Source of the DNA: Branchiostoma floridae
Lineage: Eukaryota > Chordata > Leptocardii > Amphioxiformes > Branchiostomatidae
Direction of reading: 5' to 3'
Length of the DNA stretch: 64,000 bases
Assembly (NCBI RefSeq): GCF_000003815.2
Contig: NC_049997.1
Location: forward strand, 3,474,555-3,538,554
The notes beneath the pieces are model-generated. The model did no database searches. It worked only from the letters and a program-made list of their open reading frames with translations, and was not told the DNA's origin. Below, one piece after another: positions 1 to 64,000 of the stretch (position 1 is the first letter of the stretch; every line of letters starts with the position of its first letter). Both the position numbers and the translations under genes were made by a program.

Positions 1-285
1 TGAGCACAAGAGCTATCTAACACCCCAAAATTGTGATCACAGCGTGTTCAGAACACCGAGATAGCAAAACCGGAAGTTGCGCTGCAGTACCAAGGGAAGC
101 CGCTAGGGGGCCCAAAATCTAATCATTTCCAGCTTTCATCACACACTACCAACACACCAAGTATGAAACCAATCCACTCAGCCGTTCTTGAGTTATCTTG
201 TTTACACACACACACACACAGACAGACAGACACACAGACAAACGCGGGGTAAAATATAACCTCCATGATATTTCATGGAGGTAAT
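1..285 (+). repeat. Dispersed repeat, copy A
   Basis: This segment matches a second copy at 36255-36872: both hold the pattern cgagatag/cgagatat, a CTAGGGGGCC block and a CTT/CTCCAGTTAT-like block ending in a CA-rich tract. The 3' end is a short hairpin (aacctcc...ggaggtaat) at about 260-285. It probably belongs to an amphioxus SINE or short non-autonomous family; the class is not certain. A CA/GACA microsatellite lies at 203-240. An open frame of 136 codons on minus crosses it and has no recognisable domain. Confidence 0.5.
203..240. repeat. CA/GACA microsatellite
   Basis: Alternating CA units followed by GACA units, visible directly. Confidence 0.9.
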
Positions 286-654
286 AAAAATCACTACCAG
301 CGGACTCAAGACTTGCACGAGCGCTCCCTAGCGGAACGAAGCCAACACGCAAGCCAATATAACGGTACCATGCTTCAGCACTCCCGGCCTGGTCCACTGG
401 GTTGCTTCGGAGCTCGAACTTTTCAAAGCTGATGGATTGTTGAATCACCGCGCTATTTCTCGTCCTCAGATCGGTGTATGTTTTCGGAAAGGTTGCTGAC
501 TGTGTACGGAGTAACGTAAAAACTGGAGACACATTTGTGAATTCGGTGAGTGTCACTTGAGTTTATCGTTGGGATATAACGTTATCTTTTTAAAGTTAAT
601 CTTCAAGGGGGAGGGGGGCAACCGCAAATCAGCTTTTTGGCTAATTTCCCTAAT

Positions 655-838
655 CTCCAAGCAGATCCTACGGTAGCATAAGATAGTGTCAAAAGCTGGC
701 AGAAGAGTGAAGCCGGCCTAGGAGTGTGTTTTGCTACCAGGGTGCCCGTTTGACTCCCTTTGGCTTACTATACTACTAGTAATTGGCCAGCTTTGATACA
801 ACATGTATCTTATGGCACCGTAGGATCTGCTTGGAGAT
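655..838. mobile_element. Hairpin MITE, relative of the element at 39829-40866
   Basis: CTCCAAGCAGATCCTACGG at 655 is mirrored by its reverse complement ending at 838, with the arms extending about 45 bp and small mismatches. The same arm family recurs at 39873 and 40588. A further block at 918-950 (GACTGGTTCACATTG) matches the outer terminal repeat of that second copy, so the original element probably reaches past 950. Confidence 0.6.
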
Positions 839-1119
839 TATCATTTTCCATGTGTCAAGTTGTTTCATCAATTAAGAAAGAGAAGCACTGGTGCAGATTC
901 TATAATGCTGTACTTATTTCACAAATTTTGACTGGTTCACATTGTACTGCAGCACTAGATTTTGCTTTTACGCAGTACTTACAGCTCCAGATGTTGTGAC
1001 AAACGAAGTATTTACGCATGTACAGTGACTACTTTGACCATATTCTAAAAAAACTAACATAGTTGTTCGGTGACATTGTAAGAATTCAGAGGGGCGTGTA
1101 AGAACAGAAAGAAACAAAC

Positions 1120-1190
1120 ATGCCGACACCCGGGATCGAACCCGGGTTGACTAGTTTACAACATACGGTTTTTACCAACCTGATGAAACT
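1120..1190 (-). repeat. tRNA-like B-box fragment (SINE or tRNA relic)
   Basis: On minus the segment contains GGTTCGATCCC inside a perfect T-stem, followed by TGTCGGCA like a tRNA acceptor end. The anticodon arm does not pair well and the 5' half does not fold as a tRNA, so this is better read as a tRNA-derived SINE piece than a working tRNA. Confidence 0.5.
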
Positions 1191-1469
1191 ATTCAAGGAT
1201 GCCTCAGTGCTATAAAATTGTAATTCAAAACCCTGGTTATGCAAATGATATAAAATTATAAAACCTTTAGGTTAACTTCTTTTGTTATCATCCGATGAAG
1301 TCACAATTTGATACAATGTCACTTTCTCTGTCTCATTCTTTGGTGACTGATGAAACGGACAACATAAAACTTGATAAACTTCTGACTAACGATGGAAGAT
1401 TTAACATTTAGCTTTTATCATATGTAAGAGGGGAGTTCATGTGCCACCAACTGACCAGTCCAACTGGTC

Positions 1470-1600
1470 CAGACCTTTAGTTTTGGCCTAGCGGTTAGTG
1501 TGCTGGGTTTGTGAGCTGGCAGGCCCGCGTGTAATTCCTCGGAGCTAGCAGACTGTTTCTCCTCGCGTCGTGTGTTTCACATGTACTACCAGCAATGTTC
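1470..1600 (+). mobile_element. tRNA-derived SINE head
   Basis: TGGCCTAGCGGTTAGTGTG is an A-box like start of a tRNA-derived SINE and is followed about 45 bp later by a weak B-box. No tail or target duplication was identified. Confidence 0.5.
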
Positions 1601-2514
1601 TATTATGCATGCATATGGTAGTTCTAGGACATCAGGTGTTTGAGACTTTTATATAGGACTTTCTGTTTACGTGTTCAGTGTGTGCATTCGGGGAGTATAG
1701 TAAAATAAATATTGCTAATAGTATATAGAGAATAAATGTACTGGTAACATGTGATACAGCAAACAGTATGGTAGACTGAACAATAGATTATTCATTTTTG
1801 TTGTATCACACCTTGTCCTTTGACCTTTGAGTGGACGTTGGAATTCAATGACATTATTATACATTTTCTGAATCAGATTTTTTTGCACCTCGGCACATAT
1901 TTGCTCCTTTTGCAGTCGCTTTGCACAATTTGCAGTATGGTTGGAAACTTTTTTTCTTGGAGACAGCCGAAAATTTATGCTCGCACGGTCGTCATCCATA
2001 TAATGAAGTCAACATGGCCTTATTCAAGCAACTAGATAAAAGTTGGAAACATACAAAAATCCGAGTTAATAAAAACGTAACATTCTTGGCGAAGTTAGAA
2101 TGACGTAAGTAAAGAAAAAAAAAACTCACTGTTGATTTTTGGCATCTGCAAGGGGGGCAGGGGTGAAGTGGTGATGATGATGATGATGGTCCAGCCATTG
2201 TTGTTTGCGTCAATATACTTTATATGAAAAACATTTATTAACATTGTGAACATGACAAGAAGCTTTTATATGGGTAGCCGTGTGCTACTTTCATCACGGA
2301 TAGTGCGCTTGTTTGGGCAAGTAAGTTAAAACTGACCGCCTCCGTATTTCAAGTAAATGCAAATTGCACGCATTCAAGTGATATAACACGTGGTATTATC
2401 GGCAAACTTTGAATCTCAACAGCAACCAAACAATGTCATGTCACGTTGGTGCGTTACTCCGTAGGGCGACTGTACAGACTATGTAAATACTTGCGATGTG
2501 AAAAAAAATGTCAT
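1600..2514. other. No gene seen
   Basis: AT-rich sequence with short unsupported open frames on both strands. A GAT trinucleotide run lies at about 2171-2187. Nothing else recognised. Confidence 0.5.
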
Positions 2515-3400
2515 CCTAACAAAATGCCCTTTTGCTATTTGAAAAAAAAACGTGGCTGAGAAAAACAATGAATGAAGACAAAACACACTGTAGTCAAACG
2601 GTGGTGAAATTACTACTGATGTTCAATATGGCGTCGCCCGGGAAACAAATGGCGAATGGTGTGAACGAATGAACGGTGGACATTTGATAGAAGTCTTTAT
2701 ACTAGTAGTTTACGTTGTGAAAACAATTTGTCATATACAGGCTTCTCATCTGTGTCATGTTGTATTGCAGCGTACTATAATTGTAAACCACAGGACGATG
2801 CTACTGCTTAATTCAATTATCCGCCACACGGTCGTCGTAGGATTCAAATTATGACTTGTACGATGTCAATGGAAAGCCTGTGTTCCTACAAAATGCCCTT
2901 TTGTTAATAAAACCGTGGCTGAGAGAAACATGAAGACAGAAAACAATAGGAAGCGGTTGTAAAATTACTACTGATGTTCAATACGGCGTCGCCTGGGAAA
3001 CAAATGGCGGTGGACATTTGATAGAAATCTTTCTACTAGTAGTTTACGTTGTGAAGAAATTCTTCATATACAGGCTTCTCACTTGACGTCATCTGTGCCA
3101 TGTTGGATTACAGCGTACTATTGTAAACCACAGGAAGATGCTAGTGCTTAATTCAATTGCCCGCCAACACGGTCGTCGTTCGATTCAAATTATATCTATA
3201 GTACGGCGTCAATGAAAAGCCTGTCTTCTAAGGAAATGCTTTAATTTTTGTTAACAAGAAAAACGTGGCTGAGACAAAACTGAAGATTGAGTACAGTAGG
3301 AAGCGGTGGTATAATTACTATTGATGTTTAATGCGGCGTCGCTCGGAAAAAAGATGACGGGTGCTGTGGTGGACATTTGATTGAATGCTTTATAGTTTAT
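2515..3400. repeat. Tandem repeat, about 2.5 units of 340-370 bp
   Basis: Three successive blocks begin near 2515, 2885 and 3232 with AAAATGCCCTTTTG-like sequence, then CGTGGCTGAGA, GGCGTCGCC(C/T)GGGAAA, GGTGGACATTTGAT, GTAGTTTACGTTGTGA, TACAGGCTTCTCA and CACGGTCGTCGT. The third block stops after the GGACATTTGAT portion. The units are diverged by substitutions and small indels, so the duplication is not recent. Confidence 0.85.
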
Positions 3401-3699
3401 AGCTATTCCCCGAAATGTGAGCAATGACGGTAAATTTGATGTTCTTTCGAATTACGCTAAACTGTTGTTCCTTATCGTTTCCTTCTTTCTACACAAATTC
3501 GTGACTTTAGCAAGTAAAGCCAGGTTATTCACAGTTCAGAATACCATCCCAGAAAGACGTATGAATGCTCGTACGGAACTACGGAGTGTAGAACAAAGGA
3601 CTATCCACAGACGGATCGAACGACGCAATCTTGGAACACTGGCTATGTCTCTAGTAACTGCTATGTCACGCCGGCTATGTTCACTAGCAATTCCGTGAA

Positions 3700-4845
3700 A
3701 CTCGTGTAAATTTGTATATCGTATTTTCCGAAATATAGCTCATTATTAAGCTACAGATAAGACGCAAAATGTGAAATTACTCGTCATAAAACGCATAGTA
3801 TTATCGCCATATTGTGAATCGGTATCATTGCAGCAAACGAAAAAAGTGTCCTACCATCAAAGGTGTTGAAGAAAAGTGAGGCCGCCTGTAACATGCATTG
3901 GCATAATACCGGTAGTAAGACTTATACCGGTAGATTAAAAATACTGGAACTTAAAGATATCTACACATGCAACAATAGTTATTTCTGAGGTATGCACACT
4001 TCAGACATCTAGGTGTCCAGTACATCATTTATATAACATCGATAACGATGCATTCGAAGACGACGAGTTCAAAATCTTTTGGTCCCATATGGGGACATGC
4101 CAGCGAGCCGTGGGAAGAACGCATCGTCACGTTGTTCATCGGATCTGCAGATAATGATCTTACGTGGCTCCAGGTCAATTTGATAATTTAAAAAACAGCA
4201 AAATAAAGTTACATTTGCTGACCTGCAACTTGTGTCAAAGTGTGATCTATCATCAAGAACCGCTGTATAAACAACCGCATCTGCGGTGTCCAGAAAGAAC
4301 CATCGCCATATTTATTACCCAGGGTTCTTGGGGTGACGTTTGACCTCGTACTAGCAGACGACAAAGGTTTGTGCTGGTCATTTTTTGTCAAATATTGTAA
4401 TGTTGTAGGTGAAATTTAGGTAAAAGTTCCGTCAAACTTTTATCCAAAGGCTTCCAGGAACACAAGGAAATACTGGGAATGTGGTATAAGCGGATATATT
4501 AAGTATTTTTGTTGCAATTTCTATGTGGACCGCTAGGCCGTGCTTGTCAACAATGACGCAACAATGTTGAGGAAGCTTGACAAATGGGCTGGTTAGGCGA
4601 CTTGGTGTTGTATCCTATACAATTTTGTCCTCTAAGCACATTATTGATTGCGAATGTGTGCTCAATCAGTGGTATAATCAAATCATTTAATAAAGAAATA
4701 ACGTTAAACAGCCAATCAGTGCCAAGGTTATCCCGTTTTGGGGATGAAAGGACAGTTACTGTAGTTCAGATTAGACATTTGTTGGAAGAGCATTGTATCC
4801 TTCCTCAATAGTTATGCTTGGAAATTTTGATACGATTACAGAATA
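3700..4845. other. 5' flank of the pogo-type transposase
   Basis: No gene is seen. CGTATTTTCCGAAATATAG at about 3719, followed by AGATAAGACGC, resembles a terminal motif common in pogo/Tigger-like short elements, so this may be the left end of the transposon. I did not find the matching inverted copy to the right. Confidence 0.3.
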
Positions 4846-6795
4846 ATGGAAGGTTCCAAAAAGGGGAGAAGAGTCTGGAGTCGTGAAAAAATCGAAGAAG
4901 TACTACAAGATATCACTGAAAACAATCTGACACAGAGCAGTGCTTCAAGGAAGTACGGGATACCTCAGACGACAATCAGTGATAAGGTATTGGGAATAAG
5001 CTCACTGGACGCAACGCCTGGAAGACCCCCAAGTCTTTCGAAAGAAGAGGAGGACAGCCTCGTTTACTACATCAAGTATCGGACAGAACGAGGCTTTCCC
5101 ATCACGAAGAAAACCATCCTGGCCCTGGCTCAAGCCGTTCATGTGCGGTATTGCGAGGAGAATGACGCCGCGCCAAAGATAAGCCTAGAAAGTGGACTCT
5201 CTCAAAAGTGGTGGAAAGGGTTCAAGGGGCGGCATGACCTGACCATCCGCAAGCCTGACCCGCTAGACAGAGGCAGAAGGGACGCCATTGACAGGGAAGT
5301 CGTGAAGGATTTCTTCACCCTTCTGTCTGAAACCATGGCCAAGAACGGCTTAGATGGGCAGCCGCATCGAGTATACAACGCGGATGAAACCGGATTTGAG
5401 TTGGACCCACAACGAAAGAAAGTCGTCTCGTTTGCCAAAATGAATGCTCCAGCAACGTCCGTGAGGAAGGGGACGAGGGATCATATCACCTCTATGGAGT
5501 GTGTGGCCGCAAACGGCACAGCATTACCACCAATGATCATATTTTCTAAGAGCTACCCGAGCACCGCGTATAGCCTTGACGGTCCGGACAATGCCGTGTA
5601 CGCCACAACTCCCTCTGGTTTTATCGAGGCAGACATCTTCCTCTCTTGGCTCGATAAGTGCTTTAACCGCTTCTCTTCTCCAGAGCGACCTGTGCTATTG
5701 CTTCTGGACCAACACAGCACTCACGTGACGACTGAGGCGATAGACTTTGCGATCAAAAACGACATAATCCTGATGGGCTTGCCACCACACAGCAGCCACT
5801 TCCTGCAACCGCTGGACGCACAAGGCGGGCCATTCAACAGGATGAAAGACGTCTATGAAGATGTAGTTAACGACGTTACACTTGTCAGGCCTAACTACTT
5901 TGTAACAAAGTCGTCTTTCTCAAAGATATATAAGATTGTCCGAGAGAAAACGTTGAGTATGGAGGTGATCAAGACCGGCTTCAGGAAGACGGGTGTGTAT
6001 CCTGTGGATGAAGATGCAGTAAACGAAAGGTGGCTGGTGTTGAATGAAGTACCCACAGAACAACAAGACGGCTGCGAAGCAGAGAGACAGCTTCTGCAGG
6101 AGGAAGTGGAAATGTTGGATCTTGCAGAGATAGCATCTCAGGCAAAAGAAGATGAAGAAGCGATCGGTCACGAGGCAGCAGAAAAACAGCTGCTGCCAGA
6201 AGAACTGGAAATGCTAGCGCTTGCCGACGAAATGTCACAGTCGACCAACAGAAATCCAGTCAAGAGTACACGTCGGGCAGCAAACGACTCCACTCTTCGT
6301 AGGTCAACTTGCCGTGCCTGCGGGGCCAGACTGGATTTGGGGTCAGCGAACCCTTTTGTTCAGGCTGGGGTAGTAGCGCCATATGTGTCAGACCTACTGA
6401 CCCCCATACCAGAGGCACACACACGACGGGCAAGACGCATCAAACCGAAAGCCCTAGTGTTTGATGAAGAATATGTCGCTACCCTAAAAAGAGAGGCAGA
6501 TGAGAAGGAAGAGCGAAAGCGCAAAGAGAAGTTGAGGAAGAAAAAGGAGAGAGAGGAGAAGAAGAAGAAGAAAATGGAAGAGTTGGCAAACATGAGAAAA
6601 GAGAAGTTGGAGATTAGACAGAAACTGAGAGAAGAGAAGCAGAAAAAGAAGATGGAAGAGCTGGAGAACAAGCGTCAAGAGAGATTGCAGATCAGACAGA
6701 AAAGGAGAGAAGAGGCACTGAAAAAGAAGAAGAAGGCGGGTACGGGGAAGAAAACATCTTCACAGGTAACAACAGAAGAGTTGCCTTTTATATGA
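4846..6795 (+). CDS. pogo/Tigger-type DDE transposase, 649 aa
   Basis: An uninterrupted reading frame for a Tc1/mariner-superfamily transposase of the pogo branch, which cuts and pastes its own DNA in the nucleus. Residues about 8-50 form a pipsqueak-type helix-turn-helix; about 58-140 a CENP-B-type DNA-binding domain (GRPPSLSKEEE, then GFPITKKTI). The DDE_1 catalytic core shows D180 (YNADETGF), D288 (LLLLDQHSTH) and D324 (HFLQPLD), i.e. DD35D. The tail after about 400 is unusual: a repeated block (ERQLLQEEVEMLDLAE, then EKQLLPEELEMLALAD) and a strongly charged Lys/Glu coiled coil with two copies of a KKMEELxN...IRQK unit. All three acidic residues are present and there is no internal stop, so the copy is young or kept. 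Whether it is a transposon or a domesticated CENP-B/jerky-like host gene is open, because matching terminal repeats were not found. Confidence 0.9.
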   Translation: MEGSKKGRRVWSREKIEEVLQDITENNLTQSSASRKYGIPQTTISDKVLGISSLDATPGRPPSLSKEEEDSLVYYIKYRTERGFPITKKTILALAQAVHVRYCEENDAAPKISLESGLSQKWWKGFKGRHDLTIRKPDPLDRGRRDAIDREVVKDFFTLLSETMAKNGLDGQPHRVYNADETGFELDPQRKKVVSFAKMNAPATSVRKGTRDHITSMECVAANGTALPPMIIFSKSYPSTAYSLDGPDNAVYATTPSGFIEADIFLSWLDKCFNRFSSPERPVLLLLDQHSTHVTTEAIDFAIKNDIILMGLPPHSSHFLQPLDAQGGPFNRMKDVYEDVVNDVTLVRPNYFVTKSSFSKIYKIVREKTLSMEVIKTGFRKTGVYPVDEDAVNERWLVLNEVPTEQQDGCEAERQLLQEEVEMLDLAEIASQAKEDEEAIGHEAAEKQLLPEELEMLALADEMSQSTNRNPVKSTRRAANDSTLRRSTCRACGARLDLGSANPFVQAGVVAPYVSDLLTPIPEAHTRRARRIKPKALVFDEEYVATLKREADEKEERKRKEKLRKKKEREEKKKKKMEELANMRKEKLEIRQKLREEKQKKKMEELENKRQERLQIRQKRREEALKKKKKAGTGKKTSSQVTTEELPFI

Positions 6796-6952
6796 AAAGA
6801 ACGTTGATAATTTTGTAATGTTACTAGTAAGCTGCTTAATCGATTATAGAGAAGATCAACATAAGGAAAGTATAAAACCCTTTAAAAAATCTCATGTTTC
6901 TAATATTAGATGGATTAAACCTGCCATGTTTAAACTCGTAGGGCCGAGTTGA

Positions 6953-7145
6953 GAGTGGACTCACAGACATGACCCCAGTTGGCAGCGGACAACAGACTCC
7001 GACCTGCAGTGGACAGCGAACTCCGACCTGCAGTGGACAGCGGACTCCGACCTGTAGTGGACAGGAGACTCCAGTCGGCAGTGGACAGCAGACTTCGAAC
7101 TGCAGTGGACACCAGACTCCGGTCGCCAGTGTCAGTGGGCTTCAG
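6953..7145. repeat. 24-bp minisatellite
   Basis: About seven imperfect units of GCAGTGGACAGC(G/A)(G/A)ACTCCGACCT type. Because the unit is a multiple of three, several frames stay open across it, which explains the artefactual Thr/Pro/Ser/Gln-rich open frames here. Confidence 0.85.
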
Positions 7146-7149
7146 ACGC

Positions 7150-8121
7150 CGGGAGACGATGGGCATGGTGGCAACAAGAACAGACCACGTCGTAAAGCAC
7201 TGGTGCCGTACTGGATGACTGACTTTACCACGGAATCTTGGGTGCGTATTAGCCTCCTTCGCGTACTTCGAGCGGCACTGGCTTTTATTTGTTTGTGCGT
7301 GTGTGTTTCCCCGTAAAGTGAACCTAGCCAACATTGAAAATCGCGAACCAGCGCCTTATCCCCATGAAATAAAAGTCAGCCCCGCTCGAAGTCCGCACAG
7401 GACGTTAGGTGTGTATCACTTTATGCTGCATAGTTCATACTTTTCTGTTACCAGTGCTATCTTACATCGGTATTACAACGAAACTAACGTCTGGTTTGCG
7501 TCCATTTTCAGGAAGATGACTGAACGCAGAGGTACCCGGCGTGTAGTGCCACAGCTGCAGCCTTGTCGTCAGTCTCAACGAGTTTGAGAGCAATCGTCGT
7601 GTGCATTGTTACGAAGTGAAGTCGATGTGTATAATGTATAATGTATACATACACCCCCTTCAACACTTACTATGACTTACGTTATCACCAGAAAAGGTAC
7701 AGAGATACAGTGGACAGACGTCCTTGCACATTACGACTATAATGTAAGAGTCATTGCGTTAAATGGTATGACCATTCAAGACTTGTTCTGCTGGCGTTCT
7801 GTCACCTCTTCGGTTAGGAGGTACGTTCATTCACGTTTGGTGATGGGAATGCATATGAGAATATTTCTGTTTGATGTTCATGCACTGAAAGCCAGATGTA
7901 TGCATGACGTACAATTACTTATGTTTAGCTCATTGCAAGAAATGACTCTATCTGTGCGATACATTTCGAGCATTCAATCTAATTCGATTCGATTCTAATT
8001 TAGGTGAATTGCGATATTCCGTTAGAGACAGTTCCAAGTGTTACCTTTACTATTGAAACATGACAACAAGTGGCTTGTTAGATTACTAGCATCTTTAATG
8101 AAGAATGTAATAACAGATATA
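7150..8121. other. 3' flank of the transposase, no gene seen
   Basis: Several open frames of 80-115 codons occur but have no recognisable domain or codon pattern. A possible acceptor (ttttcag before GAAGATG) lies near 7511; without a donor partner I do not call an exon. Confidence 0.4.
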
Positions 8122-8172
8122 ACTACTCCGCTACTCCGCTACTCCGCTGCCGCTCCGCTACTCCGCTACTCC
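8122..8172. repeat. Short minisatellite, CTACTCCGC units
   Basis: Five to six 9-bp units with one variant (GCTGCCGCT). Confidence 0.85.
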
Positions 8173-8510
8173 ACCTCCATCTTCAAAACGGGGTAACCTC
8201 GCTTGACGTAGCCCTCCTTCAAGGTGACACGCAGACGGTCAGGCTTCCCGCCGCAAAGCTCCAGGACATCCTTCTTTAACTTCTCGGGCACCCATCCCAC
8301 TTGCACCCAGGAGCCCCCCATCTTCGCATAGGTCATGATTCCCGCGCACGGAGCCCCAGGACGGTGCCACATCTCCATCTTCAGCGCAGGACTACTTGAC
8401 TCGATCAGCTGTGTAGCATTAGCTGAATAATGGTACGTCTGGAGTGTGAGATGCTGTAAACCAAAATGAATAAAGTTGAATACTATTTTGATCGTCAATA
8501 CCGAGTACAT
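8166..8510 (-). CDS. Unrecognised small ORF, 114 aa
   Basis: I do not recognise this product. The C-terminal 75 residues (from about SSSPALKMEMW to LKMEVE) come from a GC-richer patch (8180-8400) inside AT-rich flanks and look coding, with WVQVGWVPEKLKKD and LRVTLKEGYVKRGYP stretches. The N-terminal 35 residues look like intron or untranslated sequence read through. It could be the last exon of a host or transposon gene whose upstream exons were not found. The stop codon adjoins the CTACTCCGC minisatellite. Confidence 0.3.
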   Translation of the reverse strand: MYSVLTIKIVFNFIHFGLQHLTLQTYHYSANATQLIESSSPALKMEMWHRPGAPCAGIMTYAKMGGSWVQVGWVPEKLKKDVLELCGGKPDRLRVTLKEGYVKRGYPVLKMEVE

Positions 8511-8519
8511 GTCATATTT

Positions 8520-10645
8520 GTATCTCGTTCTTAGGAAAGAGGAGACTGTCGAATTATTATGAAAAGCCTAAGCTAACAGCGTTACATTTTGATGATAGTA
8601 ATTAAAGGAACTTTGGTTTTCTTAATGCTTAACTTCTAAAGTGATAAGCAGAAAAGATACTTACCATCCTGTCAGGTCCTTGGCTGTGTTGAAATGTAAC
8701 GTTTGATGTCAAAGTTTTCTGTCACGATCTCGATAGAAATGGCGGGAGACGTAGCTGGACTATACCATTGCCAATTGCAATTCCTACGCTATACTTTTCG
8801 TATTTATCTTCCAAGAACTTAGTTAAATAATAAAAAAATTCTTCAATAACAACAGTATCCATTGAATTTTATTATGTGTTACAACCGAAATTAGACGTGC
8901 CTTCATATCATCAACGCTATGTCGTAAACGCCCCCCCCCCGTTCTTAAATGGAGACATGCAGAGCTGCAACATGTGCTGTGGTAGTGACGATACCACTTT
9001 CCAACAAGGGGGGAATTCAATGAAGAGTGTTATAGAAATATCTTGATAGCATACGTAATATAAATATACTTCGGTTATTAAAAACTTTATTGCAGACAAT
9101 GTTACTTATTTAAAAACACTGCCACTTAGCCGCAGTTTAATATTACGTCACCCAACCTTGCACCCCTTCGCGGAAAGTGTTACAAGAAACTTTACGACGA
9201 TACCAAAATGTCGTCGTGTGGGTGGAGCAAATCAACATTGTAGCAAACTGTCATAAAAAAACTATTTTCTGAGATACGTTACATAAACAATGATATATTT
9301 ATTTGCATGGCACAGTTGTGCTTCTTCCATAGTTGGATCGAACTTAGGGATCACTGTATCTGGGCCAGTCCTGACGAGGAAGCTTGTGTCCTGTTTGGTA
9401 GTGACCCCGGCGACATCATGGACCCACTGAATCAACTTTGACCTTATTATTTATCGATTCCGAAGGTTTGGGCGCACGCTGTCCTGTGATCTTGAGAGAT
9501 TTCCCCGATTTTTGACAATACTAACATTCGTTACACTGAACAGTGTAGCTGGCATTATGTGAACTGAGACATAGTAGAACGCGAGAAGTAAACTTGCACG
9601 ACGTTGCTGTTTTAAAGGGCCATAGTTTTTGGAAATTCTTCACCACGTACGTCCCTTTTACGGCAATGTTTTGTATCCTCAGACATCTTTGTATGTCATG
9701 CACTTACTTACAGGAAAGACAGGAACAACAATGGATGTATAAAGGTAAATAACGGCAAGATGATTGTGCCGAGTTTCTTCCTACCGGTATTATTCCACCC
9801 CCTCCCGAGCACGCGCCCGTTCTTGGTGCATTTCCGCGGTGTGTTACGATTGCGATATTTCGTTTTCAGCAGGACAAGAGAGACAAAAGAAGATAGACAA
9901 CAATAGTGGCAAAGGTAAGCTTTAATATCGACAGTTAACTGAAGAAAAAAGACGCGCTGATCATATGCCAAATTAATGTCGCTTGAGAAACTGCAGTAAA
10001 CCTACCGGTATTATGCCAATGCATGTTAATGTCACATGATGACAGGTCACATCGGATCACGTGGCAGCTTTGCGACATGGGACATTCCTTCTCCAGTTAA
10101 CTTGGTTTGTCTAATATACCTTACATTGAAAATACTGGGGCCAAATACCCTATCTTACCTTCAATGGATGTCCGAATGAACACTCAAAGGAAACTCATGC
10201 CACGATCCATGTGTAGGTTATCTTAAAGCTGCTGTATTGTACTAAATACATAATGTAATGTTCTTGACTGTCAGCTGAACCCCTTTCCCATGTGTAGAAT
10301 ATAGACAAAAGGTATTATGAAAAGCAGGTGGTAGAATTAAAGCCACAGGTGGAGATACATCATGGCACATACATTAACGGAGAAACCGGCTACCCACCAA
10401 CTAAAATTAGACCCGCAAAAATGCAAAGGAGACTAGTTGGAAAGCAGTGTGAGAAGAACAACTTTTAGAAATAATCGGTCTTATAGTCATTACATTTGTA
10501 GTTAGATTTTCTTTTTTTTTTTTGGTCTGCCACAAACCCAAAGTTCAATCCACAGAGCTCATCGTAAGATGCGTTCCCTTCACTTAGCTGAATTATTTTT
10601 CTTGTCTGAGGTCTGTAGCCACTTTATTTGCACTCACGGCCTCTA
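8520..10645. other. No gene seen
   Basis: About 2.1 kb with only short, unsupported open frames. A run of ten C lies at about 8931-8940. Nothing recognisable as coding or RNA. Confidence 0.5.
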
Positions 10646-10647
10646 GC

Positions 10648-10806
10648 CTGGGTACCATTCTATTTCTACCGGGGCCACGTGCACTTGCACTTGCACTTGC
10701 ACATGCACTTGCACTTGCACAGAAAGTGTAAGGAGCCCCGCTAGAAATATTTTTGTAGGGCAGCGAGTGCAATGAGTCCTGATAGAAGGAGGACGGTACC
10801 CAAGGT
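10648..10806. mobile_element. MITE with GGTACC-type inverted ends
   Basis: CCTGGGTACC...CTACCGGGGC at the left is mirrored by GCCCCGCTAG...GGTACCCAAGG at the right. A (TGCACT)n hexanucleotide array at 10681-10720 lies within the loop. Confidence 0.55.
10681..10720. repeat. TGCACT hexanucleotide array
   Basis: About seven units with one TGCACA variant. Confidence 0.9.
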
Positions 10807-10967
10807 CTTAAGACGTCAGCTCAAGTACATGTACATTCACACTAACTAAACAAGGGCCTAAAATCGACCTTGACCTTTGTCTTCCCAATACCTACAAACA
10901 TGCCAAGGGGCTCTTGAGTTACCGGTACGCTGGAAGTTCAAGCACACAGACAGACATAAACACACCA

Positions 10968-10971
<4 letters not shown>

Positions 10972-11057
<86 letters not shown>
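10972..11057. repeat. Compound TC/TA microsatellite
   Basis: About 39 bp of (TC)n run directly into about 47 bp of (TA)n. Confidence 0.95.
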
Positions 11058-11059
<2 letters not shown>

Positions 11060-11689
11060 ATTTGGATATAATAAGCTTAAATCTTAGTCAACTTTGTAAT
11101 TAGTTTTTTATCAATAGTTGCTACAAGAAATGTTCCAGTTCAGTTCAGTCATCCATCAGGTGACACTATGAAGGTCTTCCAGACGACTCTGTCGTTCATT
11201 ACAGACAGGAGGCCTCCGTCTTGGAGGCCAACATCTTCCTCAATCACCCTCTTAAGAGTCAGGGATCGGTCTACAGCGTTGTTATTCTCAAGTATTCTCA
11301 TTAGTATTTTTGGCTTTTATGCTTGACGGGGTTGCGACCATTTTCCTTGAAGTACTGCGGCAAGAAATGATACTACTCCAACAATTTGTTATCAAAACCT
11401 CATAAATTACCTATGCTTAGCCTGACTAAGTTTTGCGTCAAGCAGACCTTCAATTACTAGTACTTTTCTTAGATTTTTAGACAACGCCGCTGAGTCGGGA
11501 CTAGAGCAACTCTTAATCATGTCGGTTTGTGCATAATTTTATGTACTTACACGGAACACTGTCAGATTGAAAGGAACGTGATCTCGATCCACTTTTAGCT
11601 CACTGAAAAGTTTTCCGCTAATCGTGTCAGAGAGGACAGACGCTGTGTACAGTATTTTAGGTTTATCATACGGAGAAATCCCCTAGCTC

Positions 11690-11875
11690 TTTTCGACAAG
11701 CACAATGAAAAGTGGACCATGGCTTAACGTCCCGTCCTAAGGACTGAAACCCTTTCCGGTAAGCGTGCATACATGTATCGGGTGACCGACACAGCCGGAA
11801 TGGAACTCACAGCTTTTAGCTCCAGAGATAGGGCCGCTAACCACTGGACTACGCACGCTACCACGACGGAGAACT
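11690..11875 (-). mobile_element. tRNA-derived SINE
   Basis: Read on minus: A-box region TAGTCCAGTGGTTAGCGG followed by a B-box GAGTTCCATTCC, then a tail containing GGACGGGACGTTAAGCCA, a block typical of tRNA-type SINEs. A target duplication was not identified. Confidence 0.65.
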
Positions 11876-11884
11876 GTCTGTTAA

Positions 11885-12221
11885 GCTAGGGGCACAAACC
11901 GCCGTACTTGCAAGTGCGTGCTGTCTACGTGCCAAAACGTGGGCAATCTTTTGGTATCCGTAAGTGGTAAGTACCGTCTCCGTACAAACGTTAACACGTG
12001 GCGAATCCCACGGATTTGGGAGCACGCAGACACGCCGTAGAAATTTAAGTGCATGCAGATCTTTCTCTGCGTTCGGGCTGTGGATTCGCCCTCCGTACGT
12101 GCCAGTGCGGGCGACGCACCTGCCATGTACAGACTGAACGTTTTCAGGAATACGTGGCGGACGTGGCCTCCACAAAAAACGTACGGACAAATTGCACGTA
12201 CGGCGAGTTGTGCCCCAGGTT
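11885..12221. mobile_element. MITE, GC-rich, GGGGCACAA ends
   Basis: AGGGGCACAA(A)CCGCCGTAC at the left is mirrored by GTACGGCGAGTTGTGCCCC at the right. The interior is markedly GC-rich compared with its flanks, and long open frames across it are a by-product of that composition. Confidence 0.6.
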
Positions 12222-12239
12222 TTACCATGGTGTTGGAGA

Positions 12240-12860
12240 CGTCCATGGTGACGGTGAATGGTGACGGTGAATCATGAACAGCTATTACAATGTATCTTCA
12301 TAGTAACAAAGAATTGTTCATTATCCAAACGGTCTTTGTCGTCGTCAGGAAACCAACTCACAGCAACACATAACTGGAGAACTCCTTTTATTACATTTCC
12401 TAAGCTACGTACAACAGTATCTAAAACTACGACAGCATCTAAAGCTACGTCCTTCAACTAGAGCGCCTCTGCCTCGTCTGCTTCTTGACCTATCTATATT
12501 TAGAAATCTATGTGCCCTCTTTATTCCTTCTAGGTGACTCTGTCATAGTTGAGAGGTGAATTATGAAATTTTGCAAGAGGCTTTGAAAGGCCATGGACAG
12601 TGAGAGCTTGTGTTAAAGGCACAGACTGGCCAATGATTAGCTTCATTCTTCTTAATAAATTGACACAGAAGTACAAAATAACTGCCAATGTTTAGCTTTA
12701 CTTCTGGTCGTAAGTACGGAGAAATGCAGGCATAAAGTATCAAACCTAACTGGAAAATAATACATGTACAAGAATACATGCCGAGTACAGTACTGTTGAA
12801 ATTGTGTCTTTGTTTCTTTAAAAAAATGCTTGATGAGGCTGAATTTTTCATTTGTGTTGT
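12240..12860. other. No gene seen
   Basis: Sequence between a MITE and the finger relic downstream of ZF-1. Nothing recognised. Confidence 0.4.
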
Positions 12861-12864
12861 ACAT

Positions 12865-12990
12865 ATGCAGTCACAATCTTGACAACTGTACTGTTTCTCG
12901 TCGGTGTGCCCCCTCCTCCTATGTCTAACGAGAAAGTGCTTATGTACTGTTTTGAAGTCGCAGTCCTCACACTTATGGGATTTTACAGGA
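12865..12990 (-). pseudogene. Relic of two C2H2 fingers downstream of ZF-1
   Basis: On minus the frame reads HKCEDCDFKTVHKHFLVRH then a linker and YSCQDCDC, i.e. the last two fingers of the local family with the second one cut short. It lies about 100 bp past the stop of ZF-1 and has no N-terminal domain or promoter cassette of its own, so it is a leftover from unequal exchange. Confidence 0.75.
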
Positions 12991-13093
12991 GCTTTGCACA
13001 TCGCACGTTTCCAAGAGAAGATAACTAGGACAACAAAGTTTATACAATAAATGTCTACGATATGTTGTTTCTGGTTGGTAACTGACAATAGTT

Positions 13094-14206
13094 TCACTGG
13101 TGTTTAATTCTCATATGCTTCACGAGGTGGAACTTGTGTTTTGCCTTGTAGTCACACTCTTGACAACTGTAGGGTCTCTCACCGGTGTGACACCTCCTGT
13201 GTCTAGTAAAATCGGGCTTGCGAGCTGTGCTGTAGTCACATTCCTCACATTTGTAGAGTTTCACACCAGCATGGTTTATCATATGTTTCTCAATGTCTGC
13301 ATTTTGTTGGGATTGGCATTCATACAGTTCCCATCTGTAAGGTTTTTGACTAGCGTGCTTTTTCATATGCCTCACTACACTTCTTTTATAAGATGTCTTA
13401 TAACCGCATTCATTACACCTGAACGATTTCTCACCGGTGTGTGTTCTCATGTGTTCGTCAAGTTGGTGTTTATCGCGTGCCTTATAACCACATTCATCGC
13501 ACATGAAAGGTTCATCCTTTTTGTGAAGTTGTCTATGCCTAGAGAGGTTGAGTGCGTATGATGTTTTAAATCCGCACTCGTCACACACGTAGCGTTTGGT
13601 ATCTATAATTCCAGAGTTCTTACTAGAAAGGATGGACACCCTGTTCTCACAATCCTGGCCTGGAGTCGGTTCATAAAAAGGTAAGGTGGCTATTTCAGTA
13701 TTTATTGTTTCACTTTGTTCATATCCACTGTTAATGAATCCAGCCACATTATCACAACGTTCAGGCTGATTCAGTCTTTGCCCGATTTGATCATCCTCGG
13801 AATCGTTGCATTCCATCTTTATACGTACGTCACAATGGTCTGGAGTCGGTACACAAGAAGGCGCAATTTCCAGTCCAGAACTTTGCAGTGAGGTGCAAGG
13901 ATCTGAACTTGAAGTCTCTGATGACATTGTTTCAGCGTACGTGGTCGGAATGTTCTCATGTATTGTTACTGTTTCTTGTTCTTGTTCAGGTATTGTCATT
14001 TCTGATCGCCTTTCCAACACACGATATTCCTCCAACATCACGTCCCTAAGGATACTGACCAGCCTGTCCTTGATGCTGTTCTCTTTGTCCAGGTTTTGAA
14101 TCCTTCTGTTGAGTTCAAACATCAGCTCCTCCGTGTTCAGTCTGGGGAGGACTGCTATGGTCACCACGCGCGAGAGGCCACAGATGAACTCCTGTTGTCC
14201 CGACAT
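13094..14206 (-). CDS. ZF-1: QQEF-domain C2H2 zinc-finger protein, 370 aa
   Basis: Probable nuclear DNA-binding regulator. The start is the MSGQQEF methionine at 14206: a consensus acceptor (tccttcag) ends one base before it, so the upstream in-frame Met is intronic. Residues 1-66 are the shared N-terminal domain (CGLSRVVTIAVLPRLNTEELMFELNRR, split here by its own variants). The linker carries RIKMEC, a psi-K-x-E SUMO-type site. Six C-terminal finger positions follow. Helix residues -1/2/3/6 are Y/L/N/R, D/H/Q/E, Y/R/S/R, (broken), R/P/D/R, H/F/H/K. Finger 4 has Trp in place of the first Cys and a displaced second Cys (YRWELYEC), so it should not bind zinc. The reading frame is otherwise intact. 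Confidence 0.9.
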   Translation of the reverse strand: MSGQQEFICGLSRVVTIAVLPRLNTEELMFELNRRIQNLDKENSIKDRLVSILRDVMLEEYRVLERRSEMTIPEQEQETVTIHENIPTTYAETMSSETSSSDPCTSLQSSGLEIAPSCVPTPDHCDVRIKMECNDSEDDQIGQRLNQPERCDNVAGFINSGYEQSETINTEIATLPFYEPTPGQDCENRVSILSSKNSGIIDTKRYVCDECGFKTSYALNLSRHRQLHKKDEPFMCDECGYKARDKHQLDEHMRTHTGEKSFRCNECGYKTSYKRSVVRHMKKHASQKPYRWELYECQSQQNADIEKHMINHAGVKLYKCEECDYSTARKPDFTRHRRCHTGERPYSCQECDYKAKHKFHLVKHMRIKHQ

Positions 14207-14315
14207 GCTGAAGGACATGTATGAGAAATGAAATTTGTGTCAAGAAATGTAAACCATACAATAAGAATGTCCACTAGTACCACTTCACCAAAAGACTGAG
14301 GCTATTGACACGCAA

Positions 14316-14576
14316 AGTCTGTCAATTACCCTGGGAAACCAAACTCAGAGCCGGCATGCAAAGAGTTATCGATCCACCTCACACGCACACCCGCCCCACT
14401 ACCAGCTGGTCCCACTTATATATTCTGGCCCTCAACTGTCCACTTGCAAGTGATAGTTGGGGCCAGCTGGATTGTCGGGCAGGCGGGCGGCCCTTGTTGC
14501 GGCGGGCGGGTGTCGGTAAGTCTCTTTTGCACGCCGACTCTTAGGAGTTTGGTTTTCCCCAGGATATCTGTCAATA
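14316..14576. mobile_element. MITE in intron 1 of ZF-1
   Basis: CCTGGGAAACCAAACTC at about 14329 is mirrored by GAGTTTGGTTTTCCCCAGG at about 14544. A second, inner palindrome centred near 14444 (CCACTTGCAAGTG core) lies inside. It accounts for part of the extra length of this intron (about 780 bp). Confidence 0.65.
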
Positions 14577-14987
14577 CGATTTTTTGCTCACTCTTCACAG
14601 GCTAAGCCTGTCAAAAAGAATCGTTTTCCCACCATTATAAGCGTGTCAATAAGAATTTATTTTTCTGTTCACTGTTTGTTTGTTTGTTTATTTAAACATA
14701 ACCCTAACCTTTATTTTATTACCCTAATACTAATCGTGTACAACTGAGTGGTAGAAAAATCATGTAAAATGCATATGGTTCAAATAAAATAACTTCTTCG
14801 CTAGGGAGAAAACTGCGTTTTGTAGTGGGATGCCCCCCTCCCCACATAAGCGTTCACCTCCTCTTTACATTTAGAAATTGCCTATGAATAACATTAACAG
14901 CGTTACGGTGATCCTTTTCCCACCAAAATGACCTTAAACTCTCTCGCACGTTATCAGAATACTTGGATGCGCGTTTGTAAGTCTTAC

Positions 14988-15116
14988 CTGCTTCCTATAG
15001 TGTTTTTTTATCTCCACGTAAACCGGGACTCGGGCAGCTTTGTTCTGCTGTCGTGTCGTGAGGTCAGAGTTGAACGTGATGCGGGTTAAAGGTAATAATG
15101 TACTCCTGATTACCCA
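14988..15116 (-). promoter_or_regulatory. ZF-1 promoter cassette and 5' exon
   Basis: Read toward the gene: GGGTAATCAG (15106-15116), DR1-like site with sequence GGGTTAAAGGTAA on plus (15083-15095), and a donor CAG|GTAAGA ending the 5' exon at 14988. The YY1-like box is not clear here. The intron-1 G-rich box (GCCCCCCTCCCCAC on plus) is at 14832-14845. Confidence 0.5.
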
Positions 15117-15327
15117 GAGAATATGTTTTATCTCTGCTTACACATTAGTAGGTATGTGTCTGTTTCTTATACCAAAAATGGAATTAAACCCATAGATTTT
15201 CGGGCTGACTGCCTTGGTTCCCCGACAAAACTTGCTAACAAACCTCGCTAGCTACCCGGTCCTGTCTGGCTCCCAGGGTATTTGTATTCCATCCAGTTGC
15301 AATGTAAAAAGTTCTTAATAAGTCATT

Positions 15328-15496
15328 TCACAGAGGTTACTAGAACGCGTGTGCGGCGACAGGACTTCTGGATAATATGTCAAAGGATAAGGCCCCGAAA
15401 TTAAAAACAAGGACTATTTACAATTTCGAGGCCGTAACCTCTGACACATTGCCTAGAATTCCTGTCGCCCCAAATGCATCCTGGCCTCTGTGAAAG
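15328..15496. mobile_element. MITE with TTTCACAGAGG ends
   Basis: TTTCACAGAGG...GGCGACAGGA at the left is mirrored by TCCTGTCGCC...CCTCTGTGAAA at the right, with a second inner pair (GAAATT...AATTTC). Confidence 0.7.
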
Positions 15497-15544
15497 GGCT
15501 TAAACTGTAGAACGTCCTGAGGGTGACCTTTCAAACATATCAAT

Positions 15545-15600
15545 CACATATAAATCCTGTACCCACACTCTCCACACTTGTAGGGTTTCGCACCAGTGTT
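15545..15600 (-). pseudogene. Single C2H2 finger fragment
   Basis: On minus: H-T-G-A-K-P-Y-K-C-G-E-C-G-Y-R, the linker and first half of a family finger, then non-coding sequence. A relic of a lost family member. Confidence 0.65.
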
Positions 15601-17030
15601 TTTAACATACAGATACAGATCAGACTTACATACAAATAAAGTCTAAAATTACGAGGTGAGATCAGATGGCATACTAAGATATACACTAAACTAGAAAGGC
15701 CGACATTTGCTTAAGAGCAAATACAGCATATTTCAGCCATACCCCTTCCCACGCAACATTGGACTGTTCCAAATCACCCCTGCGCAAAAATGGAACATCC
15801 TCTTAACAGTACATTATCCCCCCAAGTGGACTGGTATTGTGAATTGATTCCAGGTAAAGACAGAGCTTGCTTCTATTTTTCAGAAAATGACAATAATCAC
15901 ACCTTCCATTCAGAAAATTTTCATCATGACTGAAAATTGTTGAATGACTTCATGTAATGTCATTAATAATTTTCAGTACGATAACTAGGTGTAAGTTTAA
16001 AAAAGTATAAGCTCCTTGTGATGTGGGTACATTTATTATTGCAGTGAACTTTTTTTATTCAAGTAGGGCATACGATTTAATAATTATCAAGCAGGTGCAG
16101 GTACTGTAGGAGCGTTTGTTTTCTTCAAGCTGTAAAACTGTTAAACTGTTTTACTTTGTATGCAATCAGCCATCGAGCCTATTCTTATTTTAGTTTAACA
16201 ACTCAGTCCTGCCAGACCCGGAAGATACGATTGAACCTTGTTCGAGGATTTATTTTCGTCTGTCTGGTCAGTCTGTTCATACCCTGGCGCTGAGAGTGTT
16301 TTATTGGGCTGAAACTCTGGCAGTTTAAAGTTACTTACAATTTAAATGTTCAAAGTTTATGTCAAACAACAACAGCACTAGGAACACATACATTTGCTCT
16401 GGAGAAAATACAGCAGTTTTCGCAAGTTCCAGTCCAGTGATAGAAATGTGGCCACTATAGACAGGTGGTCACTATAGCGAAAAATGCTGATCTATTGACT
16501 AGGAGCCATACGTTACACATGATTTCAGTACACTGATCATTAATCATATAAACATTGCACAGGTAAGCCAATTGTTTAGATGTACAATTAAGTTCAAATA
16601 ATTCTGAAGAGAAATATTGATGAGAAAATAATCATTCTCGCCACTGTCTAACTTATAATTACGTATCAAAACTAAACGCAGATTTTCTAACTAACGCACC
16701 TTTCGCCGACTTCATCAAAGGACCGCCGGCTATCAATCAAACACGGCTGTTGATTAGACTTAGAGTTTCAAACAGTCATGTGCTGTGTGCCAGTTGACAG
16801 CGAACTTCATGCTACGTGATGTTTTACATTGCTTGGACCTTCTTTCCTACAGCGGTGCTTCTACAAAATATTTAGACTGTAACACTGAGTCCCACATGTT
16901 TTATAGAATAGAATTTGACGCAGAACAGCATTTTTTGCCGGGTATTTTTCTTGAAACATGTCCGTGGGAATATCAGCGAGGCGGCGACGTAGGGATATCA
17001 GACCGTCAACAAAAGTCGCACGGCGGCTAA
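15600..17030. other. No gene seen
   Basis: AT-rich spacer with scattered short open frames. Nothing recognised. Confidence 0.4.
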
Positions 17031-17035
17031 CGGCG

Positions 17036-18350
17036 CAGCGAAGATACTAGCGCTATAAATAAGCGCTTCAACTAAGGATGGCAACCCGTACAATATTTTT
17101 GTATATTGTTGAGCTAAGTAAAGTTTGTTGTTTATGCGATTTTAGTTGTCTTTGAAGCTTTGACCCGAAATATTTTAAAGTCAAACTGCTGAAGAGAAGT
17201 AAGTGACTGCTACGACTATCGTAGATATGGCCCTAAACAAAACTGATGAAAGAAGCCTTCTCAATAGTCTAAAATGCAAGAGCTTCCGGGGGGGCTTCGC
17301 CCACCTGCGTCCCCCCCACAGTGGCCCTGCCCCTGGACCCCGCCAGGGACATTCGGCGGCCCCCGGACCCCTGTCCGACGCTTTGAAAAAATCCTGGCGA
17401 GAAGTCTGTACGGCCTGAGTCTTCAAGTTAACGTATTGTGTGGTCCCGCTTATGAATATTAATTAGCCTTCGCTTTCCTCTTCGCTGATTGGCTGAACCA
17501 TTAATTGAATTAACTCTTCCTGCCGACTAGACGCAGGTGCAGATGTCGGCTCTGTGGGGTGAACGTCCGAAAGGTCATGGCATGGAGAACGAAAGAAAAC
17601 CAATTTCCCCTAAAAAAAGTGCTGTAATTAAGCCTTTTACAGTACTTTACGCCAAAAATTTTACTTGGATCATTTTACCAACTATCTTATGCCTATCTAT
17701 ACCAAATGTTACTCATACCAGGGTACAGGGGTGCAAAATATACCGTTATAAGACCGTCAACAACAGTCGCACGGAGCTAACAGCGCAGCGAAAATACCAT
17801 CGCTAGCGTTTCAACTTCGGATAACAAGTTATAAGTACTGTTGAACTCAGTAACGTTAAAGTTTGTTTTTAGTTGCCTTTGACGGTTTGACCTGAAATAG
17901 TGTTACGCTAAACTCCTGAAGAGAAGTTAAGTGACTGCTGCGATTATCATAGATATGCCCCTAAGAACTGATACAATATAAAGCCTTCTGAATAGTCTAA
18001 AATGCGAGAGCCTTAGGCGGGCTTCGCTCCCCCTGGCGGGAACACTGCTATATACGGGATCATGAGGCCCCGCTTATGAATATTAATTAGCCTTTGGCCT
18101 CCTCTTCGCTGATTGGCTAGGTCTTTGATTCAATTAACTCTCCGGCTGACGCGCACAGGTGTGGCTCTGTGCGGGGTCACGGAAGGTCACGTCAGGAGGC
18201 CAAAAGAAAACAAATTTCCCCTCAGAAAAGTGCCAAAATTAATCATTTTAAAGTTGTTTATGTCAAAAATTTTACTTGAATCTTGTTACCAAGTATCTAA
18301 TGCCTATCTATACCGAATTTCAGGTCATTTAATTGTAATACTAGGGTACA
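17036..18350. repeat. Two diverged direct copies of a ~600-700 bp segment
   Basis: Blocks such as CGCAGCGAA(G/A)ATAC, GAAGAGAAGT(T)AAGTGACTGC, AATAGTCTAAAATGC, GGGCTTCGC, GCTTATGAATATTAATTAGC and ATGCCTATCTATACC occur in the same order starting near 17036 and again near 17770. The unit contains a GC-rich hairpin (GGGGGGGCTTCGCCC) in the first copy that is eroded in the second. Confidence 0.75.
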
Positions 18351-18625
18351 GGAGCCAAAAGTGTCCTTTTTTGGTCAAAAATTGGCCAAAAATCGCAAAA
18401 ATAAGCATTTTGTTGCACTGTACACCAAAAGTGTTATTGAATTTATATGAAGGGATTATCAAGGCACATCTGTGTCAAATGTCAGCTCATTCGGTTGCAA
18501 TACCAAGGTACAGGAGCCAAAAGTGTCCTTTTTTGGTCAAAAATTGGTCAAAAAATCGCAAAAATAAGCATTTTGTTGTACTGTACACCAAAAGTGTTAT
18601 TGAATTTATATGGGGGCATTATCAA
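18344..18625. repeat. Satellite-like tandem repeat, ~164-bp period, entering a gap
   Basis: GGTACAGGAGCCAAAAGTG recurs at 18344 and 18508, each followed by the same TGGTCAAAAATTGG and AAATAAGCATTTTGTTG blocks. The array runs into the 376-base assembly gap at 18626-19001. Confidence 0.8.
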
Positions 18626-19001
18626 NNNNNNNNNNNNNNNNNNNNNNNNNNNNNNNNNNNNNNNNNNNNNNNNNNNNNNNNNNNNNNNNNNNNNNNNNNN
18701 NNNNNNNNNNNNNNNNNNNNNNNNNNNNNNNNNNNNNNNNNNNNNNNNNNNNNNNNNNNNNNNNNNNNNNNNNNNNNNNNNNNNNNNNNNNNNNNNNNNN
18801 NNNNNNNNNNNNNNNNNNNNNNNNNNNNNNNNNNNNNNNNNNNNNNNNNNNNNNNNNNNNNNNNNNNNNNNNNNNNNNNNNNNNNNNNNNNNNNNNNNNN
18901 NNNNNNNNNNNNNNNNNNNNNNNNNNNNNNNNNNNNNNNNNNNNNNNNNNNNNNNNNNNNNNNNNNNNNNNNNNNNNNNNNNNNNNNNNNNNNNNNNNNN
19001 N
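18626..19001. other. Assembly gap
   Basis: 376 undetermined bases. Open frames reported across it have no meaning. Confidence 1.
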
Positions 19002-19104
19002 ATCACTTTGAAGATTTGACAGGAGAAAGAAAGAAAGAAACATTACGAATACAATATATTTCACCATACTATGTATGGCTGAAATATAAAAAAAACTATT
19101 ATGA

Positions 19105-19240
19105 TCCGTAAAACTGGTCTATCATCCTCTTAAACAATCGCGTATCAAATACACAATATTAAATTCTCTAAATTCTCTAGGTAACGAATTGCACAGATAT
19201 ACCGATCTATAAGTGTTGTTCCCAAGTTGTTCCTAGGACA
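19105..19240 (-). pseudogene. LINE ORF2 C-terminal fragment
   Basis: On minus the translation reads NNLGNNTYRSVYLCNSLPREF and then a stop after about 20 more residues. This fits the C-terminal 'RSVxLWNSLPxE' tail of CR1/RTE/Jockey-type reverse transcriptases. Only the tail is present; the upstream part would fall in the gap or is missing. Confidence 0.5.
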
Positions 19241-19249
19241 CTGTAATCA

Positions 19250-20200
19250 AGAAGGTGTCTCATTATCTGCTCCTGTCCTGGCATGCAGTCTGTCCATCTG
19301 GGCTGAGACCCCACTTTGCCATGAGAGTCTTGCATTTTCCTGTGTCTGTTCTTTCATTGGGCCATTGAGATAGTGGCTGTGCCTCCCCCACTCCAAGGGG
19401 AAGGGATTCCTTCGGGGTGACGGTGAGTGTATACGTTGCTGCGGTCTGGAGTCGGTGAGACCACATGGCTATCCTCTGTGACTCTGCACTGCCACAACGA
19501 ATCATGAATACTATAGTCGATCTTCTATTACGTCAATAAAGGTTAGACATCCAGTTAATAAGATACGCCAAAAAGCAGTTACTCAAGCAACTGGATAAGA
19601 TTTTGGAAACGGTCAAACGTTTAAGCAACCATCCGGAGTCTTTTGCCAGTGTCCTTCTATTTGTTACAAAGATTTTTTCGCCGCTATATTGGTACTCTTC
19701 ATTTTCAAAACAGCTCTTCGGTTCAAATGCGAATGATAAAACAGTCTGTTAGGGGCTTGATAGGGTCATGAAGAGTCAAAGTATGTGTCAAAGGCACAGA
19801 CTATAGCCGATGTTTAGCTTGGGTCTTGTTAACATATTGACTTAGAAGTGCAAAATCTCCGCCACTGTGTTCAGCCAAGGACGTTATATAACGTCCTTGG
19901 TTCAGCTATGTCGTTTGTTACTAAACAGCTACGCACAGATAAATAATGTAACGTTATTCAAAGAATACATGCCAACTACGTATTGTTAAAATCGATCTGC
20001 TTACTTTGACTTCTCTGTAAATACAAATACGAACACGAAATTTGTGATACATCATTTTGAGTGAACAAAAAAGACAAACTATAGAAACAATATTTCTTAT
20101 TAAAACATAGTACGCGATCATGGGCAATTATTATACAAATTGCATCAATAGTTGCAGTGCAAGAAATGTTAAGGATGTCTCATATCTGGTTGGTTACTGG
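19250..20200. other. No gene seen
   Basis: Spacer between the LINE fragment and the 3' side of ZF-2. An 80-codon minus frame at 19263-19505 has no recognisable domain. Confidence 0.4.
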
Positions 20201-20369
20201 CAATATTTTCATTGGTGCGTGTCTCTCCGATGAGACACAATGCTACTCCGAATTTGTCCAGGGCAATTGGATAGTGTTTTAGTTGCGATCGGCCCCTTGG
20301 ATACAGTCTTGTTCATGGATGATCTGCTTGGAGATTAGGACGATTCTACTCTTTACGCTTGCATTGAAG

Positions 20370-20412
20370 TCAGACTTTTGACAACAGTAGGGTCTTTCAC
20401 CGGGGAGACTTC
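20370..20412 (-). pseudogene. Remnant of the lost last finger of ZF-2
   Basis: Minus strand reads P-G-E-R-P-Y-C-C-Q-K-S-D-F, matching GERPYSCQECDYK of its relatives, separated from the live frame by an A-rich tract and a stop. Confidence 0.7.
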
Positions 20413-20433
20413 TCCTACGTCAAGTATGTGAGG

Positions 20434-21417
20434 TCATTTTTTCTTCTTTTTGTTTTTATTTTTGTGGGGTTTCACACCAGCGTGGCACCTCATTGTGTGC
20501 TTCTTGATGTCAGGTTTTCGATATGTCGTGTAATCACAGATTTTACATCTGTAAGGTTCCTCACCTGCGTGCTTTTTCAAATGAGCAACCAGGTCGACTT
20601 TGTATGCCGTCTTGTAGTCGCATTGGTCGCACTTGAACGGCTTCTCCCCAGTGTGCGTTCGCATGTGTTCTACAAGACGGAACTTATGGTATGCCCTGTA
20701 GCCACATTCGCCGCACAGGAAGGGCTTTCGTCCTTTGTGACGCCGCATGTGCGCGGCCAGATTTTGTCGGTACATTGTTCTTAATCCGCATACCTTACAC
20801 GCGTAGGGCTTAAAATCGGTTGAAATATCGTAAATTGGATAATCAATGGGCTGGTTACTCTGCATATGGCCTTGGTCATGCCCGCTGTTGATGGAACCAG
20901 TGTCTCTGTCGTCCGTACAGCTTTTAGCATGATCCGGGTTGGGCGGTATAGAAACTTGCCCGATTTGATTTTGTTCGGGCATAGGACTTTCCCGCTTATG
21001 TATGTCACCGTTGTCGAGAGTCGGTTGACGAGAAGCCAAGGGTGCTTCATCACAGGGTTGATCGCCTTCCGGGGGCTTATCTGAGCGAGAAGCATCCATT
21101 GAATTGGTTGTATCTAGACCTTGCGTACTTGCAATATTGTTCAGTTCGTTGTTATGACGAGCCCTGGCTGCTTCATCCTCGGTCTTCATCGTCATGTCGT
21201 CTGCAGAACTGACCTGTGACTTCTTCAACTGACGGTATTCCTCCAACATCAAATCCTTAAGGATACTGACCAACCTGTCCTTGATGCTGTTATCTGTGTC
21301 TAGATCTTTAATCCTCCTGTTGAGTTCGAACATCAGCTCCTCCGTGTTCAGTCTGGGAAGGACTGCTATGGTCACCTCGTGCGAGAGGCCACAGATGAAC
21401 GCTTGTTGTCCTGGCAT
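20434..21417 (-). CDS. ZF-2: QQEF-domain C2H2 protein with shortened C-terminus, 327 aa
   Basis: Starts at the MPGQQAF methionine directly behind a ttttgctttag acceptor. The N-terminal domain is intact with several private changes (KDLDTDNSIK). The linker is acidic; the usual IKMEC module is eroded to HKRES. Four fingers are complete: helix residues Y/Q/N/A, H/F/R/E, Y/V/D/A, R/P/D/K. After the fourth finger the frame reads CHAGVKPHK and ends in an Asn/Lys run encoded by an A-rich tract, so fingers 5 and 6 are lost. About 60 bp downstream (20370-20400 on minus) a GERPYCCQK-like remnant of the last finger survives. Promoter and N-domain are better kept than the 3' end; it may still make a four-finger protein. 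Confidence 0.85.
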   Translation of the reverse strand: MPGQQAFICGLSHEVTIAVLPRLNTEELMFELNRRIKDLDTDNSIKDRLVSILKDLMLEEYRQLKKSQVSSADDMTMKTEDEAARARHNNELNNIASTQGLDTTNSMDASRSDKPPEGDQPCDEAPLASRQPTLDNGDIHKRESPMPEQNQIGQVSIPPNPDHAKSCTDDRDTGSINSGHDQGHMQSNQPIDYPIYDISTDFKPYACKVCGLRTMYRQNLAAHMRRHKGRKPFLCGECGYRAYHKFRLVEHMRTHTGEKPFKCDQCDYKTAYKVDLVAHLKKHAGEEPYRCKICDYTTYRKPDIKKHTMRCHAGVKPHKNKNKKKKK

Positions 21418-22092
21418 GCTAAAGCAAAACATTAAAATATTGACAAATAAAATACAGGTTAACTTAATAATTTTATACCATACGATACATTATACAAATG
21501 TCTTCTACCCTATCAAAGTGGACAATAACTATCTTTCGATATAGCTCATGCTTCTCGAGATTCCGTATTTAAAATTCTATATCAAATTTAATTTACAAAA
21601 ATGCATAATAAAATGTATACGAGAGTAGCGAAATTCCATTGCCTTGCTCTGTTACAAGAAGTCAGCACCCCCTCCGACCTATTTTATGTAGTATAGTCCG
21701 ACATGAATATTGAGTATTATGTGCTTTGCAAGAAAGATTGCCTGCATATTTGTGACCAGACAATTGCCCCAGAAACCGCCTGAAGCAATGCGTCATTTTA
21801 ACCACCGGGCTGAGGTTGAGTACACGGTCCCTGAATATGCATGCTACTTAAACATAACTCTCCAAGCAGAGTTTAGACTCCGGCTGTTTTTGACGTTTCT
21901 TTTAGGCATCTTTATCGAACTTTCTATTTTGTATCGTTTTTAATGTCTCGCGCTCTGCTTGGAGAGTACTAGGAAACAAGATAAGAAGCAATGTACGCCC
22001 GCAGTCTACAGCCTCTGTCTATATCCCAACAGCATGTGACAGTTAAAGTGTGAAAATCGATAAATATCTGCTATAGTTGGCGTTTTCTTAAT

Positions 22093-22283
22093 GCCCCCTT
22101 TACAAATCAAGGATTTAGCTCGGCCGAGTTGTCAGCGAGCTCTAAATTACGAGGCAGGTATGACCCTGATGGCGACAAAGAAACTCTGCCATTTGTTCGT
22201 ATGCATCAGGGTCATGTCTCCTCGTAATTCAGAGCTCGCTGACAACTCGGCCGTCAGCTAAATTCTTGATTTGTAAAGGGGGC
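22093..22283. mobile_element. Fold-back MITE family A, copy 1
   Basis: GCCCCCTTTACAAATC at the left is mirrored by GATTTGTAAAGGGGGC at the right, with the arms extending about 80 bp (TTTAGCTCGGCCGAGTTGTC, GAGCTCTAAATTACGAGG). It sits in intron 1 of ZF-2. A second copy is at 46191-46378. Confidence 0.9.
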
Positions 22284-22556
22284 TTAACAAAACCTCATAT
22301 ATCTCATGATTGAAATCATAAGAAAATTTTAAGAAATTGCAGATGTATGCGAAATCGTGTAAGATAATGTTGCATTATACGTCTATACCAGTACGCAATG
22401 CTGACCTTGGAAAATAACTGCATAAAGTGAGCCTATAAATAAATAAATCTAATGTTTTGCAGTGGGCGATCACCCTCACTGACTTCCCTTCCGACTTCAG
22501 TAAAGGAGAAATACCACCCTTTGAAGCCTTGCGTTATATATCAATTCATCTCCTAC

Positions 22557-22717
22557 CTGCTTTCTATCCAGACTATTAGAGGTAACGTTGGCACGATCAC
22601 GTCCTCCTTGAGCGCCTTGAAAGCATGAATGGCAAGAATTCGAAAAAAAAGTAATTGGCTGACAGGAAAAAAAAAACTGGTCAAAGGTGATTCAGGGTCA
22701 GAAACCTTGATTACTCC
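22557..22717 (-). promoter_or_regulatory. ZF-2 promoter cassette and 5' exon
   Basis: Donor CAG|GTAGGA closes the 5' exon at 22557. DR1-like TGGTCAAAGGTGA at 22678-22690 and a degenerate TGATTACTCC at 22708-22717 (plus-strand sequence). The YY1-like box is weak and the intron G-rich box is reduced to CACCCCCTCC near 21667. This is the most eroded cassette of the set. Confidence 0.4.
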
Positions 22718-23589
22718 GATAGTATCAATGTATTCAGCTCACTCAACAACAATATTAGCATTTAACGTGTTTTCCTCCTTTACCTTCCATTTAAGTGCCA
22801 CCGACTGTAAGTAAATGTCATTGCAATCCTGGTGTGTATCAATCTTTTTAATACAAGAATATAATAACATTGCTAGTGAATCGTAGGTTCTTTATTCCTT
22901 CTTGACAGTGCTTTATTAAAATTACCCAGGTCAAAGGTTTTGACACTACACACTGCTTAATTAAATCCACCGTTCTGCATTGAAAAATTATACGATTATT
23001 TCAAATTGTTTCAATAGCATGTAATGTAGAAGACTTTTCACACAACGTTTATGACTGTGCATGTTTCACAATAAGTCAAATTCAGCAAAACAATCATTGC
23101 CTATATATAGATGGCATGTATTCTTCTCTGAATTTTGGTAACATTAATTGTATCTGTATTTCTTTTACTTAAAATCAGCAATGAATTTAAACATTGACAA
23201 AAATTTTGTACTCCTGTGTAAATGTATAATCAATAATTAATCCACGAATTGGTCAGTCTGTGTAATTCGAACTCTCACTGTCACTGACAATTTGATTTCA
23301 TTTCATTTTCAATAATTTTTTTTAAATGACAAAGGTGTTTCATTTCGACAATTTCTGTCTACAGGCAATACTATTCTAGTGAGATCTTTCATTTTAGACA
23401 TTCCTTCAATTCGTAAGTATAATGGAATACGAATGACCAAAACCACCTAGTAAGGAAATTTTCTATCTGTGTGGAACTGCTAGCATGGACGGTCAGACTG
23501 ATAAATTTTGCAGCTCCTAGCTGCCCTCATTTTCTTATCAAGAATCCGTTCACTGTAATCTGGTGTAATTTTATAATTAAACGCTATTA

Positions 23590-23770
23590 GGGTAATCAGT
23601 AGTGTTAGCCCCAAATGACCCTTGACCTTCCCATAGTTGTATGTGTCAACCCAAGCTCCTTGGTCAGCCATAATATTTGTTCGGGGAAAAACATTCTCGG
23701 ACGTCGTCTTGATTCCAAGGGACAGAAGTATTTTACCCACCTTCCCATTTATTGCGTGGCTATAAAGCAG
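23590..23770 (+). promoter_or_regulatory. ZF-3 promoter cassette and 5' exon
   Basis: GGGTAATCAGT (23590-23600), DR1-type TGACCCTTGACCT (23616-23628), YY1-like TCAGCCATAAT (23664-23674), then donor CAG|GTAAGA at 23770. The intron-1 box TGGGGAGGGGGGC is at 23858-23870, about 90 bp past the donor. Confidence 0.55.
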
Positions 23771-24167
23771 GTAAGATGATCAATACCAGACTAAGGTTTA
23801 TTTCAAATTCCATGAAATGATTAGCTTACTCGCCAGGGCGGATACGCGGATGCTTGGTGGGGAGGGGGGCTTTGTAGTTTAAACAAGCTCACAAAACGTC
23901 TCGTGCCCGTTTGTTCCTAACAGTGGCGAAAGAAAGTCTTCTTCATGAAATGTTTTGACGATTTGACATTGTGAATCAGTTTAGGTACGTGTAAATGGAC
24001 GAGCGTCACTCGCCGCCACGTAAACGTCAACACTTGCTAATATAGTTTGACTAAAGCACTATTGGCAGAAGAATAGCATCCCCCATTTCAACAAGGTATT
24101 TGAATTTTGTACCCTACATGATGTATGTTACTTAACGCGTACTTATTTTATGTCCATGTCTTTCAGC

Positions 24168-25352
24168 ATGTCCAGACAACAGGAGTTCATCTGTGGCCTC
24201 TCGCACGAGGTGACCATAGCAGTCCTCCCCAGACTGAACATGGAGGAGCTGATGTTTGAACTCAACAGAAGGATTCAAAACCTGGACACAGAAAAGAGCA
24301 TCAGGGACAGACTGGTTAATATCCTTAGGGATGTGATGTTGGAGGAATATCGTCAGTTGGAACGAAAGTCACAAATCGGTTATCAAGACAAAATGACAAT
24401 CCCTGCTCAAGAATTGGAGGCAAGTACCATGCATGACAGTGGTACGATTGCGTATGTTGAGATAGTGCCCTCAGCTTCTGGCACTCCTACCTTCAGTACG
24501 CAGGTGCTAGATACAAACAGTGCAACGAGTAATTTTTGCATAGATAAGCCTTTGGAGAAAGCCTGCGAGGAAACACCTTTGGTTTCTTTTCAACATTTTC
24601 AAGACCACAATGACATACCCTTGAAGATGGAATGCCATGTGTCACAGGATGATCAAATCAGCCAAACTTCTGAAATGTCCAGCCCCGATTTTCTTGAGCA
24701 TTATACTGATGACAGAGAGACTTGTGCCATGAACAGCAAGTGTGAACAAGATGAACAAATCAGAAGTGAGGACACACCTTTGCCTTCAGGTCAACCGACT
24801 CCAGGCCAGTTTCTTCTTCCTGACAATGACTCACGAATTGATTGCGAACGCTACACGTGTGACGTGTGTGGATTCAAAACATCATTTGCACAGGAATTCT
24901 CCAAGCATAAACAATGCCACAAAGGAGGAAAACCTTTCTTGTGCGACAAATGTGGTTACAGGGCATCAGAGAAGTACCAGCTGAATTGTCATATTGTCAG
25001 AAAACACACGGGAGAGAAACCGTTCAAGTGTAATCAATGCAACTTCAGAACAGCGGTTAAATGCCGCCTATCCCAGCATTTGAAAAGGCACACAGATGAA
25101 AAACCTTACAGTTGTGAAATTTGTGACTACAGGACCTACCGAAAGTTTGATGTTAAGACACACATGAGGCGCCACGCTGGTGTGAAACCCTACAAATGTG
25201 AGGAATGTGACTACAGGACAGCTTATAAGCCTGGTCTTATCAGGCATAGGAGGTGTCACACTGGTGAGAGACCCTACAGTTGTCAAGAGTGTGACTACAA
25301 GGCAGCTGAAAAGGGTAGCCTTGTCAGGCATATGAGAAACAAGCACCAATAA
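24168..25352 (+). CDS. ZF-3: QQEF-domain C2H2 zinc-finger protein, 394 aa
   Basis: Starts at MSRQQEF; the acceptor tgtctttcag precedes the ATG by one base and an upstream in-frame Met is intronic. The N-terminal domain is close to the family consensus (TEKSIRDRLVN is private). The linker of about 180 residues carries PLKMECHVSQDDQI, a psi-K-x-E module shared by most copies. Six intact fingers: helix residues -1/2/3/6 F/Q/E/K, E/Y/Q/C, V/C/R/Q, R/F/D/T, Y/P/G/R, E/G/S/R. The second finger has a longer His spacing (HIVRKH). First of three neighbouring plus-strand copies. A polyadenylation signal AATAAA is at 25647. Confidence 0.93.
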   Translation: MSRQQEFICGLSHEVTIAVLPRLNMEELMFELNRRIQNLDTEKSIRDRLVNILRDVMLEEYRQLERKSQIGYQDKMTIPAQELEASTMHDSGTIAYVEIVPSASGTPTFSTQVLDTNSATSNFCIDKPLEKACEETPLVSFQHFQDHNDIPLKMECHVSQDDQISQTSEMSSPDFLEHYTDDRETCAMNSKCEQDEQIRSEDTPLPSGQPTPGQFLLPDNDSRIDCERYTCDVCGFKTSFAQEFSKHKQCHKGGKPFLCDKCGYRASEKYQLNCHIVRKHTGEKPFKCNQCNFRTAVKCRLSQHLKRHTDEKPYSCEICDYRTYRKFDVKTHMRRHAGVKPYKCEECDYRTAYKPGLIRHRRCHTGERPYSCQECDYKAAEKGSLVRHMRNKHQ

Positions 25353-25359
25353 AGGTCCT

Positions 25360-26450
25360 GTAAGTTACGAAAAATAAGTTGTCGCAAACACTTCTCAAAG
25401 TAACTATTTGTGACAAATCAATAATACAATTGCCAATGATTCAAGTGTCAAGCTGAGAAAGTTCATTTCAAAGCATGCATTTCAACTGATATCATGATTG
25501 AAAGTCTGTGAATGTATTTGAAAGATAGGAAAAAGTAAGCACAGCAATGTTAACAGTTATTGCCTATAGATTTCATGTTTTTTGTTAATATTGCATTTTG
25601 TTAATATTTCATTTATTTTATCTGTGTCTCTACACTTACTAACAGAAATAAAGCAAAACAGTGACAAAGATTTTGTACTTCTGTGTCAATACATTAAGAA
25701 GAATTTACATGTAAATTTGCTACAATAGTTCGTGTAACTCAATATTTTACATTCGATTTCTCTGTGCTTACTCCTTGCTCAGAGGTGTTGGTCATTTATA
25801 TGTATGGAACCTCAGGAATTGAAGGGATGTATGGAGTAATGAGATTTCAATCAAACTACATGTACTAGTATTCTACAAATTGGTATGTCATGTATTAGGC
25901 CATGACGACATTCGTGCATGCATCAATTTTCGTCCGTTTCCAAAAATAGAACAAAAAGAAAGTTTGGCACCATGTTTTGAATCATACAATGCAGCTGTAA
26001 AAGGAGCAAATACATGATACAGATTAAAGTAAAAATATATCGGGAAACATACACTTTTATATTAAATGTGAATTCCAATCACAAAGAAGACTGAAAACAA
26101 AAATGAAGAATCTATTGTTAGGTCTTCAATACTCTGTGTTTGTCCTTTGTTCAGACCACTTAGATTTCATTTAGAGCTTTTTGGGCGGCCAGACTTTTTT
26201 TAATCACATCAGTTTTGGGAATCTCATAGAAATTATTAGAATGGCATCCATATAACGTTTATCAAATTAACATGGCCTTATGACAAATTGTTGGAATTGG
26301 CTTGTTCGTATATCCAACATTACCAGTAGCATTTAAGGAAAATATCGACAGAGGAAAATATGATGCTGTGTTCTAGCGATTAAAACCGCATTTTTTTCTC
26401 TCGAAACCATATCATTATCACCGTCTGTCTGCATTCAGACATCACAAAAT
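25360..26450. other. 3' UTR and spacer
   Basis: Contains the AATAAA at 25647-25652 that probably ends ZF-3. The remainder is AT-rich with no gene seen. Confidence 0.5.
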
Positions 26451-26455
26451 TAGTT

Positions 26456-26617
26456 GGGTAATCAGTGATCCTGACCCGTAGTGACCTTTAACCCTAGGTC
26501 GTATTTTTTGTGTCATCCATCTTGGTATGGTGTTCGAATTCTAGGACGTCTTTTTTGGCTTCAAAGAAAATACTTCGACCCACATTCCCTCTTAGTTACG
26601 GTGTATCTCTCAATCAG
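26456..26617 (+). promoter_or_regulatory. ZF-4 promoter cassette and 5' exon
   Basis: GGGTAATCAGT (26456-26466), DR1-type TGACCTTTAACCC (26482-26494), YY1-like TCATCCATCTTGG (26513-26525), then a consensus donor CAG|GTAAGT at 26617. A 5.95-kb transposon begins 57 bp into the intron, and the G-rich box TGGGGAGGGGGGC now lies beyond it at 32660-32672, more than 6 kb from the donor. Confidence 0.6.
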
Positions 26618-27055
26618 GTAAGTTGGACCTTGTTAAGCTAAGATAGGCTTGAAAATGTGGCACTCTTTGCGATACGAGCAATCGCTGTTATTGTTTACAT
26701 CCGGGGTATTCGGCGCACGAGCGCTGACTGGTAGGCAAAAAGCGTTAGGAGATCAGATTACTAATTAGCATACCGGCGCGGAAGCAGATCGTACTGTTTA
26801 CGCGAATTTGCGCATTTTCAGCCACGTTTTTATCGCATCCATGGGATTTTTTCAGATTTTGTATTTTTTTCACTACTTCTTAGTCTTTTTTTTTTTTCTT
26901 GTGTAATATTTTGGGAGAAAATGACCCTTGCCCTCTTGACTTCCGTCATGTGTTTCCGGTTGTTTTGATTTTCCGGCCGTACGGGCTTTCTGTCATCCGT
27001 TCCGGGCTGTTATATTTCTGTTCCTAATGTGGTTTAATTAATACGTTTAATCAAT

Positions 27056-30000
27056 ATGAGTTCTTCAAACAGCTACATTAGCTCTTTGGAGCCTAATGAC
27101 CGAACCAGGTATTTTGAGAAATTAATGGTAAGTGTCGAAGACGCCGGCGATAGTTCAAACCCGGAAGTGACTGGTTCGGCGGTGACTGGTGACGGTGTAC
27201 GACTACCTGACCCATACAGTCTGACAGGTGAGGATCATGTGTACATGTGTTTCTAGATTTTGATAAGGTAGATTTTTGTGTCAGATAAAGGTTACAAAAA
27301 CATGAGTACGTGTAAATGTGTTTGTTGCTAATCTCTAGAAATTCTGGCTACGTAACGTTATGTTTATTATCATTTGTATGTTATACAGGTTGGAAGGATG
27401 ATTTGAGCCTCTGGCCAGATACGGACTATGGGTGCATCTACACCTACCTAATCGAGGCTCCAGGTCCGTTTAACGGAGAAGCCATGAAAGCCTATAAATC
27501 CCTGGAGGCGTACAATCTCTTTATAAGTGGCCATGTGAGGGAGTGCAGGTACCACCCTATTGGAAAAAATGTGAAGGTCTGCTTCCTTAAGGCCAAGGTT
27601 GTGCCAGGTGGGTGTTGGAGTGCATTGGAACAATATTTCTACTTACATGTACCTGTAGTGAGAACTCTTGAAGATGAAGAATGAGATGCGTGATTAGTAT
27701 TTAACTGTCAGATACGTTTTTATATTTACTGTATTATCTTTTTTTTCTGTTACATTTGTGTTTCAGGACAGAGAGTAACAGAGACTCCTCACAACCCATG
27801 GGTGTGTTTGACCAAAAAAGAGGGTTATGTCATGGCAGCTCACTGCACTTGTATGGCAGGGTAGGTAATATAACTGCATTGACCATCATATCCAAAAAGT
27901 CACATTTTTATCTAACAGTGTTCTCGTCAGATGAGGTCCATGGCAAGAAACAGTTTTAGAAATAATGAAAGTCAAACTAGTACTCACCTGTAAATGTTCC
28001 TCCGTATATTTCCAGGGAGGAGCGACCATGCAGTTTGTATGTGGCAAGATAACTGTCTTAATTTTTTTCCTTGGTTCATGTTCTTGTGCTTGATGGTTTC
28101 CAGTTGTATTTGTACCTGTTGCAAATGCATTTCTTCTTGTTGATGTTCTTGTTGCAGTTTTTACTTGTTGATGTGTTTCGTTTTCTAGGTAATTTGGAGT
28201 TATCAACAGTTCCTGAGAGTGAGTATACTAACACATATCATCATGTAGATGTAGATAATGCTAAAAGAAATGTGTATATAGTAGAAATATTCAAATATCA
28301 CAGAGACTTCCATAATGAGAAGATAAGGCAAATCTTTCATTGTACTGTGAAGCTGGCCAACTTATCCGTTCCTTTTACCATTAACTCTAAAATTGCTCCT
28401 GACTATAGTACCTATAATGTATACTCATTTTTTGTTATATTTCAATGTAGATTGGGAGAGGTCTGCAGCCATGTGGCTGCACTGCTGTTCGCAGTGGAGG
28501 CCTCCAGGTCTCTTCAGGAAAAACGGACGTCATGCACCAGCAGAAAGGCCGTGTGGAACAAATATTACAAAGATAAGGTCTGTTCATATTTGGGCATTAT
28601 AATGAGTAGAATTTTTTTCCAAGGTCAACAATTTTTTGCCTAAGTAGACTGTTATAACTTACATTAATGAATGGATTTCTTTGCTTCTACAAAATCATGT
28701 GGCATTTACATGTATCCAATTCACAATATATAGCACTACACTATAGATTTACAGCAATATAGTAGATGTTCCTAGCCTGGAGTCCAGCCTTGTTGTGCTT
28801 TAGTCCACTCCCAACGGTGGCTACCCCGTCAATGCCATGGGGTAGCGACCTTTGGGAGCGAACTAAAGCACAACAAGGTTGGACTGCAGGCTAAGATGTT
28901 CCTCTTTGTAAAGTGTAATATCTGACATGGCCACTGTATAATGCTTTTTCTCACATATATTATTGATAATTCATTTTGTGGATTATTTCTTTCAGGTTGA
29001 TCCACAAAGGGCTGAGGACATGGACTTTTCGCACCCTAAACATGGAGTCCAGATCAAGAAGGCGCGCCGGAAGCCGCAGTGTGATGTGCCACCACTCAGT
29101 GAAGAAGAGGCCGCTTCTGCTTTCTCACAACTGAGGAAGCTGTGTCCCACTGCCAGTGCTGTCATTAAAGAGGAGGAGGACACAGACACAGCATCAGAAG
29201 ATGAGTCAGATGTCAACACAGAGACGCTTCCCCCTGTGGTATACAGGTCTTGTCATCCAGCCAAAGTCCCTGTTACTAGTGTTAGTGTAGACAGCATCCT
29301 TGAGGATGTTCGGTGCAACCCCGAGCAAATCACAAACCTCAACAAAGCTACAGTGGGGCAGTCCAAGTCTGCTTTATGGCGTCAGCAACGCAAGGGTCGT
29401 GTGACTTCTACATCCATGCATGATGTCCTTCATGCATCAAACCCCACCACTGCAGTACGGAAGGTCATGCAATATGACTGCAAGGATTTGAGCCAAGTGA
29501 GTTAACTGAAAACTAGTACAGTGTACACTTGCAGGAAGCCATTTTTCGTAGGTAATTAAGGCACACAAAGAGACAACATTACCCTGTATATTGGAACATG
29601 TACCATAATAATCCCAGAGCAAGTGTAGCTCTGATCTTTATTTGGATTTAAACAATACCAGGAGTCTAAATATTTCTGCAAAGTGTGACAGTCTAAATGT
29701 TCAGTCAATGCGAGATAGTGTCATATTAGAGATGTAATTCATTTGTGCTTTCTATGTCAGAAATTCTAAATAGGGAATTTCACTTTCAGGTTCCAGCTAT
29801 ACAATGGGGGATGAAACAGGAGGAGAAGGCAAGGCAACAGTACCTGGAAGCTACCTTGTGCATCTGCAAGGATGTGAAATTGGAGGAAGTGGGGCTCATT
29901 CTCTACAAGGATTTTCCCTTCATAGGTATAGCTAATTTTGGCTCTTACTTCAAACTTATGAAGTATAGTACATGTAATTGAGTACCAACTACACAATGTC

Positions 30001-30230
30001 TAATTGACTTATGATTTTGTTGATGTAACAATGAAATACATGTACTTGTTTTAACAATTGCACTGTATTCGTACCAAGTGAATATGTGCCATTTGCAGCA
30101 TTTGGCAAGTATCAAAAGTAAGTACATTATGTTCATGTTTGAAATATCAGAAACTTTGCCACTAATTTGAACATTACTGTTGTATATATAGGTGCATCTC
30201 CTGATGGGATGAGACAGTGTTCATGCCATG
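27056..30230 (+). pseudogene. SWIM plus YqaJ (lambda-exonuclease-like) nuclease gene of the transposon, 3'-truncated
   Basis: Seven exons with consensus GT/AG borders keep one frame: 27056-27227, 27389-27607, 27767-27860, 28451-28577, 28996-29496, 29790-29925 and 30192-~30230. The SWIM zinc motif is split over exons 3 and 4: HCTCMAG then LGEVCSHVAALL (CxCx(n)CxH). YqaJ motifs follow: KGRVTSTSMHDVL in exon 5, AIQWGMKQEEKARQQY in exon 6, and FIGASPDG with its catalytic Asp across exons 6/7. The expected next motif (ExK with CP) is gone: after CSCHG the sequence changes to antisense transposase. Such proteins are presumed to process DNA ends during transposition or replication; that role is inferred from the YqaJ family. 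Codons before the break carry no stops, so the deletion is young relative to point decay. Confidence 0.8.
28773..28893. mobile_element. Hairpin MITE with 9-bp target duplication, nested in the transposon
   Basis: TAGCCTGGAGTCCAGCC at the left is mirrored by GGACTGCAGGCTA at the right; arms pair over about 50 bp. AGATGTTCC flanks both sides (28764-28772 and 28894-28902). It lies in an intron of the YqaJ gene. A 9-bp duplication fits Mutator-like elements. Confidence 0.85.
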
Positions 30231-30232
30231 GA

Positions 30233-32501
30233 AGATCAGCATTTTTGAGGCCTAGTCTCAACTTCATGAGAGTCATGAGTATTTGATCCTGCTGACACAT
30301 GGACTTTAGAGGAGCAATGAAATCACTAACAAGTCTAAACACAAACATAAACAGTGCAACAGTAGGTATTCCAGTGAAGAGCTTGCATTTTGCATCTGTG
30401 AGATTGGAGGCTGATGTTGATGATTTCTTGATTTGTTCTTGAAGGTGATCACGTTCTTCCCTAAGGTTGTCAGCTTCACTTTGAAGGGACTCGCAAAACT
30501 GTTCCAACTTACATTTCTCCTCTTGTACTTTTGTGAGCTGTTCTCTCAGAGTCTCTACACTTTCAGGAAGGGGGTCTCTCAGAGTCTCTACACTTTCAGG
30601 AGGAGGGTCAGCGATCATTTCTTCATCTGAAATAAAGCAAATCCGAAGTTCAATGAAAGTGCTATGTGATTATGAGTGTCATATATCTGAACTGAACTGA
30701 ATGTTCTAAACTCTGATTCATATGTATGTATTGTTGTTTCAATATTTTACTCATGCAGGTTGCATGCTTCTCTACTTGATTCACATCTATATCCCCACTC
30801 CGAAAACCAAGCGGATAAACTTTGTAGCAAGTAGTCTTGTGTGTATGGTATGTGATTCATGTTGAATAAGTGACAAGTGATAGATTTACTTGTTGAGCAA
30901 GAATGATAGATTAAACTGTTGATCAAGAATTTATATGTTTAGGATTACTGATTGTATCCATTAGACACTTTTCTTATTCCCTCTGTAATGCCCTTACCAT
31001 TTAGTGATGTAGGTGGGGCTTCATTCTCTGATGACACCCGCAGCCTTTTTGCTGCACGCATATACCTGCAAACAATGAAGCATGTTGTAAGTTGTAAATC
31101 AAAGTTGCATGCTTTGTTTCCTACATACATTCTGTTAGCATAGCATTTAGTGATTACTGCTGTGAATGTTATGAAATATAAAACATTTGACTAGGTGTAA
31201 ACTCTAACATGAGTAACTTACAGGATCTTTGTGAGATTTAACTGAATCCTTGGTAAAACTTTCATGGTCATCTTCTCAGGCAAGGAGGTAGAGTATAGCA
31301 ATGTTTCACACAGGCATGAACAGCCTGCCTGCATGAACAGCATGAGCAGTAAATCAAATTTCAATAAAGAAACATTGAAAACCCCAATGTTACCTACCGA
31401 TCTTTCTTGGCAACTGGGTTTCTTGAACGATTGCAACTTGCTGAGGTTGGGAGGTTAAACAAGCTTGGGATGTAATCTGGATCTGCAGGGTCTTTAGAAG
31501 GGTTCCCTGCAATGCAAGAAGCAAAGAACTTGTCAGTATTATAAACATGATTTTAAAATGAGGTGGCAATTGGTCTTGTGGTTAGGGTGTAGGACTCATA
31601 ATCCAAAGATAAGTATGAGTTGGAATCCCTGATAGGTCACTTTGTTGTAGTGCCCTTGGGAAAGGTACTTAAACCATACTTTACACCTATTTCCTCACTT
31701 CACTAAGGTGAAAAATGAGTACCTGGCTTCGGCTACACACCTCGGCATGTTAAACTGAAAGAACCCACCACACTTATCGAAAAGAGCAGGGGATCATCCT
31801 GGTGTGAGTGGATCAAACTCCACAGTCTGGTTCTTTCTTTCCCCTGCACTATCCCACAATGGTCCGGACCAAGGTGGAGGTCTACCCGCTGGGGGCCTCC
31901 CCACACAATATGCTCCAGTAGGGGCCATCTGGGGGTATTCCCATGTAGATGTAGATGATTTTAAAGACATTTTAAAACATTTGTAGATGTCTTCGTCAAT
32001 CAGTTAAGTGATGTACGTTATACTTCTGGTATACTATATATGTATACGTCCATCCCAGATACTTTACCACTATTTATAAGTCAGACCCCCCCTCCCACGT
32101 GGACGCGCTGTAAAACTTTGATACATGTAACATTAATATTCACTATCCTTGATATGGCATGAATCAGCGACAAAACTTACTTAAGCTTTCCGCAGATGTG
32201 TAACGAAAAGTACACTATTACATCACGAAAAATGTATTTATAATATGCAAGGGGGACAACAACAAAATATAAAACATATAGATCACAAACCTGAGATGAA
32301 ATGGTCGCTGCACACTCTCTCGTGGCCTCGTGGTGTCCACGCCGCGGTCGGGTTTTTCTTTCCCTGCTCAAAATCTGACCTTTTTAAGGCTCTAAGCCAT
32401 GCAGCCCTTCGTCCTGGTTCCGCAGGGATTCTAAAAAACTTATTTCTACTGCCTTTATCCTTCCGGTTAGTACAATTCAGCGCACAACAACTGGTCGGCA
32501 T
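30233..32501 (-). pseudogene. THAP-domain transposase gene of the transposon, truncated before the DDE core
   Basis: Minus-strand exons: 32501-32291, 31506-31398, 31065-30998 and 30626-~30233, all with GT/AG borders in one frame. Exons 1-2 encode a THAP domain: CCALNC, FFRIPAEP, W in AAWLRAL, CSDHF, then PDYIPSLF for the AVPTIF box; this C2CH zinc fold binds the terminal repeats in related transposases. I start at MPTSCC; a Met seven codons upstream is possible. Exon 4 has a 12-residue duplication (PESVETLR twice), a long coiled coil (LEQFCESLQ...LQEQI) and the helix-turn-helix that precedes DDE_Tnp_4 cores (QQDQILMTLMKLRLGLKNADL). There it stops: the next bases are antisense YqaJ exon. The catalytic domain is absent. 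Confidence 0.8.
31558..31954 (+). mobile_element. SINE with 11-bp target duplication
   Basis: About 397 bp bounded by ATGATTTTAAA at 31547-31557 and 31955-31965. Head is tRNA-like (TCTTGTGGTTAGGGTGTAGG, then GAGTTGGAATCCC); the central part (GGGAAAGGTACTTAAACC, CCTCACTTCACTAAGGTGAA) is shared with the copy at 56462-56825 and fits a DeuSINE-like conserved core (from memory). It is nested within the ISL2EU-like element, in the intron of the THAP gene. Confidence 0.85.
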
Positions 32502-32522
32502 GTTTGCGTTTCCCGCGCGCAA

Positions 32523-32565
32523 CTGGTGGGCGAGGAGGGTTCAGCCCGCCCTCCTCGGCCACCAG
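32523..32565. repeat. GC-rich palindrome near the right end of the transposon
   Basis: CTGGTGGGCGAGGAGGG is mirrored by CCCTCCTCGGCCACCAG around a short loop. It lies between the THAP start codon and the right inverted repeat, so may belong to the promoter or to the transposase binding region. Confidence 0.7.
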
Positions 32566-32581
32566 CAGCTTTTTGCCTACC

Positions 32582-32613
32582 ATGACGTCACGTGACGTAA
32601 CCGTGACGTCAGC
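32582..32613 (-). promoter_or_regulatory. CRE/ATF-like site cluster of the transposon
   Basis: Two TGACGTCA palindromes and an intervening CACGTGACGT lie within about 32 bp just inside the right terminal repeat, upstream of the THAP reading frame. They match CREB/ATF and E-box consensus sequences; use as promoter is inferred. Confidence 0.55.
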
Positions 32614-33111
32614 GCGATCGCTCGTATGGATATAGCACTTTTGTAGGCTAACGTTATGGTGGGGAGGGGGGCGTCATATGCCACAAAAGAACACAACTTT
32701 TCGTTCTAGCGAAAAAGGGTGAAGTTATCTTTTACCAAGAAAGACATCGTATTTGTATTATGCAGATTAGATGTATGGCTTAATGTTGTTTTTGTTACTT
32801 AAGACAATCGTGTGTAGATATTACAAATACAACTCTAGAAGTGGATTTGTTCGTGTGCATCAGATCATGATAGCATACCAGTTGTGACAGTCACTGACAC
32901 TCTTACACGTGTCATTAACCATAAAACATGTTAAATGTCGATTTCAAAGCCTTGCATACAATTTTTAAAGGGAAGCATTAGCTAAAGCTTTTTAAAAGAA
33001 ACATAATGATACGTGTAAATGCAGAAACTTTGTAGGTGTTTTTTTTTTTTTAAACACTGCGAACATTTTCCTTCTGTCTTATGGACTGCCACTTTTCAGC
33101 ACCCCTTCTCG

Positions 33112-33227
33112 TAGCCGGGGCGACTCTGTAGAAAACGTATTTACTTGTAATACATAGACTTTGTTTTATAGAAAACAACGTCTATGTATTACAAGTAAAT
33201 ACGTTTTCTACAGAGTTGCCCCGGCTA
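33112..33227. mobile_element. Near-perfect hairpin MITE, 9-bp target duplication
   Basis: About 48-bp arms (GTAGCCGGGGC...GTCTATGTATTAC) around a 20-bp loop. CCCTTCTCG is repeated on both sides (33103-33111, 33228-33236). One or two arm mismatches only, so it is young. It lies in intron 1 of ZF-4. Confidence 0.9.
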
Positions 33228-33239
33228 CCCTTCTCGGTA

Positions 33240-34242
33240 CATGTACATACTAGCACATCGTCACAGTATTACAAGGACCTTACCACTGGTGCGGTGATGA
33301 CACATGAATCCTTACAGTTACAAGACACTGTTTTTTTTAGTCCGCATTCATTCATTTCTCCATACAACCTACAGTATTAGTAGTAACACCATTGCAGAAA
33401 AGTAGCTCTGTACTACATATTCGGAGGGTAAATGTTGTTGGATCATTGACTACTTCTGATCACACCAAGTAAAAGATTAACTGTCCTGTCCGTTTGTAGC
33501 ACCCATACCGAGTAACCAGTGAGTGGTTTTGGACTGGCAGTTCGTAGAGGCGGCGTGTTTTCCATGACATATAGACAGTACAGCACTAAAAATGCATTTC
33601 AATTTGTGGGGATTGCACTACCACAAATTCAAAACCACTGCAAAGACTCCATTTTCTTGCTACAATTAAATCCCCATGAGCTTAAGAAAACTGTATTGCT
33701 ATATATATTTCTGCTAAATGTTTGCTGGACGTAAGTTGATTGTGTACGGCGGGGTGAAGGGGTTGGTTTAGTGTTGCGCCAAAAATCCCGAAGGTTATTT
33801 TCATTGGTAGAGTTCACTCGCCTCTTTTCCTCCTTATTTCAGTTTCTTTAATTATTGTCAACTTACTTTCATCTAGCACCATAATTTGTAAATTATTTTT
33901 ATTTACTTATTTATTCGTTTACCTTTTCTTCATTTGAGTAAAGTTAATCTGGTGTATAATGTTACTCCTAAAACTGATTCAGTACTTAAGTAAGTGACTC
34001 AGTTTCACTCTACCACGGGTTAACTGACACTTCATAGACCCTGTGAGAATTCAGTCATGTGCCGCAGGTGCATACTTGTCGTTAGACCATGCAAGAATCA
34101 CCTAAGGTATTCAATGAATATGCCACCATTCTTAAGGTGAAATAAGGTTCAAAGCTGGATCAAAATATATGAGATTTCGTATTATTCGTTGGATGTACAT
34201 TTCAAAGCATGTGTTTCATTCATTATTATTGTTTCCCTGCAG
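33240..34242. other. Rest of intron 1 of ZF-4
   Basis: No gene seen. A piece at about 33013-33062 (GTAAATGCAGAAACTT, then CACTGCGAACATT) before this stretch matches the MITE at 57721-57910. Confidence 0.4.
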
Positions 34243-34243
34243 T

Positions 34244-35179
34244 ATGCCCGAACAACAGGAGTTCATCTGTGGCCTCTCGCACGAGGTGACCATAGCAGTC
34301 CTCCCCAGACTGAATATGCAGGAGCTCATGTTTGAACTCAACAGAAGGATAACAGGTCTTGACAAAGAGAACAGCATCAAGGACAGACTGGTTAGTATCC
34401 TTAGGGACCTGATGTTGGAGGAATACCGTCAGCTGGAAAGGAAGTCAAAATTCTGTTCTTCAGACGAAATGACGACAACCGTTCAAGAACTCGAGACAGT
34501 GACCGTGCATGATAGTTTTTCGATCGCGTTCGTCGATACAATGTCGTCAGCTTCAAACAACCCCACTTTCATAACGCAGGTGCTAGATACAAATATTCCA
34601 ACCAGTAATTCTTGCGCAGAAAAACCTTCAGAAGGAGACATAGCCTGTGAGGAAACACCTTTGGAACATCGGGAGACATATTTGGCTTGTCAACCTATTT
34701 CAGAGCAGGCTTCTGAGAACAAGGCCTCTCCTCTTACTGACAATGGTTCACGAATTGGTCGCAAACAGTATCTCTGTGACGTGTGCGGATTTAAAACCTT
34801 GTACGCTAGCAGTTTCTCCATTCACATTAGAACACACACGGGGGAGAAACCGTTCCAGTGTAGTCAATGTGACTACAAGTCGATATCTAAAGGAGACCTA
34901 GCTCGCCATTTGAAAAGGCACACGGAGGAAAAACCTCACAGTTGTGAAATGTGTGACTACAAGACCTACCGAAAGTCAGATCTAAAGACGCATATGAGGC
35001 GCCACACGGGTGCAAAACCCTACCAATGTGAGCAATGTGACTACAAGACAGCTTATCAGCCTGGTCTTGTCAGGCATAGGAGGCGTCACACTGGTGAGAG
35101 ACCCTACAGTTGTCAACAGTGTGACTACAAGGCAGGAGATAGGTCCTGCCTTATCAAGCATATGAGAAAGAAACACTAG
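34244..35179 (+). CDS. ZF-4: QQEF-domain C2H2 zinc-finger protein, 311 aa
   Basis: Starts at MPEQQEF one base behind the acceptor gtttccctgcag. The N-terminal domain has Gln for Glu (NMQELMFEL) and RITGLDKEN. The linker is the shortest of the live copies: the IKMEC/EDDQI module is absent and no psi-K-x-E site is seen. Five intact fingers, with helix residues Y/S/S/I, S/G/D/R, R/S/D/T, Y/P/G/R, D/S/C/K. One finger has been lost after the first: finger 1 ends HIRTHTGEKPF, a junction normally found after finger 2. Intron 1 is 7.6 kb because of the transposon insertion. AATAAA at 35495. A duplicate of a last finger lies just past the stop. Confidence 0.92.
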   Translation: MPEQQEFICGLSHEVTIAVLPRLNMQELMFELNRRITGLDKENSIKDRLVSILRDLMLEEYRQLERKSKFCSSDEMTTTVQELETVTVHDSFSIAFVDTMSSASNNPTFITQVLDTNIPTSNSCAEKPSEGDIACEETPLEHRETYLACQPISEQASENKASPLTDNGSRIGRKQYLCDVCGFKTLYASSFSIHIRTHTGEKPFQCSQCDYKSISKGDLARHLKRHTEEKPHSCEMCDYKTYRKSDLKTHMRRHTGAKPYQCEQCDYKTAYQPGLVRHRRRHTGERPYSCQQCDYKAGDRSCLIKHMRKKH

Positions 35180-35188
35180 CAAAACCAG

Positions 35189-35265
35189 TTGTCAAGAGTT
35201 TGACTTGACAAGGCAACTGAAAAGGGAGGCCTTCTCAGGCATATGAGAAACAAGCACCAATGAAA
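35189..35265 (+). pseudogene. Extra last-finger remnant after ZF-4
   Basis: AGTTGTCAAGAGTTTGACTT and the following 50 bp match the last finger and stop of ZF-3 (through AACAAGCACCAATGA) at the nucleotide level, but out of frame. It shows that the 3' end of ZF-4 was replaced or inserted upstream of an older ZF-3-like end. Confidence 0.8.
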
Positions 35266-35689
35266 GTACTGTCAGTTTTGATCAACGAAGAAACTGCTGC
35301 ATTTCTCACAGCAACTATTGATGGAAAACGATACCTAATAGACGATTACCCAAGATTCATGTGATTTTTGTTGCTAAGTTTGTTTCTGTAGATAGCTTGC
35401 GTTTTGGGTTGACCTCCACTGATTAAGAAAACTTTGTGCCTGCATATTTACTTACATATAGGTAAACACACAACTGTGAACAACCATTGACTATAATAAA
35501 GATAGGATGTAACTTTGTGTTATTCTTGTATTAATTATTTGTGATGTTGTGCACTTTGTATCAGTACATGTCTTTGTAGTTAACAATTGCAACTTAAGTT
35601 CCACAAACCCATACCTTCGCCAAATGGCTTTAACCTTAATATGAATATACATGTACAGCTGTTACAACTGGTGTGTCTATTTTGTTTGT

Positions 35690-36140
35690 CATTAATCAAC
35701 CAGATAAGGTCCTAATTTGCATAAAATATATTAGGTATATATCATCTCTTCCACCCGAATAGAGACATGCACAACATATGCAAATTAGGTCCTCATTTCC
35801 ATAAATGTTTAATAATTCCAAAGAATTCCAAGAAATTCCAAATGCCACAGGTAAAGAATTCCCGTCATTTACTACACTGGGATCAAAGCATTTTCACATT
35901 CATTATGCGAATTAGGTCTTTACTTGCATAATGTGTATCTATCAATATTCTGCTCTTTCCCGATTACCAATATCACATGTTGCAGTAGTCCCATAATGGG
36001 TTAAAGCTGGTGTAGACGATTTGATTTGCGAATGAATTATGCAAATTAGATTCCAATTCAATGATTATTATTTCACTATATGAAACATCACGTATAAATT
36101 ATCTACATACCAAAAGTTATGATGATCCGTCAACCCCTTG
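35690..36140. repeat. ATGCAAATTAGG-bearing dispersed repeat
   Basis: ATGCAAATTAG or close variants occur at about 35780, 35897 and 36039, with inverted versions (TTTGCATAA) between them. Probably the 5' part of the same dispersed element that continues as copy B. Octamer-like matches are likely incidental. Confidence 0.4.
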
Positions 36141-36254
36141 TTGAGTTATTCCGTTAATCCCTTCTCAAGTTATTCCCTGACACTAAGTGGGCCATCGCAG
36201 TTCCAAAACTAGCCGGCAGGAGGCCCAAACCTACACCATTTACTCTTGACCTAA

Positions 36255-36872
36255 AGAGCTGTCCTCCACTCTCATAACCATAGCATGTCCAGAAGTCGAG
36301 ATATCGAACCCAGAAGTTCTGCTACAGTACTGTATTATAAACAAGACTCTAGTCCACACCAATTTAGTTTCTTGGTTCACGGATTTTCTCATAAAGAATA
36401 TGGAGCGAGAGGGCAAAATAAAAATAAAAATTGTAAAATGGTTGGGGTAACGGTAACGGCTCATCCAAAACATAAAGAAAAAAAGTTTTCAGCTTGAAAA
36501 AAGTACAAAAACACTATTATTGTACAGTAACAGCACTTCTACCCACACTTTAAGGAGCTTATAATATAAAGGCCAATTTGCTGCACCAGAAAGTTGGTGA
36601 ATGGTTTTATTAATGGTGAAAATTTGCTGAGTGGTAATTTTTATTTTTTTTTCCAAAAAATAGGAGCGAGTGAATCCGTGAACCAAGAAATTAAATCGGT
36701 GTGGCCTTAGGGGGCCAAAAATCTACTTGTTTCTAGGTCGCATCAAGACCTACCTAGATATCAAATATGAATGCAATCCATTTAAGCGTTCTCCAGTTAT
36801 GCTGGTTGTCTACACTCAAACACATATACAAACGCTGCGCAAAATGTAACTTTCCTGGCAATGGTAATAAAG
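36255..36872 (+). repeat. Dispersed repeat, copy B, interrupted
   Basis: Same order of blocks as 1-285 (GTCGAGATAT, CTAGGTCGCATCAAG region, CTCCAGTTATGCTGGTTG, GGCAATGGTAATAA), split by the MITE at 36353-36708. Confidence 0.55.
36353..36708. mobile_element. MITE family B, copy 1
   Basis: CCACACCAATTTAGTTTCTTGG at the left (shortened ends) is mirrored by AAATTAAATCGGTGTGGCC at the right. Copy 2 at 40240-40589 is nearly identical over 340 bp, so both are recent. Confidence 0.9.
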
Positions 36873-37175
36873 CTAAACAGTGGAAAAGATATTGTACTTC
36901 TGTCAATGTATAAGGAAGAATTAAAGTACAGTACATGTCCAACTTTATCATCAGTCTCTCTCGGCTTGTTTTCGGGAACGAAGATCATCTAGGATGTTTC
37001 CCTCTTTTATCTCCAGGAGCAATTAATAAAAATTTGGTAAGGGGAAATTCACCTTGCTATTTGATGTTGCTTCGATACTTCCTAAAGGTAGCTTAATTTT
37101 TCTAGTAATTAAAAGCAGTATTTTTCTGTGAAAACCCTTTCCTATGTTCTGTCTGGATTGTGCATGAAATTTGTT

Positions 37176-37332
37176 GGGTAATCGGTGGCCCTGACCCTCA
37201 GTGACCTTTGACTTTAGGGGTCATTTTTCTGTGTCAGCCATTTTTCCTCGAATTTCAGGGGGCGTCTTCTGGGCTTCAAAGGAAATACGTCTACCCACAT
37301 TCCATCTTAGTTGCGGTGTTTCTATCAATCAG
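37176..37332 (+). promoter_or_regulatory. ZF-5 promoter cassette and 5' exon
   Basis: GGGTAATCGGT (37176-37186), DR1-type TGACCTTTGACTT (37201-37213) with an extra TGACCC half-site before it, YY1-like CAGCCATTTTT (37234-37244), then donor CAG|GTAGGT at 37332. The exon has no ATG. The G-rich box TGGGGAGGGGGG is at 37413-37424. The intron contains the empty target site that corresponds to the transposon in ZF-4. Confidence 0.6.
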
Positions 37333-37494
37333 GTAGGTTGGACCTTTTTCAGCTACGTTAGACTTGAAAATGTGGCACTCTGCGATGGATATAGCTCTTT
37401 TGAACGCTATTGTGGGGAGGGGGGTGTCGTAGCAGTACAAGCTTGGACAAAGAACAACAAATATACATTGCATTGTATCATCGACTTCTCACCC

Positions 37495-37695
37495 TCACCA
37501 CACCGGTTCCATAGCCTCACCGGCCGTAGGGGCAGCAATCCTATCAACATAAGTTTTCCATCTTTGTCTTCGGCCAAGGTTTCTAGCTGGTGCACTGTTT
37601 GTCCCGACGACCATTCTTTCAGGTCGCTAGTCCAAGTCCGTCGAGGGCGTCCCCTAGGTCTTGCACCCTCCGCCCTGCCTTGCAGTATACTGTGA
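37495..37695 (-). pseudogene. LINE ORF2 C-terminal fragment in intron 1 of ZF-5
   Basis: Minus strand reads RPRGRPRRTWTSDLKEW and, after a frame change, RWKTYVDRIAAP. These are the C-terminal 'GRPRRTWxDDL' and 'RxxWRxxVxRIA' tails of non-LTR reverse transcriptases (CR1/RTE/L2-like). A 3' remnant only. Confidence 0.6.
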
Positions 37696-38515
37696 ATCGA
37701 CTTCTACCAAGAATAATATGATATCTTCCTCATACAGACTAGACTGATGACTTAAGACCATTGTATTTAGATATTTAGTTGCATTATACTATTTATAGGA
37801 GTGAATTTACGTACAATCAGTTCACTACTATACTAAATGGGGTAGTAATTATATAATCTCCCTTGTCAGAACAAGGTTAATAAACCTCCTTGGTCAGAAT
37901 AATTTGATATCGCTATCTTTCTGATAATAGTGTTGTAGCTCAGAAATCTTTGCTTTTTGCTTCAAAAACGACATCGGGCCATCCCAAAAAATAGATGTTG
38001 AAGGGATTGGATTTTAACCAAGCTTCAACCCCCTTTTTGATTTTGTGCCCCAACCCCCTTTTTATTTTCATCCTAGTGCATTACAGTAATGCATTCACCT
38101 TACAGTACTGCAACTAAAAACTTCATAAACTGCACCTTTTTTGACCTCATTGTAGATAAATCTGTGTCCAATTTACTGTGACTCCCCAAGTACTTCCTGA
38201 GCTATGGCCAGGACCCCTCTTGTAAAATTCAACCATCCCCCTATTTTTTACAACGGCCCAATTTTACATGTATGATATATCTGCTAAACATTTGCTGAAC
38301 GTATGATAACTGCAAACAACAAAGTTACTTTTGACTTAGTGCACCTTAATTGGGCCAAAGATTCCTGAAAGTTATAAAGATAGATTTTTAACAAGCTCCT
38401 TCGGTATCTGCTATTTATTTCAAGACGATTGGGTAGCCCCTTCAACTTATAAAGCTTGATCCCAAATAGGAATACGCATCTCAAAGTTTCATTCATTATT
38501 TTGTTTCCCTTCAGC

Positions 38516-39712
38516 ATGTCCAGACAACAGGAGTTCATCTGTGGCCTCTCGTACAATGTGACCATAGCAGTCCTCCCCAGACTGAACATGGAGGAGCTGA
38601 TGTTTGAACTCAACAGAAGGATTCAAAACCTGGACAAAGAGAACAGCATCAAGGACAGGCTGGTCAGTATCCTTAGGGATGTGATGTTGGAGGAATACCG
38701 TCAGTGGGAAAGAAAGTCACAAGTCAGCTGCTTCCCGGACGAGACAACCACACCTGTGCAAGACCAGGAGACAGCTACCATGCAAGAGGACACTCCAACC
38801 TCACACACAAACACAATGCCCTTCACTCCTGACAACAATTTGTTAGATACGAATCATTCAGTGAGTAACTCTTACATAGAGGAGACTTTAGAAGAGGATG
38901 AACCCTGTGAGGAAACACCTACGGCTTCTTGTGAACTGATACCTGACCATGTTGATGTATGTAAGTGGGAATGTCATGTGTCCGAGGATGATCACATCAG
39001 ACAAATTTCTCCACAGTCCGACTCCAACCCGGGTCGTCTTGAACAACATACGGACGACACTCACAATGGATGCACATACAGCGGATATGAACTGAGTCAC
39101 AACATAAAAAGGGAGGAAACACCTTCGGCTTCTTGCCAACCCACTCCAGACCAGGATTGTGAGGACATTGCATCACTTCTTCCTGACAATGGCTCACGAA
39201 TCAGTTCCAAACGCTACGTGTGTGACGTGTGTGGATTCAAAACATCATTTGCACACGAATTCTCCCAGCATAAGAAAAGTCACCAAGGAGGAAAACCTTT
39301 CATTTGTGGCGAATGCGATTATCGTACATTATATAAGACCCGGCTTGTCGAACACATGAGGACCCATACCGGTGAGAAACCGTTCACGTGTGACCAATGC
39401 CACTTCAGCGCGACATGTAAAAGTTCGCTAGTCGGGCATATGAAAAAACACACAGGTTCAGAACCTTACAGATGTAAAATCTGTGACTACCAAACCTATA
39501 CAAAGTTTCAAATTAAGAGACATATGATGCGCCACTCTGGTTTGAAGCCATACAAATGTGAGGAATGTGACTACAGGACAGCTCAAAAGCCTGATCTTAC
39601 TAGACACAGGAGGCGTCACACCGGTGAGAGACCCTACAGTTGTCAAGAGTGTGACTACAAGGCAACAGTCAAGTCCAACCTTCTTAAGCATATGAGAAGC
39701 AAACACCAGTGA
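38516..39712 (+). CDS. ZF-5: QQEF-domain C2H2 zinc-finger protein, 398 aa
   Basis: Starts at MSRQQEF behind the acceptor tttcccttcag. The N-terminal domain differs from consensus mainly at SYNVT (for SHEVT). The linker has NIKREE, a psi-K-x-E site, while the usual module is changed to CKWECHVSEDDHI. Six intact fingers: F/H/E/Q, Y/T/R/E, C/S/S/G, T/F/Q/R, Q/P/D/R, V/S/N/K at -1/2/3/6. With ZF-3 and ZF-4 it forms the plus-strand trio; its promoter and intron are the closest relative of ZF-4, which lets the ISL2EU insertion be dated after their duplication. Confidence 0.94.
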   Translation: MSRQQEFICGLSYNVTIAVLPRLNMEELMFELNRRIQNLDKENSIKDRLVSILRDVMLEEYRQWERKSQVSCFPDETTTPVQDQETATMQEDTPTSHTNTMPFTPDNNLLDTNHSVSNSYIEETLEEDEPCEETPTASCELIPDHVDVCKWECHVSEDDHIRQISPQSDSNPGRLEQHTDDTHNGCTYSGYELSHNIKREETPSASCQPTPDQDCEDIASLLPDNGSRISSKRYVCDVCGFKTSFAHEFSQHKKSHQGGKPFICGECDYRTLYKTRLVEHMRTHTGEKPFTCDQCHFSATCKSSLVGHMKKHTGSEPYRCKICDYQTYTKFQIKRHMMRHSGLKPYKCEECDYRTAQKPDLTRHRRRHTGERPYSCQECDYKATVKSNLLKHMRSKHQ

Positions 39713-39828
39713 AAGTACTGTTAGTTACGAATCAGAAATAATGCGAGATGTATATTTATTGACTACAGAGACTCAACCATTGCTTTATTCTCACCAACAT
39801 TGTGGTGACCATCTGTCACCTTCAGGGG

Positions 39829-40866
39829 AATTCTGACTGGTTCACATTGTACTGCAGGACAGGTGATTGCTTAATCTCCAAGCAGGTCTTGCGGTGGCAT
39901 AAGACAGTATCCATATATGGAAGTTTTCCACAGCTATCTCAGAAACTGACCCACCGAAGGGTAAAATTTGCAGGACACTGTTGCCGAGCAAAACAGGAAT
40001 TAGTGTCTTCTGTTCTTCTATGGAAACCAAGTGGCCGGGTACATTGCAGAAGTTTGACTTTTACGGACACGGACACTTAAACTAGAGACAAACCTAGAGC
40101 AAGCCATGTCAGATAGGGCCCTATGGAATGAAATATGTGCTAGCCTGGTCCCGACCTCCGGTCCCTGATGTATGTATGTAAGATAGTATCATAAGCTTGG
40201 GAAGGAGTTTAGCCGGCAAAGGAGTTTTATTTCAACGCTTAGGCCGCACCAATTTAATTTTTTCATAAAAAATATGGAGCGAGAGGGCGAAATAAAAATA
40301 AAAATTGTAAAATGGTTGGGGTAAAGGTAACGGCTAATCCAAAACATAAAGAAAAAAAGTTTTCAGCTTGAAAAAAGTACAAAAACACTATTTTTGTACA
40401 GTAACAGCACCTGTACCCACACTTTAAGGAGCTTATAATATGAAGGCCAATTTGCTACACCAGAAAGTTGGTGAATGGTTTCATTAATGGTGAAAATTTG
40501 CTGAGTGGTAATTTTTATTTTTATTTTTTTTCCCAAAAAATAGGAGCGAGCGAATCCGTGAACCAAGAAATTAAATCGGTGTGGCCTTATGATACTATCT
40601 TATGCCACCGCAAGATAAACTTGGAGATAAGTCGCTGCCAACAGTTCAGATGTTGTCACAAAATGTGAAGTATTTACATATGTACAGTCAGCTTTATACA
40701 AAATATTTACTATGTGGTCTGAAACACAAAGGAGTGTAAACCATCCATAACAGTTGTCAATCAATGGTGAAAATGATGTAACAATTTCCTGTGACTTTTT
40801 TGTGACCTCATCTGAACTGTGAGCAGGGACAACTGTCCTGCAGTACAATGTGAACCAGTCAGAATT
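39829..40866. mobile_element. TIR element, GACTGGTTCACATTG ends, with nested MITE
   Basis: AATTCTGACTGGTTCACATT at the left is mirrored by its reverse complement ending at 40866. A second, inner inverted pair (CTCCAAGCAGGTCTTGCGG at 39873 and its inverse ending near 40625) matches the hairpin at 655-838. Family-B MITE copy 2 (40240-40589) is inserted inside. No coding capacity seen. Confidence 0.75.
40240..40589. mobile_element. MITE family B, copy 2
   Basis: AGGCCGCACCAATTTAATTT at the left and AAATTAAATCGGTGTGGCCT at the right; interior nearly identical to 36353-36708 (for example GGAGCGAGAGGGC and AGTTTTCAGCTTGAAAAAAG). Confidence 0.9.
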
Positions 40867-41084
40867 TGTGTAAAAAGAGTCTCCTTATTCAGTGACTACC
40901 AACCTGGATGGAATTATTCACGGGTATATATTTATTGTAGAAAGCATTTTTTCTTATCATGGAAGCTTATCTGTGTTGATAGTAGTCATAGTATTTTTTT
41001 CTTATTCATTCATCCATTCTTTTGTACGCCAGAACTATTCATCTATTCGATTATCTCGCGATCGTTTACTTCTTTACTTATCCA

Positions 41085-41330
41085 AAGTACCTATTAATAA
41101 GAATATTGGACTTCTGTATAAAGCCAGTTCTTTTATATGGATGCGAGATTTGGGACACAAAACCATAAATGACTGCTCTCCAATGGAAATCTCACATTTA
41201 CGCTACTGTAAAACCTACTTGAAATTTCCAAAAATTCTAGTGATTTGGCATCTACAGCAGAGCTGGGAAGAATTACTTTAGATTTAGACTTTTCATTAAT
41301 GGCTCTGCTTGTTACGAATGGATTCTGATA
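41085..41330 (+). pseudogene. LINE ORF2 fragment
   Basis: Plus frames read LLYKASSFIWM, then MEISHLRYCKTYLKFPK, and after a frame change LASTAELGRITLDL. These match the 'LLYGxEIWG ... HLxFCKxxLG ... ELGRxPL' stretch downstream of the reverse-transcriptase core in non-LTR elements. Decayed. Confidence 0.6.
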
Positions 41331-41339
41331 GCCATCCTT

Positions 41340-42650
41340 TACAAGCTGATACTCTATTGTATTGACATAAGTCTATTTCAAATAGTGGTAGGGGAACTAG
41401 TGCTTTGTTGCAACAGTTAAAGGAAATATTAGATTGTAATGCATTCCTGCAATCCTCTCAGTGACACCAAATCTGTATAGAGACAATGTGATATGATCAA
41501 GAATCTTTGGCATGTACACTCAAACTTTCTGCCATAATTTGAGTATTGACACTGGTTAGCTTGTGAGCAGTATGCTGTATACGAAAGAACTTGTAAATAC
41601 GTGTTCAACAAACATTGTGGAAGGTGAAAACATTTTATTTCAAACTGTTCCTTCTACGATCACGAAAGGGGTCTTTAAAGAGGTCACTGAATCCCATCGT
41701 GATTTCTCCAAGTTCACATACACAATGATATTCGAAAACTACTCTACTCCTAACATCACAAAACCGAAACATATCAGAAAAGGTGAGAACCTTTGTTTTT
41801 CACTGACTTAGGAAAAGAAGTCGAACACAATAAGTTACTAGTAGAGATTAGAGTTAGCTTTTAGACTAGAGTAGATACATGCCATATTACAGTAGATACA
41901 TGAAATAATCAAGTTTCATGCAATTAGCCCTATGGTAAGAATTTGTAATAAAACTATTATCAACCCTTTTACTCATTTCTGAGTTCTTTGTCCATAGCAG
42001 CTATATAGTAAACCAAGTAAAGGTAAGAATATATAATGATAGGACAATTACCCATGCTTCAGACAGACGTAGTTCCTTTTTGTATTTTAGCTCAGAGAAT
42101 GTACTCAAACAAAAAGTTAACACAACAATGATACAATGCATGAACCCTGGTATTGTTTTAATATTGAGTATTGTGCATCAGCGTGTGTTTATGATTACCA
42201 ACAGTATTAAAGCTGGCAAATATACTAAGTCTTAGAAGCACATATGGATGGCGCAATGTGAGATAACATGAAGATCCATTATACTGGCCATAGGTGGTCC
42301 TAGCCAAGACAGGGCCGACCCACATATGGTTCTGATAAGAGTTCAATAAAGGGACCAGACCACAAGTCTGTCCAGCAGTTCTGGCCAGGCAACCACAGAG
42401 TGAACGTCTCATCTTATTCTCCCCTACATTTGGTGGCTTGCGGTGTGTTGCCGCTTTCGAGAGGCCGAACCCGTGGTAAAACGCCGTTCTAGATCTGTGT
42501 GAACATATTTGAATGAGTCAAGTCTAGGCACTGAACTTTGCTCACTGTAGCAGCAGCTCTTCTCCCTAAGTCAGAAACATCGAGCTTTGGCAAGTTTGAC
42601 TAATTGACCCAATAGGCAAAGCAGGTGTTACAAAGGCTGCTTGGAAAACT
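41340..42650. other. No gene seen
   Basis: AT-rich spacer. Short frames of 60-85 codons have no recognisable domain. Confidence 0.4.
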
Positions 42651-42655
42651 TCCTT

Positions 42656-43097
42656 ATACCCCCCTCACATTAGGCGCGATTCGATCGGACGACGAGTCTG
42701 CGAGCTCNNNNNNNNNNNNNNNNNNNNNNNNNNNNNNNNNNNNNNNNNNNNNNNNNNNNNNNNNNNNNNNNNNNNNNNNNNNNNNNNNNNNNNNNNNNNN
42801 NNNNNNNNNNNNNNNNNNNNNNNNNNNNNNNNNNNNNNNNNNNNNNNNNNNNNNNNNNNNNNNNNNNNNNNNNNNNNNNNNNNNNNNNNNNNNNNNNNNN
42901 NNNNNNNNNNNNNNNNNNNNNNNNNNNNNNNNNNNNNNNNNNNNNNNNNNNNNNNNNNNNNNNNNNNNNNNNNNNNNNNNNNNNNNNNNNNNNNNNNNNN
43001 NNNNNNNNNNNNNNNNNNNNNNNNNNNNNNNNNNNNNNNNNNNNNNNNNNNNNNNNNNNNNCGTTCGATCGAATCACACATAATGTGAGGGGGGTAT
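42656..43097. mobile_element. TIR element with the assembly gap in its interior
   Basis: ATACCCCCCTCACATTAGG at the left is mirrored by AATGTGAGGGGGGTAT at the right, continuing through GATTCGATCG. The 354-base gap (42708-43061) lies wholly between the arms, so the interior is probably a hairpin that defeated sequencing or assembly. Confidence 0.8.
42708..43061. other. Assembly gap
   Basis: 354 undetermined bases. Confidence 1.
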
Positions 43098-43331
43098 TAC
43101 CCCATTTATCAAAAGCCCACAGCAACAGTTCTTAGTCTGATAATAACTATTTCATGTTCGCACAAAGACATACAGCATCAGGGTTTTGCTTCTCTTTACC
43201 ACTCAAAGTATAGTACATATACAGACACAAACTTTGCACTTAATATAAATTAAACTTAGAATACATGATGCTATCTCAATATTCACAGCAATGTCTTATG
43301 CTTGAATCATGAACAATTGTATAATCATTCT

Positions 43332-44858
43332 TTATGACTTGTTGTTTCTGGTTTTTAACTGAGAGTTCCGCTGGTGTTTCTTTCTGATATGCGTGATCAG
43401 GCTGCTCTGGACAGTTGCTTTGTAGTCACACTCTTTACAACTGTAGGGTCTCTCACCGGTGTGACGCCTCCTGTGTTTAACAAGATCGCCCTTGTAAGTA
43501 GTTCTGTAGTCACATATCTCACATTTATAGGGTTTCACACCAGCGTGGCGCATCATATGTGTCTCAATGTGTGAGTATCGGTCGGACTGGTAGCCACAGA
43601 TTTCACATCTGTAATGTTTTGCATCTGTTTGTTTCATATGTGTCATCATGATATGATCGACTAGATTTCTTTTACATGACGCCTTGTAGTCACAATGATT
43701 GCAGTTGAATGTTTTTTCGCCAGTGTGTGTTTTCATGTGTTCAACAAGCCAACATCTGTGGTATGCCCTGTAACCACATTCGCCACACATGAAAGGTTTT
43801 TCTCCTTTGTGACGTTGCCTATGCTTGGACAGTTTCTGTGCAGATGGCGTTTGGAATCCGCATACGTCACACACGTAGTGTTTAGAATCGATTCGTGAGT
43901 CATTGTCAGGAATGAGGGGCTCTTGTTCTGGAGTCGGTTCACAAGAAACCAAAGGGGCTTCCTTAATACTATCTTTTCCACGTTCTTCTGGTCCGCCATT
44001 TGAGAAACCAGTCCCCCTGTCATCCACATAATGTTCAGGATGATCCAGGTTGGACAGTTGAGAGATTAGGTCGATTTGATCATCCTCGGACACATGGGTT
44101 TCCAACTTTATGTGCACGCCACTGTGATCTGTAATCGACTGACAAGAAGCCAATTGTGTTTCCTCATAGGTTTGCTGTCTCTCCAAGGGTTTCTCTGTGT
44201 AAAAATTACTCCACGGATTAATTGTATCAAGTAACTGCGAACGTAATGTAGAAGTGTCTTCCTCAGTTGTCGTAGCAAAGTCTTCTTCTTTAATACGAGA
44301 GTCTGCTGTGGCATCCTTTTGTGTCAGAGAGGTATCATAACAAGGAAGTGCTGCCGGACCTGGAATGGGTGTGTCAAAAAGTTGCTTATGTTGTGAAACA
44401 GTCAGCTGTATCTGGTTTGTATTAGACTCGGGTTCATTTGTGATCATTGGCACTTCTCCACTTGCATCACTGTTTTCAGTGTTGATAACACTGTCTGGCC
44501 CAGAGCTCTGCTGTGAGGCATCATCAGGACCTAACATGTTTGTTGGCCCTGTTTCAGTGTATTCGGTCAGACCGTTCTCTTGCATCGTTTCTGTATCCTG
44601 TTCATGTTCATGTGCAGGCCCAATGGTTTGATTTGGAAATCCATCTTTTGCCACCGACCTATTTTCCATCTGACGGTATTCCTCCAACATCACGTCCCTA
44701 AGGATACTGACCAGTCTGTCCTTGATGCTGTTTTCTTCGTCCAGGTTTTGAATCCTTCTGTTGAGTTCAAATATCAGCTCCTCCATGTTCAGTCTGGGGA
44801 GGACTGCTATGGTCACCTCGCGAGAGAGGCCACAGATGAACTCCTGTTGTATGGACAT
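43332..44858 (-). CDS. ZF-6: QQEF-domain C2H2 zinc-finger protein, 508 aa
   Basis: Longest copy. Starts at MSIQQEF behind the acceptor ttgtccttcag. The N-terminal domain is near consensus (ELIFELNRR). The linker of about 270 residues keeps two psi-K-x-E modules, RIKEEDF and HIKLETHVSEDDQI. Six intact fingers: S/Q/K/K, H/C/W/E, C/R/N/D, R/S/H/T, Y/G/D/K, V/S/S/T. Finger 3 has a longer linker (MMTHMKQTDAKHYRC) in place of the usual THTxxKPYRC. A short extra tail (RNSQLKTRNNKS) follows the usual KKHQ end because the customary stop is lost. Confidence 0.93.
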   Translation of the reverse strand: MSIQQEFICGLSREVTIAVLPRLNMEELIFELNRRIQNLDEENSIKDRLVSILRDVMLEEYRQMENRSVAKDGFPNQTIGPAHEHEQDTETMQENGLTEYTETGPTNMLGPDDASQQSSGPDSVINTENSDASGEVPMITNEPESNTNQIQLTVSQHKQLFDTPIPGPAALPCYDTSLTQKDATADSRIKEEDFATTTEEDTSTLRSQLLDTINPWSNFYTEKPLERQQTYEETQLASCQSITDHSGVHIKLETHVSEDDQIDLISQLSNLDHPEHYVDDRGTGFSNGGPEERGKDSIKEAPLVSCEPTPEQEPLIPDNDSRIDSKHYVCDVCGFQTPSAQKLSKHRQRHKGEKPFMCGECGYRAYHRCWLVEHMKTHTGEKTFNCNHCDYKASCKRNLVDHIMMTHMKQTDAKHYRCEICGYQSDRYSHIETHMMRHAGVKPYKCEICDYRTTYKGDLVKHRRRHTGERPYSCKECDYKATVQSSLITHIRKKHQRNSQLKTRNNKS

Positions 44859-45283
44859 GCTGAAGGACAACGTGATATAAGAAATATGCATTAAGAAATG
44901 TAAATTTTTCTCAAAGTACTTAAGTCAGATACCCCGTCGGTGTGGGCAATGCTATATAACGTTATATATACTTCGGCTAAAAGTTTGACGTTCATATAAT
45001 ATGTAACGTTACCTCAACTGAATCAAATCATCGAAATATAATGATTCTGATAGTATGTAAACAAGTCCGAAAATGACAAAGTCATTCTCAGAAAGAGTTT
45101 CTATTAAGTAAGCTTCACGCGAGGAACAAAATAATTTTGCGAGTTCTATTGTTTTGGATGCCCCCCTCCCCACATCGCATAGATCAACTGAGCCCTATTT
45201 AAACAGACTCCATATTTGATCCATTCAAAAAAAAAGTACTGAATTTTAGAAGTCTATTAACTTGATAGGGTTCATCTCCCTAC

Positions 45284-45434
45284 CTGGTTTATACCCGCAT
45301 CGTATGAGGGAAGGCAGGTGAAAGGATTTCTTCCTTCGAAGTCTTGTGGTTCTGGAGCTCGAAGAACAATGGCTGACACGGAAAGGGTGCTTAGGTCAAA
45401 GGTTATCAAAGGTCAAGCTCACTGATTACCCAAC
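45284..45434 (-). promoter_or_regulatory. ZF-6 promoter cassette and 5' exon
   Basis: On plus: ACTGATTACCCAAC (45421-45434), TCAAAGGTCA half-site (45406-45415), DR1 AGGTCAAAGGTTA (45393-45405), YY1-like AATGGCTGAC (45368-45377), donor (gene strand CAG|GTAGGG) at 45284. G-rich box GCCCCCCTCCCCA at 45160-45172. Confidence 0.6.
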
Positions 45435-45439
45435 GGATA

Positions 45440-46185
45440 GTCATGGTGTTAGTATGATGTAAGAAAGTATGTTGATAGAAATAGGAAGATACATCTACTG
45501 TGTAATGTTAAAAAGAGCAAAGAGGTAACTTTAGAATGTTACCTTTCCCATATCATTTTACAGAATGCCACTGATATTTATAGCCTTATTTATACCTAGA
45601 TGGTTACCTAACGTTACAAAATACTGGCTGAAATAGTATCCACGAGAAAGAAACAAAAAAATCCAAAAATTTCCTAGTAACCTTATGCTATAAAACGAAA
45701 CAAAAGCGTCACATTAGAATGTACGTTTAATACATGTACTATATATTTCCCACAGGAAGATTCAGGACATTCTGTGGATTTGTGCATTTCTAGGATAAGA
45801 CAGACAACTCTATGTTGTCTTGGTGTTTGAGACTGTGATACATGTTCAGTTTTATTGTTGGTGTCAAGTATAGGGACATGCAGACACAAAGCGAGTTGCA
45901 TGACTGGAAATAAATACTAAAATACATAAAATTATAGAGATAATATGTACATGTGTTCTAATGTATTGTTTATAATGTTTTCCATACCTGTACCTTTTTG
46001 TAAATAGATACACCGATACAAACTGTATACTAAATCTTATAATTAGTCACTGGAATTTAAAGTAAAATTTAAAAATGCTTTCGGAACAATCTTTGTCAGC
46101 AACAAAGTATGCTTACATCATGAGCAATTTGATCTAATTAGTCGCAATGCTGTAAAGCAGTGTGAAGTCACTGCGCATGTCTACT
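45440..46185. other. Spacer, no gene seen
   Basis: AT-rich sequence between the ZF-6 cassette and MITE A copy 2. Confidence 0.4.
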
Positions 46186-46190
46186 CTTAA

Positions 46191-46378
46191 GCCCCCTTTA
46201 CAAATAAAGAATTTAGCTCGGCCGAGTTGTTAGCGAGCTCTAAATTACGTGGAGGCATGACCCTGATGCCTATGAACAAATGGCAGAGTTTCTTCGTCGG
46301 CATCAGGGTCATACCTCCTCGTAATTTAGAGCTCGCTGACAACTCGGTCGAGCTAAATTCTTTATTTGTAAAGGGGGC
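46191..46378. mobile_element. Fold-back MITE family A, copy 2
   Basis: GCCCCCTTTACAAATAAAG at the left and CTTTATTTGTAAAGGGGGC-type sequence at the right; long arms shared with 22093-22283, including TTTAGCTCGGCCGAGTTGT and a CATCAGGGTCAT core. Confidence 0.9.
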
Positions 46379-46493
46379 TTTACTAAAGCTTAAAGGTAGG
46401 ACAGCGCTCGAAATACCACCTGCATATGCAGGTTAGTGCATGTAAAATTGGAGCTGTGCAGGTATTTTTTATGTCTACCTGCACCTAACCTGC

Positions 46494-47110
46494 ACTGGGG
46501 TTGGGGTTTTGTGCGCGTTAAAATCTGCGCGTTAAAACTTGCGCGTTAAAAACCTGCGCGTTAAAATATGCAAATTAGCTGATTCCCTCGGGATTTGAAA
46601 ACTTTTTTGCTGTTTTTAACTAAAAAGCTTGAAGATGATGAACACAAAATAATATTTTGATGCATTCTAGAGTACAATATCCCTTTCTGAAAATATTCCA
46701 GGAGTTTTAAAGTGATTTTTAAATGTTAAGTTTTAACGCGCAACAAAGGTTGACATTTGCATGTGAAACAATCTGCTTGAGAAAAGATGAAATGAAGCTT
46801 GTAGAATGGAGAAAAGCCTCAAGCAGTTATATTTTACAATACAAAACCTCACATTAGTAATTTTTCCATGTATTTGTGTCAAATTCAAGTGATTTTGAAA
46901 TCTTCTGGATATGCAAATTAACCTATTCCCAAGGGACCTAAAAAATTAGGAGCTTTTCAAACAAAAAATTCTGGTAACAGATGGAAAATCATATAATGGG
47001 GTCACATTTTTATTACTAAGAATTTATCAATGCACAATTTGATTTTTTAACGCGCAGATTTTTAACGCGCGCGCAGATTTTTAACGCGCAGAAAACCCGT
47101 TCCCCAAAGA
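46494..47110. mobile_element. Fold-back element with GCGCGTTAAAA repeats in both arms
   Basis: Left arm (46494-46570): four to five units of TGCGCGTTAAAA(A)CT. Right arm (47040-47095): three inverse units of AGATTTTTAACGCGC. Outer sequences (GGGGTTTTGTGCGCG and CGCAGAAAACCCGTTCCCC) are also inverse. The interior has no open frame and carries two copies of ATATGCAAATTA. Confidence 0.75.
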
Positions 47111-47508
47111 TGTAGGTGTATGTGAATCGTTATTAGCTGCATTGACTGTTATCAGTGGTCCTATTAAGAATAAAAGAAACATAATGATTCCTAAACAATT
47201 TTAGTATAATCCATACATCTGAGATTCTAGAATGGTGCAGGTGGTTTTTAATATTATGTGGAAAAAGTATTACAATCCCTGTACGAGAAATAACCAAAAA
47301 GATAAATATGCCAAATCAGCAATGAAGAAAGATAAATACATGTGGGTTATATAGATTAAAGAAATGACACAAGAAATGCTTTTATATCTTGAATCTGGTT
47401 TCTTAGTATCAAAAAAGTTCATAGATGAATATTTATATAAGAAAAATATAGTTTATACCATTAATATCAATGATGTTGATAATTTCTGGTTGGCAACTGA
47501 CAGTGGTT

Positions 47509-48855
47509 TCACTGGTGTTTGTGTCTCATATGCTTGGCGAGGTCGGACCTAACTTTTGTCCTGTAGTCACAATCTTGACAACTGTAGGGTCTCTCATCTG
47601 TGTGACACCTCATGTGTTTACTAATATCGCCCTTATAAGCTGTCCTGTAGTCACATTCCTTACATCTAAATGGTTTCTCGCCGGTGTGTGTTCTCATGTG
47701 TTCGACAAGTTGATACTTGTAGCGTGCTCTGTAACCACATTCGCCACACAAGAAAGGTTTTTCTCCACTGTGACGTTTTGCATGCTTAGTAAGATAACGC
47801 GCATGTGTTGTGTTGAATCCGCACACTTCGCACACATAGCGTTTACTATCTACTCGTGAGTCATTGTCTTGAGGAAGGAATGTCATATTCTCACAATCCT
47901 GGTCTGAAGTTGGTTGACAAGAAGTCAAAGGTGTTTCCTTGCTACTATCTTTACCACTTAGCTCGTGTCCACTGTTGATAAGAGTCTGATTGAAACCATT
48001 TTCCCTGTCATCAGTATAGTGTTCAGTTTGATCCGGGTTTGAAGCTTGAGACATTTGCCGGATTTGATTATCCTCGGACACATGACATTCCATTTTTACA
48101 TGTATGTCACCGTGGTCTGGAGGCAGATGACAAGAAGCCGAAGGTGCTTCCTCACAGATTGTCTCTGAGTAAGCAGAATTCATTGAATTGAGTGTATCCT
48201 GCAACTGAGCAATACATATAGGAGTGTCAATGTTGAGCTCATCATGACAAGCTCTAGCCGCTTCATCCACAGTTGTCATAGCAGCCTCTTCTTCTTTAAT
48301 ATTACATCCATCTGTGCTATACATTTGTGGCAGGGGTTTTTCGGATGTAGGAAGTGTTGGGGGGCCTCGACTGTGCATGTTACAAAGCTGAAGTTGTTGC
48401 GACACCTTCAGTTGTATTTGGTTTAAATGCAGCTCTAGATCCTTCGTATGCATAAGTACTTCATTGTTTGCTTCACTTTCTGTCTTTATCACAATGTCCG
48501 GTCCAAAACTTTGCTGTGAGGCGTAAGGACTTGAAGTCTCTGATAACGTTGTTTCAGCATTCTCAGTCAGAACGTTCTCTTGCATGGCCATGGTAGCTGT
48601 CTCCTGGTCTTGCACAGGTATGGGCGTTTTGTTTGGAGAACTGACTTCTGAATTCCTTCTTTCCAACAGACGGTATTCCTCCAACATCACGTCCCTAAGG
48701 ATACTGACCAGCCTGTCCTTCATGCTGTTCTCTTTGTCAAGGATTTGAATCCTTCTGTTGAGTTCAAACATCAGCTCCTCCATGTTCAATCTGGGGAGGA
48801 CTGATATGGTCACCTCACGTGAGAGGCCACAGATGAACTCCTGTTGCTTGGTCAT
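47509..48855 (-). CDS. ZF-7: QQEF-domain C2H2 zinc-finger protein, 448 aa
   Basis: Starts at MTKQQEF behind the acceptor tgtcctttag; in-frame Mets further up are intronic. Long linker with three psi-K-x-E modules: VIKTESEANN, NIKEEEAAM and HVKMECHVSEDNQI. Only four fingers: H/R/Y/K, Y/Y/Q/E, Y/G/D/K, V/S/D/K. Compared with six-finger copies, the middle two are missing: finger 2's THTGEKPF linker joins a finger-5-type CKECDYRTAYKGD. All four fingers have complete C2H2 sets. Confidence 0.93.
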   Translation of the reverse strand: MTKQQEFICGLSREVTISVLPRLNMEELMFELNRRIQILDKENSMKDRLVSILRDVMLEEYRLLERRNSEVSSPNKTPIPVQDQETATMAMQENVLTENAETTLSETSSPYASQQSFGPDIVIKTESEANNEVLMHTKDLELHLNQIQLKVSQQLQLCNMHSRGPPTLPTSEKPLPQMYSTDGCNIKEEEAAMTTVDEAARACHDELNIDTPICIAQLQDTLNSMNSAYSETICEEAPSASCHLPPDHGDIHVKMECHVSEDNQIRQMSQASNPDQTEHYTDDRENGFNQTLINSGHELSGKDSSKETPLTSCQPTSDQDCENMTFLPQDNDSRVDSKRYVCEVCGFNTTHARYLTKHAKRHSGEKPFLCGECGYRARYKYQLVEHMRTHTGEKPFRCKECDYRTAYKGDISKHMRCHTDERPYSCQDCDYRTKVRSDLAKHMRHKHQ

Positions 48856-49378
48856 GCTAAAGGACAAGGCAATTTTCATATCAAAAACGTATATCATACA
48901 TAAGCATGCAAATACACAATGATTTTCCTCTGCCATTGCATCGAATTTCGTGTATGTAAATTCTATATGTTACATCAAATTAAATCATGTAAATCATGTA
49001 CATTCTTGACCTAAGATATATGAAAGCAGAAAAATTCTATTTCCTTGTTGGAACTCACAATATTGTGTTATTATTCTGCCAACAGTACTAGTCTTCATGA
49101 TTGCCTATCTAATGCGATGGATCAAATGCCTATAATTTTGAGAGGAATTTTTATTGCTGTATGCAAATATCGTGAATGACAATCGTCCGCCACATATCTT
49201 AATGGAAATTTAACATTGATTTTTGAAAGACTGCATAAAGTGTACATGGAACAAAACTGTCCCTGCAGTAGTTCACCCCCCTCCCCACAGGACAACAACA
49301 ACAACAACGAAATTTCACAAAGCAAAAATACCAAATAAATTTCTTAAATCTGTTGAAGAAGCTACGTTTATCCCCTAC

Positions 49379-49544
49379 CTGCTTTATAGCCACACCATCA
49401 GACGGAACGTGGGTCAGATTCTTGCTTCCTAGGATGGTTATCCCCAGTTTGCGTACCGAGAATTTCGAACAAAAATGGCCGACACAGAAAAGAACACAAC
49501 TCAGGGTCAAAGGTAATTCAGGGTCAGGAACACCGATTACCCAA
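49379..49544 (-). promoter_or_regulatory. ZF-7 promoter cassette and 5' exon
   Basis: On plus: CGATTACCCAA (49534-49544), GGGTCA half-site (49520-49526), DR1-like GGGTCAAAGGTAA (49504-49516), YY1-like AAAATGGCCGACA (49472-49484), donor (gene strand CAG|GTAGGG) at 49379. G-rich box ACCCCCCTCCCCAC at 49275-49288. Confidence 0.58.
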
Positions 49545-49628
49545 ATAGTATCAGTATACAACGTTAGAACTACCAACACTATTAGAGATTCACACTTTCA
49601 TCTACTGTATCTACTCACATAGAGAATG

Positions 49629-49920
49629 TCAAGTCAAAGTCAAAGTTCCTTCCCGCGCCTGATGGCGCATAGGGCGGCGCCCATCTCCGTTACAGTAGCC
49701 CTTGGGCCACACAACGCAATCACTAAAGCAGGGGGCTAGTCCACTGGTAGTGGTGTGTGTTCAACTTCCATACTCTTTCCCGAATGCTGAGTGTTAAGCA
49801 GAGAAAGAAGCATGTACAATTTTTAAAGTCTTTGGTATGACTCGGCCGGGGTTTGAACTCACGACCTACCGAATGCAAGGCGAACACTCTACCCACTAGG
49901 CCATTGCACCGGTGGAGTGA
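49629..49920 (-). mobile_element. tRNA-derived SINE with 10-bp target duplication
   Basis: ATAGAGAATG flanks both sides (49619-49628, 49921-49930). On minus: A-box AATGGCCTAGTGGGTAGAG and B-box GAGTTCAAACCCC, a complete tRNA-like head, followed by a 200-bp tail ending in AAAGTCAAAGT-like repeats (minus: ACTTTGACTTTGACTT). It lies just upstream of the ZF-7 cassette. Confidence 0.9.
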
Positions 49921-50195
49921 ATAGAGAATGCCCCTACGTGTATTTGCAAAAGTTTATAAATCCTTGTCATCCTTCTTTTTTTAATTGTATGGGCTTTCTT
50001 AATCAGAAGAAATAATCTAAGATGCAGCTCATTGCCTTCGCCAAGGTTTTCAGTACCGTTTGTTAATAGATTTGAAGATGCTGAAAGAAATAGTAAGCAC
50101 GTTTTTATCTGGTTTATAGGAGGTAGATAAACAAGTGAAAAACTAGTTTCTAACAAAATTATTTATGACTTTATTTCTAGTAACTGAAAGTAGTT

Positions 50196-51560
50196 TCACA
50201 TGTGTTTCGATCTCATATGAGCAAACAGATTGGACATGACAGTTGCCTTGTAGTCACACTTTTGGCAACTGTAGGGTCTCTCACCGGTGTGACGCCTCTT
50301 GTGTTTGATAAGATCGCTTTTCTTAACTGTACTGTAGTCACATTCCTCACATTTGTGGGGTTTCACACCAGTATGGCCCATTATGTGCTTCTCAATGGCT
50401 GACTTTCGGAAGGTCTGATAGTCACAGAGTTCACAGCTGTAAGGCTTTGCGGCTGTGTGTCTTTTCATATGCTGGACTAGATTCCTTTTGAATGACGTAT
50501 TGTAGTTGCATTGATTACACTCTAACGGTTTTTCGCCAGTGTGTGTTCTCATGTGTCCGACAAGTTGGTACTTATATCGTGCCCTGTAACCACATTCACC
50601 ACACATGAAGGGCCTTTCTTCTTCGTGGCATTGCCTATGCTTTGAGAAACTGAGAAAAGGTGGTTCCTCGCTACTGTCTTCTCCGCATTGCTTATCTCCG
50701 CTGTTTATGGAACCAGCAGTGTCTCTGTCATTAGAATAGTCTGGGTTTGAAAGTTGAGACATCTGCCCGATATGATCATCCTCTGACACATGGCATTCCA
50801 TATTTACATGTACACCGTGGTCTGGAGGCAGATAACGAGATTCCGAAGGTGCTTCCTCACGTGCACGGGGTGTATCGTTTTCCACAGGCATCTCTGAGTA
50901 AGAGGTATCCATTGAATTAATTGTATCCTGCACCTTCGTACTGAATGTAGGAGTGTCGATGTTAAGCTCATCATGACGATCTCTAACTGCTTTATCTGCA
51001 GTCGTCATAGCAACATCTTCTTCTTTAATGTGACATCCATCAGCACTATTCATTTGTGTCATGGGGATTTCGGGTGTGGAAAGTGTTTCCAAGCCTAAAC
51101 TGGGCCTGTTACAAAGTTGATCTTGTTCCGAAACAGTTGGCCGTATTTGGGCTGACTCCGAGTCGAGATCCTTTGGCTTTGAATGAATGAGCACTTTATA
51201 GTTTGTATCATGTTCCTTCTTTATCACACTGTGCTGTCCAAAACTTTGCTTTAAAGCATCAGGACTTGATGTCTCTGGAGTCAAAGGGTTCTTCTGCATG
51301 GCAGCTGTTCCCTGGCCTTGGTTAGGTATGGTCGTTTCGTTTGGAGAACTGACTTCTGAGATTCTTTCCAATTGACGGTATTCCACTAACATCACGTCCC
51401 TAAGTATACTGACCAACCTGTCCTTGATGCTGTTCTCTTTGTCCAGGTTTTGTATCCTCCTGCTGAGTTCAAACATCAGCTCCTCCATGTTCAGTCTGGG
51501 GAGGACTGCTATGGTCACCTCGTGCGAGAGGCCACAGATGAACCCCTGTTGTCTGGACAT
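50196..51560 (-). CDS. ZF-8: QQEF-domain C2H2 zinc-finger protein, 454 aa
   Basis: Starts at MSRQQGF behind the acceptor ttttccttcag. The N-terminal domain has QGF for QEF and ELSRRI. Linker modules: VIKKEHDT and HIKEEDVAM (psi-K-x-E); the third is HVNMECHVSEDDHI with the Lys replaced by Asn, which would remove that site. The first finger is reduced to its last part (LSFSKHRQCH), so five intact fingers follow: Y/Y/Q/G, F/R/N/Q, R/S/A/K, K/S/D/K, V/S/N/A. The deletion joins the linker directly to the finger helix in frame. Confidence 0.93.
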   Translation of the reverse strand: MSRQQGFICGLSHEVTIAVLPRLNMEELMFELSRRIQNLDKENSIKDRLVSILRDVMLVEYRQLERISEVSSPNETTIPNQGQGTAAMQKNPLTPETSSPDALKQSFGQHSVIKKEHDTNYKVLIHSKPKDLDSESAQIRPTVSEQDQLCNRPSLGLETLSTPEIPMTQMNSADGCHIKEEDVAMTTADKAVRDRHDELNIDTPTFSTKVQDTINSMDTSYSEMPVENDTPRAREEAPSESRYLPPDHGVHVNMECHVSEDDHIGQMSQLSNPDYSNDRDTAGSINSGDKQCGEDSSEEPPFLSFSKHRQCHEEERPFMCGECGYRARYKYQLVGHMRTHTGEKPLECNQCNYNTSFKRNLVQHMKRHTAAKPYSCELCDYQTFRKSAIEKHIMGHTGVKPHKCEECDYSTVKKSDLIKHKRRHTGERPYSCQKCDYKATVMSNLFAHMRSKHM

Positions 51561-51720
51561 GCTGAAGGAAAACATTCATAGTAATACTTACTACGCAAAC
51601 AAAACCAACCTGGAATATAGTACTAATCTAACATCAAAAATTTAAGATAAGTCTGAAAATGACAAAGCTATTCCCAGAAAATTTACATAAACTGGTAAAG
51701 TGAGCTTACGCGAGAAATAA

Positions 51721-51780
51721 AACTGCGAGCTGTTTTGTTTTTGTATGCCCAACTGCGAGCTGTTTTGTTTTTGTATGCCC
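51721..51780. repeat. 30-bp perfect tandem duplication beside the G-rich box
   Basis: AACTGCGAGCTGTTTTG... (30 bp) is repeated twice without a mismatch, ending in the GCCC that starts the G-rich box of ZF-8. Very recent slippage or duplication. Confidence 0.95.
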
Positions 51781-51889
51781 CCCTCCCCACATCAATCAAC
51801 TTCCCTAAACAGACTTCATTTATGCGATATATTCCAAAAAGTATTGAATTTTGAAGTCCAGCTTAGCTTGATAATGTTCATCATCCTAC

Positions 51890-52036
51890 CTTGTTTACGC
51901 CCACGCCGTATGAGGGAAGACGGGACAAATTTATTCCTTCCTTTGAAGTCACGACGTCGTGCAGGTAGAGAATATGGCTGGCACAGAAATGGTACCTAGG
52001 TCAAAGGTCATCAATATGACCACTGGTTACACAATT
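51890..52036 (-). promoter_or_regulatory. ZF-8 promoter cassette and 5' exon
   Basis: On plus: perfect DR1 AGGTCAAAGGTCA (51998-52010), YY1-like AATATGGCTGGCA (51971-51983), donor at 51890 (gene strand AAG|GTAGGA). The GATTACCC box is eroded to GGTTACACAA. G-rich box GCCCCCCTCCCCAC at 51777-51790. Confidence 0.6.
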
Positions 52037-52039
52037 GAT

Positions 52040-53090
52040 GTCGTGATAGTGCTGCTAAGACAGGTAATAGATACTGAAAATATGTGGATAATAATCAAAT
52101 TACATCTACAGATACCTGGTCCTTTGATGGCCAACTTAGCTTGCTCGCACCAAGTTTGGATGCAAGTTACAATTCTTGTATTCACCTGTACATCAAAGGG
52201 AAGCCATGTAGATGATATGTATCATTGAGGTGTTAAACCCAGAACCTGTTTTCCATGCTGTGAAACTGTCTGGTGTTTGATGCATGAAAATATCTAATAA
52301 AGCCCGGAGTCTGAGAAGTTGGGAGCAGTTGTGTGCTTCTCAGTCGTATAGTCTAATAGTTCCCTTTTCTGTGTTCAAAAGGACCATCATGGCACAATGC
52401 CACCTCACTTCTTTACACCACAAAAGAGCAGTGAGGTGTTCGGCAACAGTTCATCATAATGGAGTGAGGGAAAAGATTCGCTGGATATTGCTTCAGGAAC
52501 AACAAAAAATTTCAAAAAGTCGTAGGCAAAGTCATAGGGCAGTATCACGTTATAGCTTGAATCTTATTAAGACACTGACACAGGAGTAGGTTACTGTAAT
52601 GTTCAGCTTTATTTGCTGTTGGTAACAGGTAAGTATGAATTCATGCAGAGACAGGGTATGTAGTCTCTAGATAAATACTAGATTACATGCCGGCTAATTC
52701 ATTGTTCACATAGTTTTGCTTACTTTTCTGTAAGTACTGTAACAGAGAATTCACAGGCACAAAGGTGCACAAAAAGAGAACAGAGCTGAGAACACATGCT
52801 ATTATACACAACCATGAAGAATTGTATAATCAATTTCAAAATTCAATCATTCATTCATTCATAAGTCACTACTATAGTCTATTCTGTCTAGGATAGACCA
52901 AATATATATTAGTATTGACCACAGAAATAAACACAAAGGATAAATGAATAGAGCTAAAGGGATAAATAAAAGTTGCTACAAGAAATGTTGAACACGTTTT
53001 ATATCTGGTTACTAGTTAGCTAAAAAAAGGAAATAAATGAACAAGAAAAAAGGTTTCTACCCAAAATATGTATGGCAGTATTTCTCGTTG
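52040..53090. other. Spacer, no gene seen
   Basis: Short frames only. A region near 52980-53060 resembles the 3' flanks of the other copies (TGCTACAAGAAATGTT). Confidence 0.4.
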
Positions 53091-53095
53091 CTAAG

Positions 53096-53564
53096 CTTCA
53101 CTGGTGTTTCTTTCTCATATGCCTGACGAGGTTGGACTTATCTATTGACTTGTAGTCACACTCTTGACATTACTGTAGGGTCTCTCACGGGTGTGACGCC
53201 TCTTGTGCCTTGTAGGACCCAACAACTTTGTTTGCCCTGTTTCAGCGTACGCGGTTGGAACTTTCTCTTGTATGGTTTCTGTCTTTTGTTCAGGTTCATG
53301 TCCATGTTCAGGTTCATGTCCAGGCACACTGGTTTGATTTGGAGAGCCTTCTTCTACCACCGACCTTTCTTCCAATTGGCGGTATTCCTCCAACATCACA
53401 TCCCTAAGGTTGCTGATGGACCTTTCCTTGCTGCTGTTCTCTTTGTCCAGGTTTTGATTCCTTCTGTTGAGTTCAAATCTCAGCTCCTCCGTGTTCAGTT
53501 TGGGGAGAACAGCCATGGTCACCTTTTGCGAGAGGCCACAGATGAACTCCTGCTGTCTGGACAT
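53096..53564 (-). pseudogene. ZF-9: zinc-finger gene copy with internal deletion
   Basis: Begins like its relatives (MSRQQEFICG behind an acceptor) but the N-terminal domain carries unusual changes (RFELNRRNQ, SSKERSISN). A large deletion then joins the early linker (TGQTKLLGP) to the end of the penultimate finger (TRHKRRHTRERPYS). Two extra bases after PYS shift the frame so the last finger is not read, giving a 140-residue product with no complete finger. If made, it would be an N-terminal domain without DNA-binding part, possibly a dominant interfering form; relaxed change in the domain argues for plain decay. Confidence 0.85.
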
Positions 53565-54038
53565 GCTGAAGGACAACATTGATGTGCATCATTCTCAAGG
53601 AACGGAAATAAAATAACTTTTTTTTAATGATGGAAGATGCTATTCTTCTAACAACAAGTTTCAAATTTGACGTTTATATGGCCGTCTAATACAATACATG
53701 TACCTCAACTGATCTATACTATCGTAATGTCTTATGTTTACAGACCATTAAATCAAGATCATTACAGAGTAAACAAAATCACCCTTGTAATAATATAGAT
53801 ACATGTAATAGCAATAATCGCACATGTCTGGAAAAAAATAAAGAAGTCATTCTCGGTAAAAGATAACATCGCGTGGAACTGCGACTACTGTTTACATTTT
53901 GTTGCTTGTTCAGTTGTTTTGTAGTCGACTGCCCCCCTCCCCACACAGCTTGCGTCAACCGCCCATATTTATTCGAGCTATTCCAGCGAACACTGCGTTT
54001 AGAAGTCTAGTTTAGCTTGATAAGGTTCATCATCCTAC

Positions 54039-54214
54039 CTGGTTTATAGTCACGCCTTATGAGGGAACGAAGGTGGGTAAAAGGATTCCTTTCTTTGAAA
54101 GTTTGATGTCAATACGTCTTCGATCGAGTCAGAACAAAGATGGCTGGCACGGAAATGTTGCAAGCATTTCTGGAGGTCAAGGGTCATCAAGGGTCAGGCC
54201 CACTGATTACCCAA
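54039..54214 (-). promoter_or_regulatory. ZF-9 promoter cassette and 5' exon
   Basis: On plus: CTGATTACCCAA (54203-54214), GGGTCA (54191-54196), DR1 AGGTCAAGGGTCA (54174-54186), YY1-like AAAGATGGCTGGCA (54136-54149), donor (gene strand CAG|GTAGGA) at 54039. G-rich box GCCCCCCTCCCCAC at 53931-53944. The cassette is intact although the gene body is broken. Confidence 0.58.
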
Positions 54215-54229
54215 CTGATCTCACGATGT

Positions 54230-55000
54230 TGACGTCAGTATGACGGTAGACAATAGCAAGAGAAAGTATGTTAATGGGAAAATGAAGGCATCTACAGTTA
54301 TTTCAAAAGAAAATAACAAAAGGGCAACAGTATAATGTAAGTTTAATGCATATTCTCTCTTTCCCATGTCTTTTTTTTTTACAGAATGTCACTGAAATAC
54401 AGTCCCATTCCTCATATGGGCACCTACTAGCTGTATATAGCAAAGTGGAATACAACTTGAATTCCGATTTGCAGTCTGACTAACTCTCAAGTCAAGCATC
54501 CTTTCACTATATTAATAGAAAACACTGCTGAGTCGGAAGAACATTATGTGCATATCTACTGACGTATAACATGTACCATTGTAAGATTGATAAGATAGAC
54601 AAATGTATGTTTCCATGGTCAATATCTTTGAGCTAACAAGAACCAGTTATTATCAGACTGAGAATTGTCTGTTGCCATGGGTTTGTGACAACTAGTTAGA
54701 TAGAATTATCTTCATAGTTACAAAGAATATTACTTTTGTTTGTCCTTAAAACAAGGCAACTCTTTAAAGCTGTGCAAAGTTGATAGACCCTAGCTATAAG
54801 AACAGAAATGAGCTAAAATACAAATTAATAAGTTTTAAAAAAGACAAGTTGATAAGAGGTTGCACCAAGATACATTTACCACGTTTTATTCTCGTTCACA
54901 AGTGGCAACATACTAGTATAGAAAAGAAAGAGAAATACATGTATGTGAGATAAACGCATAGATGAATAGATGGTACAAGAAATGTTTACATATTTGTATA
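54230..55000. repeat. Spacer homologous to the ZF-10/ZF-11 spacer
   Basis: GACAATAGCAAGAGAAAGTA, GGGCACCTACTAGCTGT, TTCATAGTTACAAAGAATA, CAACTCTTTAAAGCTGTGC, GATAAGAGGTTGC and GGTACAAGAAATGTTTA recur in the same order at 59370-60990. This shows tandem duplication of a unit containing gene plus spacer. Confidence 0.8.
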
Positions 55001-55139
55001 TATAAAGTCAATATATTTCAAATCAAATCTTGTATAAAAAAGTAGATACATAAAAAGAAAAGAAAATATAGTTTAGACCGAGGATATCTATGATGTTGAT
55101 GTTTTATTTCTGGTTGGCAATTGGCAACTGACCGTGGTT

Positions 55140-56390
55140 TCACTGGTGTTTGCTTCTCATATGCTGGACGAGGTTGCACTTGACTGTCGCCTTGTAGTCA
55201 CACTCTTGGCAACTATAGGGTCTTTCACCGGTGTGACGCCTCTTGTGTTTAATAAGATCGCCCTTGTGAGCCGTTCTGTAGTCACATTCCTTACATTTGT
55301 AGGGTTTCACGCCAGAGTGCCGCATCATATGTGTCTCAAAGTTTGACTTACGGTGGGTTTGGTAGTCGCAGATTTTACATCTGTAAGGTTCTGCGTCTGT
55401 GTGTGTTTTCATATGATAGAATAACTCTTGTTTATATGATGTCTTGTAGTTGCAGTGATTACACTTGAACGGCTTCTCGCCAGTGTGTGTTCTCATGTGT
55501 TCGACGAGTCGATTCTTATTGTGTGCCCTGTAACCACATTCGCTGCAGATCAAAGGATTTTCTTGTTTGTCAAATTTCCTATGCTGGGAGAGACTGCATG
55601 CGCGTGTTGTGTTGAATCCGCACAAATCTATTCGTGAGCTACTGTCCGTAAGAAGAGACTCAGTGCTCTCACAATCTCCATATGGGGTCGGTTCACAAGG
55701 AGCCAAAGGTGTTTCCCCACTACTTTCTTTTCTACTGTGCTCTTTAATGAAACTAGTCTCTCTGCCGTCAGCATAATATTTAGTTTGATCCGTGTAAGGT
55801 TGAGAAACTTGCCCAATCCAGATTTGATCATCCTCAGATACATGACGTTCCATTTTTATATGTACGTCACCGTGGTCTGGAGGCAGATGACGAGAAGCTG
55901 ATGGTGCTTCCTCACAGGGTGTATTGCTTTCCGCATGCTTCTCGGAGTAAGAGGTATTCATTAAAGTAAGTGTATCCTGCACCTGCGTACTGCAGGTAGG
56001 AGTGTCGATGTTGAACTCATCATGACAATGTCTACCTGCTCCATCCGACAGCTGTGAGGCATCGAAACTTGAAGTCTCTGATACCATTGTTTCAGCGCAC
56101 GCAGTCAGAACGTTCTCTTGCATGATAGCTGTCTCCTGATTTTGCACAGCAATAGTGACTGTCTTTTCTTCTGGGGAACTGACTTCTGACGTCCTTTCCA
56201 ACAGACGGTATTCCTCCAACATCACGTCCCTAAGGATACTGACCAACCTGTCCTTGATGCTGTTCTTTTTGTCCAGGTTTTGAATCCTTCTGTTGAGTTC
56301 AAACATCAGCTCCTCCATGTTCAGTCTGGGGAGGACTGATATGGTCACCTCATGGGAGAGGCCACAGATGAACTCCTGTTGTCTGGACAT
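55140..56390 (-). CDS. ZF-10: QQEF-domain C2H2 zinc-finger protein, 416 aa
   Basis: Starts at MSRQQEF directly behind gttttccttcag; no in-frame Met lies upstream. N-terminal domain near consensus (LDKKNSIK). The linker lacks the IKKE and IKEED modules but keeps HIKMERHVSEDDQI. The first finger has lost its leading part including Cys 1 (DLCGFNTTRACSLSQHRKFD also lacks the last His), so it is dead. Five intact fingers: N/N/R/E, Y/Q/E/Y, R/S/N/T, H/G/D/K, V/C/N/Q. Intron 1 (about 2.8 kb) has collected four transposon insertions without touching the coding exon. Confidence 0.93.
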   Translation of the reverse strand: MSRQQEFICGLSHEVTISVLPRLNMEELMFELNRRIQNLDKKNSIKDRLVSILRDVMLEEYRLLERTSEVSSPEEKTVTIAVQNQETAIMQENVLTACAETMVSETSSFDASQLSDGAGRHCHDEFNIDTPTCSTQVQDTLTLMNTSYSEKHAESNTPCEEAPSASRHLPPDHGDVHIKMERHVSEDDQIWIGQVSQPYTDQTKYYADGRETSFIKEHSRKESSGETPLAPCEPTPYGDCESTESLLTDSSSRIDLCGFNTTRACSLSQHRKFDKQENPLICSECGYRAHNKNRLVEHMRTHTGEKPFKCNHCNYKTSYKQELFYHMKTHTDAEPYRCKICDYQTHRKSNFETHMMRHSGVKPYKCKECDYRTAHKGDLIKHKRRHTGERPYSCQECDYKATVKCNLVQHMRSKHQ

Positions 56391-56461
56391 GCTGAAGGAA
56401 AACAGTGATATAAGAAATATGTGTTATGAAATGTACATATTTTTCTCAAAGAACGTAAGTC

Positions 56462-56825
56462 CTGTGAGATCGTGTGGCGTAAATGGTAGCGCTTTAGGCT
56501 CAGGCCCAAGAGGTCCCGAGTTTGGAACCTGTCACCGATCTTGTGCCCTTAGGAAAGGCACTTTACATACACGACTTTCCTCACTTCACTCAGGTGAAAA
56601 ATGTGTAACTCGTTTCGGTAGGGCCACACCTTGATTAGAACGTTAAATAGATATCGGGGTCTTGTGTTTGGGGAGCCTTACACCCCGAGCACGTTAAGAA
56701 CAGAGAACCCACCGCACTTATCGTAAAGAAATCGTAAAGTGTAGGGGTCCTTCCAATACAATTTGGGTACCTTGTGTACGTGCCATAATGATCAACGTGA
56801 TGATCATGGGTACTAACGGAAAAAG
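56462..56825 (+). mobile_element. SINE, second copy of the DeuSINE-like family
   Basis: Head GTGGCGTAAATGGTAGCGC with tRNA-like B-box GAGTTTGGAACC, central CCCTTAGGAAAGGCACTT and CCTCACTTCACTCAGGTGAA as in 31558-31954. AAGTC is found on both flanks (56457-56461, 56826-56830), and the paralogous intron of ZF-11 has the uninterrupted flank. Confidence 0.8.
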
Positions 56826-56913
56826 AAGTCAAACACCTTCCCGGAATGAACAAGGCTATTCTTCTGCTAAAAAAGTTCAAATTCGACTTCTATATAACAT
56901 TTACCCCAACTGA

Positions 56914-57685
56914 GACCCCATTCACACTCAGGAAAACGATTCGAATAAAACATGTTATCCGAATAAAACGACCCCGATGCTAATACGTTTCTGCAGTGTG
57001 AACGCTCCCAAATCACTTGGATTTCGTCGAAGTGAATCCTTGGCGATCCACCTCAGGGAGGTGGATAGAACTGGGGCAACTGCGCTGCGGGGAGTCCCGA
57101 TTCGTGCGATTCGGCAGTGTGAACGCACAAGTGCAGGATTCCGCTAATTCCGGGGTGTAACGTCATTCATCCGGGAACTTGGGGCCATACTTCGCATCGC
57201 GCGGGAAACACTACACATGCCTGATCGCTTCGTTTTTTCAGCGAGCATTTTCCGTCGTATTTTACTTTCAACAACAATATTCGGAAAGAAAGGGAAATCT
57301 TCATCATTAGCCAAGTGGACACCCTAACAAACGAAGCTGCTGTTTATTTCCATCTGGGGGTGGGAGGAGACGCAGAAAAAAGCCCGGGAAGGTTCATAAA
57401 AACAGGGACATTATAATATGAAGATATATCCGAAGGAATGGCGGAGCATGGAGTTGAAAAATCCCTCGACCAGTGCAGAAATAAAATGAATCTCACCGCC
57501 AACTACCAGACGTAGCGATACATCTGTGAAACGCAACTAATGTTTTATTCAGATAAGACTGAGGGCGCACTAATCGGATTGCTGATAGAGCAGTGTGAAC
57601 ACAATTTTGGATCGGATAGAAAATTTTTTATTCGGATAAATGTTTTTTTTTTTTTCGAATCGCTTTTCTGAGTGCGAACGGGGTC
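56914..57685. mobile_element. Harbinger-like MITE, TGA target duplication
   Basis: GACCCCATTCACACTCAGG at the left is mirrored by CTGAGTGCGAACGGGGTC at the right. TGA flanks both ends (56911-56913, 57686-57688), and the matching positions in the ZF-6 and ZF-9 introns read CAACTGA without an insertion. A 3-bp duplication fits PIF/Harbinger; no transposase frame is present. Confidence 0.75.
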
Positions 57686-57720
57686 TGATTTATATTATCG
57701 AAATATAATGATTCTGATAG

Positions 57721-57910
57721 TGTAAATACATTTAAGTTCGCCGGGGATTTCATTTCGCGGTAGCGAGAAAAAGGACTTTTCGACGTGGTTTCAAGTTTGC
57801 GGTAGCACCATGCACTTACTGCCATGGAAACATGTAGGCGGTAGTTTTAAGTTCGTGGTGCCGTGAAAACTGCGAACATTAAACCACCGTGAAAGTTTCT
57901 GCATTTACAG
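57721..57910. mobile_element. MITE with TGTAAAT ends
   Basis: TGTAAATAC at the left and GCATTTACA at the right. ZF-6's intron has CTGATAGTATGTAAAC without the insert; here TAG is on both sides (57718-57720, 57911-57913), though a TA duplication is equally possible. A fragment of the family is at about 33013. Confidence 0.7.
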
Positions 57911-58030
57911 TAGTATGTAAACAAAATCAATCCTGGGAATTCACAAATAGTGAATTCAAAGTTATTCTTAGAAAATGTTTGCATAAAGCGAGATTTACGC
58001 GAAGAACAAAAACTGCAAGCTTTGTTAGAT

Positions 58031-59047
58031 GAGCGAGGCTATTGACACACCCAGTGTGTCGATAGCCTAAACAGGCTATTGACACACTGAGTGTGTCGAT
58101 AGCCTGTTTAGGCTATTGGCACACTCAGTGTGGCGATAGCCTGTTTAGGCTATTGACACACCCAGTGCTAGAAACCACTAAAATGAGGAAATCTTACGAT
58201 TATATTTGACAATCAACACTCTGAAAAATACAAATGGCATCCTGTGTCCATTATCAACCCAAAATACGATCTTTTTCACGTGTTTACGGCACAATTTTAA
58301 ACATCGGAATCTGCTATCATATAGGGTGCTAGTTTTACTGTCACCGCATGTGATGCTCCATGGCAGCCATGTTGGATCGGTTAGGAACACGTTTTCAGCT
58401 GTGTTTACCGACGAATTCCTGCCGAATTGGAGAATTTGCGGCCTCAAAACTTATATCACGAAGGAAGCGAAGTTATAGTTGTTGTTTTACCTCCATTATT
58501 TTTAATGTGAAAGAAATATTCTTCCGAGTCGCTGCCGATAGCGCCAGAACCACACGGCCGAAAATTATGACATGTTTTGTGGTCAGTGTTATTTTTGGTT
58601 TATGATGTTAACAGAAACTTCAAAAGTTGTTTATATATAAAATATTCTTATATCAAATGGATGTTTAAAAAAAAAAGGGACAAGAAAAATTGAAAAAAAA
58701 AAAAATTCAAAAAACTCCGGCACGGAGTCGAACCGGGGAGCGAACCGGGTCGAAACTGTAATCATGAATTCCCGGGTCAACGTTCTATCCACTAAGCCAC
58801 GCCAAACTTGCAAGATAAAGGTTGTATTAACAGGTATCCAAATGTAGGGCATAACTTGAACACGTCCGTTCATTCCAAGATTCAAAGATTCCAATGTCTA
58901 ATCTTCCGAACAATGTCTAATCAACTATTGCTTGTGTAAAATATTGCCGGAAAGGCATGTTACAAGCTCTGATTGGCTGACTGGCATCTCGGTGTGTCAA
59001 TAGCCTGTTTGGCTATTGGCACACTGAGTGTGTCAATAGCCACAGCG
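58031..59047. mobile_element. Fold-back element with repeated GGCTATTGACACAC arms, 9-bp target duplication
   Basis: TTGTTAGAT occurs at 58022-58030 and 59048-59056. The left arm holds about five alternating copies of GGCTATTGACACAC and GTGTGTCGATAGCC (58036-58165); the right arm has two to three (58990-59040). Interior frames of about 90 codons on each strand have no recognisable domain. It carries a tRNA-like segment near 58727-58810. A 9-bp duplication fits Mutator-like elements; autonomous coding is absent. Confidence 0.8.
58725..58810 (-). repeat. tRNA-like segment (SINE head or tRNA pseudogene)
   Basis: On minus: GCGTGGCTTAGTGGATAGAA (A-box) and CCGGTTCGACTCC (B-box) then a GCCGGAG end and T-rich tract. 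The variable region is too long for a standard tRNA, so a SINE is more likely. Confidence 0.55.
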
Positions 59048-59179
59048 TTGTTAGATATTTTGGATGCCCCCCTCCCCACAGCGAACATCAACCCATAAAC
59101 AGACTTCATTTATGCGATCTATTCCAAACAGTACTGAATTTCGAAGTCTAGTTAAGCTTGATAATGTTCATCTTCCTAC

Positions 59180-59338
59180 CTGCTTGATAGTCACACCGTA
59201 TGAGGGAAGGCGGGCTAAAAGATTTCTTTCTGTGAAGTCGCGACGTCTTCGAGTCAGGACAAAGATGGCTGGCACGGAAATGGTGCATAATTTTTTGTAG
59301 GTCAAGGGTCATCAGGGGCCATGCCCCTGATTACCCAA
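59180..59338 (-). promoter_or_regulatory. ZF-10 promoter cassette and 5' exon
   Basis: On plus: CTGATTACCCAA (59327-59338), DR1 AGGTCAAGGGTCA (59299-59311), YY1-like AAAGATGGCTGGCA (59261-59274), donor (gene strand CAG|GTAGGA) at 59180. G-rich box GCCCCCCTCCCCAC at 59066-59079, immediately beside the fold-back insertion. Confidence 0.58.
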
Positions 59339-59655
59339 CTGATCCAACGATATTAACGTTTAACTTAGTGTGATGGAAGACAATAGCAAGAGAAAGTATG
59401 TTAATTGTAATATGAAGGTAAATTTCGAAAGAAAATAACAAAAGGGCAGCAAAAGTAAGTATAATGCACGTTCTCTCTTTCCCATATTTTATTTTATTTT
59501 TACAGAATGCCACTGACATATAGCATGAGTCGTTACATGGGCACCTACTAGCTGTGTATAATATCACAAATACAAAGTGAAAAACATGTACAACTTCAAC
59601 AATATTTCCTCGGAACGTCATGAATTCTGTCTTGCATGCAGCCTGACTAATTCTA

Positions 59656-59730
59656 GTTGGGGCAACGATCGCATGGAGAATTACATCCTCTGCGACTGTA
59701 ATTCTCCATGCGATCGTTGCCCCAGCTATG
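59656..59730. mobile_element. 75-bp hairpin MITE
   Basis: TAGTTGGGGCAACGATCGC and the next 13 bp pair with GCGATCGTTGCCCCAGCTA at the other end around an 11-bp loop, almost without mismatch. Absent from the homologous spacer upstream of ZF-9. Confidence 0.85.
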
Positions 59731-59983
59731 TTCATTAGTGCATATCTACTGACTTATAATTATATACATGGACCATTGTTAGGTGATTGATGATAAGACA
59801 GACAAATGTATTTTACCATAGTGTATCTCTTTATGCTAACATGGACTATTTGTGATAACTAGTTTCGATTGTGAGAGTGAACCCTTAGCTCATATTGGAT
59901 GGACTTATCTTCATAGTTACAAAGAATACTGAGCTCTTACTATATTTTCCTTTTTATCATCCAGTCTTTGGCTTATAGATAAT

Positions 59984-60400
59984 ATGACACACCGCCTTAA
60001 CTTTATGGGTGACATCATCTGGAGAACCCCAAGCTGATGCGCGCGGGAGAAAATTCAGAAGAAAAAAATCCGCTAAACCACAGGACTTAGCGTTCAGTCC
60101 ATTCTTTCCCAGGCTTGATTTGTCCTATGTTCACCACTAGCAAGACTGTAATAGGCAAAAAACGCCATTTCAATCATGTTGTCATTTCTGTTTAAAGAGG
60201 GAACAAGGGCGCTGTGGCCCCACGCTCTAACCATGTGCCCCCTTACCCTGGTGAGCAGATCCTCTAGCAACCATAGAATTCTGATTGACCATGCAGAGAT
60301 GCTATTGACAAGACGCCACAGTTCTCTCTTTTTTTAGATAAGGCGACAATCAATGCGCGCGCGGACGTCATCATAAAATTAAGTCAGTGTGGCCTAAAAG
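59984..60400. mobile_element. MITE-like insertion in the ZF-10/ZF-11 spacer
   Basis: ACACACCGCCTTAACTTTAT at the left is mirrored by ATAAAATTAAGTCAGTGTGG at the right, with subterminal GTGACATC and GACGTCA. The segment is absent from the homologous spacer at about 54720. Confidence 0.6.
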
Positions 60401-61110
60401 ATAATGGCAATACGAGGAAGGTGTGGGGTTTCACATGGGCATTTCTGGCTTGTGCTACACGCACAGACAAAACAAGTTACATCTTGATTCATAAAAATGT
60501 ATTGACAGAGAAGTTAATAACAGTTACCGATGTTAAGTTTTATTGCTGTTGGTGAGTATAGACATACGCAGATACAAACTATTTTAGATTATTGTAAAAC
60601 TAAAATAATACCAGGATACATGCCGTCTATAGTGTTGTTAACATTATTAGTATTACTGTGCTCATTTTTACTTATCTGTTCGTGGTAGTACATACAGACA
60701 CAAACGTGGCGCTAAATCATTAGAGGGTAACTTAAATTACATGCCATTAAAACATTGCAACTCTTTAAAGCTGTGCAAAGTCACTGCAATGATCGAGCCT
60801 GGCTAAAAAACAGAAATAATAAAAAATACAAATGAATAAGTAAATAGGCCAAGTGGATAAGAGGTTGCTACAGAAACGTTTACCACGTTTTATATCTGGT
60901 TTATAGGTAGAAAAATATAGAAAAGAAAGATAAAATACATGTAGGTGACATAAACGCATAAATGAATATAAGGTACAAGAAATGTTTATATATTTTAAAT
61001 TTTTTTTGGTATTTGTATAAAAAAAGTAGATAGATAAAAAAAATAAGAAAAATATAATTTAGACCGTGAATATCTGTGATGTTGATATTCTATTTCTGGT
61101 TGGCAACTGA
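60400..61110. other. Spacer, no gene seen
   Basis: The last 270 bp match the 3' flank of ZF-10 (tandem-duplication unit). The rest is AT-rich. Confidence 0.4.
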
Positions 61111-61118
61111 CAGTGGTT

Positions 61119-62525
61119 TCACTGGTGTTTCTTTTTCATATGGTTGGAGAGGTTGGACCTATCTTTTGCCTTGTATTCACACACTTGACAACTGTAGGGT
61201 CTCTCACCGGTGTGAAGCCTCATGTGTTTAATAAGATCGCCCTTATAAGCTGTCCTGTAGACACATTCCTTACATTTGTAGGGTTTCAAACCCGAGTGGC
61301 ATATCATATGCTGGACTAGATAACTTTTATATGAAGTCTTGTAGTGACACTTATTACATTTGAATTGTTTCTCACCGGTGTGTTTTCTCATGTGTTCGTC
61401 AAGATGGTACTTATACTGTGTCCTGTAACCACATTCGCCACACATGAAAGGTTTTTCTCCTCTATGGCATTGAGTGTGCTTGGAGACACTGTGTGCGAAT
61501 GATGCGTCACACTCGTAGCGTTTTGAATTAATTTGTGAGCCATTGGCAGGAAAAAGAGACTCCATGTTCTCACAAGCCTGTTCTGAAGTCGGTTCACAAG
61601 GAGATGAGAGTGTTTCCTCACTACTATCTTGTCTACTTTGTTCGTGTCCGCTGTTGATTAAACCAGTGTCCCTGTCATCAGCATGATGTTCAGTTTGATC
61701 CGGGTCTGGTGCTTTACTACAATTTTGCCCGATTTGACAATCATGGGAGACATAACTTTCTATCCTTATGTGTATGTTACCGTAGTCTGGAGGCAGATGA
61801 CAAGAAGCCGAATGTGCTTCCTCATTGGGTGCATCGACTTCCACAGTCTTCTCTGTCTGAGAAGTAGTTGTTGGATTACGTGTATCCAGCGCATGCAATA
61901 CCTGCCTACTGGATGTAGGAGTGTCAAAATTGAGCTCGCCATGACAAGGTCTGCCTGCATAATCCTCAGTCAGCATATCAAAGTCTTCCTCTTTAATGCG
62001 AGAGTCATCTCTGTTATTCATTTGCATCAGAGGGGTATGGAACATGGGAATTGCTGGTGTACCTCGACTGGGCTTGTTACAAATTTGATCTTGTTGTGGA
62101 AGAGTCAGCTGTTCCTGCTCTGTATTAAACTCGGGCTCCTTTGTATACACGAGCAAGTTACTGCTTGTATCGCGTTCCTTCTTGATCACAATGTCCAGCC
62201 CAGGACTCTGCTGTGAGGCGTAAGTACTTGAAGTCTCTGATAACATTGTTTCAGCGCACGCAGTCTGAACGTTCTCCTGATTTTGTACAGGTATGATTGT
62301 TTCGTCTAGAGAACTGACTTCTGACTTCTTCTCCAACTGACGGTATTCCTCCAACATCACGTCCCTAAGGATACTGACCAGCCTGTCCTTGATGCTATTC
62401 TCTTTGTCCAGGTTTTGAATCCTTCTGTTGAGCTCAAACATCAGCTCCTCCATGTTCAGTCTGGGGAGGACTGCTATGGTTACCTCGTGCGAGAGGCCAC
62501 AGATGAACTCCTGTTGTCCGGGCAT
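61119..62525 (-). CDS. ZF-11: QQEF-domain C2H2 zinc-finger protein, 468 aa
   Basis: Starts at MPGQQEF behind the acceptor ttttccttcag. N-terminal domain at consensus. Long linker with VIKKERDT and RIKEEDFDM (psi-K-x-E); the third module is HIRIESYVSHDCQI with Lys changed to Arg. The first finger is broken: RYECDASFAHSVSKH lacks the second Cys segment. Four intact fingers follow: Y/Y/H/E, Y/S/Y/Q, Y/G/D/K, D/S/N/N; the finger-4 type (CKICDYQT) is deleted between the second and third of these. It has the least interrupted intron 1 (about 360 bp). Confidence 0.93.
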   Translation of the reverse strand: MPGQQEFICGLSHEVTIAVLPRLNMEELMFELNRRIQNLDKENSIKDRLVSILRDVMLEEYRQLEKKSEVSSLDETIIPVQNQENVQTACAETMLSETSSTYASQQSPGLDIVIKKERDTSSNLLVYTKEPEFNTEQEQLTLPQQDQICNKPSRGTPAIPMFHTPLMQMNNRDDSRIKEEDFDMLTEDYAGRPCHGELNFDTPTSSRQVLHALDTRNPTTTSQTEKTVEVDAPNEEAHSASCHLPPDYGNIHIRIESYVSHDCQIGQNCSKAPDPDQTEHHADDRDTGLINSGHEQSRQDSSEETLSSPCEPTSEQACENMESLFPANGSQINSKRYECDASFAHSVSKHTQCHRGEKPFMCGECGYRTQYKYHLDEHMRKHTGEKQFKCNKCHYKTSYKSYLVQHMICHSGLKPYKCKECVYRTAYKGDLIKHMRLHTGERPYSCQVCEYKAKDRSNLSNHMKKKHQ

Positions 62526-62888
62526 GCTGAAGGAAAACATTGATATAAGAAATACGCGTTAAGAAATGTACCTTTTTTTTTCAAAGAATTAAGGTCAAAC
62601 ACATTGTCATTTTCACATATGTTGTGAGGTGTAGATTATACCCTCAACTCCAATATATCGAATTCTTGTTAATTACTTTTGCACACTGATATATTTTTTG
62701 AGTCGTCGAACCACCTCACTTTGGGGTCCTTAACTCCCCATAGGCGAAAAACTGTGTTCTGCTACGTTATATTTTGATGCCCCCCTCCCCACATCGATCA
62801 ACTCCAACAGACTACACTTGTGCGGTCTATTCCCAAAACGTACTGAATTTTGAAGGCTACTTTAGCTTAATAAGGTTCATCCTCCTAC

Positions 62889-63044
62889 CTGGATTGTACC
62901 CACACTGTATGAGGGAAGACGGGAAAACGTATTTCGTCCTTTGAAGTCGCGACGTATTGGACTCGACTCCCACGCTGGAGTTCGAAGAAAATGGCTGACA
63001 GGGATATGATTTAAGGTCAAAGGTCATGCTCGCTGATTACCCAA
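62889..63044 (-). promoter_or_regulatory. ZF-11 promoter cassette and 5' exon
   Basis: On plus: CTGATTACCCAA (63033-63044), perfect DR1 AGGTCAAAGGTCA (63014-63026), YY1-like AAAATGGCTGACA (62988-63000), donor (gene strand CAG|GTAGGA) at 62889. G-rich box GCCCCCCTCCCCAC at 62779-62792. The cleanest example of the cassette. Confidence 0.62.
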
Positions 63045-63196
63045 TTAATGTCGTGATAGTGTTATAGGTCTCATTTATAAGTTATGTCTCATTCATGAGT
63101 TATTTCTCTGAACATAATGACAAAATACATACGTGTTTAACATGGATGCGTTATTTTTGTAATGAACCTACACTCAAATGAATATATGTTATTCAT

Positions 63197-63668
63197 GTTA
63201 GCATGAAAGTTCATCTGTGTTGGTAGAATACATTATAGAGAATTGCTAAACTTTCATTCCACGTACATTGGTGAAACGGAGCGTGCATTGAAAACTAGGT
63301 TCCTCGAACACCGACGTCCAAGCTCTGTCAGATTTGAGGTGTCGCAACATATACACCTAGAGTCTCCGGGACATTCCATTTCGTTAGACAGTGTTAAAGT
63401 CCTAGACTCAGAACAGGATTTCTTCGCACAAGGAGTGAAGGAGGCCTTGTACATCAGAGCTCATCGGCCCACACTCAGCAGAGACGGGGGGCGACATAGA
63501 CTTTCTGATATTTATGACCCCCTCCTGCAAAAGTGGTGTCTTCCTGACGTCACTGCTGGAGTGAGAAAGGGTCATTCTGTGAACAAGGTCGAGGGAGATC
63601 GACGAAAATTTAGGGGTAAGTCCCTACATTATCTTTGTGTTGGAATGAAAGTTTAGCAATTCTCTATA
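63197..63668 (+). mobile_element. 5'-truncated Penelope-like element with GIY-YIG domain
   Basis: ATATGTTATTCAT flanks both sides (63184-63196, 63669-63681), a 13-bp target duplication. Inside, perfect 30-bp inverted repeats beginning ATTATAGAGAATTGCTAAAC occupy 63232-63261 and 63641-63670 (overlapping the right duplication by two bases). The frame between them (63243-63656) reads YIGETERALKTRFLEHRR, ESPGHSISLDSVKVLD, then KEALYIRAHRPTLSRDGG and LSDIYDPLL. This is the C-terminal GIY-YIG endonuclease of Penelope-like retroelements; the reverse-transcriptase part is missing. The frame has no stop, so the copy is fairly young. Confidence 0.75.
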
Positions 63669-63884
63669 ATATGTTATTCATTCTTAATTGAGCACATTTA
63701 CCATTCATCACGTAAAACATATTAAAAGAAGAAAAATTAACCTATTATAGGTATACAGTATTTTGTATGACAATTGCAAAATGCAGTTAGCCACGCAACA
63801 CGACAGTCACTTTTAAGCTGCCACTGGTTTACCCTACAAGTCATCAGATCCCAGGACTGTGTACCTCAGACCTAGTGGGCGGCT

Positions 63885-64000
63885 AGGGCTGGGTACCGGT
63901 ACAGAAAATTCAGGTTCAGGTCCGGTTCAGGTCCAAAGGATCAGGTCCAGGTCCGGACCTGAACCTGGACCTGATGCAGTATGATTCATACCAATGGTCC
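63885..64000. mobile_element. Left end of a repeat continuing past the window
   Basis: GGGCTGGGTACCGGTACAG is followed by five or more variant units of CAGGTCC(A/G)GGTCC, partly palindromic (GGTCCGGACC). It looks like the terminus of a TIR element; the window ends within it. Confidence 0.5.

Follow-up and report, generated by a model that had tools for sequence, protein, structure and literature searches.

A zinc-finger family of Branchiostoma floridae whose N-terminal module appears to be a derived SAP domain and also begins a retrotransposon ORF1p

What the common N-terminal module of a tandem array of zinc-finger genes is, where it came from and what it might do for the proteins that carry it are the questions raised by the window, a stretch of 64,000 nucleotides of the Branchiostoma floridae genome (contig NC_049997.1; C19:3474555-3538554). 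The initial annotation had described eleven loci in 50 kb that begin with the same module, and both the number and the coordinates are correct: tblastn over the window returns 11 full copies, which are 79-96% identical to the query and have E-values between 5e-33 and 1e-43, and the next match has an E of 0.78. The module is N-terminal, about 66 residues long, with a mean column identity of 87% among the window copies. It stands at the front of an intact single-exon open reading frame of 311-508 amino acids in 10 of the 11 copies (Table 1), where it is followed by an acidic linker (D+E 17-51, K+R 8-23 in all ten) and then by four to six strict C2H2 fingers, the architecture of fixed module, acidic linker, variable fingers and tandem expansion that had been described. 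Whole proteins were scanned with hmmscan for three of the ten intact window genes and for eight distant proteins, and zf-C2H2 scores above the Pfam cut-off in all three full window proteins. Gene 2 is the most diverged of the intact window copies, its finger array stopping early in a lysine-rich tail; the broken copy has no strict finger in the frame of the module, and its last finger lies in another frame (53104-53169). A splice-acceptor AG ends one base before the module start in all 11 window copies. We also considered that the module DNA might be part of a copied repeat extending over promoter and intron, and rejected this because similarity upstream of the acceptor is patchy.

Table 1. 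Module-bearing loci of the window (positions are those of the window)
Locus	Position	Strand	Module start	Composition
Gene 1	13094..14206	-	14206	module 13994-14206, acidic linker, 5 strict fingers, 370 aa
Gene 2	20434..21417	-	21417	module 21205-21417, linker, 4 strict fingers, 327 aa
Gene 3	24168..25352	+	24168	module 24168-24380, linker, 6 strict fingers, 394 aa
Gene 4	34244..35179	+	34244	module 34244-34459, short linker, 5 strict fingers, 311 aa
Gene 5	38516..39712	+	38516	module 38516-38728, linker, 6 strict fingers, 398 aa
Gene 6	43332..44858	-	44858	module 44655-44858, linker, 6 strict fingers, 508 aa
Gene 7	47509..48855	-	48855	module 48637-48855, linker, 4 strict fingers, 448 aa
Gene 8	50196..51560	-	51560	module 51345-51560, linker, 5 strict fingers, 454 aa
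Broken copy	53104..53564	-	53564	module 53361-53564 open, frame stops at 53142
Gene 9	55140..56390	-	56390	module 56175-56390, linker, 5 strict fingers, 416 aa
Gene 10	61119..62525	-	62525	module 62310-62525, linker, 4 strict fingers, 468 aa

Eleven is the count for the window, but the family is larger. A genome search finds the module at 85 places, 50 of them close (at least 74% identity) and 35 distant (38-53%), and 38 of the 50 close copies lie within the 304 kb around the window (C19:3353708-3657507). Three of the distant places are retrotransposon copies. DNA was read for part of the 85 places, and C2H2 fingers lie downstream of the module in 12 of the 19 distant host loci read; the module is also found on a wider set of zinc-finger loci beyond the core family. 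(Module matches in overlapping loci number 78, or 51 distinct ones after dropping one short copy; the later module sets of 47 are without L038_1289, L038_1402 and two SAP genes, L061 and L065.) The best reading is a lineage-expanded C2H2 family that has expanded recently.

Among the parts of these genes, dN/dS is 0.26 for the module, 0.34 for the fingers and 0.57 for the linker. Within the fingers, the fraction of pairs that differ is 0.73 at base-contact positions and 0.40 at the remaining non-ligand positions (0 of 10,000 permutations), and two non-contact positions are diverse as well (0.72 just before -1 and 0.63 at position 5). The dN/dS at contact positions is 0.54, compared with 0.39 at other finger positions, and since it lies below 1 positive selection is not shown. 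The module is conserved and the base contacts of the fingers are diverse. The synonymous sites of the module are, for their part, very uniform (third positions 0.12 versus 0.25-0.29). The linkers of the ten intact genes are rich in SUMO-type motifs (psi-K-x-E): 14 are present where 2.4 are expected, 0 of 1000 shuffles reach this count and a single linker has none. At the distant loci the enrichment is less marked, with 11 such motifs versus 3.2 expected, in 7 of 14 loci, a count reached by 1 of 1000 shuffles (of 16 loci, the near-duplicate L016 and the element L028 are omitted from the sum; L011, L017, L023 and L026 lie outside the count).

Is the module truly an orphan domain, as its first description as unrecognised implied? 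For direct Pfam matches that description holds: at E<=10 neither the 11 window modules nor the three full proteins match KRAB, ZAD, SCAN, BTB or SET, as had been claimed, and they do not match SAP (PF02037) either. It no longer holds once intermediates are considered, which point to a derived SAP domain. With a profile of 22 modules, a PDB search yields a SAP domain, 1ZRJ, aligned in register at E 0.11, and nothing else at E<=10. Pfam, silent for the window modules, does score relatives above or just below the SAP gathering cut-off of 23.9 bits: among the 42 places returned by a genome search with the SAP profile are a module copy at C3:23043538 (23.6 bits, or 24.0 when its neighbours are counted in), which has another module about 0.7 kb downstream of it, and two ORF1-like modules, C11:1494242 (25.5 bits) and C3:31554248 (24.2 bits). 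In direct Pfam scans the ORF1-like C11 copy matches SAP above the cut-off (E 1.4e-5, 25.0 bits) and the host C3 copy reaches 23.7 bits alone (E 3.6e-5). The relatives near the cut-off match the window family over about 60 residues, and the probable SAP identity of the window family comes through the ORF1-like intermediates, which match both SAP and the window modules. The same gradation is seen with hhalign, in sets from which the odd C3 copy was kept out: against SAP the ORF1 modules reach 94.6%, the other loci 50.4% and the core family 2.7%, while ORF1 modules reach 98.0% against the core and 99.0% against the other loci. Each of the three sets scores above all 60 column shuffles in the comparison with SAP, the core set barely so (14.7 versus 14.1 for the best shuffle).

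The module appears to share with SAP a pair of helices that align in register (L-x-(V/M)-x-E-L-x-x-E-L-x-R-R ... K-x-x-L-x-x-x-L); unlike SAP, it has an added N-terminal helix with a GLSxEVTxAVLP motif, a long C-terminal helix, a longer loop without the loop glycine in the core modules, and no basic charge. The glycine in the turn before helix 2 is near-invariant in SAP domains, and that turn reads G-x-K in 14 of 14 SAP rows but S-(I/M/S)-(K/R) in the window copies. Core and other host modules carry a net charge of -1.4 on average, compared with 0 to +4 in seven SAP domains, which speaks against a SAP-like binding of DNA or other nucleic acid. In an AlphaFold2 model, whose confidence is middling (mean pLDDT 68.6), helices lie at 13-22, 25-37 and 44-70; the module had been predicted to be mostly helical with two amphipathic helices, and the helicity is supported, with three helices rather than two. 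VIA-align of this model, a weak test, has no SAP chain among the 15 compared. It is possible that the resemblance is mere convergence of a short helical pattern in an unrelated helical domain, as the silence of Pfam on the window modules, the 2.7% of the core family and the absent glycine and basic charge might suggest. However, the sole PDB hit is a SAP domain and the relatives around the Pfam cut-off match the window family over about 60 residues, and we regard convergence as improbable. The module thus appears to be a derived SAP domain, a two-helix core with an added N-terminal helix. To our knowledge, SAP is not a ZNF-associated domain.

The ORF1p of a non-LTR retrotransposon in this genome, a protein with an esterase domain, begins with the same module. 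Used as a query, the ORF1 module finds all 11 window copies (E 2.7e-5 to 0.0067). In the elements L028 and L078, ORF1 is followed by an endonuclease (an Exo_endo_phos match) and a reverse transcriptase (RVT_1, E 1.5e-33 in a C10 copy that is 99.3% identical over 1,678 bases); the esterase matches GDSL below the cut-off in L028 and above it in the related L081. This order resembles CR1/L2 non-LTR elements as described in PMC4120745 and PMC3905857, where an SGNH-type esterase ORF1 precedes an endonuclease-reverse transcriptase ORF2, esterase ORF1s being confined to two vertebrate subgroups in the sample of PMC4120745. It departs from these descriptions in the module, the term SAP occurring 0 times in the main text of either paper. 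A search of the open-access literature (subscription journals and Repbase lay outside it) found neither a SAP-type ZNF family nor a SAP-bearing ORF1p.

Could the window copies then be transposon-borne or dead repeats rather than genes? The block contains transposons, one copy is broken and non-LTR ORF1s carry the module. However, 10 of the 11 reading frames are intact, the dN/dS values are 0.26-0.57, the splice acceptor is common to all copies, and the esterase, endonuclease and reverse transcriptase stretches of the element have no match in the window at E<=1e-3, where only the module and its near flank match. We therefore hold it very improbable that these are mere repeats.

Which way the module travelled bears on its meaning. 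Trees were built on 68-69 columns with 6 of the 23 core rows, the broken window copy being left out. With SAP as the outgroup, the ORF1 copies branch outside the host clade (support 100/100) in the second tree, made without the odd C3 copy; in the tree that includes this copy the support is 94/87. Support is 80/23 at the fork where the L028/L072 modules join the host clade. ORF1 monophyly is not rejected by the AU test (p-AU 0.46). Perhaps it was the retrotransposon that took the module from a host zinc-finger gene, in which case the shared domain says nothing about transposon defence. The module occurs at many host loci and only in some esterase ORF1s (L080 has a different N-terminus), and of three ways of nesting ORF1 within host branches, AU tests do not reject two (p 0.127 and 0.199; the third 0.0296). 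Against this, the ORF1 modules form the SAP-like end of the series and stand outside the host clade in the trees, and we consider this direction rather doubtful. With moderate confidence, we take the retrotransposon to be the most likely source of the module in the host genes, which is the favoured though unproven direction.

What might such proteins do? We think it fairly probable that this lineage-expanded C2H2 family, built on a derived SAP-type domain common to ORF1p, encodes adaptor-like, DNA-targeted and SUMO-linked repressors, perhaps acting against transposons. Each protein would bind its own DNA target through its fingers, and the conserved module would not read DNA but make a common protein contact, through self-association or with a chromatin partner. 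The psi-K-x-E sites of the linker would be SUMO-modified and recruit repressive chromatin factors, and the family would then work in the manner of KRAB-, FiNZ- or SCAN-ZNFs, with transposons as the most likely target; a KRAB-like mode of action would be plausible. For the binding or repression of transposons as such, the diversity of the contact residues and the excess of SUMO-type motifs may be read as indirect hints. A somewhat unlikely alternative is an ordinary, ZAD-like tandem family of gene regulators that grew by unequal crossing over and has genes rather than transposons as targets; in Drosophila, according to PMC10547256, ZAD-ZNFs have expanded without targeting transposons for silencing. 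Here, the diversity is concentrated at base contacts, as in transposon-targeting families, a feature that is not specific to them. A bolder version of the transposon-directed repressor is that host C2H2 genes captured the SAP-type domain of ORF1p and the family polices retrotransposons; having kept the ORF1p module, its proteins could co-assemble with the ORF1p ribonucleoprotein and poison it. We take this to be possible but fairly unlikely.

Expanded ZNF families appear to have recruited differing N-terminal modules, whose origins are mostly unknown. The window family is like KRAB- and ZAD-ZNFs in its fixed N-terminal module, variable finger array and tandem clusters, and unlike them in having no KRAB or ZAD match (Pfam, E<=10). 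Like the FiNZ-ZNFs of cyprinid fish, it is an expanded C2H2 family, apparently restricted to its lineage and marked by a conserved N-terminal sequence of its own. The FiNZ sequence, as described in PMC10547256, has 28 residues, its own exon and no known relatives, whereas the window module has about 66 residues, lies in the same exon as linker and fingers and has relatives in SAP domains and ORF1p. A parallel in kind is SCAN, which PMC4592553 describes as a homologue of the gag capsid in Gmr1-like Gypsy/Ty3 elements: in both cases a helical N-terminal module of C2H2 proteins is homologous to a retroelement structural protein, there the capsid of an LTR element, here a non-LTR ORF1p with a SAP-type core and no SCAN match. 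A module that looked like an orphan is thereby traced to a derived SAP domain and to an ORF1p of this genome, which parallels, on the non-LTR side, the LTR-related SCAN domain. Genome parasites and genes that may defend the host would thus seem to have a part in common. If the module was indeed captured and the family does police retrotransposons, it would be the non-LTR counterpart of the SCAN-ZNFs.

Eleven zinc-finger loci of the window open with the same module, as the initial annotation had proposed with correct positions: with the module as query, tblastn recovers all eleven in full (E 5e-33 to 1e-43), the next-best match in the window having an E value of 0.78. The proposed order of fixed N-terminal module, acidic linker and fingers is likewise seen in 10 of the 11 copies, as intact ORFs of 311-508 aa with 4-6 strict C2H2 fingers; the remaining copy is broken. 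All 11 carry a (C/T)AG acceptor one base upstream of the ATG, and thus the coding part probably forms a single 3' exon preceded by a leader intron. For the window copies, no leader exon was found.

Features of the window and of module-bearing or related loci elsewhere in the genome
Position	Strand	Feature
Window 4831-6795	+	ORF of 654 aa, Pogo/Tigger-like transposase (presumably pogo/Tigger type); Pfam DDE_1 (E 8.5e-19), HTH_Tnp_Tc5, HTH_psq
Window 12906-12971	-	Lone C2H2 finger in another frame, immediately past gene 1; may be what is left of a lost copy
Window 18626-19001; 42708-43061		N runs: gaps or masked stretches
Window 28942-29505	+	ORF adjoining the next; weak alkaline-exonuclease match alone (E 0.0019)
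Window 30133-30669	-	ORF matching coiled coils and, under cut-off, part of HTH_Tnp_4 (E 5.7e-5); perhaps a DDE transposon remnant
Window 53564		Broken module copy
C2:3279908		L028, frame of 497 codons with module, CxxC cluster and GDSL-type esterase match
C3:23042300-23044600		L069, two tandem modules, the first (C3:23043538) ~0.7 kb upstream of the second
C6:25588450-25590300		L080, third esterase ORF1
C19:3353708-3657507		38 close module copies
C19:11025500-11030000		L025; ahead of the module, its start motif (SQDVTLTPDPRPL) recurs in fragments, making a short tandem repeat in coding sequence, also at L023
C19:12375620; C19:12465487		L015 and L016, near-identical module genes ~90 kb apart; recent duplication or assembly duplicate

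What is this module? It had been described as unrecognised, which holds for direct scans, where the window modules have no meaningful Pfam or PDB match, but not once intermediates are used, as these lead to relatives among SAP domains. A profile of 22 modules, distant ones included, returns a single PDB match at E<=10, 1ZRJ (E1B-55kDa-associated protein 5; E 0.11), in which RLymeElllELgRRni...kedLvevLrd of the profile aligns with RLKVNELREELQRRGL...KAELAERLQA. Searching with the matched 1ZRJ stretch finds Hcc-1, MKL1 and THO1, and we take all four to be SAP domains. Conversely, the Pfam SAP profile hits 42 places in the genome. They include the first module of L069, which lies at the edge of the cut-off in a direct scan (E 3.6e-5, 23.7 bits; cut-off 23.9) and whose tandem partner is followed by C2H2-like sequence, and three close relatives (58-62% identity) of a retrotransposon ORF1 module, at C11:1494242 (direct scan E 1.4e-5, 25.0 bits), C3:31554248 and C5:14088276, the last scoring under the cut-off. 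The ORF1 module of L028 itself has no Pfam match at E<=10. When 14 SAP rows were compared by hhalign with 4 ORF1, 24 other-locus and 24 core modules, the values were 94.6%, 50.4% and 2.7%, and each set outscored all 60 column shuffles, the core barely (14.7 vs 14.1); ORF1 modules matched the core at 98.0% and the other loci at 99.0%. Homology to SAP is thus transitive, strong at each step and weak end to end. Compared with SAP, the module has a predicted extra N-terminal helix, a longer loop, a lost glycine and a slightly negative mean charge, and we call it a derived SAP-type domain, set apart from canonical SAP.

The retrotransposon ORF1 that carries the module, at L028, has an esterase match under that family's cut-off (E 1.3e-5); an ORF that encodes an endonuclease domain (E 6.9e-13) overlaps it. 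Two copies on C10 have module stretches 100% identical to it; one is 99.3% identical in DNA across 1,678 bases and continues, past one in-frame stop, with reverse-transcriptase sequence (RVT_1, E 1.5e-33). A second ORF1 type (L081, on C12) has, next to the module, an SGNH-type domain of another kind (above cut-off, E 3.4e-11), and a copy on C13 bears the same module. Esterase ORF1s do not all carry the module: L080, with a 59% identical esterase, has a different, unrecognised N-terminal half without it. Against the window, the ORF1, endonuclease and reverse transcriptase of the element match nothing at E<=1e-3 beyond the 11 modules and the sequence next to them. In module trees rooted on SAP (68-69 columns kept), ORF1 modules sit between SAP and all host modules. 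Support for the host clade is 100/100 without the odd copy C3:23043538 and 94/87 with it, and that for the fork uniting L028 and L072 with this clade is 80/23; AU tests allow some alternatives, with p 0.46 for ORF1 monophyly and 0.127, 0.0296 and 0.199 for ORF1 joined to three host branches. The favoured scenario is that the host captured the module from the element.

The window belongs to contig C19 of a genome of 513,431,437 bases in 431 contigs. Across this genome (E<=0.001), the module occurs at no fewer than 85 places, counts being lower bounds. At 50 of them identity is >=74% (close copies); the other 35, at 38-53%, are distant and include 3 retrotransposon copies. By hand count, the close copies outside the C19 cluster lie on C15 (7), C9 (2), C194 (2) and C172 (1). 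Among 19 distant host loci read (L009-L027), between 2 and 23 strict fingers follow in the module's own frame at five; at seven others, 3 to 16 C2H2 fingers lie past the end of that frame on the same strand, as expected if a module exon were spliced to a finger exon, and the remaining seven have none within the 2.2-3.5 kb examined per locus. An acceptor-like AG stands shortly upstream of the ATG at 11 of 16 distant loci inspected by eye. In this genome at large, then, the module is a domain that accompanies zinc fingers, and the window cluster is one young, single-exon branch.

No earlier account of the module was found in the open-access papers searched. General C2H2 expansion in Branchiostoma is noted in two papers (PMC5588721, PMC12513265), and a survey of Jockey-superfamily ORF1s, in its accessible part, does not mention SAP and gives esterase ORF1s from two vertebrate subgroups only (PMC4120745). 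The nearest parallel is the SCAN-ZNF family, in which SCAN and the gag capsid of Gmr1-like elements are homologous (PMC4592553); the nearest lineage-specific one is the FiNZ-ZNF family (PMC10547256).

When the ten intact window genes are compared in all 45 pairings, dN/dS is 0.26 for the module, 0.34 for the fingers and 0.57 for the linker. The module is also far more uniform at synonymous sites (13994-62525): third positions at identical residues differ by 0.12, against 0.29 in linker and 0.25 in fingers, and lie below fingers in 43 of 45 pairs, while sequence upstream of the acceptor has mostly diverged between copies. This uniformity may reflect local gene conversion or nucleotide-level constraint. 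For finger positions -1, 2, 3 and 6 the share of pairs that differ is 0.73, versus 0.40 at other non-ligand positions, an excess reached by none of 10,000 permutations, and their dN/dS of 0.54 versus 0.39 suggests that contact positions are relaxed or diversifying, at a dN/dS below 1. The linkers carry psi-K-x-(E/D) motifs in 9 of 10 window genes (14 vs 2.4 expected, 0/1000 shuffles; these sites are paralogous, not independent) and at 7 of 14 distant loci (11 vs 3.2 expected, reached by 1/1000 shuffles).

The pattern is that of one common effector end with many predicted DNA specificities. The SUMO-type linker motifs may direct SUMO-dependent repression, and from general knowledge of that process we infer that the family proteins are candidate repressors. 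By analogy with KRAB-, FiNZ- and SCAN-ZNFs, their putative targets would be transposons.
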